Assembly: GCF_023517795.1 (NCBI RefSeq)
Contig: NZ_CP082928.1
Span: 3,968,001 to 4,032,000 of the forward strand
DNA length: 64,000 bases
Direction of reading: 5' to 3'
DNA from: Pseudomonas fulva
Lineage (GTDB): Bacteria; Pseudomonadota; Gammaproteobacteria; Pseudomonadales; Pseudomonadaceae
Under the pieces are notes generated by a model. It had not been told where the DNA came from. It was given only the letters and a program-made list of their open reading frames with translations, and did no database searches. Below are positions 1 through 64,000 of this stretch, piece by piece; positions within the stretch are counted from its first letter, which is position 1, and the number at the start of each line of letters is the position of its first letter. Both the position numbers and the translations under genes were made by a program.

Positions 1-835
1 GAAGGGCAAGATCTGCCGCAACTGGACGCTCAACCCGCACCCGACGTTGATCCCGGCCATCGAGACCGGCTGGGTGGAAAGCGTGCACTGCTTCGGCACC
101 GAGCTGGGTATGGAGGGCTATATCGCCCAGCGCCCGGACGTGTTCTTCACCGGCCGCGACGGCTCCATGCGCTCCAACCGCATGATGTGCCAGCTGGCCG
201 GGCAGTACGCGGTCGACCTGTTTATCGGCGCCACCCTGCAGGTGGATGGTGATGGCCATTCCTCCACCGTGACCCGCGGCCGCCTGGCCGGCTTCGGCGG
301 CGCGCCGAACATGGGCCACGACCCGCGCGGTCGACGCCACAGCACGCCGGCCTGGCTGGACATGGCGACGCCGGGCGGCGAAGGCCCGGTGACCCTGCTC
401 GAACGTGGCAAGAAGCTGGTGGTGCAGATGGTCGAGACCTTCCAGGAGGGCGGCAAACCCACCTTCGTCGAGCGCCTGGATGCGGTGGACGTGGCGAAGA
501 AGTCCGGCATGCCGCTGGCGCCGATCATGATCTACGGCGACGACGTCACTCACCTGCTCACCGAGGAAGGCATCGCCTACCTGTACAAGGCGCGCTCGCT
601 GGAGGAACGCCAGGCGATGATCGCCGCGGTCGCCGGCGTCACCGCCATCGGCCTGCGTCATGACCCGAAAGCCACCGCACGCATGCGTCGGGAAGGGCTG
701 ATCGCCCTGCCCGAAGACCTCGGCATTCGCCGCACCGACGCCAGCCGCGAACTGCTTGCGGCCAAAAGCATCGCCGAGCTGGTCGAGTGGTCGGGGGGGC
801 TCTACAACCCGCCCGCCAAGTTCAGGAGCTGGTGA
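1..835 (+). CDS. mdcA: Malonate decarboxylase alpha subunit (5' truncated)
   Basis: This is the C-terminal half of the subunit that transfers the CoA-like prosthetic group of the acyl carrier protein between acetyl and malonyl forms. The reading frame is open from base 2, so the start lies outside the window. An early Met codon at base 47 is internal, because the frame continues upstream in phase. The protein keeps the CoA-transferase-like segment with the MATPGGEGP stretch and ends in a typical NPPAKFRSW tail. The stop overlaps the mdcB start as ATGA. Identification rests on family resemblance and on the complete mdcB-H series that follows. Malonate is decarboxylated to acetate and CO2 in the cytoplasm. 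Confidence 0.93.
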
Positions 836-1713
836 TGAATGCACTGACTGCAATTCAGCCTCAGCTCTCTTTAGGCGACTGGCTGGCGGATCTGGCCGTC
901 GACGCGCTGATCGACGAGGCCGACCTGTCGCCCAAGCCGGGGTTGGTGGACCGTCGTGGCAGCGGCGCCCATACCGACCTGCACCTGGGCCTGATGCATG
1001 CCTCGGCGCTGGCTCTGTGGCCCAGTTTCAAGGCCATGGCCGAGGCCGCCCAGCAACGGGGCGAGATCGATCTGCATCTGCGTGAGTCGGTTGGCCGTAT
1101 CGGCCGCGAAGGCGAGGAGGAGATGCTGCGCGTTACCGGCGGCGTCAACACCCACCGCGGCGCGATCTGGGCGCTGGGCCTGCTCAGCAGTGCTGCCGCG
1201 CTGGACGTTCGAACCCTGTCACCGGCCCAGGTGGCCGTGCGCGCCGCGCGTCTGGCTCTGCTCGATGACCGCGCTGCACCGCTCACTGGCGACAGCCATG
1301 GCGCCCAGGCCTGCCGCCGGTACGGCGTGTACGGGGCCCGTGAGGAAGCGCAGCTGGGTTTCCCCGCGGTGCTCCAGCAGGCGCTGCCGCAACTGGCGCG
1401 CAGCCGCGCCGCCGGGGCAGGGGAGCAGAACGCTCGCCTCGATGCGCTGCTGGCGATCATGACCCAACTGGCCGACACCTGCGTGCTCTACCGCGCGGGC
1501 ATGGCCGGGCTGATGCGCATGCAGAGCGGTGCCCGCGCGGTGCTCGCCGCCGGCGGCTGCGCCAGCCTCGACGGTCGCCGCTGCCTGCGCGAGCTGGAGC
1601 GCGACATGCTGCACCTGCGTGCCTCGCCTGGCGGTGCTGCCGATCTGCTCGCCGCCACCCTGTTCCTCGACCGCCTGCAGCATGGGCTGCCGGCGCCGCT
1701 TGGGAGTCTGTGA
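835..1713 (+). CDS. mdcB: Triphosphoribosyl-dephospho-CoA synthase
   Basis: A 292-residue enzyme that makes the 2'-(5''-triphosphoribosyl)-3'-dephospho-CoA precursor of the MdcC prosthetic group from dephospho-CoA and ATP. It is a CitG/MdcB family protein of usual length, with the early [17 protein letters not shown] motif and a later PLTGDSHG motif. The ATG at 835 overlaps the mdcA stop by 4 bases (ATGA), which suggests translational coupling. An in-frame start at 787 would run into mdcA and was not used. It works with MdcG, encoded four genes downstream. Confidence 0.93.
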
Positions 1714-1714
1714 A

Positions 1715-2014
1715 ATGGAAACCCTGTCTTTTCGATTTCCCGCCGGGCAACCGGCTCAGGGCCGTGCGCTGGTGGGCTGCGTCGGCTCCGGCGACCTGGA
1801 AGTGATGCTCGAACCCGGCCTGGCCGGCACGCTGGCCATTGAGGTGGTCACCTCGGTCAACGGCAGTTCGCCACGCTGGCAGCTGCTGTTCGAGCGCATG
1901 TTCGGTGAGCAGCAACTGCCGGCGTTGAACATCGCCATTCATGATTTCGGCGCCACGCCCGGCGTGGTGCGCCTGCGCCTGGAACAGGGCCTGGAGGAAC
2001 TCAACCATGGCTGA
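1715..2014 (+). CDS. mdcC: Malonate decarboxylase acyl carrier protein (delta subunit)
   Basis: A 99-residue acyl carrier protein of the decarboxylase complex. The motif VGSGDLEV near the N-terminus contains Ser25, the residue known in the family to carry the phosphoribosyl-dephospho-CoA arm. The ATG at 1715 lies one base after the mdcB stop. The 3' end overlaps mdcD by 8 bases. The start at 1715 gives the usual family length, whereas a frame-compatible upstream start at 1529 would overlap mdcB almost entirely. Its context between mdcB and mdcD is standard. Confidence 0.94.
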   Translation: METLSFRFPAGQPAQGRALVGCVGSGDLEVMLEPGLAGTLAIEVVTSVNGSSPRWQLLFERMFGEQQLPALNIAIHDFGATPGVVRLRLEQGLEELNHG

Positions 2015-2858
2015 GCAGAACATCCAGCGCCTGTTGGCGCAGCGCAGTTTCACCGAACTCGGTGCCCGTGAGCGGGCTCGCGCACTGCTCGATGCCGGCA
2101 GCTTCCGTGAACTGCTCGACCCCTTCGCCCGGCTGATGTCGCCCTGGCTGCCCAAGCAGGGCATCGTGCCTCAGGCCGATGACGGCGTGGTGGTGGCCAA
2201 GGGTTCGCTCGACGGCCAGCCTGCGGTGATCATCGCCATCGAAGGGGCGTTCCAGGGCGGCAGCCTCGGTGAGGTGGGCGGCGCGAAGATCGCAGGCAGC
2301 CTCGAGTTGGCCTCCGAAGACAACCGCAATGGCACACCGACCCGCGCCGTGCTGCTGCTGGAAACCGGCGGCGTGCGCTTGCAGGAAGCCAACCTGGGCC
2401 TGGCGGCCATTGCCGAGATCCAGGCCGCCATCGTCGAGCTGCGCCAGTACCAGCCGGTGATCGGCCTGGTGGCCGGCCCGGTCGGCTGCTTCGGCGGCAT
2501 GTCCATCGCCGCCGGGCTGTGCAGCTACCTGCTGGTCACCCGCGAAGCGCGCCTGGGGCTCAACGGCCCCCAGGTGATCGAGCAGGAAGCCGGGCTGGAC
2601 GAGTACGATTCCCGCGATCGTCCGTTCATCTGGAGCCTGACCGGTGGTGAGCAGCGCCACGCCAGCGGCCTGGTCGACGGCTATGTGGCCGATGATGTCG
2701 AGGCCATTCGCCGCGAGCTGCATGGGCTGTTCGCCAAGGGCAAACCGGCCCAGGAACGCAGCCGTCGCCACGCCTGGTTCCTCGAGCGCCTGCGGGCCGT
2801 CGACACCGCCGTTCAGGCCGATGCCGCTGCCGTACGCAGCGCCTACCAGGGAGCATGA
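2007..2858 (+). CDS. mdcD: Malonate decarboxylase beta subunit
   Basis: A 283-residue carboxyltransferase-type subunit which, with MdcE, decarboxylates malonyl-S-MdcC. It has the crotonase-like fold signature of the family: a glycine-rich GAFQGGSLGEVGGAK segment around residues 80-95 and GPVGCFGGMSIAAGL near residue 160 that forms the acyl pocket and oxyanion hole. It overlaps mdcC at its 5' end, and its stop overlaps the mdcE start (ATGA). The start was chosen at 2007 because the open frame further upstream is only a shadow of mdcC. Confidence 0.94.
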   Translation: MAEQNIQRLLAQRSFTELGARERARALLDAGSFRELLDPFARLMSPWLPKQGIVPQADDGVVVAKGSLDGQPAVIIAIEGAFQGGSLGEVGGAKIAGSLELASEDNRNGTPTRAVLLLETGGVRLQEANLGLAAIAEIQAAIVELRQYQPVIGLVAGPVGCFGGMSIAAGLCSYLLVTREARLGLNGPQVIEQEAGLDEYDSRDRPFIWSLTGGEQRHASGLVDGYVADDVEAIRRELHGLFAKGKPAQERSRRHAWFLERLRAVDTAVQADAAAVRSAYQGA

Positions 2859-3667
2859 GCATGACAACTGCACAGCAACAACGCGGCCTGCACTGGTTCC
2901 AGGCCCTGGCGGGCGATGCCCAGCCGCTGGGCGGCCTGCCTGCTTCATTGCGGGTCGCCGACGCGGAGCTGGCCGGCCAGCCAGTGCGCTATATCGCGGT
3001 GATCGCCGACGCCAGCAACCCGTTTCCCCGGGCCCGTAATGGCGAGGTCGGCCTGCTCGAGGGCTGGGGCCTGGCCCAGGCCGTGGATGAGGCCATCGAG
3101 GCGGATCGCGACTCCCCGAACAAGCGCGCGCTGGTCGCCATCGTCGACGTGCCGAGCCAGGCCTACGGGCGCCGCGAGGAAGCCTATGGCATTCACCAGG
3201 CCCTGGCCGGCGCTGTGGACGCCTATGCCCGTGCCCGCCTGGCCGGCCATGGGGTGATCGGCCTGCTGGTTGGCAAGGCCATGTCCGGCGCCTTTCTCGC
3301 CCACGGCTACCAGGCCAACCGGCTGATCGCCCTGCGCGATGCCGGGGTGATGGTGCATGCCATGGGCAAGGCCGCCGCCGCGCGCATCACCCTGCGCAGC
3401 GTCGACGAGCTGGAGGCGCTGGCCGCCAGCGTGCCGCCGATGGCCTATGACCTGGATAACTACGCCTCGCTCGGCCTGCTGGCGGAGGTGCTGGATGTCG
3501 AACAGGCCGCGCAGCCGACCGCTGCTGACCTGGCTCGTGTGCAGGACGCCCTGGGCCGTGCCCTGGCCGATCTGGCCAGCAGCCCGCGGGACCTGCGCAA
3601 CCGCTTGGGCGCCGCCAATCGCGCGGCCTCCGCCCAGGTGCGTGAACTGCTGCGCGCGCAGTGGTAG
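2855..3667 (+). CDS. mdcE: Malonate decarboxylase gamma subunit
   Basis: A 270-residue co-decarboxylase partner of MdcD. It resembles the C-terminal half of biotin-dependent carboxyltransferases, and the central GHGVIGLLVGKAMSGAFLAHG segment (about residues 128-148) is the recognisable core. The ATG at 2855 is embedded in the mdcD stop region, so the genes are tightly coupled. The length is usual for the biotin-independent pseudomonad enzyme. No biotin carrier gene is present nearby, consistent with the soluble biotin-independent system rather than the sodium-pumping Mad type. Confidence 0.93.
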   Translation: MSMTTAQQQRGLHWFQALAGDAQPLGGLPASLRVADAELAGQPVRYIAVIADASNPFPRARNGEVGLLEGWGLAQAVDEAIEADRDSPNKRALVAIVDVPSQAYGRREEAYGIHQALAGAVDAYARARLAGHGVIGLLVGKAMSGAFLAHGYQANRLIALRDAGVMVHAMGKAAAARITLRSVDELEALAASVPPMAYDLDNYASLGLLAEVLDVEQAAQPTAADLARVQDALGRALADLASSPRDLRNRLGAANRAASAQVRELLRAQW

Positions 3668-3676
3668 GAGCCGGTC

Positions 3677-4309
3677 ATGCAGCCTCCCCATCCACATGAC
3701 CTGCTCTGGGGCCTGCGCCCCGAGCAGCTGCCAGAGGAGGCGCCAGCCTGGGCGCGCGCCGCTCTGGGCGAACAGGTGCCGGTGGTGGTGCGGCGAGCCC
3801 CGGCCGAGGCCGGCTGGGTGGCGGTGGGGGTTCGCGGCAGCGCCCGTGAACACCGCTATGGCACCTGGATGCGCCTGGGCGAGATCAGCCGCCTGGTCAG
3901 CCCACAGGCTATCGCCAGGGCAGGGCGCTGGCGCAACCATAGCCAGCCGCACTGGCCGGCGCTGCGCGCCCTGAGCGGGCTGGCACCATGTTTCGATGCC
4001 CTGGGCCTGGCCTGGGGCATCACCGGCAGCCTGGGTTTTGAACTGGCCAGTGGCATTGCCGCCGCGCACCCGGACAGTGATCTCGATCTGTCGCTGCGTG
4101 CACCCCGGCACCTGCCACGCGATTGGGCACGGTCGCTTTGCCGTTCGCTGGACGAGGCGCCGGCGCGTATCGATCTGCAACTGGAAACACCCAATGGCGC
4201 CGTGGCCCTGCGCGAATGGGCCGGCACGGCGCCACGTGTGCTGTTGAAAACTCAGGATGGCCCATTGCTGGTCAGCGATCCCTGGCAACTGCAGCAGGTG
4301 GCGGCGTGA
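3677..4309 (+). CDS. mdcG: Malonate decarboxylase holo-ACP synthase (phosphoribosyl-dephospho-CoA transferase)
   Basis: A 210-residue nucleotidyltransferase-like enzyme that attaches the MdcB product to the serine of MdcC with release of pyrophosphate. A metal-binding acidic motif SDLDLSLR is visible around residue 135, preceded by a GSLGFELASG stretch, as in the MdcG/CitX-like family. It starts 9 bases after mdcE, and the stop overlaps the GTG start of mdcH. The product acts only on the MdcC protein, so its position inside the operon is expected. Confidence 0.92.
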   Translation: MQPPHPHDLLWGLRPEQLPEEAPAWARAALGEQVPVVVRRAPAEAGWVAVGVRGSAREHRYGTWMRLGEISRLVSPQAIARAGRWRNHSQPHWPALRALSGLAPCFDALGLAWGITGSLGFELASGIAAAHPDSDLDLSLRAPRHLPRDWARSLCRSLDEAPARIDLQLETPNGAVALREWAGTAPRVLLKTQDGPLLVSDPWQLQQVAA

Positions 4310-5241
4310 GTACGCTCTGGGCCTTTCCCGGCCAGGGCGCGCAGCAGCCCGGCATGCTGCATGACCTGCCGGCTGACCCCGTCGTTCAGGCATGCCTGGC
4401 GGAAGCCGAGGGTCTGCTCGGCGAGCCGCTCGCCGGCCTGGATTCTGCCGAGGCGCTGCAAGGCACACGCGCCGTGCAACTGTGCCTGCTGATTGCCGGG
4501 GTGGCCGGTGCCCGTCTGTTGAAAGCCCGTGGCCTGGCGCCCGATTACGTTGCGGGCCTCTCGATCGGCGCCTATGCCGCGGCGGTCGTCGCCGATGCGC
4601 TGAGTTTCACCGATGCACTGCGCCTGGTCGCCCTGCGCGGCCAGCTGATGCAGCAGGCCTATCCCCAGGGCCACGGCATGACGGCGGTCCTCGGTCTCGA
4701 CCTGAATACCCTCGAGGGCTTGCTGGCTGAGGTGAATGGCCCGCAGTCGCCCGTGTTCCTGGCCAATATCAATGCCGAAAACCAGCTGGTGATCGCCGGT
4801 AGCCACCCGGCGATGCAGGCGGTCGGTGAGCGTGCCCGGGCCGCTGGCGCGGGAGCGGTAAAGCCGCTGGCGGTCAGTGTGCCTTCCCATTGCGTGCTGC
4901 TTGCCGAGCCGGCGGCAAGGCTCGGCGAAGCGTTTGCCAGCGTGACCCTGCGGCGCCCCGCGGTGCGTTATCTGAGTGGCAATACCGCGCGGCTGTTGAG
5001 CGAGCCTGAGGCCCTGCGGGACGACCTGGCCAACAACATGTGCCGGGTCGTGAACTGGTCCGGCGTTCTACACGTCGCTTTTGAACGGGGCGTGCGGCTG
5101 CACCTCGAACTGCCGCCCGGCAGCGTGCTCAGTGGCCTGGCGCGGCGTGTGTTCGAGCCGGCAATGGTCGTCGCCTTTCAGGGCGCGCGCCTGGATACGT
5201 TGGAGGCGCTGCTGCGTCAGGAGGTGAACCAGAGCCGATAA
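4306..5241 (+). CDS. mdcH: Malonate decarboxylase malonyl transacylase (epsilon subunit)
   Basis: A 311-residue malonyl-CoA:ACP transacylase that loads malonyl onto the MdcC arm. The N-terminal FPGQGAQ motif (oxyanion hole), the nucleophile motif GLSIGAY with Ser86, and the catalytic histidine in VPSH (His195) are all visible. The start is GTG at 4306, overlapping the mdcG stop (GTGA). Upstream Met codons in the same frame lie inside mdcG. It is the last enzyme gene of the mdc set, and the carrier gene follows after about 250 bases. Confidence 0.93.
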   Translation: MSTLWAFPGQGAQQPGMLHDLPADPVVQACLAEAEGLLGEPLAGLDSAEALQGTRAVQLCLLIAGVAGARLLKARGLAPDYVAGLSIGAYAAAVVADALSFTDALRLVALRGQLMQQAYPQGHGMTAVLGLDLNTLEGLLAEVNGPQSPVFLANINAENQLVIAGSHPAMQAVGERARAAGAGAVKPLAVSVPSHCVLLAEPAARLGEAFASVTLRRPAVRYLSGNTARLLSEPEALRDDLANNMCRVVNWSGVLHVAFERGVRLHLELPPGSVLSGLARRVFEPAMVVAFQGARLDTLEALLRQEVNQSR

Positions 5242-5302
5242 CGACGTCCGATTGCCGAAGCACAAGAACAATAACTTCGATGCGTCAACGAGGATAAAAG
5301 CA

Positions 5303-5407
5303 ATGATCACCTACCGACGGATTTCACTCGCCATCCTTACCCTGGACTGCTTCAGCCGGCCGCCGGCCGGTGTGCAACGGGCGGCAATTGCCTGGGTGCG
5401 CCCATGA
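5303..5407 (+). CDS. Possible 34-residue leader ORF before the malonate carrier
   Basis: This short frame begins with ATG at 5303 behind a fair Shine-Dalgarno (GAGGATAAAAG). It ends at TGA 5405-5407, overlapping the ATG of a second small frame at 5404. The N-terminus MITYRRISLAIL is faintly like the start of MdcL, the small subunit normally found here, but the rest is not. It could be a remnant, a coupling leader or chance. No known function can be assigned. Confidence 0.25.
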   Translation: MITYRRISLAILTLDCFSRPPAGVQRAAIAWVRP

Positions 5408-5499
5408 GCGGGCGCGCAGCATCGCAAGGCCAGGCAGTACCCATGGATGGCGCCTCGCCATCGGATGAAACCAACCAGCTGTTGGGGGAGGGTGTATGA
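5404..5499 (+). CDS. Possible 31-residue ORF coupled to the malonate carrier start
   Basis: A second small frame starts at ATG 5404, overlapping the stop of the preceding 34-codon frame (ATGA). Its own TGA at 5497-5499 overlaps the ATG of the carrier gene at 5496. The predicted peptide is hydrophilic and unlike any family I know. The chain of two ATGA overlaps would allow ribosomes to be handed on to the carrier gene, but there is no direct evidence that the peptide is made. Confidence 0.22.
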   Translation: MSGRAASQGQAVPMDGASPSDETNQLLGEGV

Positions 5500-6842
5500 G
5501 TCCGGAAATCGCAACGATCATCGGTCTGGTGATCATGTTCATCGTGGCCACGGCACTGCCCATCAACATGGGCGCCGTCGGCTTTGCCCTGGCCTTTATC
5601 GTCGGCGGTATCTGGGTCGGCATGGGGGGTAAGGAGGTTCTTGCGGGGTTCCCCGCCGATCTGTTCCTGACCCTGGTCGGCATCACCTATCTGTTCGCCA
5701 TCGCCCAGAAGAACGGCACCATCGACCTGCTGGTGCATTGGGCGGTGAAGGGTGTGCGCGGTCATATCGTGGCCATTCCGTGGGTGATGTTCGTCGTCAC
5801 CGCCGTGCTCACCGCCTTTGGCGCACTGGGCCCGGCGGCGGTGGCGATCATCGGCCCGGTGGCGCTGCGTTTTGCCAAGCAGTACCAGATCAACCCGCTG
5901 ATGATGGGCCTGCTGGTGATCCACGGCGCCCAGGCGGGCGGCTTCTCGCCGATCAGCGTGTACGGCGGCATCACCAACCAAGTGGTGCAGAAGGCCGGGC
6001 TGGACGTCACGGAAATGGCCGTGTTCCTCACCAGCCTGGGCTTTAACCTGCTGATGGCCTTTATCTGCTTCTTCGCCTTCGGTGGCATCGCCCTGCTGCG
6101 CCGTGGTCGTGCGGTGGCCGATGAGCCCTTGATCGCCGGCGTGCAGGCGTCGTCCCGGCAGTTTGCCATCGAGGGCCATGGCGCGGTGGTCAGTGCCGGC
6201 GGCGGCACGTTGTCCAATAACCCGCAGGCGCTGGATGAGGTGCGCATCAACCGCGATCACCTGATCACCCTGGCCGGCCTGCTGGGCCTGGGCATCGCCG
6301 CGCTGGTGTACGACCTCAACGTCGGCCTGGTGGCGATCACCGTCGCCGTCGCCATCGCAGTGATCTCGCCGTCCGCGCAAAAGGGCGCGGTGGACGGCAT
6401 CAGCTGGTCCACGGTGCTGTTGATCAGCGGCGTGGTGACCTATGTGGCCGTGCTGCAGAAGGCCGGTGCGGTCGACTTCGTCGGCCACGGCGTCAGTGCC
6501 ATCGGTATTCCGCTGCTGGGGGCGCTGCTGGTCTGCTATGTCGGCGGCATCGTTTCCGCCTTCGCGTCGTCGGCGGCGGTGCTGGGCGCCACCATCCCCC
6601 TGGCAGTGCCGTTCCTGATGCAGGGCCAGCTCGGTGCGGCAGGCGTGATCTGCGCGCTGGCGGTGTCTTCTACTGTGGTGGACGTCAGCCCGTTCTCCAC
6701 CAACGGCGCCTTGGTGGTGGCCTCGGCGGCGAAGGAAGAGCGCGAAGCCCTGTTCCGCCGCTTCCTGGTCTACAGCGGCCTGGTGGTGGCCTTCGGCCCG
6801 CTGCTGGCCTGGCTGCTGTTCGTGGTGCCGGGCTGGATGTAA
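5496..6842 (+). CDS. matC: MatC-type dicarboxylate (malonate) carrier
   Basis: A 448-residue inner-membrane protein of the DASS/ArsB-like fold that resembles rhizobial MatC malonate carriers. About a dozen hydrophobic segments are visible. The MatC N-terminal domain covers roughly residues 1-150, and the typical GGFSPISVYGGITN motif lies near residue 150. The C-terminal half carries the repeat signature VSPFSTNGALV. It stands where many pseudomonads have mdcL-mdcM, so it probably imports malonate for the upstream enzymes. It converges with the LysR gene at 6892. Confidence 0.85.
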   Translation: MSPEIATIIGLVIMFIVATALPINMGAVGFALAFIVGGIWVGMGGKEVLAGFPADLFLTLVGITYLFAIAQKNGTIDLLVHWAVKGVRGHIVAIPWVMFVVTAVLTAFGALGPAAVAIIGPVALRFAKQYQINPLMMGLLVIHGAQAGGFSPISVYGGITNQVVQKAGLDVTEMAVFLTSLGFNLLMAFICFFAFGGIALLRRGRAVADEPLIAGVQASSRQFAIEGHGAVVSAGGGTLSNNPQALDEVRINRDHLITLAGLLGLGIAALVYDLNVGLVAITVAVAIAVISPSAQKGAVDGISWSTVLLISGVVTYVAVLQKAGAVDFVGHGVSAIGIPLLGALLVCYVGGIVSAFASSAAVLGATIPLAVPFLMQGQLGAAGVICALAVSSTVVDVSPFSTNGALVVASAAKEEREALFRRFLVYSGLVVAFGPLLAWLLFVVPGWM

Positions 6843-6891
6843 GCCCGGCGCGGGTGGCGAACGTGGCTCGTCACCTGCCGAGCGCCCGGCC

Positions 6892-7809
6892 TCAGGCCGT
6901 CTGCCCCAGGCTGTACATGCGGCATTCTGCCAGCAGCGCGAGCAGGTTGGGGTCGCGCTCCTTGGCTTTCAGGAACACCACGCCGATATGTTGCTGCAGG
7001 TGATACTTGGCCTGCAGCGCAATCAGTTTCACGCGGTTCTCGTACACCGCCGCGATGCGCCCGGGCAGCAGCGCGTAGCCCACGCCGGAACTGACCATGC
7101 TGAGCAGGGTGAAGATGTCGTTCACCTGCATCGCCACGTTGGGCTCGAAGCCCGCCTGTTCGAATACCCGCACGCCGTCCTGATGGGTGGCGAAACCCTG
7201 GGTCAGGGTGATGAAGGTGGATTCGCGCAGGTCGGCCAGATCCACTTCGGCCTGCTCGGCAAAGGGCGAATCCACCGGCACGGCGAGAAAGATGTCGTCG
7301 GAGAACAGCGGCAACTGCTCGCAGTCGGGGTGCGGTTCGGCATCGTTGAGGGCGACCAGAATGGCGTCCAGCTCCATGTTCCTGAGCTTGTACATCAGGT
7401 CGACGTTGGAGCCCAGGATCAGGTCGATATTGAGTTCGCTGCGCCGCAGCTTCAGGCCCATGATCAGTTGCGGCACGGTCTTGACCGTCAGCGAGTAGAG
7501 CGAGCCGAGCTTGAAGCGCTCGGCACCGAAACCCGCGGCCTCACGGGCCAGGCGCACCATGTCCTGGGCGTCCTGGATCAGCTTCTGGGCTTTCTCTTCC
7601 AGCACGTAGGCGCTTTCCAGCGGGATCAGGTTGCGGCCCTGGTGCTTGAACAGCGGGCAACGCAGGGCATTTTCCAGGGAGTGGATGGCGCGGTGCACGC
7701 TGACGTTACTGGTGTTGAGTTCACTGGCCGCACGGGCCAGGTTGCCGCTGCGCATGAAGGCCAGAAAGATTTCCAGCTTCTTGAGCGTCAGTTCCTCATC
7801 GATCTGCAT
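6892..7809 (-). CDS. mdcR: LysR-family regulator of malonate use
   Basis: A 305-residue LysR-type regulator. The N-terminal winged helix-turn-helix runs over about residues 8-66 (core segment ARAASELNTSNVSVHRAI) and the periplasmic-binding-protein-like effector domain over 95-295. It lies next to and converges with the malonate operon, as MdcR does in related bacteria, so malonate or malonyl-CoA is the probable co-inducer. The ATG at 7809 gives full family length. The operator would lie upstream of mdcA, outside this window. Confidence 0.85.
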   Translation of the reverse strand: MQIDEELTLKKLEIFLAFMRSGNLARAASELNTSNVSVHRAIHSLENALRCPLFKHQGRNLIPLESAYVLEEKAQKLIQDAQDMVRLAREAAGFGAERFKLGSLYSLTVKTVPQLIMGLKLRRSELNIDLILGSNVDLMYKLRNMELDAILVALNDAEPHPDCEQLPLFSDDIFLAVPVDSPFAEQAEVDLADLRESTFITLTQGFATHQDGVRVFEQAGFEPNVAMQVNDIFTLLSMVSSGVGYALLPGRIAAVYENRVKLIALQAKYHLQQHIGVVFLKAKERDPNLLALLAECRMYSLGQTA

Positions 7810-7879
7810 GGGCCAGATCCAATCCTTGGTGAGACGGAAGTGGCCCGATTGTGCCGCAGATGATCGGCGCCGTGGCGAA

Positions 7880-8191
7880 TCAGCCGCAGGCGATGCGCTC
7901 GATGACTTCGGCTTCGGTGATGTCGATGTTCAGGCGCTGGGAATCGTAGTCCAGGGTCACCATGTCGCCGGGCGACAGCACGCGGGCGGTGCGCGCGCCG
8001 GACTGTTCACGGGCCTGTTCGACGATTTCGGCGGTGGCCACCTGGCCGAGCAGGTTCTGCGCGGCTTCGGCACTGCATTTGCCGTTGCTGTTGGCGGGTT
8101 TCGACGCCTGGGTGGGTGCTGTGTCGGTCGAACTGCAGCCGGCGAGCAGGGCGAGCAGAGCGGCGCCGCCAATCAGGTGTTTGAAAGCCAT
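7880..8191 (-). CDS. Lipoprotein with I78-type peptidase inhibitor domain
   Basis: A 103-residue predicted lipoprotein. The N-terminal signal ends in the lipobox LLAGC, giving Cys19 as the lipidation site, followed by a Ser/Thr/Ala-rich linker. The C-terminal 65 residues match the inhibitor I78 (elastase-inhibitor) pattern: a cysteine start, GQVATAEIV, then RVLSPGDMVTLDYDSQRLNI and a final cysteine. I chose the ATG at 8191, behind an AAGGATC ribosome site, because the longer frame from 8311 would bury the signal peptide. It probably protects envelope proteins against serine proteases. Confidence 0.75.
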   Translation of the reverse strand: MAFKHLIGGAALLALLAGCSSTDTAPTQASKPANSNGKCSAEAAQNLLGQVATAEIVEQAREQSGARTARVLSPGDMVTLDYDSQRLNIDITEAEVIERIACG

Positions 8192-8441
8192 TGCATGATC
8201 CTTGTGTGTGAAGGGTTCGCGGTGAAGTGCATGAGTGTGCCGTGTATCGGACTCGGTTGTCGTGCCCGTGTTCCGAATTTGGCCAATGGCGGCGTGAGCC
8301 TGCGTGCGCATGGTCGGCGTTTGTAACGCGCGCAGGCGGCAGCCGCTCGCGCATCGCCATGATCGCAGTCGTCAGGCGGCTCAGCGGGCCGGGCAACATT
8401 TCTTTACAATGGCCCGCTGTTTTCAGGATCGAGGCCTATCC

Positions 8442-9368
8442 GTGCAAGCGGTCATTTCCATTCAGCAGTTGAACAAGACCTACGCGTCCGGCCACCCGGC
8501 GCTCAAATCCATCGACCTGGACATCCGCCAGGGCGAGATCTTCGCGTTGCTCGGCCCCAATGGGGCGGGCAAGACCACGCTGATCAGCATCATCTGCGGC
8601 ATCGTCAATCCGGGCAGCGGCTCGGTGACGGTGGCCGGCCACGACATCCTGCGCGACTACCGCGCGGCCCGCTCGAAGATCGGCCTGGTACCCCAGGAAC
8701 TGTTCAACGAGGGCTTCGAGAGCGTGTGGGCGGCGGTGCGTTTCAGCCGCGGGCTGTTCGGCAAGGCGCCTGACGATGCCTACCTGGAGCAGCTGCTGCG
8801 CGACCTGTCGTTGTGGGAAAAGAAGGATGCGCGGATCTTCGAACTGTCCGGTGGCATGAAGCGCCGGGTGATGATCGCCAAGGCGCTGTCGCACCAGCCC
8901 GAGATCCTGTTTCTCGACGAGCCGACCGCCGGCGTCGACGTCGAGCTGCGCCGCAACATGTGGGACATGGTGCGCAAGCTGCGCGAGCGTGGGGTAACCA
9001 TCATCCTCACCACCCACTACATCGAGGAAGCCGAGGAGATGGCCGACCGCATCGGCGTGATCCGCAAGGGCGAGATCATTCTGGTGCAGGACAAGGACAC
9101 CCTCATGCGCCAGCTCGGCCAGAAGCAGCTGACCCTGCACCTGCAGCAACCATTGGGCGAACTGCCGCCTGCGTTGCAGCGCGATGACCTGCAGTTGCGC
9201 GACGACGGCCATGAGCTGGTCTACAGCTTCGATGGTCAGCAGGAGGACACCGGCATCGCCGAGCTGCTGCAGGTCTTGGCCCAGCACGGCATCGCCTTCA
9301 AGGATCTGCAGTCGAGCGAGAGCTCGCTGGAAGATATTTTCGTCAGTCTCGTGAAGGAGCAGGCATGA
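8442..9368 (+). CDS. ABC transporter ATP-binding protein (YadG-like)
   Basis: A 308-residue ATPase of the ABC-2 export class. The Walker [10 protein letters not shown], the signature [15 protein letters not shown], the Walker [13 protein letters not shown] and the switch histidine in LTTHY are all intact. The start is taken as GTG at 8442 with GAGG just upstream, because the frame from 8304 contains non-conserved residues. The stop overlaps the permease start at 9365 (ATGA). The pair resembles YadGH. The substrate is unknown from sequence. Confidence 0.88.
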
Positions 9369-10126
9369 ATTTCTACGCGATCCGCGCCATCTACCTGTTC
9401 GAGCTGGCGCGCACCTGGCGCACCCTGCTGCAGAGCATCGCCACCCCGGTGATCACCACCTCGCTGTACTTCGTGGTGTTCGGCTCGGCCATCGGCTCGA
9501 GCATGACCCAGGTGCATGGCGTCAGCTATGGCGCCTTCATCATTCCCGGGCTGATCATGCTGGCGCTGCTCACCGAGAGCATTTCCAACGCCTCGTTCGG
9601 CATCTACATGCCCAAGTACTCGGGCACCATCTACGAGGTGCTGTCGGCGCCGATTTCCTACCTGGAAATTCTCGTCGGCTATGTCGGTGCGGCGGCCACC
9701 AAGTCCATCGTGCTCGGTTTGATCATCCTCGCCACGGCGCGGCTGTTCGTCGACTTCGAGATTCTCCACCCCTTCTGGATGCTGGCCTTCCTGGTGCTCA
9801 CGGCGCTGACCTTCAGCCTGTTCGGCTTCATCATCGGGGTGTGGGCCGATGGCTGGGAGAAGCTGCAGATCGTGCCGGCGCTGATCGTCACGCCGCTGAC
9901 CTTTCTCGGCGGCAGCTTCTACTCGATCAGCATGCTGCCGCCGGTGTGGCAGACGGTGACCCTGTTCAACCCCGTGGTGTACCTGATCAGCGCGTTTCGC
10001 TGGAGCTTCTACGGCGTGTCGGACGTCAACGTGATGGTCAGCCTGGGCATGATCCTGGGCTTTCTGCTGGCTTGCATTCTCACCGTCGGGTGGATCTTTA
10101 AAACCGGCTACCGCCTCAAGAGCTGA
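9365..10126 (+). CDS. ABC-2 type transporter permease (YadH-like)
   Basis: A 253-residue integral membrane protein with about six hydrophobic segments and the ABC-2 membrane domain signature, including [17 protein letters not shown] and the final [13 protein letters not shown] segment. It overlaps the ATPase gene by four bases, so the two products probably assemble as a dimeric exporter in the inner membrane. The length is typical of YadH-like permeases. No substrate-specific neighbour is present. Confidence 0.88.
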
Positions 10127-10204
10127 TGCCATGGCCCTGCGCTCGATCAGGCCGCGCAGGGTTGGGCAGCGCCCTGCTTTCATGCCATTATCCGGCGCAG
10201 AAGA

Positions 10205-10822
10205 ATGCCGAGAATGCCCATGCTGGACGAGTTACTCCAACGCGTTCGTGGTTACAGCCCACGTTTCATGGAAACCCAGGAGGGCTTTCCCGAAGCCGCG
10301 GTGCTGGTGCCCATCACCCGCAGCGACGAGCCCGAGGTGGTGCTCACGCTGCGTGCCAGCGGCCTGTCCACCCATGGCGGCGAAGTCGCCTTTCCCGGCG
10401 GCCGCCGCGACCCGGAAGACCGCGATCTGGTCGAAACCGCGCTGCGTGAGGCCGATGAGGAAATCGGCCTGCCGCCGGGGCTGGTGGAAATCGTCGGGCC
10501 GCTCAGTACCCTGGTTTCCCGGCATGGCATTCAGGTCACGCCCTACGTCGGGGTGGTGCCGGATTTCGTCGACTACCAGGCCAACGACGGCGAGATCGCC
10601 GCGGTGTTCTCGGTGCCGCTGGCGTTCTTCCGCAACGACCCCCGCGAGGTCACCCACCGTATCGATTACCTCGGGCACAGCTGGTACGTGCCGAGCTATC
10701 GCTATGGCGAGTACAAGATCTGGGGGCTGACGGCGATCATGCTGGTGGAGCTGGTCAATCTGGTCTTTGATGCCGACATCGACATGCGCCGCCCGCCCGA
10801 ACATTACGTTCATCTAAAGTGA
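10205..10822 (+). CDS. Nudix hydrolase, probable CoA pyrophosphatase
   Basis: A protein of up to 205 residues with a Nudix box over about residues 62-84: [11 protein letters not shown] followed by READEEIG, which fits GX5EX7REUXEEXGU. The upstream [13 protein letters not shown] segment is the CoA-specific (NudL-type) signature, so it likely splits CoA or its derivatives to 4'-phosphopantetheine and adenosine 3',5'-bisphosphate. Three in-frame ATGs (10205, 10214, 10220) make the start uncertain. The one at 10220 would give MLDELLQ as N-terminus. Confidence 0.86.
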
Positions 10823-10844
10823 ACCCGCCTGCGAGACTCCCGTC

Positions 10845-11369
10845 ATGAAATACCGCCTGGGCAATGCCCGCGTCGACCAGCACCCGCAGAGCTGGATCGC
10901 CCCCAACGCCACGGTGATCGGCAACGTGCGCCTCGACGAGGGCGCCAGCGTGTGGTTCGGCGCCGTGCTGCGTGGCGACAACGAACTCATTCATATCGGC
11001 GAGAACAGCAACGTGCAGGACGGCGCGGTGATGCACACCGACCCGGGCTCGCCGCTGACCCTGGGTACCGGGGTGACCGTCGGCCACAACGCCATGCTGC
11101 ACGGCTGCACGGTGGGCGATTACAGCCTGGTCGGCATCAATGCGGTGGTGCTCAACGGTGCGCGCATCGGCAAGCACTGCATCATCGGCGCCAATGCGCT
11201 GATCGCCGAGGGCAAGGAGATTCCCGACGGCTCGCTGGTGGTGGGCTCGCCGGGCAAGGTGGTTCGCGAACTCAGCGAGCAGCAGAAGAAACTGCTCGAG
11301 GCCGGCGCCGCCCACTACGTGCAGAACGCCCGGCGCTACGCCGCCGAACTGAGTGAGCAGGACGACTGA
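10845..11369 (+). CDS. Gamma-carbonic-anhydrase-like hexapeptide protein (YrdA family)
   Basis: A 174-residue left-handed beta-helix protein built of hexapeptide repeats over residues 15-140. Candidate metal ligands are His residues in the [18 protein letters not shown] region, matching the three-histidine zinc or iron site of gamma-class carbonic anhydrases. Many YrdA/PaaY proteins of this type show little hydratase activity, so the reaction is uncertain. It starts 22 bases after the Nudix gene and its last base overlaps the DUF1289 start. Confidence 0.85.
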
Positions 11370-11560
11370 TGCAGACCCTCGAACGTCCGGTCGCCTCGCC
11401 CTGCGTGCACGTCTGTGCGCTGGACGAGGAGGACATCTGCATCGGTTGCCAGCGCAATGTCGACGAGATCACCCGCTGGAGCCGCATGGCAAACGACGAG
11501 CGCCGTCAGGTGCTGCAGCTGTGCCACGAGCGGGCCCGCGACAAGGGCATCCTGCTCTAA
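11369..11560 (+). CDS. DUF1289 small cysteine-rich protein
   Basis: A 63-residue protein with the DUF1289 arrangement SPCVHVCALDEEDICIGCQRN, a cluster of four cysteines that probably binds a metal, followed by EITRWSRM. The function of the family is unknown. The ATG at 11369 overlaps the stop of the preceding gene, so it belongs to the same transcription unit. It converges with the lipoprotein gene on the other strand, 3 bases away. Confidence 0.85.
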   Translation: MQTLERPVASPCVHVCALDEEDICIGCQRNVDEITRWSRMANDERRQVLQLCHERARDKGILL

Positions 11561-11563
11561 CCG

Positions 11564-12235
11564 TCAGTCGTTGCGCGCGCCACCGAACGCCGCGCAGCCG
11601 CGCATCGGCTTGCCATTGAGGCGCAGCTGGGCGCTCATGTGCTGTACTGCACCGCTCATGCTGTCCACGCAACGCTGTGGCGCCAGCCACAGCTCCACGC
11701 GTTCGCCGTTGGCTTCGCTGGTCAGGTTGATACGGCCCTCGGGCAGTTGCTCTTCCATATAGGGCAATGCCAGCGGTTCACGGTCGGGCCCGCTGAGCAC
11801 CATGCCCTGATTGCTCACCGTGACGCTCCAGAACGGCTCCTGGCCGGCAGCGCGAACCAGCGTGCGTTTGAAATTGGGGTCGTCGCAGCCGTGGCCTTCG
11901 GGTTGCAGGCGGTATACCCGGCCGACCTGCATTGCGCCGTCGGCGCCGCTGATCGGGGTCGAGCCCATGACCCCACGCAGATCGGCGAACAGCGCCGAGT
12001 GGCCATCGCCCAGCAGTTCGCTGGCATCCTGGGTGATGGTGGTGCTGCCCTCGGTGATCGCGAAGCGCCGTGGGTCTTCGCAGGGCTTGAGCCACAGCTG
12101 GCCATTCTCGCGGGTCAGTTCGCCCTGCAGGCGGGTCTGGGCTTTTTCCGCGTCCACGGGTTTGCCCGTATACACCGCGCAACTGGCGAACAGGGGCAGC
12201 AGGGTGAACACTAGGAGTTTACGGCTGATGTGCAT
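11564..12235 (-). CDS. Predicted lipoprotein of the COG3650/YbaY-like type
   Basis: A 223-residue envelope protein. The ATG at 12235 gives a classic lipoprotein signal (KLLVFTLLPLFASC, lipidated Cys20). The C-terminal half contains GQEPFWSVTVSNQGM and a final segment with paired cysteines (QRCVDSM, RGCAAFGG), as in uncharacterised pseudomonad membrane proteins annotated as COG3650. The longer frame from 12436 adds 67 residues without a signal and was rejected. The function is unknown; an envelope or stress role is inference. Confidence 0.72.
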   Translation of the reverse strand: MHISRKLLVFTLLPLFASCAVYTGKPVDAEKAQTRLQGELTRENGQLWLKPCEDPRRFAITEGSTTITQDASELLGDGHSALFADLRGVMGSTPISGADGAMQVGRVYRLQPEGHGCDDPNFKRTLVRAAGQEPFWSVTVSNQGMVLSGPDREPLALPYMEEQLPEGRINLTSEANGERVELWLAPQRCVDSMSGAVQHMSAQLRLNGKPMRGCAAFGGARND

Positions 12236-12300
12236 GGGGCTCTCCGACTGGCGAGGGGCCACGTTACCGAGGCCGCCGGGCAATCTCAAGGAGACCAGCG

Positions 12301-12696
12301 ATGATTTGCTGCAAGCGGGTGTATGAACCGCGTGAGGAGAGTGATGGCTATCGAGTGCTGGTCGATCGGCTATGGCCGAGGGGCTTAAGCAGGGAGCGAC
12401 TGCAGTATGACGAGTGGTTGCGCGAGGTGGCGCCATCGACCGAGCTGCGCCGCGAGTTCGCCCATCGGGCCGAGGCGTTCGAGATGTTCAGCGAGGGTTA
12501 CCGCCGCGAGCTGGCAGCACACCCGGAGTATTGGCAGGGTCTGCTGGCACGCGCCGCAGCAGGCACGCTGACGCTGCTGTACGCCGCCCGCGACAGGGAG
12601 CGCAACAATGCCCGCGTGCTGCAGGAGTTTCTCGAGGATGAACTGGATCGACGGGGCACGAGCAGCTCGCCGGTCTGTTACGCCGGCGAGCTGTAG
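12301..12696 (+). CDS. DUF488 family protein (YeaO-like)
   Basis: A 131-residue cytoplasmic protein with the family hallmarks: KRVYEP near the start, DGYRVLVDRLWPRGLSRE around residues 15-32, and LLYAARDRERNNA near residue 95. Its molecular role is not established. The start at 12301 follows an AGGAGA ribosome site. It is divergent from the lipoprotein gene at 12235, so the 65 bases between them carry both promoters. Confidence 0.82.
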   Translation: MICCKRVYEPREESDGYRVLVDRLWPRGLSRERLQYDEWLREVAPSTELRREFAHRAEAFEMFSEGYRRELAAHPEYWQGLLARAAAGTLTLLYAARDRERNNARVLQEFLEDELDRRGTSSSPVCYAGEL

Positions 12697-12774
12697 GGCT
12701 AGCAGTTGTCTACGATCATTCGCGGTAATTGCGCATGTAGTGACTGCAACGTGGCGAAAGCGGCCATTTGCAGT

Positions 12775-12834
12775 GGTGGGCTAAAGCCCACCCTATAGAT
12801 CGTGCCAGCCTCGTAGGGTGGGCTTCAGCCCACC
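12775..12834. repeat. REP-like inverted doublet (REPIN-type)
   Basis: Two short palindromic units face each other. The first is GTGGGCT-AA-AGCCCAC (12776-12791) followed by CCTA. The second is TAGG followed by GTGGGCT-TC-AGCCCAC up to 12833. The second unit is the reverse complement of the first apart from its loop, separated by about 18 bases. This is the structure of an extragenic REP doublet mobilised by a RAYT transposase. No RAYT gene lies in the window. Confidence 0.7.
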
Positions 12835-12856
12835 AATATGAGCAGGTTTACGATGG

Positions 12857-12985
12857 CTCCCACGCTCCAGCGTGGTAGCCCAGGCGAAGGCGCTCTGCGC
12901 CTGCTCCGGTTGCGCGCGGCATGCAACAGCGGACGCAGAGCGCCCTCGGCGGCATTCCCATGCCGAGCGTGAGGAACGATCAGTT
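12857..12985. repeat. Extragenic palindromic repeat block
   Basis: This stretch contains a perfect hairpin CCACGCT-CC-AGCGTGG (12860-12875). A longer pair of 11-base arms follows, GGCGCTCTGCG (12889-12899) and CGCAGAGCGCC (12934-12944), and then CATTCCCATGCCGAGCGTGAGGAACGATC-like sequence. It resembles the abundant pseudomonad repeats built around 'cccacgct..agcgtgg'. Together with the doublet to its left it fills the gap between the DUF488 and NIPSNAP genes, and I see no gene in it. Confidence 0.6.
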
Positions 12986-13043
12986 GAATCCGCCCCTTAT
13001 CGCAGTCGATTCCGGATACAAGCTCCCAGACACCCAACGATCG

Positions 13044-13358
13044 TTAACGCGGCTCGACGCCAACCGGTCGCATAAAGCTGCGCTCGTAGCTGAGGATGCA
13101 GCGGTTCTGTTGGGCGTAGGCGAAGGCGGCCAGGCATTCTTCGTCCTTCATGGAGCGCTCCCGATAGTCCTCGTAGGCAGCCAGGCTGGGAAAGCTGAAC
13201 AGCGCCAGGGCCACATTGTTGGCACCTTCGGAGGGCAGGAAGTAGCCGTGGTGCTGGCCGCCGAATTTCTCCACCAGGGGAATCCACAAGTTGGCGTAGT
13301 GCTCGAATTCGGCCAGCTGGTAAGGGTCGATGATGTAGCGCAGGTAACAGGTGATCAT
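13044..13358 (-). CDS. NIPSNAP family protein
   Basis: A 104-residue protein with the ferredoxin-like NIPSNAP pattern: an opening CYLRYIIDPYQLAEFEHYA, a middle GGQHHGYFLPSEGANNVA, and a late RSMKDEECLAAF. Members are small dimeric proteins of unclear function, some linked to small-molecule turnover. The ATG at 13358 has GGAGAAG just upstream. It is followed on the same strand by no close partner. The upstream small membrane gene ends 57 bases away. Confidence 0.8.
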   Translation of the reverse strand: MITCYLRYIIDPYQLAEFEHYANLWIPLVEKFGGQHHGYFLPSEGANNVALALFSFPSLAAYEDYRERSMKDEECLAAFAYAQQNRCILSYERSFMRPVGVEPR

Positions 13359-13415
13359 GGTCTTCTCCTTGACGGGGCGAGCAGCATAACGCCGTCCCCG
13401 AATGCACCGTGAGCA

Positions 13416-13667
13416 TCAGCCGAAAATCTGGCCGAGGCCCTGCAGCGTTTCGTGAATGTTGCGCTGGATGCTGTCCTTGGCGATCAGCGCTCCATAGATC
13501 ATCAGGCCGTTTACCAGCAGCAGAAAGCCGGCCAGCCAGAGGTTGTGGCTAAGCGCGATCAGCACATGGAGCGAGCCGCCAGCGACCAGTAGCGTCAGCA
13601 GAATGTATACGCAGCGCAGGCCCGTGAAGCTGCGGCGCTCGAGATCGATCGGCGTGAAGCTGTTCAT
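13416..13667 (-). CDS. Small inner-membrane protein, unknown
   Basis: An 83-residue protein with two strongly hydrophobic segments (about residues 18-42 and 44-64) and a short amphipathic C-terminus. I do not recognise the family. The ATG at 13667 is preceded by GGAGGCTGG. It is transcribed with the LysR gene upstream (13680), only 12 bases apart, so the two probably form an operon. Any link to efflux is only inferred from that position. Confidence 0.6.
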   Translation of the reverse strand: MNSFTPIDLERRSFTGLRCVYILLTLLVAGGSLHVLIALSHNLWLAGFLLLVNGLMIYGALIAKDSIQRNIHETLQGLGQIFG

Positions 13668-13679
13668 GTCCAGCCTCCG

Positions 13680-14555
13680 TCAGGCGCTCAATAACCGTTC
13701 CAGCAGCCATGAGGCTGCCGGCCCCAGGGGCCTGACCCGAGACCAGACGACATCGACGGCTACCTGCTTCGGCCAGCCATTGACCGCCAGCTCATGCAGG
13801 CCCTGGTTACCGTGGCTCTGCACCAGCTGGCGGGGCAGGGCGGCCCAGCCGAAGCCCAGGGCGGCCATTTCCAGCAACAGCAGGTAGTCTGGCGCCGACC
13901 AGCAGCGCCCCCCGCTGCCGGGCAGGTCGTCCAGTTCGCCGGGGTGGTCCGCCACGCTGCTCAGGCGTAGCACGCGCCAGTGCATCAGGTCTTCGAGGGT
14001 GACGCGAGGCAGTCGGCTGAGCGGATGCCCCTTGGCGACGAACAGGCCGAAGTCCGCCGCGTCCGCCAGGCTCGCGTGGGCCAGCTCGGGCGGGTAGCTG
14101 GCCTGGGCGGCAAGCAGGCCCAGGTGGGCGCGGCCCTGGCCGACCAGATCCAGCACATCGGCGTGTTCGGCGAAGAAACACTCGAACTCCAGATCCGGGT
14201 AGCGCTCATCCAGCTCGCTCAGGCGCGCCTGGTACTGGCTGGCCTGATAGGCGTCGGAGAGTACCAGGGTCAGCTTGGGCTCCAGGCCCGCCGCCAGCTG
14301 GCTGGCCTGGCGCAGGAGGCGGTCCGAGGCGGCCAGTACGTCCTGCACGCGGCTCAGCAGGCTGCTGCCGGCTTCGGTCAGGGCCAGGTGCCGGGCGCCG
14401 CGCACGAACAGGGTGACGTCGAGGTCGACCTCGAGGCGCGAAATCGCCTCGCTGATCGTCGACTGGCTTTTGCCCAGACGCCGGGCCGCGGCGCTGAACG
14501 AGCCCGTGGCAGCTGCCTGGGCGAATGCCTGCAGGGATTCGGGAGAGAGATTCAT
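13680..14555 (-). CDS. LysR-family regulator beside PACE efflux gene
   Basis: A 291-residue LysR regulator. The helix-turn-helix lies at about residues 17-45 (GSFSAAARRLGKSQSTISEAI), and an effector-binding domain follows. It is divergently oriented to the PACE exporter at 14641 with an 85-base gap, the arrangement known for AceR/AceI-type systems in which the regulator activates the exporter in response to biocides or polyamines. The target assignment here is from context. Confidence 0.82.
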   Translation of the reverse strand: MNLSPESLQAFAQAAATGSFSAAARRLGKSQSTISEAISRLEVDLDVTLFVRGARHLALTEAGSSLLSRVQDVLAASDRLLRQASQLAAGLEPKLTLVLSDAYQASQYQARLSELDERYPDLEFECFFAEHADVLDLVGQGRAHLGLLAAQASYPPELAHASLADAADFGLFVAKGHPLSRLPRVTLEDLMHWRVLRLSSVADHPGELDDLPGSGGRCWSAPDYLLLLEMAALGFGWAALPRQLVQSHGNQGLHELAVNGWPKQVAVDVVWSRVRPLGPAASWLLERLLSA

Positions 14556-14640
14556 ATCGGTTTAGCCGATGGCTGTTAACTTTCAGCTGGCAGTTTTGCC
14601 GATGAGAATAGCGCCATCGATCCTACCTAGCGAGTCTGAA

Positions 14641-15102
14641 ATGAAGCCGTCCACCATTGCCCGGCGCTCCATGAAAGAGCGCGTATTGCACGCCACCCTG
14701 TTCGAACTGATCGCCGTGGTGGTGTGCGCACCGCTGCTGGCCTGGGCGATGGGCAAGTCGCTGGCGCACATGGGCGCCCTGACCCTGATGTTCTCGGCCA
14801 TCGCCATGCTCTGGAACATGATTTTCAACATCCTGTTCGATGCCGCGCAGCGGCGCATGGGTTTCGAGCGCGGCCTGTGGGCGCGAATCAGCCATGCGCT
14901 GCTGTTCGAGGCCGGCCTGATCCTGGTGCTGGTACCGCTGGCGGCCTGGTGGCTGTCGATCAGCCTGGTGGCGGCGTTCTTCCTGGATATCGGCCTGATC
15001 CTGTTCTTCCTGCCGTACACCCTGGGCTACAACCTGGCCTACGACAAACTGCGCGAGCGCTACTACAGCCGGCGTCAGGCCCGCCCATTGGCGTGTTCCT
15101 GA
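14641..15102 (+). CDS. PACE-family multidrug/biogenic amine efflux protein
   Basis: A 153-residue inner-membrane protein made of two tandem bacterial transmembrane pair domains, hence four helices. The first repeat contains KERVLHATLFELIAVVV with the family's conserved glutamate in helix 1. The second repeat contains RISHALLFEAGLILVLVP and NLAYDKLRERYY near the end. PACE proteins export chlorhexidine, acriflavine or short polyamines by proton antiport. I placed the start at 14641 because the first repeat begins there; the frame extends further upstream without conserved sequence. Confidence 0.85.
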   Translation: MKPSTIARRSMKERVLHATLFELIAVVVCAPLLAWAMGKSLAHMGALTLMFSAIAMLWNMIFNILFDAAQRRMGFERGLWARISHALLFEAGLILVLVPLAAWWLSISLVAAFFLDIGLILFFLPYTLGYNLAYDKLRERYYSRRQARPLACS

Positions 15103-15192
15103 CGGGCGAGCGGGGCCGTCAGTCCCGGCCGGCTTGTGGCCGGCTGGCGGCTGCCACTAAGCTGCGCGGTTTCGTTACCCCGAAGAGGCGGT

Positions 15193-15729
15193 ATGGCCAC
15201 GCAAAGCATCATCGTCCCGCGCATTTCCAGCTTTCCCGGTCACGAGCGCAAGGCGCAGCAGATCCTGCGCTGGCTGGCCAAGCGCGATATCGTCGAGGCG
15301 CTGCCGACCACCTGCGGGCGCAGCGGCATGGCCTACGCCATCGCGCCGGGGGCGAGCCGGGTGGTGGAGGCGGCTGGGCAGTTGCCATTCGCCCAGCCGG
15401 TCAACGGCCTGGAGGTCATCTACCGGCGCTGCATCTATACGCCCACCGAAGGGTTTCTCGAGGAAGCCGGTTGCCCGGAGTGCCGGCAGGAGATCGGCGA
15501 GGCGCTGTTCGAGAGCCTGGACGAGTGGATGCCCGGCGAAACCGACAACTTCGCCTGCCCGCTGTGTGGGCATGAAGACGACATCAACGGCTTTCTGTTC
15601 CTGCAGCCCTGCGGGTTTTCCAACCTGGGCTTCATCTTCAACGGCTGGGCGCAGGCGCGCTTCACGGCAAGCTTTCTCGAAGAGTTCGCCGAACGGCTGG
15701 GCTATCCGGTGGCCGTGGTAGAGGCTTGA
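15193..15729 (+). CDS. Zinc-ribbon-containing conserved protein, unknown
   Basis: A 178-residue cytoplasmic protein with two CxxC pairs in its centre (GCPECRQE about residue 97 and ACPLCGHE about residue 119) that should form one zinc ribbon. Related pseudomonad proteins have been labelled 'sugar ABC transporter ATPase', but I see no Walker motifs, so I do not accept that name. The ATG at 15193 follows GAAGAGGCGGT. It lies just upstream of the guaB promoter and reads in the same direction. Confidence 0.6.
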   Translation: MATQSIIVPRISSFPGHERKAQQILRWLAKRDIVEALPTTCGRSGMAYAIAPGASRVVEAAGQLPFAQPVNGLEVIYRRCIYTPTEGFLEEAGCPECRQEIGEALFESLDEWMPGETDNFACPLCGHEDDINGFLFLQPCGFSNLGFIFNGWAQARFTASFLEEFAERLGYPVAVVEA

Positions 15730-15885
15730 GTGAGGCGTCTATCCCTCGTGGAGGGCGACCAGGGGAGAGAAGGGGAGCTCTTCCTTGAGCCTGAGATAAT
15801 TCAGGCTACGCGAATGCGCTTCGGTTCCCCGCTCGCCGAGAATCATTTCGGTTAGACGCCGAACGGTCGATCGCCATTCTTTACA

Positions 15886-17421
<1,536 letters not shown>

Positions 17422-17448
17422 AAATCGATTTTTGCACTGTATGAAGAA

Positions 17449-17470
17449 CGGGGCTGTATCGACAGCCCCG
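17449..17470 (+). terminator. Hairpin between guaB and guaA
   Basis: A 9-bp stem (CGGGGCTGT / ACAGCCCCG) with an ATCG loop spans 17449-17470 and is followed by CGTTGTTTCT, a weak T-rich tract. It could act as a partial terminator or processing site that sets the ratio of guaB to guaA message. Confidence 0.55.
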
Positions 17471-17504
17471 CGTTGTTTCTGCTTCCACTGACGAGAACAG
17501 AGTC

Positions 17505-19082
17505 ATGGCCCTCGACATTCACGCTCACCGTATCCTGATCCTCGATTTCGGTTCCCAGTACACCCAGCTGATCGCCCGCCGCGTGCGCGAGATCGGCGTG
17601 TTCTGCGAACTGCATCCCTGGGACATGTCCGACGAGGACATCCGGGCCTTCGCCCCACGTGGCATCATCCTGGCCGGCGGCCCCGAGTCGGTTCACGAAG
17701 CCAACAGCCCGCGCGCGCGTCAGGCCGTATTCGACCTCGGCGTACCGCTGCTGGGCATCTGCTACGGCATGCAGACCATGGCCGAGCAACTGGGCGGCAA
17801 GGTCGAAGGTTCCGACCTGCGCGAATTCGGCTACGCCCGGGTCGACGTGGTCGGCAAGAGCAAGCTGCTCGACGGCATCGAAGACCATGTCGACGCCGAC
17901 GGCGTGCTGGGCCTGGACGTGTGGATGAGCCACGGCGACAAGGTCACCCAGCTGCCGGGCCAGTTCAACGTGCTGGCCAGCACCCCGAGCTGCCCGATCG
18001 CCGGCATGTTCGACGATGCCCGCGGCTACTACGGCGTGCAGTTCCACCCCGAAGTGACCCACACCAAGCAGGGTGGTCGCATCCTCACCCGCTTCGTGCA
18101 GGACATCTGCGGTTGCGAAGCGCTGTGGACGCCGTCCAACATCGTCGAAGACGCCATCGCCCAGGTGCGTGAGCAGGTCGGCGATGCCAACGTGCTGCTG
18201 GGCCTGTCCGGCGGCGTCGACAGCTCGGTGGTCGCCGCGCTGCTGCACAAAGCCATCGGCGACCAGCTGACCTGCGTGTTCGTCGACAACGGCCTGCTGC
18301 GCCTGCACGAAGGCGACCAGGTGATGGCCATGTTCAAAGAGAACATGGGCGTCAAGGTGATCCGCGCCGACGCCGAGAAGCAGTTCCTCGACAACCTGGC
18401 CGGCGAAGCCGACCCGGAGAAGAAGCGCAAGATCATCGGCCGCACCTTCATCGACGTGTTCGATGCCGAGGCCAGCAAGCTGCCGAACATCCAGTTCCTC
18501 GCCCAGGGCACCATCTACCCGGACGTGATCGAGTCGGCTGGCGCCAAGAGCGGCAAGGCCCACGTGATCAAGTCGCACCACAACGTCGGTGGCCTGCCTG
18601 AGGAAATGAACCTCAAGCTGGTCGAGCCATTGCGTGAACTGTTCAAGGACGAAGTGCGCAAGATTGGCCTGGAGTTGGGCCTGCCGTACGACATGGTCTA
18701 CCGCCACCCGTTCCCGGGCCCGGGCCTGGGCGTGCGCATCCTCGGTGAAGTGAAGAAGGAATACGCCGACATCCTGCGCCGCGCCGACCATATCTTCATC
18801 GAAGAACTGCGCAAGGCCGACTGGTACCACAAGACCAGCCAGGCCTTCGTGGTGTTCCAGCCGGTGCGTTCGGTGGGCGTGGTCGGTGACGGCCGTCGCT
18901 ACGCCTGGGTCGTCGCCCTGCGCGCCGTGGAAACCGTGGACTTCATGACCGCACGCTGGGCGCACCTGCCTTACGAGCTGCTGGAGACCGTGAGCGGCCG
19001 GATCATCAACGAAATCGACGGCATCTCCCGCGTCACCTACGACGTGTCGAGCAAGCCGCCAGCGACCATCGAGTGGGAGTGA
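17505..19082 (+). CDS. guaA: GMP synthase (glutamine-hydrolysing)
   Basis: A 525-residue enzyme that aminates XMP to GMP. The class I glutamine amidotransferase domain occupies about residues 8-205, with the nucleophile in GICYGMQ (Cys near 86) and the catalytic His/Glu in [10 protein letters not shown]. The ATP pyrophosphatase P-loop LSGGVDSSV follows near 233. The C-terminal dimerisation domain ends with the usual [10 protein letters not shown]. The last 12 bases of the gene plus one base form one copy of a direct repeat that recurs at 46998, marking this as an island integration site. Confidence 0.97.
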
Positions 19083-19083
19083 T
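19071..19083 (+). other. Left attachment site (attL) at the guaA 3' end
   Basis: GAGTGGGAGTGAT covers the last codons and stop of guaA and is repeated exactly at 46998-47010. The similarity extends to the right as nCCGnGTC (19 of 21 bases match). The 3' end of guaA is a known target of tyrosine-recombinase islands, and a truncated integrase start lies 300 bases further on. Confidence 0.78.
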
Positions 19084-19210
19084 ACCGAGTCCTTTTGGGC
19101 TTTTTGAGACGTATCGGTAGCAAGTGCTAACGTATTGATTTTTAAGTTAGTCCGTTGCTTTTGCTATCGGGCCCTATCGCCACTAAGCAACGCGGGTTGG
19201 CGGTAGCGGC

Positions 19211-19353
19211 GACGGTAATAAATGGACGGTTGGTTAAGACCGTTCCGTTTACTATCCAGTCAGAACCGGTCTGTGACGGTAATTCACTCCTCGGGAAAGC
19301 TTGCTTGGTGCGGCTTTCCCGGCATCAACAGGTCTCCTGACCCTTGACGGTAA
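19211..19353 (+). repeat. Direct repeats GACGGTAA upstream of the integrase remnant
   Basis: Three copies of GACGGTAA lie at 19211, 19275 and 19346, about 64 and 71 bases apart, with a related GGACGGT at 19224. Similar spaced short repeats serve as arm-type binding sites for tyrosine integrases. A further GACGGTA occurs at 46916-46922 near the right attachment site. The binding role is inferred. Confidence 0.45.
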
Positions 19354-19383
19354 ACGCCGTCATGAACAGGAGTAAAAACCTCG

Positions 19384-19449
19384 ATGCTTAGTGATACCAA
19401 ACTTCGCAAGCCCAAGTCCAAGCCATACGATATGGTTGTTAGTTGTTAG
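19384..19449 (+). pseudogene. Tyrosine integrase, N-terminal fragment
   Basis: ATG at 19384, behind a good AGGAG ribosome site, opens MLSDTKLRKPKSKPYDMVV and then hits TAG after 21 residues. The beginning matches the P4/ICE-type integrase N-terminus (M-L-T/S-D-T-K-L-R-x-x-K-P-x-x-K-P-Y). No arm-binding or catalytic domain follows, so the gene is truncated by a junction with unrelated low-GC sequence. It lies where an integrase of a guaA-inserted island is expected. Confidence 0.65.
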
Positions 19450-19482
19450 GCCATGGGGCCGCACAAGGGTGTGTGAATTGAT

Positions 19483-19905
19483 ATGTATCCACTTGGGAAA
19501 GTAATTATATCATTCACTTTATGCCCGGCGCTGGTTGCATTCGCCATTGCATTCGATTTCGCTAGGGTTGAGTTATCTTCGAAAAACTCAAGTATGAGCT
19601 TGTTGGAAATAGTAAGCGGCGCACTTTGGCTCAGTATGCTGGGGTCGCTGGCTAGCTTGCTCTTCTACGGATTGCCAGCGTTGATTCTATCAATCATATA
19701 CGCGTCTTGCGGGCTTTACAGATGTGCTCTTCATATCTTTATCGTAACCATGGCTGGAGGTTTTGGCGCACTGGCTTGGGGTACGGTTCTACCTATGGAT
19801 ATAAATGAGACGTTCAACTTTTTATCAGGTGCAATAACCTCGCTCGTTATGGCTATGTATGCGCTTCCCAAGCAAATGATCCGTCATCGTACGGGCGGTC
19901 CGTAA
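19483..19905 (+). CDS. Orphan four-helix membrane protein, low GC
   Basis: A 140-residue frame with four hydrophobic segments (about residues 5-25, 43-63, 64-88 and 89-130) and a basic C-terminus. I do not recognise the family. Base composition is clearly poorer in G+C than the flanking guaA gene, with AT-rich codons such as AGT, TTA and ATA, which suggests recent transfer. There is no strong ribosome site before the ATG at 19483. It lies just inside the left end of the proposed island, next to the broken integrase, and may be cargo. Confidence 0.5.
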   Translation: MYPLGKVIISFTLCPALVAFAIAFDFARVELSSKNSSMSLLEIVSGALWLSMLGSLASLLFYGLPALILSIIYASCGLYRCALHIFIVTMAGGFGALAWGTVLPMDINETFNFLSGAITSLVMAMYALPKQMIRHRTGGP

Positions 19906-20155
19906 GGGCGTCGAGCGAGCCAGGTTTGTAAAACAAAAAGAATTGCCGTTGCTGCTGGTTTTGAAATATTAGAGGCGAGTCTTCTTTGACGCTGACAGAA
20001 TAAGGTGAACTACTCGCGCGCACAGGGTAGAGGCCTGGCTCTACTGCTGCGGTACCAGCCTCTGTGATTGTTCCGATCGCAACGTACGGCTCGCGTTCTA
20101 GTGCAACAGTCTTAGGTGACCACCCCAACTCGTCCGGGAGACCTCTACGATGCAC
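19853..20155 (-). CDS. Uncertain ORF downstream of the DUF4198 gene
   Basis: A 100-codon frame with a GTG start at 20155, 8 bases after the DUF4198 stop, and overlapping the orphan membrane gene tail by 53 bases on the other strand. The translation has no signal peptide, membrane segment or motif I know. Its position right behind the DUF4198 gene argues for reality; the non-ATG start and overlap argue against. It may be part of a decayed gene. Confidence 0.25.
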   Translation of the reverse strand: MHRRGLPDELGWSPKTVALEREPYVAIGTITEAGTAAVEPGLYPVRASSSPYSVSVKEDSPLIFQNQQQRQFFLFYKPGSLDALTDRPYDDGSFAWEAHT

Positions 20156-20163
20156 CGACCTGT

Positions 20164-20886
20164 TTAATGGTGATGTGCTTCTCCGACGAACGTCAGGGAT
20201 GTGAACAGGCTGCGCTCCGATACTTCATTCTCGCCGCTGGCCGGTACCCTGGCTTGGGCCGCGATAATGTTCAGTCCAGCGTTGCGGATGATGATGCTAG
20301 CGCGCCCCTTAGCATCGGTTTTGACGCTGCTTGCATCGAGCATTCCCCGGTAGTCGTCGAGAAGAGCGATATTCGCAGCTGGTTTGCCGTCGATGGTCAC
20401 CACGACCGGGAGAGCGTTACCAACTCCTACTTCTGCTGGATCTTTCAACGGACGAATGACCATCGCAATCCCCAATTGATCAGGGATATGGGCATGCGGT
20501 GCCAAAATCGCCAAGCTGTACTTGTAGCTGTGACTGGCATTCACCGCGCCTGGTACCTCTGCCATAGGCGCGTTCACGGATTTTCCGTCTTTATCTTTGC
20601 TCCACACCCCGTTGTCGAGCGTAACTGTCAGGACGGAGGGGGAGGTTAACGGCATTAGTCGAACATGATCACTTAGTCGCTGAACCGTAACAGGCACCAT
20701 TTTTCCGTTCTGATTGTATGCCCGCACGGCGCCAATTTTTTTCGGTTCATAAGCTTCATCCTCCGCGCCGTGTCCATATACAACCTCAAGCTGACCATAT
20801 CTCGTTTCCGTCCAGATGCCATGGGCCTGGGCTGAACCAATGGTAATTGCGCCTGCTAGTGCGGCCAGCGAAAGTGCAAGCTTCAT
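20164..20886 (-). CDS. Periplasmic DUF4198 (NikM-like) metal-binding protein
   Basis: A 240-residue secreted protein. The signal peptide ends in GSAQA, so the mature protein starts with HGIWTE, an N-terminal histidine suited to metal binding; the C-terminus ends in three histidines. The body matches DUF4198, a beta-rich family found with nickel, cobalt and zinc uptake systems. The ATG at 20886 follows AGGAAG. It is divergent from a TonB receptor (21057) across a Zur/Fur-like box, so the two probably form one metal-uptake unit. The metal is not known. Confidence 0.7.
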   Translation of the reverse strand: MKLALSLAALAGAITIGSAQAHGIWTETRYGQLEVVYGHGAEDEAYEPKKIGAVRAYNQNGKMVPVTVQRLSDHVRLMPLTSPSVLTVTLDNGVWSKDKDGKSVNAPMAEVPGAVNASHSYKYSLAILAPHAHIPDQLGIAMVIRPLKDPAEVGVGNALPVVVTIDGKPAANIALLDDYRGMLDASSVKTDAKGRASIIIRNAGLNIIAAQARVPASGENEVSERSLFTSLTFVGEAHHH

Positions 20887-20996
20887 ACGTTCTTCCTGAT
20901 GTAGTGACTGGAGTGAGCAAGGCTTGAGATTCGGGCGTCGGACTGGTCGATGAAAAGCCAAAACGACAAATCAACACCTTGATCGTTATCCTTTTT

Positions 20997-21014
20997 GATA
21001 TGATATAACGTATC
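20997..21014. promoter_or_regulatory. Zur- or Fur-like operator between DUF4198 and TonB genes
   Basis: GATATGATATAACGTATC is palindromic at 14 of 18 positions. Its reverse strand contains GTTATATCATATC, which matches the Zur core GTTATAnnATAAC at most positions. It also resembles a Fur box. It sits 42 bases before the receptor ATG. Confidence 0.5.
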
Positions 21015-21056
21015 TTTTACTGTGTCATAGATCAACACCTCAAGGAAATTTGGTTC

Positions 21057-23162
21057 ATGTACGGACGTGCGAATCGCGGCAGTGGTTGGGTTTTTAATGG
21101 AGCGGCATTGCTCTGCGTTGTCTCGTGCGCCTCGGTTGCTGCTGCAGATCGAGAGGATGAGGGTGTCACCGAGCTAGGTGCGATTGAAGTTGTAGGTGAG
21201 AGAGGTACACAGGGTAGAGCTACTCCGCTGACGCGCAGCAATGTGAGCAATGCCCCCGAGAGCCTTCCGACGGCGGTCACCACCATCACCGACGAGGAAC
21301 TCCGGACGCTCAACGTTGGCCGAGATATCTCCAACATCTACCGCCGGGTACCAGGTGTTGTTGCCAACAATATCGACCAAGGTGATACCGGCAATGGCTT
21401 TCGTATGCGCGGTTTCACCACAAACGGTACTCACGGTGCTGACGTGGCCGTGTACGTTGACGGCGTTCCGCAGAACATTCCGTCGAGTCAAGGTGGTGCC
21501 GGGCACGGCCCGGTTTTTCTGGAATGGCTGACGCCGCAGATGATCAAACGCGTCGACGTCATCAAAGGCCCTGTATCGGCGCTGCACGGCGACCAGAACC
21601 GTGCGGGCTCGGTGAACATCGAAACGCTTGATGGCGGCGATGTGGCCTCGAGCATAGGCTTGGACATCGCTAGCTTTGATGGGCGCCGAACCGATTTGGT
21701 GCTAGGCGGTGAGCATGAAGGACTCGAATCGTTGTTCGTGGCGGATATCTACAAGACCAACGGCTATCGCAAGGCAGCAGAGACCAGGCGCGACAACTAC
21801 TTCTGGAAGCTCTCTAAAGTGATCGGTGAGGCAAAATACTCAGCGCGCTTCAGCCATTACGAATCGGACTTCAAGAATGATGGCTACCTAAATTTGCCTG
21901 CATTGCGAGCCGGGACAATCAGTCGCCGCGATACTGACAACCTTTACGGGTTCGGTAACGCAAACCGAAATACCTATGTCTTCAATCGCGCACCGGCTGA
22001 AAGCGAGGAGGGTCTTTATTACACCGCGTACTTCGAGGACTTCAAGCGGGTACGCGGAATCTCAAACGGCACCAACACCCACAATTACGGCAAGGATGAT
22101 CGTGATATCTACGGTGGGCGGCTGGCCTATAACTTCGTGTACGAGGGCTCCGCGTCGCTTATGGTCGGCGCCGACGTGCGCCGTGACAAGGGCGACGCCT
22201 ATCGCCAGCAGTATCGCAACTTCGAGCCTACGCCCAATTTCTATTTTGACTTCGATCAGGATCTGATCACGTATGGGGTGTTCGCCCAGGGTCAATACAA
22301 ACCGGTCGAGTCATTGAAGTTGTTGGGGGGCATTCGCTACGATCGTTTTGATTATGACATCGATAATCTCAAGTTCCGCAACGCTGATACCGGCTACCAC
22401 AGTTCGGTCACCACACCGAAACTCGGACTGGTGTGGACGCCGACGGAGCAGTTCGAAGTGTTCACCAACGCTTCTCAGGGCTTTCGTTCGCCTGCCGCGG
22501 AATACATCAGCTCAGGCAGCAGCAGTGCTCTGCCACCAAGCGACACCGGCGGCCGAATCAATGGAAGCGTGCGGCCCAGCAAAGTCACCTCCTATGACAT
22601 CGGTTTCACGGCTCGCCCAACTGAACGACTCTCCAGCACTACCGAGTTCTACTATATCCAGAATGACAGCGAGACACTGCAAACCTCTCCTGGTGTCTTT
22701 GAGCAGGTTGCCGACACAACGCGTAAAGGTGTGGAGACCAGTTTCAACTACCAAGCCACATCCACAATCAGTACCTACGCGAGCTACGGACGGATCATCG
22801 ATGCGGTGATAGACAATCCGCCTGCCGGTACTGGCGACCGACTCGTAGTGCCTGAACATACCTATAAAGCCGGCATTCAATATCAGAATGCGTTCATGGC
22901 AGGGCAGTTGACGCTCAATGCCGACGCCTATCATCTCACTGGTGTCCCGTACTACGTCGGCACTGAAAGAAAAGAGATGCCGGTTTACACCCGATACGAC
23001 CTCCGGGCCTCCTATGACTACAGCGATTACCAATTCACTGTGTATGGCACCTTTCAGCCTCATCGTTACGGCACTGAAACGGCTTATGGCACCAACAGCG
23101 GACTGGTGATCGTTCCGCAACCTTCGACGACGCTTGGGGCATCGGTCAGATACTTCTTCTGA
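21057..23162 (+). CDS. TonB-dependent outer-membrane receptor (metal uptake)
   Basis: A 701-residue receptor. A signal peptide (about residues 1-30) is followed by the TonB box region ELGAIEVVGER, the plug domain (about 60-175, with GFRMRGFTTNG and VDVIKGPVSALHGDQNRAGSVNI) and a 22-strand barrel that ends in the usual aromatic YFF. There is no N-terminal signalling domain, so it does not feed an ECF sigma factor. The operator just upstream and the divergent DUF4198 partner suggest import of a metal or metallophore. Codon use is less GC-rich than in the guaA region. Confidence 0.83.
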   Translation: MYGRANRGSGWVFNGAALLCVVSCASVAAADREDEGVTELGAIEVVGERGTQGRATPLTRSNVSNAPESLPTAVTTITDEELRTLNVGRDISNIYRRVPGVVANNIDQGDTGNGFRMRGFTTNGTHGADVAVYVDGVPQNIPSSQGGAGHGPVFLEWLTPQMIKRVDVIKGPVSALHGDQNRAGSVNIETLDGGDVASSIGLDIASFDGRRTDLVLGGEHEGLESLFVADIYKTNGYRKAAETRRDNYFWKLSKVIGEAKYSARFSHYESDFKNDGYLNLPALRAGTISRRDTDNLYGFGNANRNTYVFNRAPAESEEGLYYTAYFEDFKRVRGISNGTNTHNYGKDDRDIYGGRLAYNFVYEGSASLMVGADVRRDKGDAYRQQYRNFEPTPNFYFDFDQDLITYGVFAQGQYKPVESLKLLGGIRYDRFDYDIDNLKFRNADTGYHSSVTTPKLGLVWTPTEQFEVFTNASQGFRSPAAEYISSGSSSALPPSDTGGRINGSVRPSKVTSYDIGFTARPTERLSSTTEFYYIQNDSETLQTSPGVFEQVADTTRKGVETSFNYQATSTISTYASYGRIIDAVIDNPPAGTGDRLVVPEHTYKAGIQYQNAFMAGQLTLNADAYHLTGVPYYVGTERKEMPVYTRYDLRASYDYSDYQFTVYGTFQPHRYGTETAYGTNSGLVIVPQPSTTLGASVRYFF

Positions 23163-23203
23163 CGACCTGAAAAAACTGCTGAACGTCGTGCTGAGCGGTA
23201 TGT

Positions 23204-23227
23204 AGACGCCGATCTTGATCGGCGTCT
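23204..23227. terminator. Perfect 24-bp palindrome between convergent genes
   Basis: AGACGCCGATC and its exact complement meet at a TT centre. It follows the TonB receptor by 41 bases and faces the carrier gene on the other strand, so it is probably a shared terminator, although no T-run follows. Confidence 0.5.
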
Positions 23228-23344
23228 GCCTTGGGGTGCGGGAGGTCAGCCTTTTGGGGAATCACTGCATGCACAGGTAACCACCAGCTGCTTTCGAGCG
23301 GAAGCAGCCGTTAGAGGCTACTTCTCATCGTTCATAATCGCTTG

Positions 23345-24691
23345 TCAGTGGAAGAAACCGAGCAGAAGTGTGGCTAGGATGACGGTAGATGCGCCACCGA
23401 TGCGCGTGGAAATCTGTGCGAATGGCATCAATCCCATGCGGTTGGAGGCCGACAGGATCGCTACATCGCCGGTGCCCCCCAGGCCGCTGTGGCAGCAGGT
23501 CACGATGGCCGATTCGACAGGGAACATCTTCAAGAGATTGCCGATTAGGAAACCGGCAAGGGTCATCGACACCACTACCGAGGCACATACCACCACGTAG
23601 CCGACGGAAAACACCTCCACCACGCTATCCAGGGGCACATAGAGCATGCCCAGACCGATCATCACTGGCCAGATGAATGCAACGGACACCAGTTTGTAGA
23701 ACGATTTACTACCTTGTTCGAGGAGCGGCGGAATCACGCGCAGGTATTTGAACAGTACGGCGAGCAGAATCATCATCACCGGCCCCGGTATATGCACAAT
23801 CTTCTCAGCCAGCCCGCCCAGGATGAAGAAGGCGCAGATCAGCAGCACACCAGCTCCCATGTAACGGAAATCGATATGGTGGGTTGATTCCTCTTTCTCA
23901 CGGAACAGATCGTTTTCTTCCTTGGCACGAATCAGCATGCCGTCACCGTTCCATGCCGGCTTTTTGAGGGCGATACGTGCCAGCACTCCGGCACAGATGA
24001 TGGCGATGATGTTGCCCACGACTGCAGCGGGCACCAATTGCGCTACGTACTGATCAGGCGTGCCACCGAGGATGGCGGAGTAAGCCAGCGACAACGGCAG
24101 GATCCCTTCTCCGATGCCGCCACCAATGATCGGCACGATAATGAAAAAGAAGGTGTGATAGGCGCTGTAGCCGAACAGCATGCCGACTGCCATGCCCGCA
24201 GTCACCGCAGCTAGCGTACCAGCGACCAAAGGCACAAACATGCGGATCATGCCTTGCACGAGAATGAAGCGATCCATGCCCAGGATACTGCCCACGACCA
24301 GACTGGCGATGACGAAGTACAGGAAGTTGGCTTCCTTCATCAGCATCTTGGTCGCATCGATAGTAGTCGGCCCGAAAAAGCCGTAGAACACCAGTACCGA
24401 AGGCAGCAGCAGGCAGAGAATCGCACCACCACCGATTTCCTTCAGGATTGGCAGCCGTTGCCCGAGCTGACCGAAGAAAACCCCCATGGTCATGATCACG
24501 GCAAGGCCGCCAATCATGTTCTTGGGCAGTAGTCCAAAATGCGCAGAGAGGAAAACGGTCAACGCTATCGCGAGGAAATAAGGCAGTGGTATCACGCCTA
24601 TCTCGTAAGTAAGGAGAGTATGAAGTAGGCGGCGTTTAGGCGACGAAGCAGCGGCGTCCGACGCCGATCCCGAATTGGAGATCAGGCTCAT
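23345..24691 (-). CDS. 2-hydroxycarboxylate transporter (CitS/CimH/MleP family)
   Basis: A 448-residue inner-membrane carrier of the 2HCT family, with about eleven hydrophobic segments. The two re-entrant GGxG loops are visible: IIGGGIGEGILPLS about residue 190 and CHSGLGGTGDVAILSA about residue 400. Relatives carry citrate, malate, lactate or citramalate in symport with Na+ or H+, or as precursor/product exchangers. It is divergent from the DmlR-like regulator at 24804 and lies beside leuCD-like and RraA-like genes, so it should import the substrate they degrade. Confidence 0.87.
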   Translation of the reverse strand: MSLISNSGSASDAAASSPKRRLLHTLLTYEIGVIPLPYFLAIALTVFLSAHFGLLPKNMIGGLAVIMTMGVFFGQLGQRLPILKEIGGGAILCLLLPSVLVFYGFFGPTTIDATKMLMKEANFLYFVIASLVVGSILGMDRFILVQGMIRMFVPLVAGTLAAVTAGMAVGMLFGYSAYHTFFFIIVPIIGGGIGEGILPLSLAYSAILGGTPDQYVAQLVPAAVVGNIIAIICAGVLARIALKKPAWNGDGMLIRAKEENDLFREKEESTHHIDFRYMGAGVLLICAFFILGGLAEKIVHIPGPVMMILLAVLFKYLRVIPPLLEQGSKSFYKLVSVAFIWPVMIGLGMLYVPLDSVVEVFSVGYVVVCASVVVSMTLAGFLIGNLLKMFPVESAIVTCCHSGLGGTGDVAILSASNRMGLMPFAQISTRIGGASTVILATLLLGFFH

Positions 24692-24803
24692 GGCTAATCC
24701 TCTGTTTGTTCTTGTGAAGGAGGAATGGTCGGCGTCTGGACATCGAGTTCATCGCCGATGAAGAATGCTATCCTTCGCGTAAAGTGCAATAAACAGATCA
24801 ATC

Positions 24804-25733
24804 ATGACGCCTACAAACACGATTCGTGTCGAATCTCCCCTTCCAGATGATCTTTGTGTGTTTCTCACCGTGATCCGCAAATCCAGTTTCGCAGGAGCCG
24901 CCGACGAACTAGGTCTGTCACCGGCTTTCGTCAGCAAGCGAATTCGCATCCTTGAAGAAACTCTGCAAACCCGGTTGCTGCACCGCACTACACGCCGTAT
25001 TGCGCTAACCGAAGCTGGAGAGAAGACCCAGCGATGGGCAACCCGATTTCTCGATGACATGGATGATTTCGTCAGTGAGCTAACAGAAATCCGTCAGGCA
25101 CCTAGGGGCCTGTTGCACATCTGCAGCAGTTTCGGGTTCGGTCGCAATCATGTAGCACCTGCGATTGCAGAGCTGTCATCTACCTTCCCAGATCTGGAAG
25201 TCCGGCTGGATGTGTTCGACCGTGTCGTCGATATCGTCGCTGAGGGGTTCGATTTGGAAATCCGTGTTGGTGATGATTTGCCTGGTCATCACATCGGCCG
25301 CAAGCTGGTAAGCAACCAGCGGATCCTTTGCGCGACTCCAGAATATCTGGAGAGACGAGGCAAGCCATTGAGCCTGAAGGATCTTGCCCAGCATGATTGT
25401 TTGGTGCTCAAGGAGCGCAACAACCCTTTCGGGGTCTGGCAGCTGAACCATGCAGATGGTGATGAAACGGTACGTGTCAGCAGCCGATTGTCTTCTAACA
25501 ACGGTGAAATAGTGCTGCAGTGGGCGCTGGGCGGCAGAGGCATCATCCTGCGCTCGCTCTGGGACGTCCAACCATTGCTCGATCAGGGCAAGCTGGTGCG
25601 CGTGCTACCGGCCTACACCCAAAGCGCTAACGTCTGGGCGGTGTATCCGACCCGATTATCGGACTCAGCTAAGCTTCGCGTTTGCGTGGAGTTCCTCGAA
25701 AACCGATTTAGGAAAATGGTGCTCACGGGCTGA
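24804..25733 (+). CDS. LysR-family regulator, DmlR-like
   Basis: A 309-residue LysR regulator with the helix-turn-helix at residues 27-55 (SSFAGAADELGLSPAFVSKRI) and an effector domain from about 105. The RTTRRIALTEAGE stretch and the overall pattern are those of the DmlR/CrgA subgroup, which often senses hydroxy-dicarboxylates such as D-malate. It is divergent from the 2HCT carrier and converges with the RraA-like gene, with the two stops adjacent at 25733/25734. It probably controls both flanking transcription units. Confidence 0.8.
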   Translation: MTPTNTIRVESPLPDDLCVFLTVIRKSSFAGAADELGLSPAFVSKRIRILEETLQTRLLHRTTRRIALTEAGEKTQRWATRFLDDMDDFVSELTEIRQAPRGLLHICSSFGFGRNHVAPAIAELSSTFPDLEVRLDVFDRVVDIVAEGFDLEIRVGDDLPGHHIGRKLVSNQRILCATPEYLERRGKPLSLKDLAQHDCLVLKERNNPFGVWQLNHADGDETVRVSSRLSSNNGEIVLQWALGGRGIILRSLWDVQPLLDQGKLVRVLPAYTQSANVWAVYPTRLSDSAKLRVCVEFLENRFRKMVLTG

Positions 25734-26429
25734 TCAGAGCGGGCAACCCTTGCTGCGCAGCAAGTCGTCGAATCGGGTAGGGTCCAGCGTGCCTGCCGAG
25801 ATGGCCGAGATGATGCTGCGTTCGCGGTCAAGCAACTGCTGGCACCGCTCGTGCAAAGCCGGTAACTCGGCCTGGGGCACAGCGACCACGCCATCTAGAT
25901 CACCGAGTACCATATCGCCGGGGCTAACCACGAGGCCCGCGCAGGAGATCGGCACATTGATTTCGCCGTTGCCATCGGTGCTCGGCCCTCTGTGAACGCT
26001 CCCCAACGCGAAAATGGGGAGCTGGCCCTCCAGGCACTCGTCTTGGTCGCGAATTGCGCCGTTTACCACCACGCCGGCTATTCCAGCCTTAAGCGCCATG
26101 GCGCGCATGATGCCGCCGAACACCGCGCGGGTCATGTCTCCGCTTCCGTCTATAACCAGAACGTCGCCTGGCCGAGCCATTTGAATGGCCTTGAGCGTCA
26201 GCAGGTTGTCGCCGGGACGCACGCGTACGGTCAGTGCGCTCCCGCACAAATGCTTGGCACCATGAAAAGGTTTTAGACCGAGCCCACCCACGTTGCGCCC
26301 CAGACAATCGCTGACGATGGCGCTGGGCATGTCGTGAAATGCAGCCAACCAGTCGGAGGGAACTGCAGATACTGGTGGATTGATCAGGTAGCCGGGTGGC
26401 CAGGAGCTGTTTGAAGTTACGTCAAGCAT
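25734..26429 (-). CDS. RraA-like protein, HMG/CHA-type aldolase or oxaloacetate decarboxylase
   Basis: A 231-residue member of the RraA/HMG-aldolase superfamily. The phosphate/carboxylate loop PGDNLLTLKAIQMARPGDVLVIDGSG (about residues 71-96) and the metal-ligand region NGAIRDQDEC (about 123-132) with the GAIRD signature are intact, which favours a catalytic metal-dependent pyruvate aldolase over an RNase E inhibitor. It would split a 4-hydroxy-2-oxo-dicarboxylate to pyruvate plus another acid, or decarboxylate oxaloacetate. It lies 51 bases after leuD-like and is last in the leuC-leuD-rraA unit. Confidence 0.78.
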   Translation of the reverse strand: MLDVTSNSSWPPGYLINPPVSAVPSDWLAAFHDMPSAIVSDCLGRNVGGLGLKPFHGAKHLCGSALTVRVRPGDNLLTLKAIQMARPGDVLVIDGSGDMTRAVFGGIMRAMALKAGIAGVVVNGAIRDQDECLEGQLPIFALGSVHRGPSTDGNGEINVPISCAGLVVSPGDMVLGDLDGVVAVPQAELPALHERCQQLLDRERSIISAISAGTLDPTRFDDLLRSKGCPL

Positions 26430-26480
26430 AACGGTTCCAATACGGGTCTCTTATGCAGAGACCCGCTGCTGAATCATAGT

Positions 26481-27089
26481 TTAAGCAAGCCAGGGGTTTG
26501 TGCGGTGATGCTCGGTCTCGAAGCCGCGTATCTGATCTGTACGCTGCAGGGTGCTGCCAATGGCATCCAGCCCTTGGAGTAGTGCGTCTTTGCGTAAAGG
26601 GTCGATTTCAAAGGCAATCACCTGGCCGTTGCTCAGACGAATTTTCTGGCGAGCAAGGTCGACGGTGATCTGAGCCTGGTCTGGCGAGCCTACCTGTCGA
26701 CCGACTTCCAGTAACTCGGCTTCGGCGAGCTGAATGAGCAGTACCCCATTGCGCTGACAGTTGTCATAGAAGATACCGGCGAAGCTGGTACCAATCAGAG
26801 CACGAATGCCAATCTGCTTTAGACCCCAAACCGCATGTTCGCGGCTCGAACCGCAGCCAAAGTTTGGCCCTACCACGAGGAAGCTTGAGTCGTTCCAAGG
26901 GCTCTGGTTAAGAACAAACTCGGGATTCGGCGTACCGTCCTGGAGAAAGCGCAGGTCGAAGAATATGCCGCGATCTAGGCCGCTACGGTCGATACCTTTG
27001 AGAAACTGCTTGGGCATGATGACGTCGGTGTCCACATTGGCAGCGAGAAAAGGCGCTGCAATGCCTTGGACGGTAGTGAATGCTTGCAT
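26481..27089 (-). CDS. leuD: LeuD-like hydro-lyase small subunit
   Basis: A 202-residue swivel-domain subunit of the isopropylmalate isomerase/aconitase family. The typical VDTDVIMPKQFLK near residue 19 and the substrate-recognition loop GPNFGCGSSREHAVW near residue 76 are present. The ATG at 27089 is one base from the leuC-like stop. No leuB or other leucine gene is present; the neighbours are a carboxylate carrier and an aldolase, so a catabolic paralogue acting on a C5-C6 hydroxy-diacid such as citramalate or dimethylmalate is as likely as a leucine role. Confidence 0.82.
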   Translation of the reverse strand: MQAFTTVQGIAAPFLAANVDTDVIMPKQFLKGIDRSGLDRGIFFDLRFLQDGTPNPEFVLNQSPWNDSSFLVVGPNFGCGSSREHAVWGLKQIGIRALIGTSFAGIFYDNCQRNGVLLIQLAEAELLEVGRQVGSPDQAQITVDLARQKIRLSNGQVIAFEIDPLRKDALLQGLDAIGSTLQRTDQIRGFETEHHRTNPWLA

Positions 27090-27090
27090 G

Positions 27091-28512
27091 TTAGACCTCC
27101 ATCGCCAGCGTACGAACGTCGATCAGGTGGCCGCTGACGGCGGCGGCCGCGACCATGGCCGGGCTCATCAGGTGGGTGCGGGCGCCAGCGCCCTGACGGC
27201 CTTCGAAATTACGGTTGGTACTCGATGCGCAGCGGTCACCAGGCGATAGAACGTCGTCATTCATCGCCAGGCACATCGAGCAACCGGACTGTCGCCACTC
27301 GAAGCCTGCGTCTTGGAAGATCTGCGCAAGCCCTTCGGCTTCAGCCTGCTCACGTACCAACGTGGAACCCGGAACAATCATGGCACGTACGTTGGCAGCA
27401 ACTTTACGCCCTCGCACCACCCGCGCGGCGTCACGCAAATCCTCGATACGTGCATTGGTGCAGGAGCCGATAAACGCGTGGCTGATCGGCACTTCTGCAA
27501 GTGGTGTGCCTGCTTCGAGACCCATGTAGCGCAAAGCGCGCTGCAAATCCTGACGGCGAATCAAGTCGCGTTCCTGGCCCGGGTCAGGCACTTGCTCGCC
27601 GATGGCCGCAGCCTGGTCGGGGCTGGTGCCCCAAGTGACCATAGGGCCCAACTCGCTAGCGTCAACTTGCACTTCCTTGTCGAACTGCGCGCCTTCATCG
27701 GTATACAACGATTTCCATTTTTCCACTGCCTGCTCCCACAGCTCACCCTTGGGTACGCGAGGCTTATCTTTGAGATACGCGTAAACCTTCTCGTCGGGCG
27801 CCATGAACGCCCCACGAGCGCCGGCTTCAACCGCCATGTTGCAGATGGTCATGCGGGCCTCAACGCTGAGTGCTTCGATGGTGCCACCGGCGAACTCGAT
27901 GGCGTAGCCCGTGGCTCCGGACGCGCCGATACGCTGTATCAGCGCCATAATGATGTCTTTCGACGTCACCCCTGGGCCCAGCTCGCCCTGCACCGTGACG
28001 CGCATGGTCTTCAGGCGCTTGTACACCAGTGTCTGGGTCGCGAGCAGGTGTTCGATTTCCGAGGTACCGATGCCGAAGCCGAATGCGCCCAGTGCACCGT
28101 ACGTAGTGGTGTGGCTGTCACCGGCGGCGACCACCATGCCGGGTAGTATGAAGCCCTGCTCGGGTGCGACAACATGTTCAATGCCCTGGCGTTTATCCAG
28201 AACGTCGAACAGCTCGATACCGAAATCACGGCAATTCTTTTCGAAGTAGGACACCTGCAGAGCCCCTCCGGCGTCCGGCATGGCAGCCACCCGCTGTGGA
28301 GCAGTAGGGTTGACGTGATCGACGACGCAGAGCGTCGAGGATGGTCGCCAGACCTTTCGGTCAGCCTCGCGCAGTCCGCTGAATGCTTGGGGGCTCGTGT
28401 ATTCGTTGGCAACCTGACGGTCGATGTAAAGCAGCACGTGGCCATGGTCATCGAGCTTGCAGACGGTATGGGAATCAATGTGCTTGTCGTAGAGAGTTTT
28501 AGGGCAGTGCAT
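27091..28512 (-). CDS. leuC: LeuC-like hydro-lyase large subunit
   Basis: A 473-residue aconitase-superfamily large subunit. The three [4Fe-4S] ligands are visible as Cys351 in GSCTNARIEDL and Cys411/Cys414 in SGCSMCLAMN. The GDSHTTTYGALGAFGFGIG segment (about residues 130-148) is also conserved. It pairs with the LeuD-like gene next to it. The isopropylmalate isomerase reaction is the family default. In this locus it may hydrate or isomerise another methylated malate. Promoter sequence must lie in the 380-base gap upstream. Confidence 0.84.
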   Translation of the reverse strand: MHCPKTLYDKHIDSHTVCKLDDHGHVLLYIDRQVANEYTSPQAFSGLREADRKVWRPSSTLCVVDHVNPTAPQRVAAMPDAGGALQVSYFEKNCRDFGIELFDVLDKRQGIEHVVAPEQGFILPGMVVAAGDSHTTTYGALGAFGFGIGTSEIEHLLATQTLVYKRLKTMRVTVQGELGPGVTSKDIIMALIQRIGASGATGYAIEFAGGTIEALSVEARMTICNMAVEAGARGAFMAPDEKVYAYLKDKPRVPKGELWEQAVEKWKSLYTDEGAQFDKEVQVDASELGPMVTWGTSPDQAAAIGEQVPDPGQERDLIRRQDLQRALRYMGLEAGTPLAEVPISHAFIGSCTNARIEDLRDAARVVRGRKVAANVRAMIVPGSTLVREQAEAEGLAQIFQDAGFEWRQSGCSMCLAMNDDVLSPGDRCASSTNRNFEGRQGAGARTHLMSPAMVAAAAVSGHLIDVRTLAMEV

Positions 28513-28893
28513 GGCAGTTCTCGCGAGTGATTGTTATGCGAGTCAGAGACTTCACGGGAGGCTGCAACCTTCAGGCAGTCATCCCAAGCATATTTGAACG
28601 ATCACGAGCATCAATGCGTCCGCTGGGCATTTTAAATTCACATATCGTGTTTAATCGGTGGCTTCTTCCGGCGGTGGATTGGAGAAAGGATCTAGGATTT
28701 CGCTGACAGCGGCTGTTCACAGGCAGCCATTCCGGCCTGTACGCCCTTTAGATAATTGTCCTAGTAACGCTTGTGTTCCCATTACCCCGGACGCTTGTTC
28801 TCCGGCTTACCGCTTTACTTCAGGCGCCCACCTGAGCGCTGGTAAATGACGCAGGCTGTCTGACTACCATGAATGCTCACCAACGGGGGCGGG
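28513..28893. other. Intergenic region upstream of leuC-like gene
   Basis: About 380 bases without a convincing gene. An AT-rich stretch (28629-28655, TTTAAATTCACATATCGTG-like) could hold the promoter and LysR-type operator for the leuC-leuD-rraA unit, which reads leftwards. The rest shows no repeat or RNA structure that I can support. Confidence 0.4.
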
Positions 28894-29931
28894 TCAAGCC
28901 TTGCCATGCAGTGCGAAGGCGGCCAGGTCGCTGGGCACGAGGCCCGTCCAGCGTTTGAACGAGCGGCGGAAGTTGGTGATGTCGTTGAAGCCGAGTCGCT
29001 GCGCCACTTCATCGTTGTTGTAGCCCTTGACCTGGTAGAGGTAGAGCGCCAAATCGCGACGCGCCAGGTCGAGCCGCTCCTGAAAATGAGTGCCGTGTTT
29101 GCCGAGCTTGCGCTTGAGCGTGGCCGGGCTGGTGGCGAAGGCGCCGGCGACGCGCTCCAGGCTCAGCGGCTGACGGATATGGGCGCTGAGGTGAGCATGC
29201 AGTTCGTCGAGCAGGCTGTGCTGCCAGCCCCAGCGTTGCAGCTGCTCGGTGCAGGCCTGGCGGGCGACTCGCGCGCCCGTGGCGCCGCCATTCGGCCAGG
29301 GGCGCAGCAGGTATTCACGGGGCAGGCTCATGACCGTCGAAGGGCGGTCGAAACTCAGCGCGTCGCCCAGGTGCACCCAGTATTGCTCGACATGGTTCGG
29401 TTCGGCATAGGCGAACTGGAAGCGCCACGGCAGACGCTCGTTCTGCTTACGGCGAGAAAGGGCGACCACCGCGGTCATGCTCGCTTCGAGCAGAAAGGGC
29501 AGTCGCTCGGCGGCGCCGCAGCTGTCGCGCCAGTACAGGTGCAGGTAATGATCGTCCAGGTGCAACACGGGCGTCAGGAGCGGCGACAGCAGGGCGCGGT
29601 AGGTGACGAGATCCTCCAGCGCCTGCAGCAGATTGTCGGCCTGTTCCAGCAGATGGCTAGCCGCGCCGTAATGACCGGGCCACAGACGCTGGCCGAACAG
29701 GAAGCTGGTATCCGCCGCACTCAACAGCTTCTCGGCGTTGGCGATCAGACGCAGAAACTGGCCGGGGCTGATCCGTGCCTGGCCGGTGATGATGTCGTCA
29801 TAGAACAGCTCGCAACCCCGTAGCAGGTGATGGGTGTCGATACCGCGCGAGCGCGCCAGGTCGATCAATATGGCGGGCAGGTGGTGAGCGGCGATGAAGC
29901 GGCTGTCGCACTCGTAACCGGCGGCGCTCAT
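28894..29931 (-). CDS. AraC-family regulator with OruR/ArgR-like sensor domain
   Basis: A 345-residue regulator. The N-terminal two thirds match the 'arabinose-binding-like' sensor domain of pseudomonad AraC proteins. The C-terminal 100 residues are an AraC DNA-binding domain with two helix-turn-helices (RVAGAFATSPATLKRKL and EVAQRLGFNDITNFRRSFKRW). The ATG overlaps the stop of the preceding GGDEF-type gene (ATGA), so both are read from one message. The ligand is unknown. Confidence 0.82.
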   Translation of the reverse strand: MSAAGYECDSRFIAAHHLPAILIDLARSRGIDTHHLLRGCELFYDDIITGQARISPGQFLRLIANAEKLLSAADTSFLFGQRLWPGHYGAASHLLEQADNLLQALEDLVTYRALLSPLLTPVLHLDDHYLHLYWRDSCGAAERLPFLLEASMTAVVALSRRKQNERLPWRFQFAYAEPNHVEQYWVHLGDALSFDRPSTVMSLPREYLLRPWPNGGATGARVARQACTEQLQRWGWQHSLLDELHAHLSAHIRQPLSLERVAGAFATSPATLKRKLGKHGTHFQERLDLARRDLALYLYQVKGYNNDEVAQRLGFNDITNFRRSFKRWTGLVPSDLAAFALHGKA

Positions 29932-30842
29932 GCGCTGCGCGCCAGGCGCGGTTTGGCACAGGCCAGGGCCAGGTTGAGGCGCTTGAGCAGTTGCGCTTCA
30001 TCTTCATCTAGGGCCATGACGGCGGCCACCGTGGCGCGCAGTTGCACGCGCTCGCCGTGGTGTTGGCTGCGATGGGCGAGGTTGGCGATGCTCTGGCGCA
30101 ATTCGCCCGCCATGCTCAGCGCCTGATGCTCGCCGGTGTTGGGCAGCACGGCGACGAAGCGGTCGCCGGCCAGCCGGCAGAGCATGTCCTGCTGGCGCAG
30201 GTTGAGCAGGAGCAACTGGGCGACGGCCTGCAGCACCTGATCGCCTTCATCCTGACCGTAGCGCTGGTTGACCAGGCTGAAATCGTCCAGGTCGATGGCC
30301 ACCACCGACAGCGGCTGCTGCTCGGTTCGCGCCTGCACCAGGGACTGTTGCAGGTGCTGGCGCAGGTACTGGGCGCCCGACAGCGGCGTGAGTTTGTCGA
30401 ACAGGCGGTGGTCGCGCAGCCGTTGCTCGCGCTTGCGCATCTGCTCGCTGATGGCGCGCTGCTCCTGCTGCAGGTGATACATACCCAGGGTCAGCAACAG
30501 CATGCCCACGGGCATGGGCGCGGTTTCCAGCCAGTTGTCCCAGATCGCCTCGGCGGGCAGGCGGATGAATTCGTCCAGGCAATCCATCCACATCGAGAAG
30601 GCGGTGAAGCACAACCCCAGCGACAGCAGGCGGGTGACGCGCCCGGCCGGGCGGCCACGCAGCAGCATGATCAGCCAGCCGCAGAGGATCAGGCAGGTGC
30701 CGCCTTCGCCGGCCACGTCCATCCAGTTGATCTCGGCCCAGCGCTTGATGTCGCCAGCGGCCAGGTAGATCAGCAGGCCGGCGTTGGCAGCCAGCACCAG
30801 CCCGGTCAGGGTCATGGCGTGCAGTTTCAACAACGACTTCAT
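29928..30842 (-). CDS. Membrane protein with degenerate GGDEF domain
   Basis: A 304-residue protein with four N-terminal hydrophobic segments (residues 10-150) and a GGDEF-like domain (about 170-300). The signature is AGDRF at 225-229 instead of GG(D/E)EF: the catalytic glutamate is replaced by Arg. The inhibitory-site motif RQQD (216-219) is kept at the correct five-residue distance. It is therefore probably not a cyclase but may bind cyclic di-GMP. I used the ATG at 30842 because the extension to 30917 is hydrophilic and overlaps the phosphatase frame. It is cotranscribed with the AraC gene. Confidence 0.75.
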   Translation of the reverse strand: MKSLLKLHAMTLTGLVLAANAGLLIYLAAGDIKRWAEINWMDVAGEGGTCLILCGWLIMLLRGRPAGRVTRLLSLGLCFTAFSMWMDCLDEFIRLPAEAIWDNWLETAPMPVGMLLLTLGMYHLQQEQRAISEQMRKREQRLRDHRLFDKLTPLSGAQYLRQHLQQSLVQARTEQQPLSVVAIDLDDFSLVNQRYGQDEGDQVLQAVAQLLLLNLRQQDMLCRLAGDRFVAVLPNTGEHQALSMAGELRQSIANLAHRSQHHGERVQLRATVAAVMALDEDEAQLLKRLNLALACAKPRLARSA

Positions 30843-30913
30843 GGGGGTCTCCTTGCAGCGCCGCTGGTGGGCGCTGCCGAGCATGCCGGGGCAATGTCTC
30901 AGAACGATGACGG

Positions 30914-32314
30914 TCATTTGTCCCGCGCGCTGCAGGGCAGGCCATCGGGGCCGCGCTCGGCGTTGCAGAAGCGCTCGGCCTGTTTCTCAAGCTTCGGTTC
31001 ATGCAGGTATTTATTGCCCTTGGCGTCGCGCTGGATATCGAAGGCGTCGTACAGGCGGTCGTCGGCGGTGTAGGTGCGCACGCTGAGGCGGTTCTGTTCC
31101 ACCGCGATGGTCTGGAACAGCTGGGTGTCCTCGGCGCTGCGGTCAGGCTGGGTGTGGGCGCGGTCGTTGAGGCCGTACATTTTCGAGCCGGTGACCGACA
31201 CCAGATACACCGGGCCGATGGGCTGGTTGGCCTGATGTGCCTGGCGGGTGGCATCGCGGCCGGCGGCGTGGGTCAGGCGGCTGTAGCAATGATCGTGGCC
31301 CTGCAGCACCAAATCGACCTTGTAGCGTTCGAGCAGCGGTTGCCAGGCGGCCTTCAGTTCTTCGGTGTCCTCGGGGCGCGCGCAGGTGTAGATCGGCTGG
31401 TGCATGACCACCACGTTCCAGGTCGCCTGGCTGGTCTTCAGGGCGTTTTCCAGCCAGCGGGTCTGGTTCTCGAGGGTGCCGAGGTCGAGCGCCGAGGTGC
31501 CGTCCAGCACCACGAAACGCACGCCCTGGTAGTCGCTGACGTAGCTGGTATCGGCCACGCCCTCGGCGCCGTTGCGCGGCAGGGCGAACTGAGCGGGGAA
31601 ATGCGCGCCAAGGGTGCGGCTCTCGCTACCGTCGGCCTGTACGGTGTCGATGTACTCGTGGTTGCCGGCGGCCACCAGTTGCGGGATGGCGGCATAGGCC
31701 CAGCCGCCGGCCTGGTTCCACTCGCCCCATTCGTCGTCATGGGCCAGCTCGTCGCGCGAGGCGACCAGATCACCGGCGTGCACCACCAGCGCTGGGCGGG
31801 CGACGCTGCGCAGCGCCTGGCGGATAGTGCGTGAGGCCACGGCGAGGATGTCGTTCTGGGTATCGCCCAGGTACAGGAACGTGAACGGTGCGAAGGTCTG
31901 CCTGGCGGTGCGAAACTGATGCCACTCGCTCCAGCCGGCGCTGCCCTTGACCCGATACACGTAGGCGGTATCGGGGGTCAGCTGTTCCAGGCGCACCTGG
32001 TGGTAGTTGGAGGGGCCGTTCTCGGCGTCCACTCGGCGGGTCTGCCCACTGCGTGGCTGCGCCTTGGCGGTCAACTGTGGCCCGGCCAGCGCCGGGCCGA
32101 ACTCCAGCTGGGCAATGCCTTGCTGCACATCGGTGCGAAAGCTGATGGCCAGCTGTGTTGCGGCATCTGCGCCCGGCGTCAGCACGATGCGGTCGGCCAG
32201 GTTACCTGCGGCGTAGGGCTGGCCGGGCGAATGCGGCGCGGGCTGTTGGGCAAAGGACGGGGAGCAGGTCAGGGCGGTGGCCAGTAACGTGGCCAGCAGC
32301 AGGGGGCGATGCAT
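30914..32314 (-). CDS. Purple-acid-type metallophosphoesterase, secreted
   Basis: A 466-residue exported phosphatase. The signal peptide (about residues 1-22, ending SFAQ) is followed by a fibronectin-III-like N-terminal domain (40-140) and a calcineurin-like domain. Metal-ligand motifs in order are GDTQND, HAGDLV, AGNHEY, VVMHQP and LQGHDHCYSR, the full set for a dinuclear site. It should release phosphate from organic esters in the periplasm or outside. The ATG at 32314 was chosen because it starts the signal peptide. It is divergent from the phytate operon. Confidence 0.83.
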   Translation of the reverse strand: MHRPLLLATLLATALTCSPSFAQQPAPHSPGQPYAAGNLADRIVLTPGADAATQLAISFRTDVQQGIAQLEFGPALAGPQLTAKAQPRSGQTRRVDAENGPSNYHQVRLEQLTPDTAYVYRVKGSAGWSEWHQFRTARQTFAPFTFLYLGDTQNDILAVASRTIRQALRSVARPALVVHAGDLVASRDELAHDDEWGEWNQAGGWAYAAIPQLVAAGNHEYIDTVQADGSESRTLGAHFPAQFALPRNGAEGVADTSYVSDYQGVRFVVLDGTSALDLGTLENQTRWLENALKTSQATWNVVVMHQPIYTCARPEDTEELKAAWQPLLERYKVDLVLQGHDHCYSRLTHAAGRDATRQAHQANQPIGPVYLVSVTGSKMYGLNDRAHTQPDRSAEDTQLFQTIAVEQNRLSVRTYTADDRLYDAFDIQRDAKGNKYLHEPKLEKQAERFCNAERGPDGLPCSARDK

Positions 32315-32668
32315 GAGCGGTTTCCTTGGGTAAGGCTGAGGAGCGTTGGGGCGCCAAGGAAACAAAGGCGTATGACGGTTCGGTTACCAGCCAGGGGGTC
32401 GATTCGGCTCAGGTCATCGCTGCGAGAAAAGGCAAATTTTCAGGCTGATTTAAGCGTAGGTGAGTCTCGCGTCCGCCCCTGCAGAGTTCTCATAACCAGG
32501 CGCATGGCGCGCTGGCAGCAGCGCTCCGCAGCCGCCAACGCACGGTTCCGTCGCTTGCTGAAATCGGGCTGGCGACGCTTATCCCAGGGTGCAGGGGGAG
32601 GTCAATTCAGCTCAATTCACCTGGTCTACGGCCGTAAAACCGTGCTTTCAACGCCTGGCTCGCCGAGT
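32315..32668. other. Divergent regulatory region between phosphatase and phytate operon
   Basis: More than 350 bases with no supported gene. A single Pho half-site on the reverse strand (complement of ATGACGG, 32372-32378) lies about 60 bases before the phosphatase start, but its partner half is poor. The clear Pho box is to the right at 32669. Confidence 0.4.
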
Positions 32669-32686
32669 CTGTCACGCAAGTGCCAT
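32669..32686 (+). promoter_or_regulatory. Predicted Pho box upstream of phytate operon
   Basis: CTGTCAC-GCAA-GTGCCAT matches the PhoB consensus CTGTCAT-n4-CTGTCAT at 11 of 14 half-site positions with the correct 11-base period. It lies 65 bases before the GTG of the TonB receptor. It predicts induction of the receptor, phytase and transport-energy genes by phosphate starvation. Confidence 0.6.
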
Positions 32687-32751
32687 AAAGGATTTCTAGC
32701 TTTCGCTGCCATTGCCTGGTGTCGCCAGGGTCATCGAACGAGGGAATCAAG

Positions 32752-35226
32752 GTGGCAAAGCCATTTCGTCATAGCCGCAATGCCGGTTTTCGCGTCAGCC
32801 TGCTGACCATCGCCATCAGCGCCGCGCCGGCCTGGGCAGAAGAAGCGATCGAGCGCGTCGAGGTGATCGGCCAGGCCGCCAGCATCGACAAGGCGCTGCG
32901 CGATCAGAAGAGCGCCGACAGCATCAAGAGCGTGGTGCACGCCGACGGCGTCGGCCAGTTGCCGGACGACAACGCCGCCGAAGCCTTGCAGCGTATTCCC
33001 GGCCTGTCGGTAGAACGCGATCAGGGCGAGGGCCGCTTCGTCAGCGTGCGCGGCATCGCCCCGGACCTGAACAGCGTGACCATCAACGGCACCCTGGTAC
33101 CGGCGCCGGAAGGCGACCGCCGCGCGGTGGCCCTGGATGTGCTGCCCGCCGAACTGGTGCAGTCGCTGTCGGTGGTCAAGAGCCTGACCCCGGACATGGA
33201 TGCCAACTCCCTAGGCGGCACCATCGAGGTGGAGAGCCTGTCGGCCTTCGACCATGACGGTCTGTTCTACACCCTGTCCGGTGAAGGCAGCCACGACACC
33301 AACGTCAGCAAGAACAGTCCCAAGTTGTCCGGCGCCATCAGTGACCGCTTCAGCCTAGGCGACGGTACCGACAATTTCGGTGTAGCGGCGGCGTTCAGCT
33401 GGCAGAAGCGCAAGTTCGGCTCGGAAAACGTCGAGACCGGCGGCGCCTGGGATTTCGACGATGGTGCGCGGCTGGGAGAGGTCGAGCAGCGTGACTACGA
33501 GATCACCCGTGAGCGTACCGGCTTTGGCCTGAACTTCGATTACCAGCCCGACGATTACTCCAATTACTACCTGCGCACCCTGTACAGCAAGTTCAAGGAT
33601 ACCGAGACGCGCAACGCCGCCGGTGTCGAGTTCGCCGATGCCCAGGCCTCGGGCGAGCGCGGTGACGCCGAAGGCTGGCGCGACCTGAAATCGCGCCAGG
33701 ACACCCAGGAAATCCAGTCCTACGTATTCGGCGGCGAACGCATGCTCGACCTGTGGACGATCAGCGGCCAGGCCGGTTACAGCCAGGCCACCGAGAAGGA
33801 TCCGGGCGGCATCGCCGGGGCGAAGTTCGCCGGTGATTTCACCGACGTCGGCTTCGACGGCACGCGCAAACCACACCTGAGCGTGGGCAGTGGGTTCTAT
33901 GATCCGGCGGCCTTCGAGCTCGACGAAGTGGAATGGGAGAAGGTCAGCGGCAAGGATCAGGAAAAGAACATCCGGCTGGACCTGGCCCGCGACTACGACC
34001 TGGCCGGCAATGCCGCCCAGGTCAAATTCGGCGGCAAGCTCAGCCGCCGCGACAAGACCAGCGACACCGAGGTGTGGGTCTACGACGACTTCAGCGGCAT
34101 CGACCTGGTCGGCCTGCAGAGCGGCAACGTCGACTATTCCCTGGGCAACTTCGGCAACGGTATCAGCGCCGGCGCCATCAAGGATCTGATCGGTGGCCTG
34201 GATCGCAGCCAGTTCTACGACGAGGAAAACTCGCGCATCAACGACTTTGACATGCGTGAGGACATCAACGCGGCCTACCTGATGAACACCCTGGATGTAG
34301 ACGACTGGCGCCTCATCGCCGGCCTGCGTTACGAGGGCACCGAGTTCGAGGCCAAGGGCACTGGCCTGCGTGATGGCGTCTACGAGGACAGCCACAGCAA
34401 CAACCGCTATGACCACTGGCTGCCGGGGCTGCATGTACGCTATCAGTTGTCGCCTTCCACGGCCGTGCGCGCCGCCTGGACCAACACCGTGGTGCGCCCG
34501 ACCTTCGGCCAACTGGCACCGGGCTTTGCCATTGACGGCGGCGATGCGTCGTTCGGCAACCCCGATCTCAAGCCGCTGGAGTCGATGAATTTTGACCTCG
34601 GCATCGAGCACTACATGGGCCGTGCCGGCGTGGTCTCGGGCTTCCTGTTCTACAAGGACATCGACAACTTCATCTACAACACCGACCTGGCCGGCAGCGG
34701 TGCCTGGGTGGACTTCGACGAGGCGCTGAGCTTTGAGAATGGCAGCGGCGCCAAGCTCTATGGCGTCGAGCTGGCCTACTCGCAGAAATTCGACTGGCTG
34801 CCGGCGCCGTGGAACGGCGTGCTGCTGGGCGCCAACCTGACCCTGAGCAAATCCGACGCCAGTATCGAAGGGCAGGGCGCCAAGCGCACCATCGACTTGC
34901 CGAACCAGTCCGACACGGTGGGCAACCTCATGGTCGGTTGGGAGAACGATCGCTTCAACCTGCGGGTGGCGGCCAACTACAAGTCCAGCTACCTGTACGA
35001 GATCGGTTCGGTCGAGGACAAGCGCAACGACCTGTACGTCGATGATCAGCTGTTCGTCGATTTCAAAGCCGGCTACTTCATTACCCCAGAACTGCAGCTG
35101 ACCTTCGAGGCGCAGAACATCACTGACGAGTCCTACTACGTGTACACCGGGCGCCACGCATACAACGCCCAGTACGAGGAGTACGGCCCGACCTACAAGG
35201 TTGGCCTGACCCTGACGCACTTCTGA
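32752..35226 (+). CDS. TonB-dependent receptor of the phytate locus
   Basis: An 824-residue outer-membrane receptor. A signal peptide ends near PAWA. The TonB-box-like region ERVEVIGQ is followed by the plug (RIPGLSVERDQGEGRFVSVRG, VVKSLTPDMDANSLGGTIEV) and a barrel ending LTLTHF. The plug pattern is that of the TIGR01782 class, common for carbohydrate and other non-siderophore ligands. The start is taken as GTG at 32752 with AGGGAATCAAG upstream; the 11 codons before it are not signal-like. The phytase gene follows after 80 bases, so myo-inositol phosphates are the likely ligand. Confidence 0.82.
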   Translation: MAKPFRHSRNAGFRVSLLTIAISAAPAWAEEAIERVEVIGQAASIDKALRDQKSADSIKSVVHADGVGQLPDDNAAEALQRIPGLSVERDQGEGRFVSVRGIAPDLNSVTINGTLVPAPEGDRRAVALDVLPAELVQSLSVVKSLTPDMDANSLGGTIEVESLSAFDHDGLFYTLSGEGSHDTNVSKNSPKLSGAISDRFSLGDGTDNFGVAAAFSWQKRKFGSENVETGGAWDFDDGARLGEVEQRDYEITRERTGFGLNFDYQPDDYSNYYLRTLYSKFKDTETRNAAGVEFADAQASGERGDAEGWRDLKSRQDTQEIQSYVFGGERMLDLWTISGQAGYSQATEKDPGGIAGAKFAGDFTDVGFDGTRKPHLSVGSGFYDPAAFELDEVEWEKVSGKDQEKNIRLDLARDYDLAGNAAQVKFGGKLSRRDKTSDTEVWVYDDFSGIDLVGLQSGNVDYSLGNFGNGISAGAIKDLIGGLDRSQFYDEENSRINDFDMREDINAAYLMNTLDVDDWRLIAGLRYEGTEFEAKGTGLRDGVYEDSHSNNRYDHWLPGLHVRYQLSPSTAVRAAWTNTVVRPTFGQLAPGFAIDGGDASFGNPDLKPLESMNFDLGIEHYMGRAGVVSGFLFYKDIDNFIYNTDLAGSGAWVDFDEALSFENGSGAKLYGVELAYSQKFDWLPAPWNGVLLGANLTLSKSDASIEGQGAKRTIDLPNQSDTVGNLMVGWENDRFNLRVAANYKSSYLYEIGSVEDKRNDLYVDDQLFVDFKAGYFITPELQLTFEAQNITDESYYVYTGRHAYNAQYEEYGPTYKVGLTLTHF

Positions 35227-35306
35227 CGGCGCGACCCACCCATACGCCTCGCGGGCCATGCCCGCGAATGGCCTGTCACTTTTAGATATCAGGACATCCT
35301 TCTTTC

Positions 35307-37220
35307 ATGCGTCTTTTCAATTTGTCCCTGTTGGGGCTCTGCGTCGCTCTGGCCGCCTGCCAGAGCAGTGAGTCGCGCGAGCCCGCCATGGTCGTTCCAG
35401 AGCTGACGATCAACAAAACCGTGATCGCCACCGAAAGCACCCAGTGGCTGACGCCGGTAGCGTTTCTCGCCGATGCCCAGCGCCTGCAGGTGGCGCGTAG
35501 CGGTCTGCAGGTGATCGGTCGCGACGGTCAGGTTATCAGCGAGCTGCCGGGCCGCTTCGAAACCCTGGATCACCGTGCCGATGCCCATGGCGTGCTGGTC
35601 GCCAGCCTCGACCGCAAACGCCAGCAGGCGCTGCTGACGCGCTTCGACTCCGCGCAGCAGTGGAGCGCGCCGCGTTATCTGCCGAAAACCCGTTTTGCCA
35701 TCGAAGGCCTGTGCCTGTACCGCGACGGTGCGCGCAACGACTTTCTGTTCCTGATTGGCGAAGAGGGCATCGGCGAACAGTGGCTGGTGGCCGAACAGAG
35801 TCGGCCGCTGGCTGAACCGCGCCGGGTGCGCACCCTGAGCCTGCCGCCGCAGAGTGGTTTCTGCCAGGTCGATGACCGCAGCAACAGTCTTTACGTGAAC
35901 GAAGAAAACGTCGGGCTGTGGCGCTATGACGCCGGCGCCGAAGCACCGCTGGTGCGTGAGCCGGTCGAGCTGGTCGCGCCTTTCGGTGAGCTTCGCCAGA
36001 ACGCCGCTGGCATGGCGGTATTGCCCGATGCACTGCTGCTGCTCGATGCCGGCGCTGCCAACCTGCACCTGTATCAGCGCAGCGCCTCGCAGTGGCAGCG
36101 CGCCGGTGTGGTGAGCCTGGCGGGCCTTCATGAGCCGGAGCAGATTAGCGTGCGCTCGACTGCGCAGGGGCTCGACCTGCTGCTGGTCGACGACGCAGGC
36201 GTGCGCAGCGCTTTGTTGACCTGGACGCCTCAGCGCACCGAACCACAGCCGAGCATCCCGGTGCTTGCGCCCCTGGTGCAGACCGATGGTGTGCCCAGCC
36301 TTGGCGATGCGGCGGACGACCCGGCGATCTGGATCGACCGCGCGCACCCCGAGCGCAGCCGTGTGCTGGGCACTGACAAGAAGGGCGGCCTGCTCGCCTA
36401 CGACCTGGCCGGCAAGCAGCTGCAGAGCCTGCGCGTCGGTCGTCTGAACAACGTCGACGTGCGGCCCGGCTTCCAACTGGGCGAGCGCCAGGTCGATCTG
36501 GCCGTGGCCAGCAACCGTGATCACAACAGCCTGCATCTATTCGCCATCGACCCGGTCAGCGGCGTGCTCGCCGACATTGGCCAGATCGCCACGCCGCTCA
36601 AGGAAATCTACGGCCTGTGCCTGTTCAAGGATCGCCAGGGCGCCATCCATGCCATCGCCAACGACAAGGACGGCAGCTTTCTGCAGTACCGCCTGGGCAG
36701 TGTGGACGGCAAGGCCAGCGGTCAGCTGGTGCGCCGCTTTAAGACCGACACCCAACCCGAGGGCTGTGTGGTCGATGACCGTAACGAGCGCCTGTACATC
36801 GGCGAGGAAGACGTCGCGGTGTGGGCGCTGGATGCGCGCGCCGAGGCGCCGACCACCTTCGATCAGGTGATCGCCGTCGGTGGCCCGGTCAAGGACGACA
36901 TCGAGGGACTGGGGCTTTACCACGGCGAGCACCGCGACTACCTGGTGATCTCCAGCCAGGGCAACGACAGCTACGTGGTGGTCGAGGCGCAGGCGCCGTA
37001 CCGGCTGCGCGGCAGTTTTCGCATAGGCCTGAACGCCGCGCGGGGTATCGACGGAGCCTCGGAGACCGACGGACTGGACGTCACCTCGGCCAACCTCGGC
37101 GGGCCCTGGAGCTCTGGCCTGCTGGTGGTGCAGGACGGCCGCAAGCGCATGCCCGAGGGTAACCAGAACTACAAGTACGTGCCCTGGACGGCGGTCGCCG
37201 CCGCGCTAGGCCTGGAGTGA
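35307..37220 (+). CDS. Dual-domain beta-propeller phytase, lipoprotein
   Basis: A 637-residue lipoprotein (lipobox LAAC, Cys19). Residues about 45-320 form a first, incomplete propeller and residues about 325-637 the full 3-phytase domain. Active-site hallmarks are all in the second domain: DDPAIW, GTDKKGGLLAYDL, NNVDVR, NDKDGSFLQY, EGCVVDD, YIGEEDVAVW and SSQGNDSYV. Such enzymes need Ca2+ and remove phosphates stepwise from phytate; the extra N-terminal domain raises efficiency in characterised dual-domain enzymes. Membrane anchoring beside a TonB receptor suggests hydrolysis coupled to uptake. Confidence 0.88.
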   Translation: MRLFNLSLLGLCVALAACQSSESREPAMVVPELTINKTVIATESTQWLTPVAFLADAQRLQVARSGLQVIGRDGQVISELPGRFETLDHRADAHGVLVASLDRKRQQALLTRFDSAQQWSAPRYLPKTRFAIEGLCLYRDGARNDFLFLIGEEGIGEQWLVAEQSRPLAEPRRVRTLSLPPQSGFCQVDDRSNSLYVNEENVGLWRYDAGAEAPLVREPVELVAPFGELRQNAAGMAVLPDALLLLDAGAANLHLYQRSASQWQRAGVVSLAGLHEPEQISVRSTAQGLDLLLVDDAGVRSALLTWTPQRTEPQPSIPVLAPLVQTDGVPSLGDAADDPAIWIDRAHPERSRVLGTDKKGGLLAYDLAGKQLQSLRVGRLNNVDVRPGFQLGERQVDLAVASNRDHNSLHLFAIDPVSGVLADIGQIATPLKEIYGLCLFKDRQGAIHAIANDKDGSFLQYRLGSVDGKASGQLVRRFKTDTQPEGCVVDDRNERLYIGEEDVAVWALDARAEAPTTFDQVIAVGGPVKDDIEGLGLYHGEHRDYLVISSQGNDSYVVVEAQAPYRLRGSFRIGLNAARGIDGASETDGLDVTSANLGGPWSSGLLVVQDGRKRMPEGNQNYKYVPWTAVAAALGLE

Positions 37221-37309
37221 GACGAACGGCGTTGCGCCTGTCATCAGTGCGCAACGTGCTGGTCTTCCAATGTGAGCCCTCGGGCTCGAGCAATTGAAGG
37301 AAATCCGTG

Positions 37310-38026
37310 ATGCAAAACCAAGCCCACCTCGAACACATGACCGTCTGGGGCCTGATCACCGAAGCCAGCATTGTCGTGCAGGCGGTAATGCTTTGCCTGG
37401 TGCTGGCCTCGCTGGCCAGCTGGTACCTGATCGTCCAGCGCGGCGCCGTTCTGCGGCGCAGCGAGCAGTTGGCCAAGGCCTTTCTCAAGCGCTTTCGTAC
37501 TGACGAGATCGGTGGCCTGTACCGCGAAGGCAGCCAGCAGGATCTGCCGGCCGACGCTGCCCTGCAACGCATCTTCCTGGCCGGCTACCAGAGTTTCAGC
37601 CAGCTTCAGCCCCATGCCGGCAACAGCGCCGAAGCCGTACTCGACGGCGTCGAGCGCAGCCTCGCCGTCGCCATCGCCGAGCAGGAAGAACGCCTGGAGA
37701 AGGGCCTGCCATTTCTCGCCACGGTCGGCTCGGTGAGCCCCTACATCGGCCTGTTCGGCACAGTGTGGGGGATCATGAATTCCTTCTTGGGCCTGTCCCA
37801 GGTGCAGCAGGCCACGCTGTCCACCGTCGCACCCGGCATTGCCGAAGCACTGATCGCCACGGCCATCGGCCTGTTCGCGGCGATTCCTGCGGTGATGGCC
37901 TACAACCGCTTCTCGGCGCGCAGCCAGACGTTGATCGCCCGCTACTACGCCTTTGGCAACGAGCTGCAAGGGCGCCTGCACCGTCGCCTGAACGGCGCGG
38001 TGCCAAGCATGGCCGCAGCAGCCTGA
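37310..38026 (+). CDS. exbB: ExbB/TolQ-type proton channel protein
   Basis: A 238-residue inner-membrane protein with three hydrophobic segments (about 18-42, 135-160 and 170-195). The family core TVGSVSPYIGLFGTVWGIMNSF and the following GIAEALIATAIGLFAAIPAV are intact. ATG at 37310 has GAAGGAA seven bases upstream; the GTG directly before it is too close. It is the first of three genes that build a private energy module for the receptor at 32752. Confidence 0.88.
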   Translation: MQNQAHLEHMTVWGLITEASIVVQAVMLCLVLASLASWYLIVQRGAVLRRSEQLAKAFLKRFRTDEIGGLYREGSQQDLPADAALQRIFLAGYQSFSQLQPHAGNSAEAVLDGVERSLAVAIAEQEERLEKGLPFLATVGSVSPYIGLFGTVWGIMNSFLGLSQVQQATLSTVAPGIAEALIATAIGLFAAIPAVMAYNRFSARSQTLIARYYAFGNELQGRLHRRLNGAVPSMAAAA

Positions 38027-38039
38027 GGAGGAGAGCACG

Positions 38040-38483
38040 ATGCTGGTTCGACCGAAGCACAAGCACGGCCTAAAGGCCGAGATGAACGTGGTGCCCTACA
38101 TCGACGTGATGCTGGTGCTGCTGGTGATCTTCATGGTCACTGCGCCGATGCTGGTCCAGGGCGTACAGATCGAGTTGCCCAAGGTGGCCGCCGAGGCGCT
38201 GCCGACGCCGGGGGAGCAGCGCATCGTCACCCTGTCGGTCAAGGAGGACGGCAGCTTCTACTGGAATCTGGGCAGCGAGGTGAACGTCGAGGCGCAGACC
38301 GACAGCGCGGTGGACAAGAACGAAATGCGCGAGAAGATCGCCGCCCTGGTCGCCGCCAGCCCGGACACCCAGGTGTATGTGCGTGCCGACCAGAACGCCG
38401 ACTATGCGTCAGTGGTGACCGGCATCGCCGAACTGCAGCGTGGCGGCGTGAGCCGCCTGGGCCTGATCACCGAGGCGCCCTGA
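38040..38483 (+). CDS. exbD: ExbD/TolR-type protein
   Basis: A 147-residue protein with one N-terminal membrane helix containing the essential proton-channel aspartate in NVVPYIDVMLVLLVIFMV, and a periplasmic domain. It lies 13 bases after exbB, with GAGGAGAG as ribosome site, and one base before the tonB-like gene. It should form the channel complex with ExbB and energise TonB. Confidence 0.88.
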   Translation: MLVRPKHKHGLKAEMNVVPYIDVMLVLLVIFMVTAPMLVQGVQIELPKVAAEALPTPGEQRIVTLSVKEDGSFYWNLGSEVNVEAQTDSAVDKNEMREKIAALVAASPDTQVYVRADQNADYASVVTGIAELQRGGVSRLGLITEAP

Positions 38484-38484
38484 G

Positions 38485-39306
38485 ATGAACGGTCTGACCC
38501 TGGAAATGCCCGCATCCCGTTTCGTCTGGCCAGCCTGGCGTGAACACGGTTTTGCCTTCGGGGTGGCGTTGGCCCTGCATGCCGGCCTGGCCTACGTACT
38601 GCTTAACCTGTCCCACGAAGCGCCGATGCCAACACCGGTTTCCGCGGTGCTCACCACCCAGTTGATCACCTTGCCGGCGCCCGTCGTAGCACCGCCTGCC
38701 CCGGTGCTTGCTGAATCACTGGCACCTGCTCCTGCGCATGTCCCGGAACCTGAACCGGTGGCCCGTGCGCCGGTTGTCGAGCAGGCCGATCTCGCTTTCA
38801 AGCGGGTGGAGCAGGAGCGCCAGGAAAAAGCCCGCCAAGTGCAGCGCGAGCGCCAGCAACGTGAGCAAGCACTACGCGAGGAACGACTGGCCCGTGAGCA
38901 GCAACAACAGGCACTGAAGGAACAGCAACTGGCCCAGGCCCGCCAGGCCGAGGCCGAGCGCCTTGCTGCAGCCGAACGTCAGGCAGTGGCGAATGCTGCA
39001 GCCGCAGCAGCGGCGCGTGCCGAGGCCGAAGCTGCCAGCCGACAGTACCTGCCCATCGCCAAGCAGGCGCCGGATTACCCCGCGCGCGCCCTGGAGCGCA
39101 AGATCGAGGGCGAATGCACCGTCGCCTACACGGTTACTGCCGCTGGCCGGGTGGAAGACCCCCAGGTGGTGGGCAATTGTCACCCCATGTTCGTCAAGCC
39201 CTCGCTGGCTGCTGCCAAGACTTTTCGGTACCAGCCTCGGATGGTCAACGGCCAGGCGGTGGCCGTTGCCAATGTGAAGAACACCTTCAGCTACCGGATT
39301 CAGTGA
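38485..39306 (+). CDS. tonB: TonB-type energy transducer
   Basis: A 273-residue protein. There is one N-terminal membrane anchor (about residues 24-42). A Pro/Ala-rich stretch (48-95) and a long Gln/Glu/Arg/Ala-rich helix (100-185) cross the periplasm. The C-terminal TonB domain (about 190-273) contains DYPARALERKIEGECTVAYTVTAAG with a paired cysteine later, and ends FSYRIQ. The helical linker is TolA-like, but the end is TonB. It completes the receptor-phytase-exbBD-tonB operon. Confidence 0.85.
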   Translation: MNGLTLEMPASRFVWPAWREHGFAFGVALALHAGLAYVLLNLSHEAPMPTPVSAVLTTQLITLPAPVVAPPAPVLAESLAPAPAHVPEPEPVARAPVVEQADLAFKRVEQERQEKARQVQRERQQREQALREERLAREQQQQALKEQQLAQARQAEAERLAAAERQAVANAAAAAAARAEAEAASRQYLPIAKQAPDYPARALERKIEGECTVAYTVTAAGRVEDPQVVGNCHPMFVKPSLAAAKTFRYQPRMVNGQAVAVANVKNTFSYRIQ

Positions 39307-39476
39307 GAGTGACCCCGGAAGACCACGCTGCCTGACCCATGGGCCGAAAGGTACGCTTTGCTTGAGGAGAGCGGTGATTTAACGCAGCCGTATGTGATCA
39401 GGCCCTGGCACAATCACCCAGATCCCCAATCTAGAGCTGTAGAATGCTGCCCGCAGTCAAATAGAGGGAGCTTTGC

Positions 39477-40040
39477 ATGCTTGCATGGCAATGGATTGGG
39501 GTGGCGTTCGTTGCGTTGTCGGTTGGCTATACGGTCTGGTGCTACAACCGGCTGGTGTTCAACCGCCTGCGCGTTGCCGAGGCGTGGAGCGGCATCGACG
39601 TACAGCTCAAGCGGCGATCGAGTCTTGTACCTGATCTGGTACTGGTCTTGCGCGCTTACATGGCTCACGAGCGGGGGGCGCTCGAATCACTCACCGAGAA
39701 GCGCAGCCTGGTTCAGCGCGACGAGCATGCGGGGGCTTTGCAGCGAGGTCTTTCGGAAGCCGGACTGAGCAATGCCCTCACGCAGGTTTTTGTCACCGCC
39801 GAGGCTTACCCGCAACTGAAGGCTGATAGCAACTTCCTCGCGCTTCAGCACACGCTCGCTGATCTGGAAAACCAGATCCAGATGTCGCGGCGTTACTACA
39901 ACGGTGCGGTTCGAGAGCTCAACGTCATGGTGCAATCGATTCCGAGCAATCTCGTTGCCAGGCTCTTCCAGTTTCGCACCGCCGAGTACTTTGCCCTGGC
40001 CGATGCACGCGAGGGGCAGAGCCCCAAACTGGGGTTGTGA
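39477..40040 (+). CDS. LemA family membrane protein
   Basis: A 187-residue protein with one N-terminal membrane helix and a LemA four-helix body. The NRLVFNRLRVAEAWSGIDVQLKRRSSLVPDLV segment and the later QMSRRYYNGAVRELN are family hallmarks. The ribosome site is AGGGAG before ATG 39477. The stop lies one base before the DUF2207 gene, a pairing repeated in many bacteria. Its role is unknown, probably in envelope stress or surface-related secretion. Confidence 0.85.
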   Translation: MLAWQWIGVAFVALSVGYTVWCYNRLVFNRLRVAEAWSGIDVQLKRRSSLVPDLVLVLRAYMAHERGALESLTEKRSLVQRDEHAGALQRGLSEAGLSNALTQVFVTAEAYPQLKADSNFLALQHTLADLENQIQMSRRYYNGAVRELNVMVQSIPSNLVARLFQFRTAEYFALADAREGQSPKLGL

Positions 40041-40041
40041 G

Positions 40042-41994
40042 ATGAGGATCTGGATTGAATCCACCCTCTGGATGGTGTTGTTGTGCGCCTCGATCGACGC
40101 GCTGGCGGCAGAGCACGAACGTATTCGCGACTATGGGGTAACCGTCCGGGTCTATGAAGACGGTCAGCTGCAGGTCACTGAAGACATCAGGGTCGAAGCT
40201 GCTGGCGATCAGATCAGCCGCGGTATCTTCCGGAATTTTCCGGTGCAAACGATCAGTCGTGAAGGTTTGCTAAAACGCGTTGGCTTCGAAGTGCTGAGCG
40301 TTCAGCGCAACGGCAAGTCGGAACCCTACCAGGTGATTACGTTGGGCGCAGTTGAGCGCATACGTATCGGGGCAGCCGCTCGCGAGCTTGAGCCTGGTCA
40401 GCATAGCTACCGAATCGTCTACCGCACCGACCGACAGCTCATCGAGCATGCTGATGAAGATGAGCTCTACTGGAACGTCACGGGGAACGACTGGGCGTTT
40501 CCGATCGACAAGGTGCGGATCACCGTGCTGTTGCCCGATGCGGTGAAGGTGACTCGCTTTGATGCCTACACTGGCCCAGCCGGTGGCCGAGGCAAGGCAT
40601 TCGAAGTGGCTGGGCAGGATGCTGGTCGCATCGAGTTGGAGACCAGCGAAGCACTCAAGGCCCGCGAGGGTTTTACCATCGCCGTAGCATGGCCGGCAGG
40701 ATCCATCGAGCGCCCCAGCTTCGGTCAGCGCCTGCGCTGGGTAGGCGAGGACAACCCGGGTGTTGCGATAGGTCTCGGTATCCTGGTGTTGCTGCTGACG
40801 TATTTTCTCTGGCAATGGGTGAGGGTTGGGCGCGATCCGCGCGGAGGCCTGATCATTCCTCTGTTCGAACCTCCCCAGGGAGTGACCGTTGCGGCTGCGG
40901 GCTTCATCTGGAATATGGGATTCAGGGCACGCTACAGCCCCGCCAATGCGCTGACCGTCACGCTGACTTCAATGGCGATAAAGCGCGCGCTTAGTCTGCG
41001 CGATACTCCCGGCGGGTTCACGCTGGTAGCGGGACGAAAACCATTGCCAGCCTTGCCGCCAGATGAGGGGCAGGTTCACAAGGCTTTATTCAGTGAATCG
41101 AACAGCCTCGCCCTAGAGGGCGGGTACAAACCACAACTGAAAAAGGCTCTCGACACCCTGCAGTCCGGTCTGCGTGATCGCTACCAAGCCGCCTGTTTTT
41201 GCCTGAATCGCTCACAGTGGCGGCGAGGGTTGATCCTGGCAATGCTTGGAACGCCGCTAACGCTGTTGCCCGGCTTGAACGGCGCTGACGCCCTGACGGT
41301 CTGCCTGCTTGGACTGTTCGTGCTCGTCTTCGGTGGGGTTGGCATCATTGGTCTTCGCCTCAGCTTGCGCGGTTGGAGGACGAGCCAGCCAGTCGTCATC
41401 GTCGTCGGGCTGGTGCTTTCACTGTTATTCGGAGGGGTGGCCATCGTCGCGCTGACAATGATGGCCAGTAGCATCTCGACCCTATCGATATGGAGTGTCG
41501 TGCTGGTGCTGGCCTTTGCATCGACTTGCGCGCTGTTTCGCCTGCTACTGGAGGCACCAACCCGGCATGGCCGCAAGCTGCTCGATCAGCTTGCGGGCTA
41601 TCGGGATTACCTGGCGCTGGGCGAGAGCGAAATACTGGAAAGGGCGGGTAGTGCTCCAGCCATGACCATCGCGCTGTACGAGCAGCATCTGCCATATGCC
41701 ATGGCCCTGGGCGTTGAAAGACAGTGGAGCCGGCGGTTCTCGGCAGCCCTGGAGAAGGGATCCGATGCATCATCTGAAACAACCTATCGCCCGCAGTGGT
41801 ACGTCGGCGAAAACATGCTGAGCCCTCAAGCCTTCAGCAGCAATCTGGCGACGAACCTGGGGCGCGCGACGGCCAGCGCTTCGGTCGCCCCTTCGACATC
41901 TTCCTCCTCCTCGTTCGGGCGCTCGTCAGGGGGCGCTAGCGGTAGCGGTTCGTCCGGCGGCGGTGGGGGAGGCGGCGGTGGCGGTGGATGGTAA
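40042..41994 (+). CDS. DUF2207 membrane protein with Gly-rich tail
   Basis: A 650-residue protein. A signal peptide (1-22) precedes the extracytoplasmic DUF2207 beta domain (25-240), with ISRGIFRNFP and LYWNVTGNDW as landmarks. One membrane helix (about 250-268), a cytoplasmic region with two or more helices at 420-515, and a soluble tail follow. The last 60 residues are Ser- and Gly-rich and end in a run of eleven glycines and Trp. It is coupled to the LemA gene. The function is not known. Confidence 0.8.
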   Translation: MRIWIESTLWMVLLCASIDALAAEHERIRDYGVTVRVYEDGQLQVTEDIRVEAAGDQISRGIFRNFPVQTISREGLLKRVGFEVLSVQRNGKSEPYQVITLGAVERIRIGAAARELEPGQHSYRIVYRTDRQLIEHADEDELYWNVTGNDWAFPIDKVRITVLLPDAVKVTRFDAYTGPAGGRGKAFEVAGQDAGRIELETSEALKAREGFTIAVAWPAGSIERPSFGQRLRWVGEDNPGVAIGLGILVLLLTYFLWQWVRVGRDPRGGLIIPLFEPPQGVTVAAAGFIWNMGFRARYSPANALTVTLTSMAIKRALSLRDTPGGFTLVAGRKPLPALPPDEGQVHKALFSESNSLALEGGYKPQLKKALDTLQSGLRDRYQAACFCLNRSQWRRGLILAMLGTPLTLLPGLNGADALTVCLLGLFVLVFGGVGIIGLRLSLRGWRTSQPVVIVVGLVLSLLFGGVAIVALTMMASSISTLSIWSVVLVLAFASTCALFRLLLEAPTRHGRKLLDQLAGYRDYLALGESEILERAGSAPAMTIALYEQHLPYAMALGVERQWSRRFSAALEKGSDASSETTYRPQWYVGENMLSPQAFSSNLATNLGRATASASVAPSTSSSSSFGRSSGGASGSGSSGGGGGGGGGGGW

Positions 41995-42164
41995 CTGCTC
42001 TGCAGTTTTCAATCCGTCATGGCCTATGCAAAACCTTCAAAGGACGTGAGACGCTCTCTTACCTCGGAGCTCACATGCTGGATCATGCATCCACCTGTCC
42101 TATGTTTGGTCGCTGACTGAGTCGTTGAATTCCCGCTTGTACCGTTTTTCGTGAGGGCCGCATT

Positions 42165-42439
42165 CTGAAAAGCCTTACCCGTGAGCAGCTCGAATCCGAA
42201 AACGAGCGCCTGCGTGCTGCCCTCAGGCGAGCCGGCGTTGAGCCCAAAAAGTCTGGCATCGCTTAGACGATGCTGGCAGAGAGCTTCGTCCAGGCCTGAA
42301 GACGCTGTTTATAACGGGATACGCTGCCAATGCCGCTATCGGTGACGGGCATCTGCAACCAGGCATGCAGGTGATGACTAAGCCGTTTTCAGTGGACTCC
42401 CTCACTTCAAGAGTTCAGGAGTCGATGGCCGCTGAGTAA
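42165..42439 (+). pseudogene. Remnant of a hybrid sensor kinase / receiver-domain protein
   Basis: Two pieces in different frames. In the frame of 42165 there is KSLTREQLESENERLRAALR, a coiled-coil opening typical of sensor kinases, ending at TAG 42264. In the frame of 42266 there is RPGLKTLFITGYA, then GMQVMTKPFS, ending at TAA 42437; this is the C-terminus of a receiver domain, including the conserved Lys of TKPF. The phosphoacceptor Asp and the kinase domains are missing, so the gene has suffered a large internal deletion and frameshift. Confidence 0.65.
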
Positions 42440-42621
42440 GCGTGGGTGTTCGAAGATCTAATGGCTCTCGATGAAATGGGTTGTCGGCTCCCGACCTAGA
42501 GGATCACATGCAGCCTCTAGGCTGTACCGCTCCCAGGCTGTACTGAGCCCGGTTGGCGCTTGTGAACGGTTCTCAACAGCGTTAGCATCGCCCGCTTCCA
42601 TCTCTGTCGCCACCTCAGCCC
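42440..42621. promoter_or_regulatory. Upstream region of the ECF sigma gene
   Basis: About 180 bases with no gene. A sequence around 42570-42582 (AACGGTTCTCAAC) resembles the centre of a Fur box (AATGATTCTCATT, 9 of 13), a site expected before iron-responsive ECF sigma genes. The match is weak. Confidence 0.3.
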
Positions 42622-43137
42622 ATGTCCGATGAGCAGCAAGCCCGCAGTCTGTCGCTGCTCTATCAACGTCATCGCAACGAATTGCTGGCCTTTCTAACCC
42701 GCAAGGTGCGCTGCCGCGAAACTGCCAGGGACCTGCTTCAGGACACCTTTGTCCGTCTGTTGCACGCCGAGCATGGCGAAGTGGGGAATCTGCGCGCGTT
42801 TCTTTACCGCATTGCTACCAACCTGAGTATCGATCACGCCCGACGTACGCAAGTGCGTGGGATAAATGACGAGCAGGCGCTGGACGAGTTGCTGACCGAG
42901 GCGACACCGGAACGCAGTGCCGTGGCGGGTAGCACGCTGGCGTATCTGGAGCGGTTGATTGATGGCCTGCCATCGCCCACGCGAGAAGTGTTTCTGCTGG
43001 CCCGGGTTGATCAGATGGGCTACAAGGAAATCGCCGCACGGCTTGGCATTACCGAGCGCGCTGTCGAGCGGCATCTGAATAAAGCCCTCAGTCACTGCGC
43101 GGCGGCGGCGCTGTATGCACGTAGCAAGACCGATTAG
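42622..43137 (+). CDS. ECF sigma factor, FecI/PvdS-like iron-starvation type
   Basis: A 171-residue sigma factor with region 2 (about 10-80, DLLQDTFVRLL) and region 4 (about 110-160, REVFLLARVDQMGYKEIAARLGITERAVERHL). It is followed after two bases by a FecR-like gene and then by a receptor with a signalling domain, the classical cell-surface signalling trio. It should transcribe the receptor gene when the receptor has bound its siderophore. Confidence 0.88.
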   Translation: MSDEQQARSLSLLYQRHRNELLAFLTRKVRCRETARDLLQDTFVRLLHAEHGEVGNLRAFLYRIATNLSIDHARRTQVRGINDEQALDELLTEATPERSAVAGSTLAYLERLIDGLPSPTREVFLLARVDQMGYKEIAARLGITERAVERHLNKALSHCAAAALYARSKTD

Positions 43138-43139
43138 CC

Positions 43140-44060
43140 ATGACTAATTCTTCCGAGAACCCCCTTTCCCAGCAGCAGGCTCTGGACTGGTTTACCCGCT
43201 TGCGCGACGAAAAGGTTGATAGCGTCGAGCGTGAGGCATTCGAAAGCTGGATCCAACTGCCGCAAAATGCCCAGGCTTACGCCGAAGTGGAGCACTTGTG
43301 GCGAACTCTGGAACTACCTGCGCACAGGGTACGCAAGACGGAGCGCTCGCGCGGACGAGCATGGCCTCGCCTAGCGGCTGTCGCCTGTCTGATGTTGGCT
43401 GCTGGTGTGGCATGGATTTCAGCGCCGATTTTGCAAGGCCTGGGCAGCGATTACGTTACGGCGGCAGGCGAGCGCCGGGAAGTGGTACTCGGCGACGGCT
43501 CTCGCCTGTGGCTGGACAGCGACAGTGCGGTGGATGTGGATCTACAAGGGGCGATGCGTACGGTGTGGCTGCACCACGGGCGCGTATTCGCCGATGTGGT
43601 ACACGACGGCCGGCCGTTCGTGGTCCAGGTCGATCAGGCGAAGGTCGAAGTTTTGGGCACGCGCTTTTCGGTCAGTCGGGGGGCGACGGGCGATGAAGTG
43701 GTATTGCTCAGTGGCCAAGTGCGGGTCAGTACATCCCTACAACAGCAATTGCTCACCCCTGGGCAGCGGTTAATGGTGCTGGATCAGCAGGTTCGAGCTC
43801 CTCAAACTGTGGATGCCGAGCGCTTGCTGGCCTGGCGCTCCGGCCAGCTGGTGGTACGCGAAGCCCCCCTGCAGGACGTGCTGAGGCAACTGGCCGATTA
43901 CCAGGGCAAGCGCTTGGTGTTGCTCAATGAAACGGCTGGCCGGCAGCCGGTGAGCGGCAGCTTCAACCTGGATCGCGCTGACAGTGCCTTTGATGCGCTG
44001 GTCAGCAGTCGCCAGTTGCAAGCGCACACGCTGCTGGGGCAGTGGTTGATCATTCACTAA
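43140..44060 (+). CDS. FecR-like anti-sigma/regulator
   Basis: A 306-residue inner-membrane regulator. The cytoplasmic N-terminal DUF4880 part (QALDWFTRLRD, FESWIQLPQNAQAYAEVEHLW) binds the sigma factor. A single helix lies at about 80-100, and the periplasmic FecR domain (110-205, with GERREVVLGDGSRLWLDSDS) and a STN-contact C-terminal domain follow. It transmits the receptor signal to the adjacent ECF sigma factor. Confidence 0.87.
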   Translation: MTNSSENPLSQQQALDWFTRLRDEKVDSVEREAFESWIQLPQNAQAYAEVEHLWRTLELPAHRVRKTERSRGRAWPRLAAVACLMLAAGVAWISAPILQGLGSDYVTAAGERREVVLGDGSRLWLDSDSAVDVDLQGAMRTVWLHHGRVFADVVHDGRPFVVQVDQAKVEVLGTRFSVSRGATGDEVVLLSGQVRVSTSLQQQLLTPGQRLMVLDQQVRAPQTVDAERLLAWRSGQLVVREAPLQDVLRQLADYQGKRLVLLNETAGRQPVSGSFNLDRADSAFDALVSSRQLQAHTLLGQWLIIH

Positions 44061-44114
44061 ATTTTCTCTGACGCTCGGGGGGAATTTCGTTTCTGCTGCG
44101 TCTCACTTCCACAC

Positions 44115-44137
44115 ATAAGAAATATTTTCATTCTTAT
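44115..44137. promoter_or_regulatory. AT-rich inverted repeat before the receptor gene
   Basis: ATAAGAA (44115-44121) and TTCTTAT (44131-44137) form perfect 7-base arms around a 9-base AT-rich centre, 17 bases before the receptor ATG. It may be an operator for the ECF-dependent promoter region, or a weak hairpin at the ribosome site. Confidence 0.35.
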
Positions 44138-44153
44138 TTTCTGGGGAGTACAC

Positions 44154-46577
44154 ATGCAGCACCAACGCAACTGCATTTCCAAGCGCCGTCCGATCGCCAG
44201 CGCCGTACTGATCGTGGGTTTGCTTTCAACAATGCCTTCATTAACGGTGAGGGCGGCAGAGGCTAGCCCTGAGGTAGCCGAGCAGGTTCGACAGGATTTT
44301 GATATTCCGGCTCAGCCATTGCCTGACGCGCTAGATGCCTTCAGTGCGCAAAGTGGCTACCAAGTTATCTACAACGCCAACGAAGTCAGCGGCCAATCCT
44401 CTGTGACGGTTCAAGGGACGTACAGCGCTGATGAGGCTATCCGCGGGTTGCTCAGCGCAAGTGCTGCGCAGTTGAGCCGGCCCAATGCCAGCAGCTTCGT
44501 CATCATACTTCCAGTCACTGCAGGCACTAGTCTGCAGCTAGACGCCTTGAGCATTTCTGGCAAAGCGCCGGGCTCGACCACCGAGGGTACCGGGCTTTAC
44601 ACCACCTATTCTTCAAGCAGTTCCACTCGTCTAAACCTGTCGCTGAAGGAAACCCCACAAGCGTTGACGGTAATGACCCGCCAGCGTCTGGATGATCAGA
44701 AGCTCACCACGCTCAATGAGGTGCTGGAGCAGACCCCTGGCATCACCGCCTCGCACACCAGCATCAGCGCTGAGAACAACACCTATTGGTCGCGCGGCTT
44801 CCAGATCAACAACTTCGAGATCGATGGTGTTCCGACCTCCTCGCGGATCGACAACTCCACCCATTACACCGCCATGTACGATCGGGTCGAAATCGTGCGC
44901 GGCGCCACCGGGCTGATCAGCGGCACCGGTACGCCCTCGGCGACCATCAACCTGATTCGCAAACGGCCCACGTTCGAGCCGCAGGCCAGTGTCAGTGCCG
45001 AAGCTGGCAGCTGGGATCGCTATGGCCTGGGGGTCGATGTATCGGGGCCGTTGACTGAAACAGGCAATGTGCGCGGGCGCCTGGTGTTGGACTACAAGGA
45101 TCAGAAGTACTGGGTCGACCGGATGTCCTCCGATGCCGCGCTGGTGTATGGCATTACCGAGTTCGACCTGACCGAGTCGACCTTGCTCACCCTCGGTTTC
45201 AGCTACGCCAACACGCATACCAACGCACCGCTACGAGCGGGCTTTCCCGCGTATTTCAGCAACGGCCAGAAGACCGACTTCTCGCGCTCTACCAACAGCT
45301 CTCCCGACTGGGCCTACTACGACCGTAAAGTGACCAACCTGTTTGGCTCCATCGAGCACACTTTCGACAGTGGTTGGAGCGCCAAGGCCGAACTGAGCCA
45401 TACGCAAAACTCCTTCGATCAGCTTACCAGTTACCTCAACGGCAGCATCGACCAGCAGACCGGCGAGGGGGCCTACCTATACCCCAACCGCTGGACTGGA
45501 ACCCCGCGCCAGGACACCCTCGATGCATACGTCACCGGCCCGTTCAGCCTGTTTGGCCGCGAGCATGAATTGATCGTTGGCACCACGCTCTCGCGTTACC
45601 GCGAGCACACTCCGGAGCGTGGCGGCTGGTACGGGCCATGGACCGGCTATGACGGGACCATCGACAACTTCTTCACCTGGGATGGTAGCGGGCCACGGCC
45701 TGACACCACGCCAGTAGGCAAAAGCCTGATCGACGAAAACCAGTACGCAGCTTTCCTGACCTCGCGCTTTCACGTTACCGACAACACCCACCTGATCCTT
45801 GGCAGCCGGGTAACCGACTGGAAGCGTGAGAACGAGTCCATTAGTTACAGCGGCGATAACCGCAAGGACAGCCAGAACCGGCACGGGATCTTCTTACCCT
45901 ATGCAGGCTTGGTCTACGACTTGAACGACACTTGGTCGCTCTACGGAAGCTACACCAAGATCTTCAATCCACAGCAGTACGGCATGAAAGACACCAATAA
46001 CAAGGCGCTCGACCCGCAAGAAGGCGTGGGCTACGAGTTGGGGGTGAAGGGCAGCTTCAACGACGACAAGCTCAACGCCAGCCTGGCGGTGTTTAAGATC
46101 GAGCAGGACAACCTGGCGGTGTACCTGCGAGACCCGGATATCTACACCCTCGAACAGGGCACCACCACTGAGGGTGTCGAACTTTCGTTGGATGGTGAGC
46201 TGGCGCAAGGCTGGCAGGCAATGGCCGGCTACGCCTATAGCGTCAGCACCGATCAGGATGAGCGACGCATCGTGACGAACATTCCGCGTCACAGTATCAA
46301 GACCTTCACCAGCTACCGCCTACCAGGCGCGCTGAGCAATATAACCGTAGGTGGCGGGGCGAACTGGCAGAGCAAATATGGGCAGGATTTACGCACCTTC
46401 ACTCAGGGCAGTTTCGCAGTGGTCAACCTGATGACCCGCTACGACGTGACTCGCGACTTGAGCGTGAAACTGAACCTCAACAACGTGCTCGACAAAAAAT
46501 ACTACGGCTATGCCGACAGCTGGGTGGTATATGGCGAGCCGCGAAACTTCATGACCAGCATGGAGTATCGGTTCTGA
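44154..46577 (+). CDS. FecA/FpvA-type TonB-dependent siderophore receptor with signalling domain
   Basis: An 807-residue outer-membrane receptor. A signal peptide (about 1-35) is followed by a secretin/TonB N-terminal signalling domain (50-120: FDIPAQPLPDALDAFSAQSG, TYSADEAIRGLLSAS), the TonB box region (LQLDALSISG), a plug (TVMTRQRLDDQ, EIVRGATGLISGTGTPSATINLIRK) and a barrel ending in SMEYRF. The signalling domain makes it the sensor for the ECF/FecR pair directly upstream. The barrel pattern is of the ferric hydroxamate/pyoverdine class; the exact siderophore is not visible. Confidence 0.88.
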   Translation: MQHQRNCISKRRPIASAVLIVGLLSTMPSLTVRAAEASPEVAEQVRQDFDIPAQPLPDALDAFSAQSGYQVIYNANEVSGQSSVTVQGTYSADEAIRGLLSASAAQLSRPNASSFVIILPVTAGTSLQLDALSISGKAPGSTTEGTGLYTTYSSSSSTRLNLSLKETPQALTVMTRQRLDDQKLTTLNEVLEQTPGITASHTSISAENNTYWSRGFQINNFEIDGVPTSSRIDNSTHYTAMYDRVEIVRGATGLISGTGTPSATINLIRKRPTFEPQASVSAEAGSWDRYGLGVDVSGPLTETGNVRGRLVLDYKDQKYWVDRMSSDAALVYGITEFDLTESTLLTLGFSYANTHTNAPLRAGFPAYFSNGQKTDFSRSTNSSPDWAYYDRKVTNLFGSIEHTFDSGWSAKAELSHTQNSFDQLTSYLNGSIDQQTGEGAYLYPNRWTGTPRQDTLDAYVTGPFSLFGREHELIVGTTLSRYREHTPERGGWYGPWTGYDGTIDNFFTWDGSGPRPDTTPVGKSLIDENQYAAFLTSRFHVTDNTHLILGSRVTDWKRENESISYSGDNRKDSQNRHGIFLPYAGLVYDLNDTWSLYGSYTKIFNPQQYGMKDTNNKALDPQEGVGYELGVKGSFNDDKLNASLAVFKIEQDNLAVYLRDPDIYTLEQGTTTEGVELSLDGELAQGWQAMAGYAYSVSTDQDERRIVTNIPRHSIKTFTSYRLPGALSNITVGGGANWQSKYGQDLRTFTQGSFAVVNLMTRYDVTRDLSVKLNLNNVLDKKYYGYADSWVVYGEPRNFMTSMEYRF

Positions 46578-46997
46578 ATCTAAGATAAATGTCGGGCTTG
46601 CTGTGAACCTTAAAGCCGGTACGAGTCTGTTGGGGTAGCTTCTCCCTACGCCACTGAACTCAACCTAGGCGCTGGGCATGGAGCAGTTACGACATCCCTG
46701 CACCGCCATGGTCGCAAGCAAGCTCACCCCCACCAGGCAAGTACTCATGCGTGGGGGGAGGATGTCGAATGGACTAACAGTGAGCTGATCTGCTGAACTT
46801 TCGATGGCACCACCTGCCAATTGCTTGTGCCCTAATTCGACTAATCAGTTCATATTGCCCACCGCGGCGACCGAGAAAGCTATCGCGTGGGTATGAGGCG
46901 TAGCCTTATGCGAATGACGGTAGATAAGTCGGTATGACCGCTTCTATCGATTACCAAACCCTTTAATCATGCGGGCTCAGACGATGTGTTGATGATT
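46578..46997. other. Gene-poor right end of the proposed island
   Basis: About 420 bases without a supported gene. It contains a short stretch GGTCGCAAGCAAGCTC (46711-46726) resembling common pseudomonad extragenic repeats, and a GACGGTA (46916-46922) matching the direct repeats near the integrase fragment. It leads into the right attachment site. Confidence 0.4.
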
Positions 46998-47010
46998 GAG
47001 TGGGAGTGAT
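46998..47010 (+). other. Right attachment site (attR), repeat of the guaA end
   Basis: GAGTGGGAGTGAT is identical to the end of guaA at 19071-19083, and flanking bases continue to match as nCCGnGTC. It is followed by a strong terminator at 47054, as would be expected for the original downstream flank of guaA. Confidence 0.75.
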
Positions 47011-47053
47011 CCCGTGTCTGCCGCTTAGCGGCAGCGACTGGTAAGCAACAGGA

Positions 47054-47083
47054 AGCCCGCTTAATTGCGGGCTTTCTTCTTTC
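47054..47083 (+). terminator. Rho-independent terminator (probably the displaced guaA terminator)
   Basis: Stem AGCCCGC / GCGGGCT with a TTAATT loop (47054-47073) followed by TTCTTCTTTCT. No gene ends directly before it, so it may have served guaA before the island inserted. Confidence 0.7.
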
Positions 47084-47333
47084 TGACTTCCCGTTTCTTA
47101 TTCCCGATGACTCCCAAGTTCCACATGATTACCAGCCCACATGTTCCGCGTTGCAACGGCGTCGAGCAGGGCGCAAGCCTTCCTGGCAGGATGGATTGCG
47201 GAGCTGTCTTTCTCATGCCGAGTGCATAGCTATGTCGGCCCTCAGGAAAGATGTGCGATATTTCCGTAATCCAGTAGTTGTAGCCAGGAGGGCATGTGAT
47301 GCACGGCAGATTGTGTGGGGTACCTTTGTGCAA
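47061..47333 (-). CDS. Uncertain 90-codon ORF upstream of the NTPase gene
   Basis: A leftward frame with an ATG at 47333 and a basic C-terminus (KKREVRKKKARN) that runs into the terminator hairpin. It overlaps a rightward frame at 47151. There is no family match that I recognise. Reading through a terminator stem makes it doubtful. Confidence 0.15.
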   Translation of the reverse strand: MHKGTPHNLPCITCPPGYNYWITEISHIFPEGRHSYALGMRKTAPQSILPGRLAPCSTPLQRGTCGLVIMWNLGVIGNKKREVRKKKARN

Positions 47334-47429
47334 GGTGCACGATGCTCATTGGACGCCAAACTTGTTCAAGTCTTTGAGGGAGCGACAGCTTTCCTACCTA
47401 GTGATGACGTCGCGACGCTACTTCAATGA
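47232..47429 (+). CDS. Possible small protein just before the NTPase gene
   Basis: A 65-residue frame from ATG 47232 (open back to TTG 47151) that ends 15 bases before the NTPase start at 47445, in the same direction. The product would be a small soluble protein beginning MSALRKDVRYF. I do not recognise it. Its position suggests a leader or partner of the NTPase if it is translated. Confidence 0.25.
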   Translation: MSALRKDVRYFRNPVVVARRACDARQIVWGTFVQGARCSLDAKLVQVFEGATAFLPSDDVATLLQ

Positions 47430-47444
47430 TAAGTTGAAAGCAGC

Positions 47445-50400
47445 ATGAGTGCTCAACAGGAGTTGGCCTCTGGGGAGTCGTGGGACCTGGTTCCGCTTAC
47501 GCCTAAATACCTACAAAAGGAGCATGGCGTTTATGTCGCAGCCATCGAAGCTGCCCTTGCGGACGATCAGATCCGTAACATCGCGCTGTCGGGAAATTAC
47601 GGAGTAGGCAAAAGCAGTATCTTGCGGGAAGTCTCTAGACGACAGGAAAGTCGTGTCGTCGAGATCTCGTTGTCGACACTTGCGCCGATCGAAGCATCCA
47701 AGCTTGATGAGTCGGTACCTATCCAGGCGACAACGCCGACCAACCGTATCCAGCAGGAGATCGTCAAGCAGTTGCTCTACCGAGAGGATCCGAGCAAGAC
47801 ACCTGCATCCCGGTTTCGACGGATTGAGCGCTTTCGATGGATACGAGAGATAGGCACTGCGCTCCTGCTGGGGCTTGCCGTCTCCGTCATCTTCTTGCTC
47901 ACTGGGTGGACCGCGCAGATTGCCTCTGTGCTCACTCCGCTGGCAGATATGGGGCTCTGGGCTCACATAATTGCTTGGGGCGTGGCTGGGGGCGCTGCGC
48001 TGCTGGTGCGTTGGCGTTACTACGGAAAGCTCCACATTAAGCAGTTTTCAGCAGGGTCCGCAACGGTAACTCTCGAAGACAATTCCGTATCGTATTTCGA
48101 TCAGTATCTCGACGAGATCGTCTACTTCTTTGACGTGTCAGATCGTGACGTCGTGATCTTCGAGGATATCGACCGTTTCAACGACTCACACATCTTTGAG
48201 ACGCTCCGAGCACTGAACACGCTGCTAAATTCTTCGCCTCAGGTGGAGAAACCGATCCGCTTCATCTATGCCATCAAGGACAGCATCTTCGACCGCATCG
48301 GTCTGGAGGGGGAAGGGCGCAAGCTTGAGCCGAATGTGCTCGAAATGGACGATCCGGCGCAGGCCGAGACTGTGCGTGCTAACCGCACAAAATTCTTCGA
48401 TCTGGTCATCCCGGTTGTTCCCTTTATCACGCACCGGAGTGCTCGCAACTTGGCGGTGCAACTGCTTGGTGAGGTCAAGTATGAGGTAGCACCGGAATTA
48501 CTCGATTTGGCGGCGCGGTACGTCCCGGATATGCGCTTGCTCAAGAACGTCCGTAACGAGTTTATCGTCTTTCACGACCGGATCTTCTCCGGCGACGGCA
48601 AACAGCTCAAGCTGAGTGAGACCGACCTGTTCGCGATGATGCTCTACAAGAGCACGCACCTGACGGACTTTGAAACGATCCGGCTCGGTACGAGCAGGCT
48701 AGACATCCTCTACACGGTCAGCCGAAAGCTTGTGACCGAGAACATCAAGCGAATCGAACGCGAGCGTCGCGAGCTTCGTCAGCGACTTGCACGGATCGAT
48801 GGGGCGGCTACACGCAGCGAGCAGTTGGGTGATCGTCTGATCGCGCACGTGCAACGGACGGCAGAGGCGGCAGATTTCCCGTGGCAGAACGTGACGTTCA
48901 CATTCAATAGAGTCGATTGGTCGACGGATGGTCTCAAAGAGATGAGCTTCTGGACAGACTTCGTTTGTGCAAAGCCAGGCGACGCCGTACTGAAGTGGAT
49001 CAATAGAGTGAACTACAACAGTTCATCTTTGACGTTCACCCGGGAGAGCATTTCAGCTGCATTAGGAGATGTGCTGGACGCTGATAGCTGGAACGAGGCG
49101 GATCGTCAGGAGCTGAATGAGCAGATCGAAGCGAGGACGGAGGACATCAAGTTCCTGCGGAGCGCCGACCTTGGCGATCTTGTAAAGCGACCGGAGTTTC
49201 TCGTCGATTATGAGGGGAGTAAGCAGTCTTTCGAGGCAATCGCGAAGGCACTGCTGAAGTCGGGACTGGCCTACCAGCTTGTGCGGGCCGGGTACATCAA
49301 CTGCAACTTCACGCTGTACACGTCAACGTTCCACGGTGATCGCGTGAGCACGGCTGCGACAAACTTCATCATTCACCATGTCGAACGGGACCTGATGGAC
49401 GAGCATTTCAAGCTTCTCCCGGACGACGTGGATGCCGTTGTTCGTGAGCGAGGTAAGAACGCATTAAAGGAACCGGCGCTCTATAACATCGCCATCTTCG
49501 ATCGCCTTCTAGCAACCGACATTCATGCTGCCGACATAATGATCCGTTCCCTGGTTGATTTCGGGGAGAGCCAGACGAGGTTTCTGCAGGCGTACCTCGC
49601 GACTGGCGAGCAGCGCCGGCAATTTATTGAGCGATTTACAGCAGCCTCAACGCGAGTGCTTACGTATCTTGTGAGCCAAGCTGACTTGGACGATGGTTCA
49701 AAACTGGAGTTGGTAGACGTTGCCTTGGCGCACCTTTCAGCCTCAAAGCAACGAACGGATACTGCGGTATCTGAATACTTGGCGGAACACTACGCTGAGC
49801 TTTCGGTGCTTACGTCTTGCACGACTAAACCTGCCCAGGCAGAACGTATTGGCGCGCTCTTTGCGGCAGTTAGCATTACTCTGCCTCATCTGGAACCGCT
49901 AGGTCGGCAAGTTCGCCCGTCGTTCGTAGCGCGCAACCTGTACGCGGTTACGCACAAGAACCTCGCAATCGCCATCGACAATACGGTAACCGTTGCGCTC
50001 GACGTCATCAGTGCAGCTAGCGAGACGGTATACGACTATGTGCTCAAGCATGTGGGCACCTATCTGAAAGCTGTCGAGGGTGCGTCTGCGACAATCGATG
50101 CAAACGAGAACTTTCTCTCGGTGATCGAAGATGTGCTTGAGCAAGACGCGGCTAACCTTGGCGCTGTCATCGAGTGTGCAGCTCCAGATTGTGAAGTTGC
50201 TGACCTCGCAGATGTTTCTGACGGTGCCTGGCCGGCATTGGCTGCACATGAGCGAGTTCCAGCAACGTTTAGCAACGTCAGCCGCTACGTCGAGACCCTT
50301 GGATCTGTCGATGCAGCGCTGGCGACGATTCTGACTGCTGCTGGCGAGATTACAGAGATCAGCGCCGCTGACGAGGCGTCGAAGACTTCGTTGGCGGTCG

Positions 50401-51098
50401 CCATACTGGCGGCAACAGATCAGCTTCCATCCGCAGCGCTACGCTCAAAGCTGGTCGCGAGTATGAGCCTGGATAGCTACCTTGATGTTGATGATATAGA
50501 GGCGGAGGCAGGAGTACTCTTCCCGCTGCTACTCAAACACGACATCATTGCGGACGATGCGGATTCCTATGAGCACCTTGCACAGACGGATTGGCCGACG
50601 CGCAAAGCATTTATCCGTGAGTCGAAGAAGTTCTCCAGCTACATGACACCGGAAGTTGTGCAGCCTGATCTTGCGATGCTCCTAGCAAGCGATGAGGTCA
50701 ACTCCGCAATCAAGGAGGTGATACTAAAGCAGGCCGCTGAATACGCGGAAGTGGCTGAACCGCGTGGGCTCAAAGAGTTGGCCAGATTCGCTACTCAGAA
50801 TAGGTACGAACTCCCTGCAGTTGCCGTGCAGAAAATGGCGCAAGGAGGCGTCACAGCGCAGCAGATCGTACTACTACTCGAACCTCACCTGGCGTCTATC
50901 AGTCGCCAGCAGCTCTTCAAGGTGTTGATGGCGCTCGACGGCGACTATCCGAAGCTGACGGCGGTGGGGCGCGATAAGCCGCGCATCCCGAACACATCCG
51001 CCGATCGCGCACTGCTTGAGCGTCTCAAACGGGACGGAATCGTCAGTAAGTTTGACGAGCACGAGTCACCGATCAAGGTGAACAAGAAATACAAATGA
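47445..51098 (+). CDS. YobI/KAP-like membrane-anchored P-loop NTPase
   Basis: A 1217-residue protein. Walker A GNYGVGKSS is at 50-58. Two membrane helices follow (about 137-154 and 169-189), and then Walker B DVVIFEDIDRF (235-245). Insertion of membrane helices between Walker A and B is the hallmark of KAP-type NTPases, and the length and the FEDIDRF motif fit the YobI family. A sensor-like FIYAIKDSIFD segment lies near 275, and residues about 430-1217 are mostly helical, repeat-like sequence. The gene is isolated between two terminators, less GC-rich than its surroundings, and follows an island end. Relatives occur in conflict systems (PifA is a KAP phage-exclusion protein); defence is inferred. 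Confidence 0.75.
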   Translation: MSAQQELASGESWDLVPLTPKYLQKEHGVYVAAIEAALADDQIRNIALSGNYGVGKSSILREVSRRQESRVVEISLSTLAPIEASKLDESVPIQATTPTNRIQQEIVKQLLYREDPSKTPASRFRRIERFRWIREIGTALLLGLAVSVIFLLTGWTAQIASVLTPLADMGLWAHIIAWGVAGGAALLVRWRYYGKLHIKQFSAGSATVTLEDNSVSYFDQYLDEIVYFFDVSDRDVVIFEDIDRFNDSHIFETLRALNTLLNSSPQVEKPIRFIYAIKDSIFDRIGLEGEGRKLEPNVLEMDDPAQAETVRANRTKFFDLVIPVVPFITHRSARNLAVQLLGEVKYEVAPELLDLAARYVPDMRLLKNVRNEFIVFHDRIFSGDGKQLKLSETDLFAMMLYKSTHLTDFETIRLGTSRLDILYTVSRKLVTENIKRIERERRELRQRLARIDGAATRSEQLGDRLIAHVQRTAEAADFPWQNVTFTFNRVDWSTDGLKEMSFWTDFVCAKPGDAVLKWINRVNYNSSSLTFTRESISAALGDVLDADSWNEADRQELNEQIEARTEDIKFLRSADLGDLVKRPEFLVDYEGSKQSFEAIAKALLKSGLAYQLVRAGYINCNFTLYTSTFHGDRVSTAATNFIIHHVERDLMDEHFKLLPDDVDAVVRERGKNALKEPALYNIAIFDRLLATDIHAADIMIRSLVDFGESQTRFLQAYLATGEQRRQFIERFTAASTRVLTYLVSQADLDDGSKLELVDVALAHLSASKQRTDTAVSEYLAEHYAELSVLTSCTTKPAQAERIGALFAAVSITLPHLEPLGRQVRPSFVARNLYAVTHKNLAIAIDNTVTVALDVISAASETVYDYVLKHVGTYLKAVEGASATIDANENFLSVIEDVLEQDAANLGAVIECAAPDCEVADLADVSDGAWPALAAHERVPATFSNVSRYVETLGSVDAALATILTAAGEITEISAADEASKTSLAVAILAATDQLPSAALRSKLVASMSLDSYLDVDDIEAEAGVLFPLLLKHDIIADDADSYEHLAQTDWPTRKAFIRESKKFSSYMTPEVVQPDLAMLLASDEVNSAIKEVILKQAAEYAEVAEPRGLKELARFATQNRYELPAVAVQKMAQGGVTAQQIVLLLEPHLASISRQQLFKVLMALDGDYPKLTAVGRDKPRIPNTSADRALLERLKRDGIVSKFDEHESPIKVNKKYK

Positions 51099-51179
51099 GA
51101 TCTGCGGGTATCCAAAACTCAACGATTGGAATCGTAGTGGTCTACTGCACCTGGACATCCATTTAGGGCGAGAATTCTA

Positions 51180-51230
51180 GTGTCTAATGCCAAACAACGT
51201 CGTGTGTTCACGCCAGACTTCAAATCATAA
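51180..51230 (+). pseudogene. IS3-family transposase OrfA, N-terminal scrap
   Basis: GTG at 51180 opens SNAKQRRVFTPDFKS and then TAA. This matches the start of IS3-family OrfA proteins (KQRRxFxPEFK). Nothing else of the element remains. It marks a past insertion just behind the NTPase gene. Confidence 0.55.
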
Positions 51231-51286
51231 TCGAATGTAAATGACCCCCGTCCGGCACTGTCCGGTACGATCTAGCAAAAATGCCC

Positions 51287-51319
51287 AAAGCCCGCGTAAC
51301 AGCGGGCTTTTGGCTTTTT
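51287..51319 (+). terminator. Terminator behind the NTPase block
   Basis: Stem AAAGCCCGC / GCGGGCTTT with a GTAACA loop (51287-51310) followed by TGGCTTTTT. It can end transcripts from the left. The rest of the gap 51099-51466 shows only the transposase scrap and a short repeated GTCCGG. Confidence 0.75.
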
Positions 51320-51466
51320 GGTGTTGGCTAATTCAGTTTGTGTTCTGCGTCGCCAAGCACGTATCTATTTCGCTACCGGCCGGGATTACTGCCGCGAGGG
51401 GACGAAGTTAAATCAGAGGCTGTTGCCAGGGCATGAGCGCGAGTTGCGCCTTGCCCTATCCTCGAA

Positions 51467-53413
51467 TCAAACCGCCTTCACCTTGGCCAATTGCTCGCCT
51501 TCAAGCCAGGCGCCGATGTCGCAGGCAGGCATGGGTTTGGCGAACAGGTAGCCCTGGGCCCAGGTGCAGCCGAGGGTTTTCAGGGCGGCGAGTTCGGCGG
51601 CGGTTTCCACGCCTTCGACGATGCATTCCAGCTGCATGTCCTGGCACAGGGCGACCAGCGACTTGACGATCTTGAAGCTGGCCGGGTCGACGTCGATGGC
51701 GGTGACAAAGCTGCGGTCCACCTTCAGTTTGGTCAGCGACAGTGCGTGGATGTGGCTCAGGCTGGAATAGCCGGTGCCGAAGTCGTCGAGGGAAATGCCG
51801 CAGCCCAGTTGGCGCAACCGGCTGATGGTCCGCTGGGTCTGCGGCAGGTCCTGGATGGCCGCGGTTTCGGTGATCTCGAGATCGAGACGGGCCGGGTCGA
51901 AGGGGCTGCGCTTGATCAGTTCGACGATCTGCTGGGCAGCGTCCTGCGAACCACAGTCGTGGGCCGACAGGTTGAATGACAGACGGATACCCGCAGGCCA
52001 GCTGGCGGCCGTATCCAACGCCTTTCTCAGCAATGGCACCGTGAGGCGATTGACCATGCCGACGCGCTCGGCGATCGGGATGAACTCACAGGGCGGCACC
52101 TTGCCCAGCTCCGGGCTTTGCCAGCGTGCCAGTGCCTCGAAGGCGACGGTTTGCGAACGGTGAATGTCCACGATCGGCTGGAACACCACGTGAAACTCAC
52201 CGTCCAGATCGGCTCTGCGCAGGGCCTGTTCGGTCAGCCCTTCGCGGTTGAGCTGCTGGCGATGGGCTGCGCTGAACAGGCACACCGTGCCGGGGCGGTG
52301 GCGCTTGCTCTGGTACAGGGCATAGTCGGCATATTCGTACACCTGGGTGGCGCTGGATGCCTGGTCCGGGAAGGTCGCGATGCCCAGTGACCCACTGATC
52401 TGGATGGGAATGTCCACCAGCAGAAACGGCTCGCGCAGGCTGGCGCAGATTTTCTCGCCAAACGCCCACAACTGGTCGTCGCTCATGGCTTGGGTGATGA
52501 TCAGCGCGAACTCGTCGCCGCCCAGCCGCGCCAGGTGCACACCCTCGTCGAGCAGCCCGGTCAGGCGCTGGCCAACCTGATAGAGCAGCCGGTCGCCAAC
52601 GCTATGGCCATACAGATCGTTGACCGGCTTGAAGCCATCCAGGTCGATCAGCCCCACGGCCAGGCGAGTCTGTTGCTCGCGGGCGCGGGACAATTGCGTG
52701 TCGAGGCGGGAAAAGAACTGCCGTCGATTGGCCAGCCCGGTGAGGCTGTCCTGATTGGCCAGGTGCAGGTTTTCCTCGCTGAGTTTCGCCGTGTGCGCCT
52801 GCATGTTCACCAGCCGGGTGAAATCGGCGTACTGCGCCTTGAGGATGACCAGCATGGCGATGGACACCAGCAGCACGTCAATCGCCGTGGCGACGAAGGT
52901 GATGATATTGGTCGATGCGAAGAACACCACGAACGCCGTGTTGACCACTGCCGTGGTGGCCAGGGCGGCTGGCAGCAGGTGCATCATGCAGAAGATGCAG
53001 CCGATGACGGTGATCGCCATATAGAAGGCGACATGGGCCTGGGTGTAGCCATCGCCATAAGGAAACAGCGCCAGCGACCAGGCGGTGAAGGCCACGGCCA
53101 CGAACGGCGCGAGCATGTTGGTGCGTTTCAGCGCGGTCAGCATCTGCGCCGGGCTGCGCGTCCGCTTGCGCGTGCGGAACCATTCCACGGCACGAATCAC
53201 GCCGAACAACGTCATGAGCAACGGGCAATACACCACCAGCCAGCGCGGCGCGACCGCAAAGTGGGTGCCTGCCAGCATCAGCGTGTTGACCAGCAGGATG
53301 AAATACATCATCGGCAGTTGGCGAGCCAGCGCGATGTATTGCGCCTTGACCAGGCCGGGGTTGTCCTTGGGTACCGACATCAACGCTCGCACGCCGAGCA
53401 GGGTTTTGTTCAT
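51467..53413 (-). CDS. GGDEF-EAL cyclic di-GMP protein with membrane sensor region
   Basis: A 648-residue protein. Six or so hydrophobic segments lie in residues 30-195, followed by a GGDEF domain (about 215-380) and an EAL domain (about 395-640). RLGGDEF at 296-302 is intact, while no RxxD inhibitory site precedes it. EAL (426-428), LEITET, DDFGTGYSSL, KVDRSF, VEGVET and QGYLFAKP are all present, so both synthesis and breakdown are possible. An internal ATG at 53380 is an alternative start. A GGDEF-EAL gene near guaA is seen in other pseudomonads. Confidence 0.87.
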   Translation of the reverse strand: MNKTLLGVRALMSVPKDNPGLVKAQYIALARQLPMMYFILLVNTLMLAGTHFAVAPRWLVVYCPLLMTLFGVIRAVEWFRTRKRTRSPAQMLTALKRTNMLAPFVAVAFTAWSLALFPYGDGYTQAHVAFYMAITVIGCIFCMMHLLPAALATTAVVNTAFVVFFASTNIITFVATAIDVLLVSIAMLVILKAQYADFTRLVNMQAHTAKLSEENLHLANQDSLTGLANRRQFFSRLDTQLSRAREQQTRLAVGLIDLDGFKPVNDLYGHSVGDRLLYQVGQRLTGLLDEGVHLARLGGDEFALIITQAMSDDQLWAFGEKICASLREPFLLVDIPIQISGSLGIATFPDQASSATQVYEYADYALYQSKRHRPGTVCLFSAAHRQQLNREGLTEQALRRADLDGEFHVVFQPIVDIHRSQTVAFEALARWQSPELGKVPPCEFIPIAERVGMVNRLTVPLLRKALDTAASWPAGIRLSFNLSAHDCGSQDAAQQIVELIKRSPFDPARLDLEITETAAIQDLPQTQRTISRLRQLGCGISLDDFGTGYSSLSHIHALSLTKLKVDRSFVTAIDVDPASFKIVKSLVALCQDMQLECIVEGVETAAELAALKTLGCTWAQGYLFAKPMPACDIGAWLEGEQLAKVKAV

Positions 53414-53833
53414 CAGGCGAGGCTCTGAAAAAGACTAGATAAGTAACCGAGCGGATTATCCTTTCCAGCCTGGGCCGAGCAGGGTTGCACGCTGCTCTCA
53501 TGGGATCGTGTCGGCCGATCCTCAGTTTTCTGCAATCTTTACGACTGGTGGCACTTTGATTTCGTTCCGTCAGTCGATCGTGAGGGGGGGTGAGATGGAG
53601 GGTGGCAGGTTGGAAAGGACGAACCAGGCGCTTATCCAGCCCCGCCGGGGTCGCGTCTGCCGCCTATGAGCGGTAAATCTGAAATCCCTGCTATGGCGGG
53701 CTTCGTGATGTTCGCGTGCAGAGTCTTGCTCGGACCGGCGTGATCCGCGACCTTCAAAGGTGGAGAGCGTTCGGCGATGGCAGTGTCCGGCGTCCAAGCT
53801 TTGGATTTTTATGTAACAGTCGGGAACTTTATT
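53414..53833. other. Intergenic region before the siderophore receptor
   Basis: About 420 bases. I see no convincing gene; a 123-codon leftward frame here lacks any signal, motif or ribosome site. It should contain the promoter for the GGDEF-EAL gene on the left. Confidence 0.4.
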
Positions 53834-53852
53834 GTTAATGACTATCGTTGTG
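53834..53852 (+). promoter_or_regulatory. Predicted Fur box before the siderophore receptor
   Basis: GTTAATGACTATCGTTGTG matches the 19-base Fur consensus GATAATGATAATCATTATC at 13 positions, including AATGA and ATC in the centre. It lies about 105 bases before the receptor ATG at 53957 and implies repression by iron. Confidence 0.6.
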
Positions 53853-53956
53853 ATAAAGGTTTTCGAATATGATTGTCGTACGACCTCTGCTGACTTCTGC
53901 AATAGCGCCGAATGGCGCGCAGGGCAGGGGGCTTCCAACAATCAAGGATCTTGAGC

Positions 53957-56107
53957 ATGACTCACTGCAAACCCAGGGCCATTCCCACCACCGTGTCCTG
54001 GCAGCGAACCGCTACGGCCGCCCTGTTCTGCGCGCCGCTGGTTGCCGTTCCCCTGAGCGTAACTGCCCAGGAGGCCACCACCATCAGTGAAGAGGAGGCC
54101 TATCGCCTTGCGCCGATCATCGTCAACACGCAGGCGGCCGCCAGCGATGACGCCAGCACGGTGGTCGCTCAGGAGCTTTGGGTGGGGGGCAAGGTTGCGA
54201 CCAACATTCTCAATACGCCGGCTTCGGTTTCGGTGATCACGCAGAAGGAAATCGAACAGCGCAGCGCCAGTACGACTGAAGAAGTGTTGAAGTACACACC
54301 AGGCGTTATTGCCGACTACTACAGCACCGATGATCGCAATGACTACTTCCAGATCCGAGGCTTCAATGCTACAACCTACCGCGATGGACTGACCCTGGGG
54401 TCGATGCGCGGCGTGCGTGAAGATTCGTTCGCCTATGAGCGTGTCGAAGTATTGCGTGGGGCCAACTCGACGCTGTTCGGCCCTGCCGACCCTGGTGGCT
54501 CGGTGAACTTCGTGACCAAGAAGCCGCGCTTCGACAAGTTCGGGCAAGTCTATGCAAGCTACGGTTCTTTCAATCACAAGGAGACGGGTATCGACGTCGG
54601 TGATTCGCTGAATGCGGATCAGACTCTCGCGTATCGATTCACTGGTAAGTTTCAGGACAGTGATCGGGAATATGACCACTCACAAGACGATAATAACTTC
54701 CTCATGGGGGGACTGACTTGGGCTCCGACGGCTTTTACCTCGGCCACGTTAGTGGTGGATCACCTGCGCCAGGACAGCACGCCGAACAGCGGCGGTTACC
54801 CGATGGACAGGGAGTATGACCGCGACGAGTTCTTTGGCGAGCCAACCTACAACTTCCATGATGTCGAGCGCACCAATGTCAGTGGCAGCTTCAGCCACAA
54901 CTTTGATAATGGCTTTACGCTGAGCAGTAATCTGCGTTACAGCGATTTGTCCGATAAGTACGGCTACGCCTATATCAGTGACGCTGCCGGTCATAGCGGA
55001 ACTCTGGTTGACCGGGGCTACCTGGGTTACGACAGTGAAGCTGAGCAGTTCAATGGCAACGTCATCCTGCAATACGACGCGCGTTTCGAGAACATCGATA
55101 GCAGCAGCATCGTGGGCGTGGAGTATCTCGATTCCTCAAGCAAAGGGGTTTCCGTATATGGTTCGGCAGATCCAATTGATGTAGCCAATCCGCGATATAC
55201 CGGTGTTTCTGCACCGATCATTTATGAGAATAAGGACCGAGACAACAAGGTCAAGTCTGTATTCCTGCAGCAAAATCTGTCGTTCTATGAGCGTTTCATT
55301 CTCACTTTCGGTATGCGCAACGATTCCATGGACGTTTCGGAAACCGACTACCTAGCCGGAAGCAAGGCGTCTGATAGCTTTTCGGAAAACTCCTTCCGCG
55401 GCGCGCTGACTTATATTGTCACTGACGAAGTATCCACCTACATCAGCATGGTCGAGTCCGTCGCTCCACCTGAAGTGGGCACTACTCCAGAGCGCGGCAC
55501 ACAATACGAAGTCGGCGTGAAGTATTCACCGACAGCGATTAATGCGCTGTTCTCTGCCGCTGTCTATGAGCTGACTCAGGAAGACGTCGCCACAGCAGTC
55601 GTGCAGCAGAACGGCGTTATCGATCAGCAGACTGTGGGCGAGCAGCGTGTGCGTGGCCTTGAGCTGGAGGCCAAGACGGAGATTACTGATAACCTTAGCC
55701 TGGTAGGTGGCTACACCTATATGGACACCGAGGTGCTGCGCGGCGCGCTGCAGGTATGGAACGGCGCGGCCTATGACGTCGTATCAATCAAGGGTAACAG
55801 GCTGGTTACTGCTCCGAAGCATTCAGCCTCGCTCTGGAGTTACTACAGCGTGCCGGGAACGGACGTCAGTGTCGGCCTGGGCGCCCGTTATGTAGGTGCC
55901 TATTACTTCAATGATCTAAACAACAACGGCGAAAGCAAAGGCACCACGGTATTTGATGCTGCGTTCAACTACCAGATAGCTAAAGGTACTGACCTGGCTG
56001 TTAACGTCAGCAATCTCTTTGACGAGCAGCATGTGGTCGGTCGCGGTAGTGCGAACTACTACAATTCTGGCCGCGAAGTCACTGCCAAGGTGAGTTACAA
56101 CTGGTAA
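53957..56107 (+). CDS. TonB-dependent siderophore receptor
   Basis: A 716-residue outer-membrane receptor. The signal peptide covers about 1-37 (ending SVTAQ). A TonB-box-like APIIVNTQ, the plug (TPASVSVITQKEIEQRSAS, VEVLRGANSTLFGPADPGGSVNFVTKKP) and a barrel ending VSYNW follow. It is of the TIGR01783 ferrisiderophore class and lacks a signalling domain. The ATG at 53957 gives the signal peptide directly and follows CAAGGATC. A Fur box lies upstream. No siderophore synthesis genes are nearby, so it probably takes up a foreign siderophore. Confidence 0.86.
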   Translation: MTHCKPRAIPTTVSWQRTATAALFCAPLVAVPLSVTAQEATTISEEEAYRLAPIIVNTQAAASDDASTVVAQELWVGGKVATNILNTPASVSVITQKEIEQRSASTTEEVLKYTPGVIADYYSTDDRNDYFQIRGFNATTYRDGLTLGSMRGVREDSFAYERVEVLRGANSTLFGPADPGGSVNFVTKKPRFDKFGQVYASYGSFNHKETGIDVGDSLNADQTLAYRFTGKFQDSDREYDHSQDDNNFLMGGLTWAPTAFTSATLVVDHLRQDSTPNSGGYPMDREYDRDEFFGEPTYNFHDVERTNVSGSFSHNFDNGFTLSSNLRYSDLSDKYGYAYISDAAGHSGTLVDRGYLGYDSEAEQFNGNVILQYDARFENIDSSSIVGVEYLDSSSKGVSVYGSADPIDVANPRYTGVSAPIIYENKDRDNKVKSVFLQQNLSFYERFILTFGMRNDSMDVSETDYLAGSKASDSFSENSFRGALTYIVTDEVSTYISMVESVAPPEVGTTPERGTQYEVGVKYSPTAINALFSAAVYELTQEDVATAVVQQNGVIDQQTVGEQRVRGLELEAKTEITDNLSLVGGYTYMDTEVLRGALQVWNGAAYDVVSIKGNRLVTAPKHSASLWSYYSVPGTDVSVGLGARYVGAYYFNDLNNNGESKGTTVFDAAFNYQIAKGTDLAVNVSNLFDEQHVVGRGSANYYNSGREVTAKVSYNW

Positions 56108-56204
56108 GTGGCCGCGCCGTAGCCCGAGCGTTCTTGCACTCGGGCGGTGTTCATGGCTGCTGTCGCTCTACGAGGTGAGGCAGCTTTGAACGGTGTCACT
56201 GATG

Positions 56205-56242
56205 AAAAAGGCGCGAGTCGTTAACCGATTCGCGCCTTTTTT
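56205..56242. terminator. Bidirectional terminator
   Basis: AAAAAGGCGCGA (56205-56216) pairs with TCGCGCCTTTTT (56230-56241) around a 13-base loop. A-run and T-run flanks allow it to serve both the receptor gene and the convergent PH-domain gene. Confidence 0.85.
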
Positions 56243-56274
56243 CATTGGCATCGACCCCTCACCGCTCGCTCACG

Positions 56275-56646
56275 TCAGCCAAAAACATGGGCCGAAATCA
56301 GCTTGGATATCTCCACCATCGCCGTCTTGCCGGTGAACTCGAATTTCACCTTGCCGAGTGAGGAAAAATAGATTTCCAGCTCCGAGTCCAGGTCGAAGGT
56401 GCCGGAGGTTTCGATCGAGTAGGCGACGATGTTCTTGTAGGGCAGGGAGGTGAAATCCTTCTTGCTGCCGGTAAGGCCCTGCACGTTCACCGCGATGATG
56501 CGCTTGTCCGTGAACACCACGCCGTCGCGCATGGATTTGTAGGCGTCGATGACCTGTTCGTCTTCCAGCAGCAGGTCGCTGACGCGCTGGGCGTATTCGT
56601 CGTTCTGCTTGAGTTTGAAAAAGCCCTTGTTATTGAAGTCGATCAT
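56275..56646 (-). CDS. Bacterial PH-domain protein
   Basis: A 123-residue soluble protein with the bacterial pleckstrin-homology (bPH_1) fold: LLEDEQVIDAYKSMRDGVVFTDKRIIAVNVQG followed by SLPYKNIVAYSIETSGTFDLDSELEI and a C-terminal helix. The biological role is unknown. The gene is complete, with GAGACCGGTAG before the ATG at 56646. It is monocistronic as far as can be seen. Confidence 0.8.
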   Translation of the reverse strand: MIDFNNKGFFKLKQNDEYAQRVSDLLLEDEQVIDAYKSMRDGVVFTDKRIIAVNVQGLTGSKKDFTSLPYKNIVAYSIETSGTFDLDSELEIYFSSLGKVKFEFTGKTAMVEISKLISAHVFG

Positions 56647-56735
56647 CTACCGGTCTCTTTTGTAGGTTTGAATCGTTCTGTACGTGAAGACTGCCACGGT
56701 GCGTTTTGGCAAGCGACTCACCCGCACGAGATGGC

Positions 56736-57347
56736 TCAGGCAGGCTGCTGCAGCGCGCCCTGAATCAGCGAGGTAAAGGTGGCGATCACCTGCGCCTCGG
56801 CATACCGGCCGCGCACCAGCGCGCCTGCCAGCGCTTCGCCCGCGCCGACCAGGCCGGCGCAGCGCCGCTCCAGCTCGACTGCCGCCAGGTTGGCGTGGGG
56901 CTCGAGCACGCTGACGAACATCTGCACGCAGTTATCGAGCAGCTCCTGGAATACCGCAGCCTTCTCATCGCTGCCCGCCAGGGCGGCACCTACGGCGTAG
57001 AACTCGTCGGTGTTATTGGATGCGCAGTCGATATAGGCGCTGGACAACAGCTGCGCCGTATCCTCCAGGCTGCGGGTGGTGCTCGCCATCAGTTCGCGAA
57101 AGGCATTGATCCGTTCGATGTCGATCCACCGGTACAGCTCGATCAACAAGCCGGAACGGGTGCCGAAGTGGTCGTAGACCACCGGCTTGGACACGCCGGC
57201 GCAAGTGGCCAGATGGCCGAGGGTCAGGCGGTCGGCACCTTCATGGCGCACCACCTGCCGCGCGGTTTGCAGCAACTGATGTCGACGTTCGGCTTTGGAC
57301 AACCGACCTCTCGATGGGGTAGTGGCAGAGTGATGGTTTTTTTGCAC
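56736..57347 (-). CDS. TetR-family repressor
   Basis: A 203-residue TetR regulator. The N-terminal helix-turn-helix (about 20-65) contains LTLGHLATCAGVSKPVVYDHFGTRSGLL. A ligand-binding C-terminal domain follows. It is divergent from the oxidoreductase gene at 57457. Two near-identical operators, one a perfect 19-base palindrome, lie in the 109-base gap, so it very likely represses itself and its neighbour. Confidence 0.87.
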   Translation of the reverse strand: MQKNHHSATTPSRGRLSKAERRHQLLQTARQVVRHEGADRLTLGHLATCAGVSKPVVYDHFGTRSGLLIELYRWIDIERINAFRELMASTTRSLEDTAQLLSSAYIDCASNNTDEFYAVGAALAGSDEKAAVFQELLDNCVQMFVSVLEPHANLAAVELERRCAGLVGAGEALAGALVRGRYAEAQVIATFTSLIQGALQQPA

Positions 57348-57368
57348 GTCGTCGGGTTCCAGAACATA

Positions 57369-57387
57369 AACCTACCAATGGTAGGTT
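57369..57387. promoter_or_regulatory. TetR operator 1, perfect 19-bp palindrome
   Basis: AACCTACCA-A-TGGTAGGTT has perfect 9-base arms around a central A. It sits 22 bases before the TetR start codon, ideal for autorepression. Confidence 0.8.
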
Positions 57388-57411
57388 AAAGGGGCTAGGC
57401 TCGTTTACAGG

Positions 57412-57430
57412 TTCCTACTAAAGGTAGGTT
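57412..57430. promoter_or_regulatory. TetR operator 2
   Basis: TTCCTACTAAAGGTAGGTT keeps the right arm GGTAGGTT exactly and the left arm in part (CCTAC). It is 43 bases from operator 1 and 27 bases before the oxidoreductase ATG, placed to block that promoter. Confidence 0.7.
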
Positions 57431-57456
57431 AAGCCAGTAAGCGGAGGACGTACAGC

Positions 57457-58470
57457 ATGTCTATTGATCCTGTTCTGTTGATGGGTGGCTCTGGAGCCAT
57501 CGGTAACCACACGGCTGCGGCGCTGCGTGCCCAGCATCCCGACCTTGCCTTGTTGATCGCTGGCCGCGATCTGGCCAAGGCTCAACAAGCCGCCGAGCGA
57601 ATCGGCAATGCGCGGGCGGTGGTGATAGATCCCGCTGCCGATGACCTCGGCCTCGGCGATCAACCGGTCAGTGCGGTGGTGGTCTTCTATATGGACCATG
57701 ACCTGGCCGGCCTGCGCTTCGCCCAGAAGCGCGGCGTGCCGCACCTGAGCATTTCCTCCGGGGTGTTCGAGATCGCCCCGGAAATCGCCACCTACATGCA
57801 CAAACCCGACGCCGCCCCCATCGTGCTCGGCTACGAATGGATGGTGGGCGCCACCACGGTGGCGACGCTGCGCATCGCCGAGGCGTTTCGGCGGGTGGAC
57901 GAGATCCGCATCAATGCCCTGGTCGATGAGCAGGATACGGGCGGGCCGACCGTCGCCACCGATTTCGAGCACCTGAACAGGATGCTTCCGGCTGCGCTGA
58001 CACGGCGCGACAACCGCTACCTCTGGCGCGAAGGCGAAGAGGCGGAGGCTCGCTTCCGCGCGGTGGATGGCACGCCGATCAGCGCCAACGGCTTTTCGTC
58101 CATTGACGTCGTCGGCCTCGCGGCGGCCACGGATGCGCCGAACGTGCAATTCAACATGGCCATCGATGTCAGCTCGACGCGCCGTCAAGGCGGGGCGATG
58201 TCGACGGAGATCCTTATCGAACTGTCCGGTGAGGATCCGCAAGGCAGGCCGCTGCGCACCCGACATGCCGTGGTGCACCCCAAGGGGGCCGCGTTGCTGA
58301 CGGCCCTGAGCGTGGCAATGCTCATCGAACGGTTGTTGGGCCTGGACGGCGAGGCGCCGACCAGGCCCGGCCTGTACTTTCCTTACCAGTTGCTGGACCG
58401 CGATCGTTACCTGCAACGCCTGGAGCAGGAAGGCGGCGAGCTTCGCGAACTGCAGCCGACCGACGATTGA
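57457..58470 (+). CDS. Saccharopine-dehydrogenase-like NAD(P)-binding protein
   Basis: A 337-residue protein with an N-terminal Rossmann segment (LLMGGSGAIGNHTAAALR, about residues 6-24, GxxGxxG-like) followed by LLIAGRDLAKAQQAAERIG. The overall layout resembles saccharopine dehydrogenase-like oxidoreductases and trans-acting enoyl reductases. The substrate is unknown. ATG 57457 follows GCGGAGGACG. Control by the divergent TetR gene through two operators is strongly indicated. Confidence 0.7.
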   Translation: MSIDPVLLMGGSGAIGNHTAAALRAQHPDLALLIAGRDLAKAQQAAERIGNARAVVIDPAADDLGLGDQPVSAVVVFYMDHDLAGLRFAQKRGVPHLSISSGVFEIAPEIATYMHKPDAAPIVLGYEWMVGATTVATLRIAEAFRRVDEIRINALVDEQDTGGPTVATDFEHLNRMLPAALTRRDNRYLWREGEEAEARFRAVDGTPISANGFSSIDVVGLAAATDAPNVQFNMAIDVSSTRRQGGAMSTEILIELSGEDPQGRPLRTRHAVVHPKGAALLTALSVAMLIERLLGLDGEAPTRPGLYFPYQLLDRDRYLQRLEQEGGELRELQPTDD

Positions 58471-58583
58471 CTCGGAAACGGCGGCGCGGGGCGCGAGCGG
58501 TGCAGGCCGCTCGCGCTTTCGCATTTTCATCACGGCTGAATTCTCCAGGTGGATTTTCCTGAGAATCAGACGCAGTTGGCCCG

Positions 58584-58589
58584 TATAAT
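58584..58589 (+). promoter_or_regulatory. Candidate -10 element of the hitA promoter
   Basis: A perfect TATAAT at 58584-58589 lies 36 bases before the hitA-type ATG. The matching -35 region is poor (GAGAAT at 17-base spacing), as in activator-dependent or weak promoters. Confidence 0.5.
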
Positions 58590-58625
58590 CCTCTGGTAAC
58601 TATTTGTTTCGAGGGGAACAGGCTT

Positions 58626-59645
58626 ATGTCGGCACATCGAGTAACCGGATTGGCGCGTGTGATCGCTGCCAGCGTTCTGTCCTGCGGCCTGCTGCTCAGC
58701 GGCCTGGCCCATGCCGAGGATCCGGTGACCCTGACCCTCTACAACGGGCAGCACGAGGCCACCGGCAAGGCCGTGGCGGCTGCCTTCGAGAAGAAGACCG
58801 GTATCAAGGTGCTGATCCGCAAGGGTGGTGGCGGCCAACTGGCCAACCAGATCGCCGAGGAGGGTGAGCGCTCGCCGGCCGACATCGTCTACACCGAAGA
58901 GGCGCCGCCGCTGATCAAGCTCGGCAGCCAGGGCCTGCTGGCCGAGGTCGATGACAGCACCCTCAAGCAGATCGACGCCAAATTCTCCGATGACAACGGC
59001 AATTGGATCGGCATCACCTCGCGGGTGCGCGTGCTGGCCTACAACCCTGATCTGGTCACCGAGGCCGAGCTGCCGAAAAGCGTGCTGGAAGTGGCCGACC
59101 CCGCGTGGGCGGGCAAGATCGCCTTCGTGCCGAGCAGCGGTGAGTTCCTCGGCCAGACGGCCGCGGTCATCCGCCTCAACGGCCGTGAAGCCGCCGAGGA
59201 ATGGCTGACCGGCCTCAAGGCTTTCGGCTCCACCTACACCAACAACGTGATCGCCATGAAGGCGGTGGAGAACGGCGAGGTCGGCGCCGCGCTGGTCAAC
59301 AGCTATTACTGGACGGCGCTGAAGAAAGAGAAGGGCGAGCTGAAATCCAGGCTGCATTACTTCGCCGACGGCGACGCCGGCGGCCTGTCGAGCGTCTCCG
59401 GCGCCGCCGTGGTCAAGGCCAGCAAGCACCCGAAGGAGGCGCAGCAGTTTCTCGCCTTCATGATCAGCGAGGAAGGCCAGAAGGCCGTGCTCACCCAGTC
59501 CGCCGAATACCCGGTCAACCCCAAGGTGCCGGCCGACCCGCTGCTCAAGCCCTATGACCAGCTCAAGCCGCCGGCCATCACTGCCGCGCAGATCGGCCTG
59601 GCCGAGGATGCCCTGGAGCTGCAACGCGAAGTGGGTATGAACTGA
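58626..59645 (+). CDS. hitA: Ferric-iron ABC transporter substrate-binding protein
   Basis: A 339-residue periplasmic binding protein of the FbpA/HitA class. The signal peptide ends LAHA before EDPVTLTLYNGQHEATG. The iron-coordinating paired tyrosines are visible in NSYYWTAL (near residue 224). It captures Fe3+ and passes it to the permease encoded 2 bases downstream. The ATG at 58626 follows GAGGGGAACAGG. No ATPase gene follows the pair, so the ATPase must come from elsewhere. Confidence 0.86.
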   Translation: MSAHRVTGLARVIAASVLSCGLLLSGLAHAEDPVTLTLYNGQHEATGKAVAAAFEKKTGIKVLIRKGGGGQLANQIAEEGERSPADIVYTEEAPPLIKLGSQGLLAEVDDSTLKQIDAKFSDDNGNWIGITSRVRVLAYNPDLVTEAELPKSVLEVADPAWAGKIAFVPSSGEFLGQTAAVIRLNGREAAEEWLTGLKAFGSTYTNNVIAMKAVENGEVGAALVNSYYWTALKKEKGELKSRLHYFADGDAGGLSSVSGAAVVKASKHPKEAQQFLAFMISEEGQKAVLTQSAEYPVNPKVPADPLLKPYDQLKPPAITAAQIGLAEDALELQREVGMN

Positions 59646-59647
59646 TC

Positions 59648-61222
59648 ATGCAACCCCAGGCGGTCACCCCCGAACTGCCGCTGCCGGCGCCGACCCTCAG
59701 CTGCCGTCGGCGCAAGGGGCCACCGATCTGGCTGCAGTTGCCGGTGCTGGCGCTGTTGCTGCTCGCCGCGCTGCCGCTGTTCTTCGTGGTGGTGCGCGCG
59801 GCCCAGGTCGGCCCCCACGAAGCCTTTGCGCTGTTGTGGCGGCCCTTCGTGTTCGGCCTGTTGGCCAACACCCTGAAGCTGATGGTGCTGGTGACCCTGG
59901 GCTGCGCGCTGCTCGGCCTCGCGCTGGCCTGGCTGGTGGAGCGCAGCGACCTGCGCTGGCGCCGCCAGTGGAACGTGTTGCTGTGCCTGCCGTTCGCCAT
60001 TCCCTCGTTCGTCAGCGGCTTCACCTGGGTGTCGATCAGCCCGCTGTTCGAAGGCCTGGGCGGCACCGTGCTGGTGATGATCCTGTCCAAATACCCGCTG
60101 ATCTACCTGCCGGTGGTGGCGGTGCTGCGCAACCTCGACCCGGCCCTGGAAGAGTCGGCGCGCATGCTCGGCTGCAGTCGCCGTGAGGTGTTCTGGCGGG
60201 TCACCCTGCCGCTGTTGCGGCCGGTGCTGATGGCCACCAGTTTGCTGGTGGCGGTGCATATGCTGGTCGAGTTCGGCGCACCGTCGATCATGCGCTACCA
60301 GACCTTCACCACTGCCATCTACCAGCAGTTCGAGCTGGAGTTCAGCGGCAGCAACGCGGCCATGCTGTCCGCCTTGCTGCTGGGGCTGTGCATGCTGCTG
60401 TTATGGGGTGAATTCCGTCTACGCGGGCGCGGTTTCGCGCGCACCGGGCAGGGTGTGGCACGTAGCGCGGCGCGGGTGCGCCTGGGCCGTTGGAGCGGGC
60501 CCGCTCAGGTGCTGCTGCTGGCGCTGGTGGCCATCGGCTGCGGCGTGCCGCTGGTGATGCTGGGCTTCTGGATAGTCGAAGGCAGCTCGGCCAGCTTCCC
60601 GGTGGCGGAGATCGCCCAGACGCTGTGGTCGTCGCTGACCTATTCCTTTGGCGGCGCCTTGTTCAGTTGCCTGCTGGCGTTGCCGGTGTGCCTGGTGGTG
60701 GTGCGTTACTACGGGCGCATGGCCACCCTGGCCGATCGCCTGCCTTATCTGCTGCACGCCTTGCCGGGCCTAGTGATCGCCCTGTCGCTGGTGTTCTTCG
60801 CCCTCGGCTACGTGCCCGCGCTGTACCAGACCAGCATCCTGCTGCTGGCGGCCTATGCGCTGCTGTTCATGCCCATGGCCCAGGGGCCGATTCGCGTGGC
60901 GTTGGAAAAAGCCTCGCCGCAACTGGAAGAGGCTGCGCGCACCCTGGGGCATACGCCGATTGCCACCTTTCTGCGAGTGACCCTGCCGATCATCTCGCCG
61001 GCCATTGGTGCCGGCTTCGTGCTGGTGTTTCTCGACTGCATGAAAGAGCTGACCGCTACCTTGATCCTCGGCCCGACCGGCCTGGAAACCCTGGCCACCA
61101 AGGTCTGGTCGCATACTGGCAACCTGGAGTACGCCGGCGCCGCGCCTTATGCCGCGCTGATCGTGTTGGTCTCGGGGCTGCCGGTGTATCTGCTGACCAC
61201 CCGCGCTTACCGGCGTTCCTGA
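59648..61222 (+). CDS. hitB: Ferric-iron ABC transporter permease
   Basis: A 524-residue fused permease with two binding-protein-dependent domains and about twelve membrane helices. Both EAA loops are seen: ALEESARMLGCSRREVFWRVTLPLL about residue 170 and QLEEAARTLGHTPIATFLRVTLPII about residue 425. The length is typical of the FbpB/HitB/SfuB class. It forms the membrane channel for iron delivered by HitA. Confidence 0.88.
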   Translation: MQPQAVTPELPLPAPTLSCRRRKGPPIWLQLPVLALLLLAALPLFFVVVRAAQVGPHEAFALLWRPFVFGLLANTLKLMVLVTLGCALLGLALAWLVERSDLRWRRQWNVLLCLPFAIPSFVSGFTWVSISPLFEGLGGTVLVMILSKYPLIYLPVVAVLRNLDPALEESARMLGCSRREVFWRVTLPLLRPVLMATSLLVAVHMLVEFGAPSIMRYQTFTTAIYQQFELEFSGSNAAMLSALLLGLCMLLLWGEFRLRGRGFARTGQGVARSAARVRLGRWSGPAQVLLLALVAIGCGVPLVMLGFWIVEGSSASFPVAEIAQTLWSSLTYSFGGALFSCLLALPVCLVVVRYYGRMATLADRLPYLLHALPGLVIALSLVFFALGYVPALYQTSILLLAAYALLFMPMAQGPIRVALEKASPQLEEAARTLGHTPIATFLRVTLPIISPAIGAGFVLVFLDCMKELTATLILGPTGLETLATKVWSHTGNLEYAGAAPYAALIVLVSGLPVYLLTTRAYRRS

Positions 61223-61394
61223 GCGCGGGCGAGGCGCGATGTCACGGTGTCGTGGCTTAACGCCCCGGCGCTCAAGGTGTATCGTGCGCAGCTTTCAGCA
61301 GGCCGTTGAAACGGCAACAGACCCTAGCGCCCGCAGAGGCATATCGAACAAACCTGATTAGTGTCACCGCAGTCCCGCTTCAGGAGCAGGTTTC

Positions 61395-62771
61395 ATGAGT
61401 TTCACCCGTAGACAGGTGTTGGGCGGTCTGATCGGCCTTGGCGTGGTCGGTCTCGGCGCTGGCGGCGCGCGCTATTGGCTGGGGCGCCCGTTCGACCGCA
61501 AGACCCACGACTACGAGCTGATCGCCGCGCCCCACGATATCGAACTGGTACCCGGCCATGTCACCCCGGCCTGGACCTTTGGCGGCCAGGCCCCCGGCGT
61601 GGAGCTGCGTTGCCGCCAGGGCGACGAATTGCGGGTGCGTTTCATCAACCACCTGCCCGAGCCCACCACCATTCACTGGCACGGCATCCGCCTGCCACTG
61701 GAAATGGATGGCGTGCCCTATGTGTCCCAGGCGCCGGTATTGCCGGGCGAGTTCTTCGATTACCGCTTCGTCACCCCGGATGCCGGCAGCTACTGGTACC
61801 ACCCCCACGAGTCCAGCGCGAAACAGCTGGGCCGCGGGCTGGTCGGCCCGCTGATCATCGACGAGCGCGAGCCGACCGGTTTCCGCCATGAGCGCACCCT
61901 GTGCCTGAAGAGCTGGCATGTGGACGAGGAGGGCGCCTTCACCCAGTTCAGCGTGCCCCGCGAGGCGGCGCGGGAAGGCACCCGTGGGCGCCTGTCGACC
62001 ATCAACGGCGTGTCGTTGCCGACCCTGGAACTGCCGGCTGGGCAAGTGGTACGCCTGCGCCTGATCAACGTCGACAGCACCATCACCTACCGGCTCAACC
62101 TGCCCAAGGGCGATGCGCGAATCTACGCCCTGGACGGCAACCCGATCGAGCCGCGCCCGCTGGGCAAGGAATACTGGCTGGGCCCGGGCATGCGTATCGA
62201 CCTGGCGCTCAAGGTGCCGGCGGTTGGCAGCGAAGCGCTGTCGCTGCGCAACGGGCCGCTGCGCCTGGCCACCATCAAGCCTGTCGCCAGCAGAGAACCT
62301 TCCGCCGAGTGGCCGCCGGCGCTGCCGCCCAACCCGGTGGCCGAGCCGGACCTCGCGCAGGCCGAAACCCTGCGCTTCAACTTCGAATGGGCGGCCTCCC
62401 TGGCATCGCCTGCCGATGAAGCTGCCGGCCGCTACAAGTACTGGCAGATCAACGGCCAGGCCTGGGACATCAACGACAAGACCTGCGCCGACCGGCCCAT
62501 CGCCAAGCTGAAAAAGGACGGCCACTACATCTTCGTGCTGCGCAACATGGCCCAGTACCAGCACCCGATCCACCTGCATGGGTTGATCTTCAAGGTGCTG
62601 GATTCCAACCGCCGCAAGATCGAGCCGTACTACACCGACACCTTCCTGCTCGGCAAGAACGAGACCGCGCGCATCGCCTTCGTGGCCGATAACCCAGGGG
62701 TGTGGATGTTCCATTGCCATGTCATCGACCATATGGAAACCGGCCTGATGGCCGCCATCGAGATCGCCTGA
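61395..62771 (+). CDS. Multicopper oxidase, Tat-exported
   Basis: A 458-residue periplasmic oxidase. The N-terminus SFTRRQVLGG is a twin-arginine signal. All four copper motifs are present: HWHG, WYHPH, HPIHLHG and the type 1 site HCHVIDHMETGLM. Substrates may be Cu+, Fe2+, Mn2+ or phenols. In P. aeruginosa a similar gene directly follows guaA; here some 42 kb separate them, which supports insertion of foreign DNA. The TTG-start tadA follows 15 bases later. The ribosome site is AGGAG. Confidence 0.88.
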   Translation: MSFTRRQVLGGLIGLGVVGLGAGGARYWLGRPFDRKTHDYELIAAPHDIELVPGHVTPAWTFGGQAPGVELRCRQGDELRVRFINHLPEPTTIHWHGIRLPLEMDGVPYVSQAPVLPGEFFDYRFVTPDAGSYWYHPHESSAKQLGRGLVGPLIIDEREPTGFRHERTLCLKSWHVDEEGAFTQFSVPREAAREGTRGRLSTINGVSLPTLELPAGQVVRLRLINVDSTITYRLNLPKGDARIYALDGNPIEPRPLGKEYWLGPGMRIDLALKVPAVGSEALSLRNGPLRLATIKPVASREPSAEWPPALPPNPVAEPDLAQAETLRFNFEWAASLASPADEAAGRYKYWQINGQAWDINDKTCADRPIAKLKKDGHYIFVLRNMAQYQHPIHLHGLIFKVLDSNRRKIEPYYTDTFLLGKNETARIAFVADNPGVWMFHCHVIDHMETGLMAAIEIA

Positions 62772-62786
62772 TTTGAGAGCCCGGAT

Positions 62787-63263
62787 TTGAAAGCCCCCTT
62801 GATCATCGACCGCAGCCAGGACCAGCGCTTTATGCGCGAGGCGCTGGCGCTGGCTGCCGAGGGCGCTGCCCGTGGCGAAGTGCCGGTCGGCGCCGTGCTG
62901 GTGCAGGGCGGCGAGGTGATCGGCCGCGGCTTCAACTGCCCGATCTCCACCTCGGACCCCAGCGCCCACGCCGAAATGGTCGCCATCCGCGCTGCTGCCC
63001 AGGCCGTCGCCAACTACCGCCTGCCGGGCAGCACCCTGTACGTGACCCTGGAACCCTGCGCCATGTGCGCGGGGCTTATCGTCCACTCGCGTGTACAGCG
63101 CGTGGTATTCGGCGCCAGCGAACCCCGCGCGGGCATGGCGGTAAGCCGCGGCCAGTTCTTCGACCAGAGCTTTCTCAATCACCGCGTGCTGGTGGAGGGC
63201 GGAGTTCTTACAGAGGAGTGCGGTGAGGTGTTGAAGGCGTTTTTCAAGGCGCGGCGGGGTTAG
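62787..63263 (+). CDS. tadA: tRNA-specific adenosine deaminase
   Basis: A 158-residue zinc deaminase that converts A34 of tRNA-Arg(ACG) to inosine. The catalytic HAE (in SAHAEMVAI) and the zinc motif PCAMCAG are intact. No ATG precedes the conserved DQRFMREALALA; an in-frame stop lies at 62769, so TTG 62787 is the best start, with ATG 62832 as a short alternative that would cut into helix 1. It is essential in most bacteria. Confidence 0.9.
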   Translation: MKAPLIIDRSQDQRFMREALALAAEGAARGEVPVGAVLVQGGEVIGRGFNCPISTSDPSAHAEMVAIRAAAQAVANYRLPGSTLYVTLEPCAMCAGLIVHSRVQRVVFGASEPRAGMAVSRGQFFDQSFLNHRVLVEGGVLTEECGEVLKAFFKARRG

Positions 63264-63335
63264 TCGGGTTAAAGAACTAGGCCATAGGGCCAGGGATTCC
63301 CACAGGCCCGTGACAACACTCGAGGAGCATTGAGA

Positions 63336-63809
63336 TTGATCAAAGCAGGGATGTTTGCAGTAGCGGCACTGCTGGGCGTATCTGCCCAGGCGGCGGAGCG
63401 GCAGGTGTATCTGGTGGCCACGGCGCAGTTGGACGGTTCCAATCTGGCCCAGAGCATCTTTCTGCATGAGCCGCAGATCACCGAGTTGCAGGGCTGTCTG
63501 GATGCCGTGCGCAAGGGCCAGCGCGGGCGCGACTGGCTGCAGTATCACCACATCTTCCAGCGCGATAGATTCAAGGGCTTCACCGGCCATATGCGCTACC
63601 GCTGTGTCTACAGCGACCTGCAGATCAGCGCCTGGTACGACAAGGTGCGCTACAACCAGCCATACCTGATCAGCATCGACGACGACGCGGTACTGAGCAT
63701 CAGCCGCCCACCGAGCCTGGCGCAGTGCTCGACACGGTTGCGTGCCTTGCCAGCGAAGCAGCAGGCGCAGAGTTTTTGCGCCATGGGCAATCAGACCGTC
63801 ACGCGCTGA
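63336..63809 (+). CDS. Small secreted protein, unknown
   Basis: A 157-residue protein with a signal peptide ending GVSAQA and a basic soluble domain with several cysteines (LQGCLDAV, RYRCVYSD, AQCSTRL, FCAMG). I do not know the family. The start is taken as TTG 63336, eight bases after GAGGAG; TTG 63330 is too close to that site and ATG 63351 would shorten the signal. It reads in the same direction as tadA. Confidence 0.6.
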   Translation: MIKAGMFAVAALLGVSAQAAERQVYLVATAQLDGSNLAQSIFLHEPQITELQGCLDAVRKGQRGRDWLQYHHIFQRDRFKGFTGHMRYRCVYSDLQISAWYDKVRYNQPYLISIDDDAVLSISRPPSLAQCSTRLRALPAKQQAQSFCAMGNQTVTR

Positions 63810-63820
63810 GCCGTTCTCGC

Positions 63821-64000
63821 CTATCGAGCGCGCTCGAACACCAGGCTGACCTTGGCACCGCCAGGGCGCTGGAAGCTTTCGATCATGCGCTCGCCTTCTA
63901 CCTCCATGCGCAGTTCCCGGGTGGTGCGCACGTCGCCGGTCCAGTTCGGGAACGACGAGCCTTCCACGGTGTTGCCACTGAAGTTGCCTTGCTCATCGAC
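63821..64000 (-). CDS. Unrecognised gene, C-terminal part
   Basis: The frame is open from the right edge of the window to a TAG complementary to 63821-63823, giving the last 59 residues. The sequence (GNTVEGSSFPNWTGD, MIESFQRPGGAKVSLVFERAR) looks like a beta-rich secreted or lipoprotein domain, but I cannot name it. It converges with the small secreted gene at 63809. Confidence 0.5.
   Translation of the reverse strand, partial: VDEQGNFSGNTVEGSSFPNWTGDVRTTRELRMEVEGERMIESFQRPGGAKVSLVFERAR

Follow-up and report, generated by a model that had tools for sequence, protein, structure and literature searches.

A decayed genomic island at the 3' end of guaA in Pseudomonas fulva, most likely the youngest in a series of tandem inserts

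Genomic islands that carry a P4-type integrase and are inserted at guaA (GI-guaA) have been described (Song 2012), and several individual elements are on record at this gene. ICE6775 is reported with a 12-bp duplication, GAGTGGGAGTGA, at guaA of P. fluorescens SBW25 (PMC7419628), GIsul2 is reported to excise from guaA via sites sharing GAGTGGGA (PMC9376610), and ICERspD18B is described as having moved into guaA of E. coli (PMC7775301). A 76-kb guaA locus is reported for Pseudomonas sp. M1 (PMC10386936) and a guaA-flanked defence island for Stenotrophomonas maltophilia (PMC11680222), while the CIME is defined, and tandem accretion described, in PMC5704250.

Here, we analysed a window of 64,000 nucleotides from Pseudomonas fulva (contig NZ_CP082928.1, positions 3,968,001 to 4,032,000), for which a preliminary description had proposed a 28-kb island bounded by repeats of the guaA 3' end. 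The sequence itself also points to Pseudomonas, by a guaA match of 87% to a named record of that genus (L170) and by its gene order around purL. The block is a real decayed island, correctly bounded in that description, and in all likelihood the youngest of several inserts that lie in tandem at an established hotspot. Both the site and the kind of element are already known, including the 12-bp repeat, and the block is a further case; that guaA ends serve as island targets, as the preliminary description stated, is in print for ICE6775 and GIsul2 (PMC7419628, PMC9376610). The locus is a familiar entry site of mobile elements that here carries genes for phosphate, carboxylate and iron uptake. 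Comparison with other genomes gives its borders and the likely order of stacked inserts, and it offers a testable case of whether a visiting element can move integrase-less guaA islets. Among the papers listed from the open-licence literature, we found none on phytase cargo at guaA and none on integrase-less guaA islets.

As far as the published accounts describe them, the GI-guaA islands and ICEs have the same target as the block, the guaA 3' end, and ICE6775 and ICERspD18B have the same GAGTGGGA core (PMC7419628, PMC7775301). The complete GI-guaA relatives keep an integrase next to guaA, whereas that of the block is cut to its start; the block further differs from the GI-guaA ICEs in its nutrient-uptake cargo and in that no conjugation family was found in the ORFs scanned. 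GIsul2 resembles the present region in its guaA 3'-end position, its core and the grouping of more than two att sites, but is described with a working integrase, shown excision and other cargo (PMC9376610). The CIME of PMC5704250 has in common with the block the retention of attL and attR, the loss of the integrase and the stacking at the same target; its mobilization in cis is a prediction for the block, where the loss of transfer genes was judged on 21 ORFs. The S. maltophilia island holds variable defence genes beside guaA, as the second unit of our array may, but belongs to another genus (PMC11680222).

The features of the block are given below with their strand where one was assigned. Protein assignments are from Pfam/NCBIfam, and genomes used for comparison are referred to by G numbers.

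17505-19082, plus strand: guaA (GMP synthase), the target gene, an ORF of 525 aa
19071-19083, plus strand: attL core GAGTGGGAGTGAT, the guaA 3' end
19084-19422, plus strand: type-I island left end
19211-19353, plus strand: three GACGGTAA boxes (19211, 19275 and 19346), probable arm-type integrase sites
19384-19449, plus strand: integrase-start remnant, a 21-codon frame with about the first 13-16 codons homologous to open integrases
20164-20961, minus strand: DUF4198 protein
21057-23162, plus strand: TonB-dependent receptor
23345-28512: module of 2-hydroxycarboxylate transporter, LysR regulator, RraA-like aldolase, and LeuD-like and LeuC-like dehydratase subunits
28894-39306: module of AraC regulator, GGDEF protein, purple acid phosphatase, TonB receptor, phytase and ExbB/ExbD/TonB
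39904-41994, plus strand: DUF2207 membrane protein
42622-46577, plus strand: module of ECF sigma factor, FecR and TonB-dependent siderophore receptor
46916-46997, plus strand: type-I island right end
46998-47010, plus strand: attR core GAGTGGGAGTGAT, an exact second copy
47011-47085, plus strand: guaA-type terminator behind attR

The attL core spans the last codons of guaA, the stop codon and one further base, and the 3' end of guaA was matched in 55 of 57 genomes, our own included. The exact recurrence at 46998-47010 that the preliminary description had noted was borne out, and the 5.44-Mb genome holds only these two copies, one at the guaA stop codon and one at the right border. The match does extend into the flanks, over 18 of 20 bases rather than the 19 of 21 first given. 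Direct repeats containing GAGTGGGA are present at both ends of an insertion at the guaA 3' end, and attL and attR are both retained, as judged by the exact cores and by end homology. The GC content is 0.599 within the island vs 0.658 upstream and is uneven inside it (0.554, 0.648 and 0.587). A candidate internal att at 39301, with two mismatches, was rejected: it begins with the closing letters of tonB, which are conserved in G008 (ATTCAGTGA), and it lacks an island-end sequence in front.

Directly behind the left core, 19086-19422 is 84-85% identical to the sequence that follows guaA in G159, G223 and G263 (from 19089 in G263). The same left end was observed in G403 (87.6%) and G354 (81.7%), both figures including the guaA end. 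Across the genus, 19084-19480 was matched in seven of 298 genomes including our own, the match in G167 being one of 28 bp only. In G159, G223 and G263 the left end continues into an open integrase of 418 aa, as it does in G403 and G354, and the G223 copy shows the Pfam integrase together with its arm-binding and central domains. In the block, DNA homology to these type-I islands ends at 19423 and protein homology by 19431, within the integrase start. The truncated integrase start reported earlier is real. A P4-type integrase gene is not present beside guaA, only these 13-16 or so codons; because of this truncation the block was filed as a decayed derivative and not as a functional member of the guaA islands. 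Since its integration genes are lost, the island has no enzyme of its own with which to excise. A PF00589 search of the P. fulva genome returned 11 integrase-domain matches (two in one frame), none of them in the window and no close family member among them; with only about 31% identity to the guaA integrases at the best of these loci, a source of integrase in trans within the genome was rejected.

The GACGGTAA repeats claimed just inside the left copy are indeed present. In G159, G223 and G263 the three positions are again occupied by GACGGTA, with GACGGTAG at the first of them; a role as arm-type integrase sites is probable. GACGGTA also lies ahead of the right copy, at 46916-46922, as had been described. 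It occurs 13 times in the window vs 3.7 expected, a count reached by none of 100 shuffles, and nine of the 13 copies are elsewhere than in these four places.

At the right end, a GACGGTA box followed by CCCTTTAATCA..GCGGGCTC..GTTGATGAT is common to the block and to G403, G159, G223, G263 and G354, the right-end types being assigned by eye. GACGGTA-like boxes are found upstream of the right end in all six genomes; in G354 the first one is GACGGCA, and the second box of the block reads GTCGGTA. Identity to the complete islands over about 138 bp is 50-63% (67/134 to 86/137). The last 45 bp before the attR core agree with the five genomes at 27-34 of 45 positions, a level unmatched among the other 63955 positions of the window. 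In all five genomes (5/5) the type-I integrase lies next to guaA with an open frame of 418 aa, and their complete guaA islands, of 25.5-94 kb, match the block at both ends. When the pattern GTTGATGATYGAGTGGGARTGA was searched with up to two mismatches, it was detected in 22 of 398 genomes, our own included, and the reversed-pattern control in none. In 20 of the 22 this right end shares strand and contig with guaA and follows it 1.1-94 kb downstream; G369 and G190, with guaA and att on separate draft contigs, were omitted from the distance count and their right ends left unclassed. G006 shows the core pattern without a mismatch, yet has another upstream type.

The guaA-type terminator noted beyond the right copy is real, a similar one being found directly after guaA in five of 57 genomes (G024, G010, G003, G001 and G026). 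As lone proof of an empty site such a terminator was rejected, because at least one integrase-bearing island, that of G010 with its own integrase, has a similar terminator at its left end.

Comparison with relatives supported the proposed borders and an insertion into the 3' end of guaA, since both ends match complete guaA islands and G185 marks the right border. In G185, 46987-53583 of the window recurs at 90.2% identity behind a different insert of 5.1 kb, and it is the onset of this homology at the repeat that marks the border. Relatives in which guaA is not followed by the block were seen in part: in G012, G027 and G014, three of 19 relatives fetched, homology to the gene at about 61400 sets in at most about 135-185 bp behind guaA, and in G263 homology to that gene begins 198 bp past the start of the right att of its 75.8-kb island. 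A junction of guaA to the sequence after about 47085 was not found in the genomes examined, nor was an exact strain-level empty site; the genomes searched were one per species, and for this reason no strain lacking only the 28-kb block was seen. G403 has a 25.5-kb island with integrase, then an att and a terminator, and 53795-66151 (window coordinates) starts 173 bp behind the right att of this island at 94.6% identity. Because homology resumes only at 53795, the G403 part has no DNA match to 19084-53794 except for the island ends. The island extent given earlier holds for the borders 19084-47010, while the variable stretch goes on to about 53640.

By sequence, the cargo is a mosaic whose modules occur singly elsewhere in the genus. 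The cargo search evaluated at most two candidate stretches in each genome, and among the matches listed, from 249 genomes including our own, single modules were covered, the longest single match outside our own genome being 5.2 kb (G210). The module at 23345-28512 has one contiguous match in G210, on a contig other than that of guaA. The module at 28894-39306 is also found as a block in G008, G177 and G155, at sites other than guaA, where the matches listed sum to the 28.9-39.3-kb module, and that at 42622-46577 is contiguous in G247. In the seven genomes checked among those with strong cargo matches (G008, G177, G238, G155, G210, G247 and G097), these matches are on other contigs, which is not decisive where the assembly is a draft, or more than 1 Mb from guaA; cargo in place without the repeat, which would have spoken against an island, was absent from them. 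The protein families predict a cargo for the uptake and processing of organic phosphate, a hydroxycarboxylate and siderophore-bound iron, the nearest models of the siderophore receptor being FhuE and FauA, both under cut-offs. The nutrient cargo described earlier is in place, with phytase, LeuCD/hydroxycarboxylate and siderophore genes inside the island, but as a mosaic and in an element that has lost its integrase.

Frames of at least 50 aa from the type-I islands matched the block at both ends and in a few cargo genes, namely a LeuCD-like pair in G159 (54% and 41% at the amino acid level) and a LysR-like frame in G223 (25%). No further block match was obtained from these frames at E 1e-5 and no other backbone gene was recognised, with the G354 island compared by its two ends (31 of 86 kb). 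For alpA, a gene expected near the integrase of P4-type guaA islands, the evidence covers this frame comparison, which matched nothing in the block past the ends and cargo genes named. The own conjugation machinery of an ICE was not found: the 21 island ORFs scanned with Pfam, long ORFs included, contained no conjugation or transfer families. As only the integrase start and no other recognised backbone is left, the block can be described as an integrase-less, CIME-like remnant with both att cores.

We are highly confident that the block is a guaA island whose P4-type integrase was later deleted, that a CIME-like element remains, and that it is most likely the newest of three stacked inserts. 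A P4-type tyrosine integrase would have inserted 19084-47010 by acting on the GAGTGGGA core in the guaA 3' end, so that one core copy stayed at guaA and another marks the right border, as the junctions and published relatives suggest. A later deletion, whose effect is visible by comparison and whose timing and mechanism are proposed here, would have removed the integrase beyond its first 13-16 codons along with any backbone. What is left, a putative CIME, would consist of cargo flanked by intact attL and attR cores, each with GACGGTA boxes close by, and it would be expected to move again only after another element had brought in a guaA-specific integrase.

It is possible, and we hold it as a tentative alternative, that the ends are those of an old type-I island into which most of the cargo was swapped later by homologous recombination, so that it never moved as a unit. 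The mosaic GC, the separate occurrence of the modules elsewhere in the genus and the lack of a recognised backbone protein would agree with such a course, but the complete type-I islands differ in cargo too, having in common with the block its ends and the LeuCD-like and LysR-like genes of G159 and G223. The uneven GC and the modules lying apart elsewhere do suggest that the cargo may have arrived stepwise, some of it perhaps after the loss of the integrase.

Returning to the reading of a guaA island that lost its integrase, the sequence behind its right border contains further units.

47445-51098, plus strand: second unit, a YobI-like P-loop NTPase of 1217 aa, Tmn-like in part (PF20693, E 2.9e-116)
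51225-51321, plus strand: decayed att (CGAATGTAAATGACC) and second guaA-type terminator, 51240-51321 being 88% identical to the post-guaA stretch of G003
51467-53413, minus strand: third unit, a GGDEF-EAL protein, common to G001 and G185
53650-53704, plus strand: degenerate terminator-like stretch, identified by eye against G185 and G403

Terminators of the guaA type occur at 47053, 51288 and about 53650 (the last degenerate and by eye), and each rear unit (47011 to about 51240, and about 51241 to about 53640) is preceded by one. The decayed second att has the same letters, CGAATGTAAATGACC, in G185. A core-like sequence at 53582 is weak, with two mismatches, and coincides with the end of the G185 homology and lies near that of G001 (53572). 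The YobI-like and GGDEF-EAL units look like older inserts at the guaA hotspot, and the 28-kb block was most likely the last of the three to arrive there, with the newest next to guaA; the rear units would be older than the front block, and the second junction has a decayed att. We take 47011-53640 to be a probable gain in this genome, a loss from G403 being the less likely course; parts of it occur in G185 and G001.

That 19084-53640 entered as one composite element instead of three successive inserts appears improbable. Tandem units can move jointly according to PMC5704250, but the rear stretch 46987-53583 lies behind a different front insert in G185, the third unit is present in G001 without matches to the first two, the YobI-like protein among them, and decay has affected the second att but not the first. 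The remaining explanation, a chance 13-bp repeat in 28 kb of ordinary variable chromosome, can be dismissed almost entirely: the core with two mismatches is no commoner than chance in the window (2 vs a mean of 1.56) and parts of the cargo have a wide distribution in the genus, but the exact match is expected 0.0015 times per window and 0.13 times per genome (first-order Markov, window composition), both core flanks match the ends of complete guaA islands, which contradicts it, and the G185 homology begins at the repeat. The earlier expectation of about 0.002 copies per window was a fair one; given that the two-mismatch count is not above chance, the exact match and its context carry the weight.

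In the stacked array, the YobI-like NTPase is possibly a defence gene. PADLOC assigned it to Tmn at 3e-50, with the best stretch covering residues 13-283 only, and Tmn is described as a KAP-family NTPase (PMC11846954). Its relatives were found in 48 loci of other genomes, with guaA within the fetched flanks in two and absent in 46; it adjoins guaA in Salinicola acroporae and in Pseudomonas sp. EpS/L25. Relatives at 68-71% identity were observed in Pseudomonas, Salinicola and actinobacteria such as Micrococcus terreus, and this span suggests wide transfer.

A TonB receptor at 53912-56107, just past the array, has a 72% match behind the right att of G223 and is also matched in G185, while no match was seen in the plain loci of G012, G027 and G014; it is possibly a still older insert.

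Among 20 att-bounded guaA inserts, a PF00589 match was absent in ten (G265, G308, G254, G018, G157, G062, G185, G006, G085 and our own); the integrases of G403 and G131 were detected by the same search, and the other eight have an integrase by tblastn. The insert of G085 retains the first part of an integrase. We consider it conceivable but doubtful that the guaA 3' end is, beyond collecting mere ICE wrecks, a stacking platform for integrase-less att-bounded islets that visiting integrases would move in trans. The ten integrase-less inserts, two inserts of only 1.1-1.3 kb and the YobI-like gene at guaA of Salinicola are in favour of this, and the contents of such islets would comprise nutrient uptake (our own), the YobI-like NTPase (our own and G185), Gabija (G018) and Olokun (G062). 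Pfam revealed no defence families in the four small-insert proteins of G185 and G254 that were submitted.

Three of the other inserts were seen in closer view. In G085 (L164 800-3760), a shortened integrase beside guaA is followed by ORFs that look transposase-like by eye, which makes it another decayed guaA element. The 7-kb integrase-less insert of G018 holds the Gabija genes GajA and GajB (L223 759-4617), and the 6.5-kb integrase-less insert of G062 holds OloA and OloB of the Olokun type (L166 714-4177).
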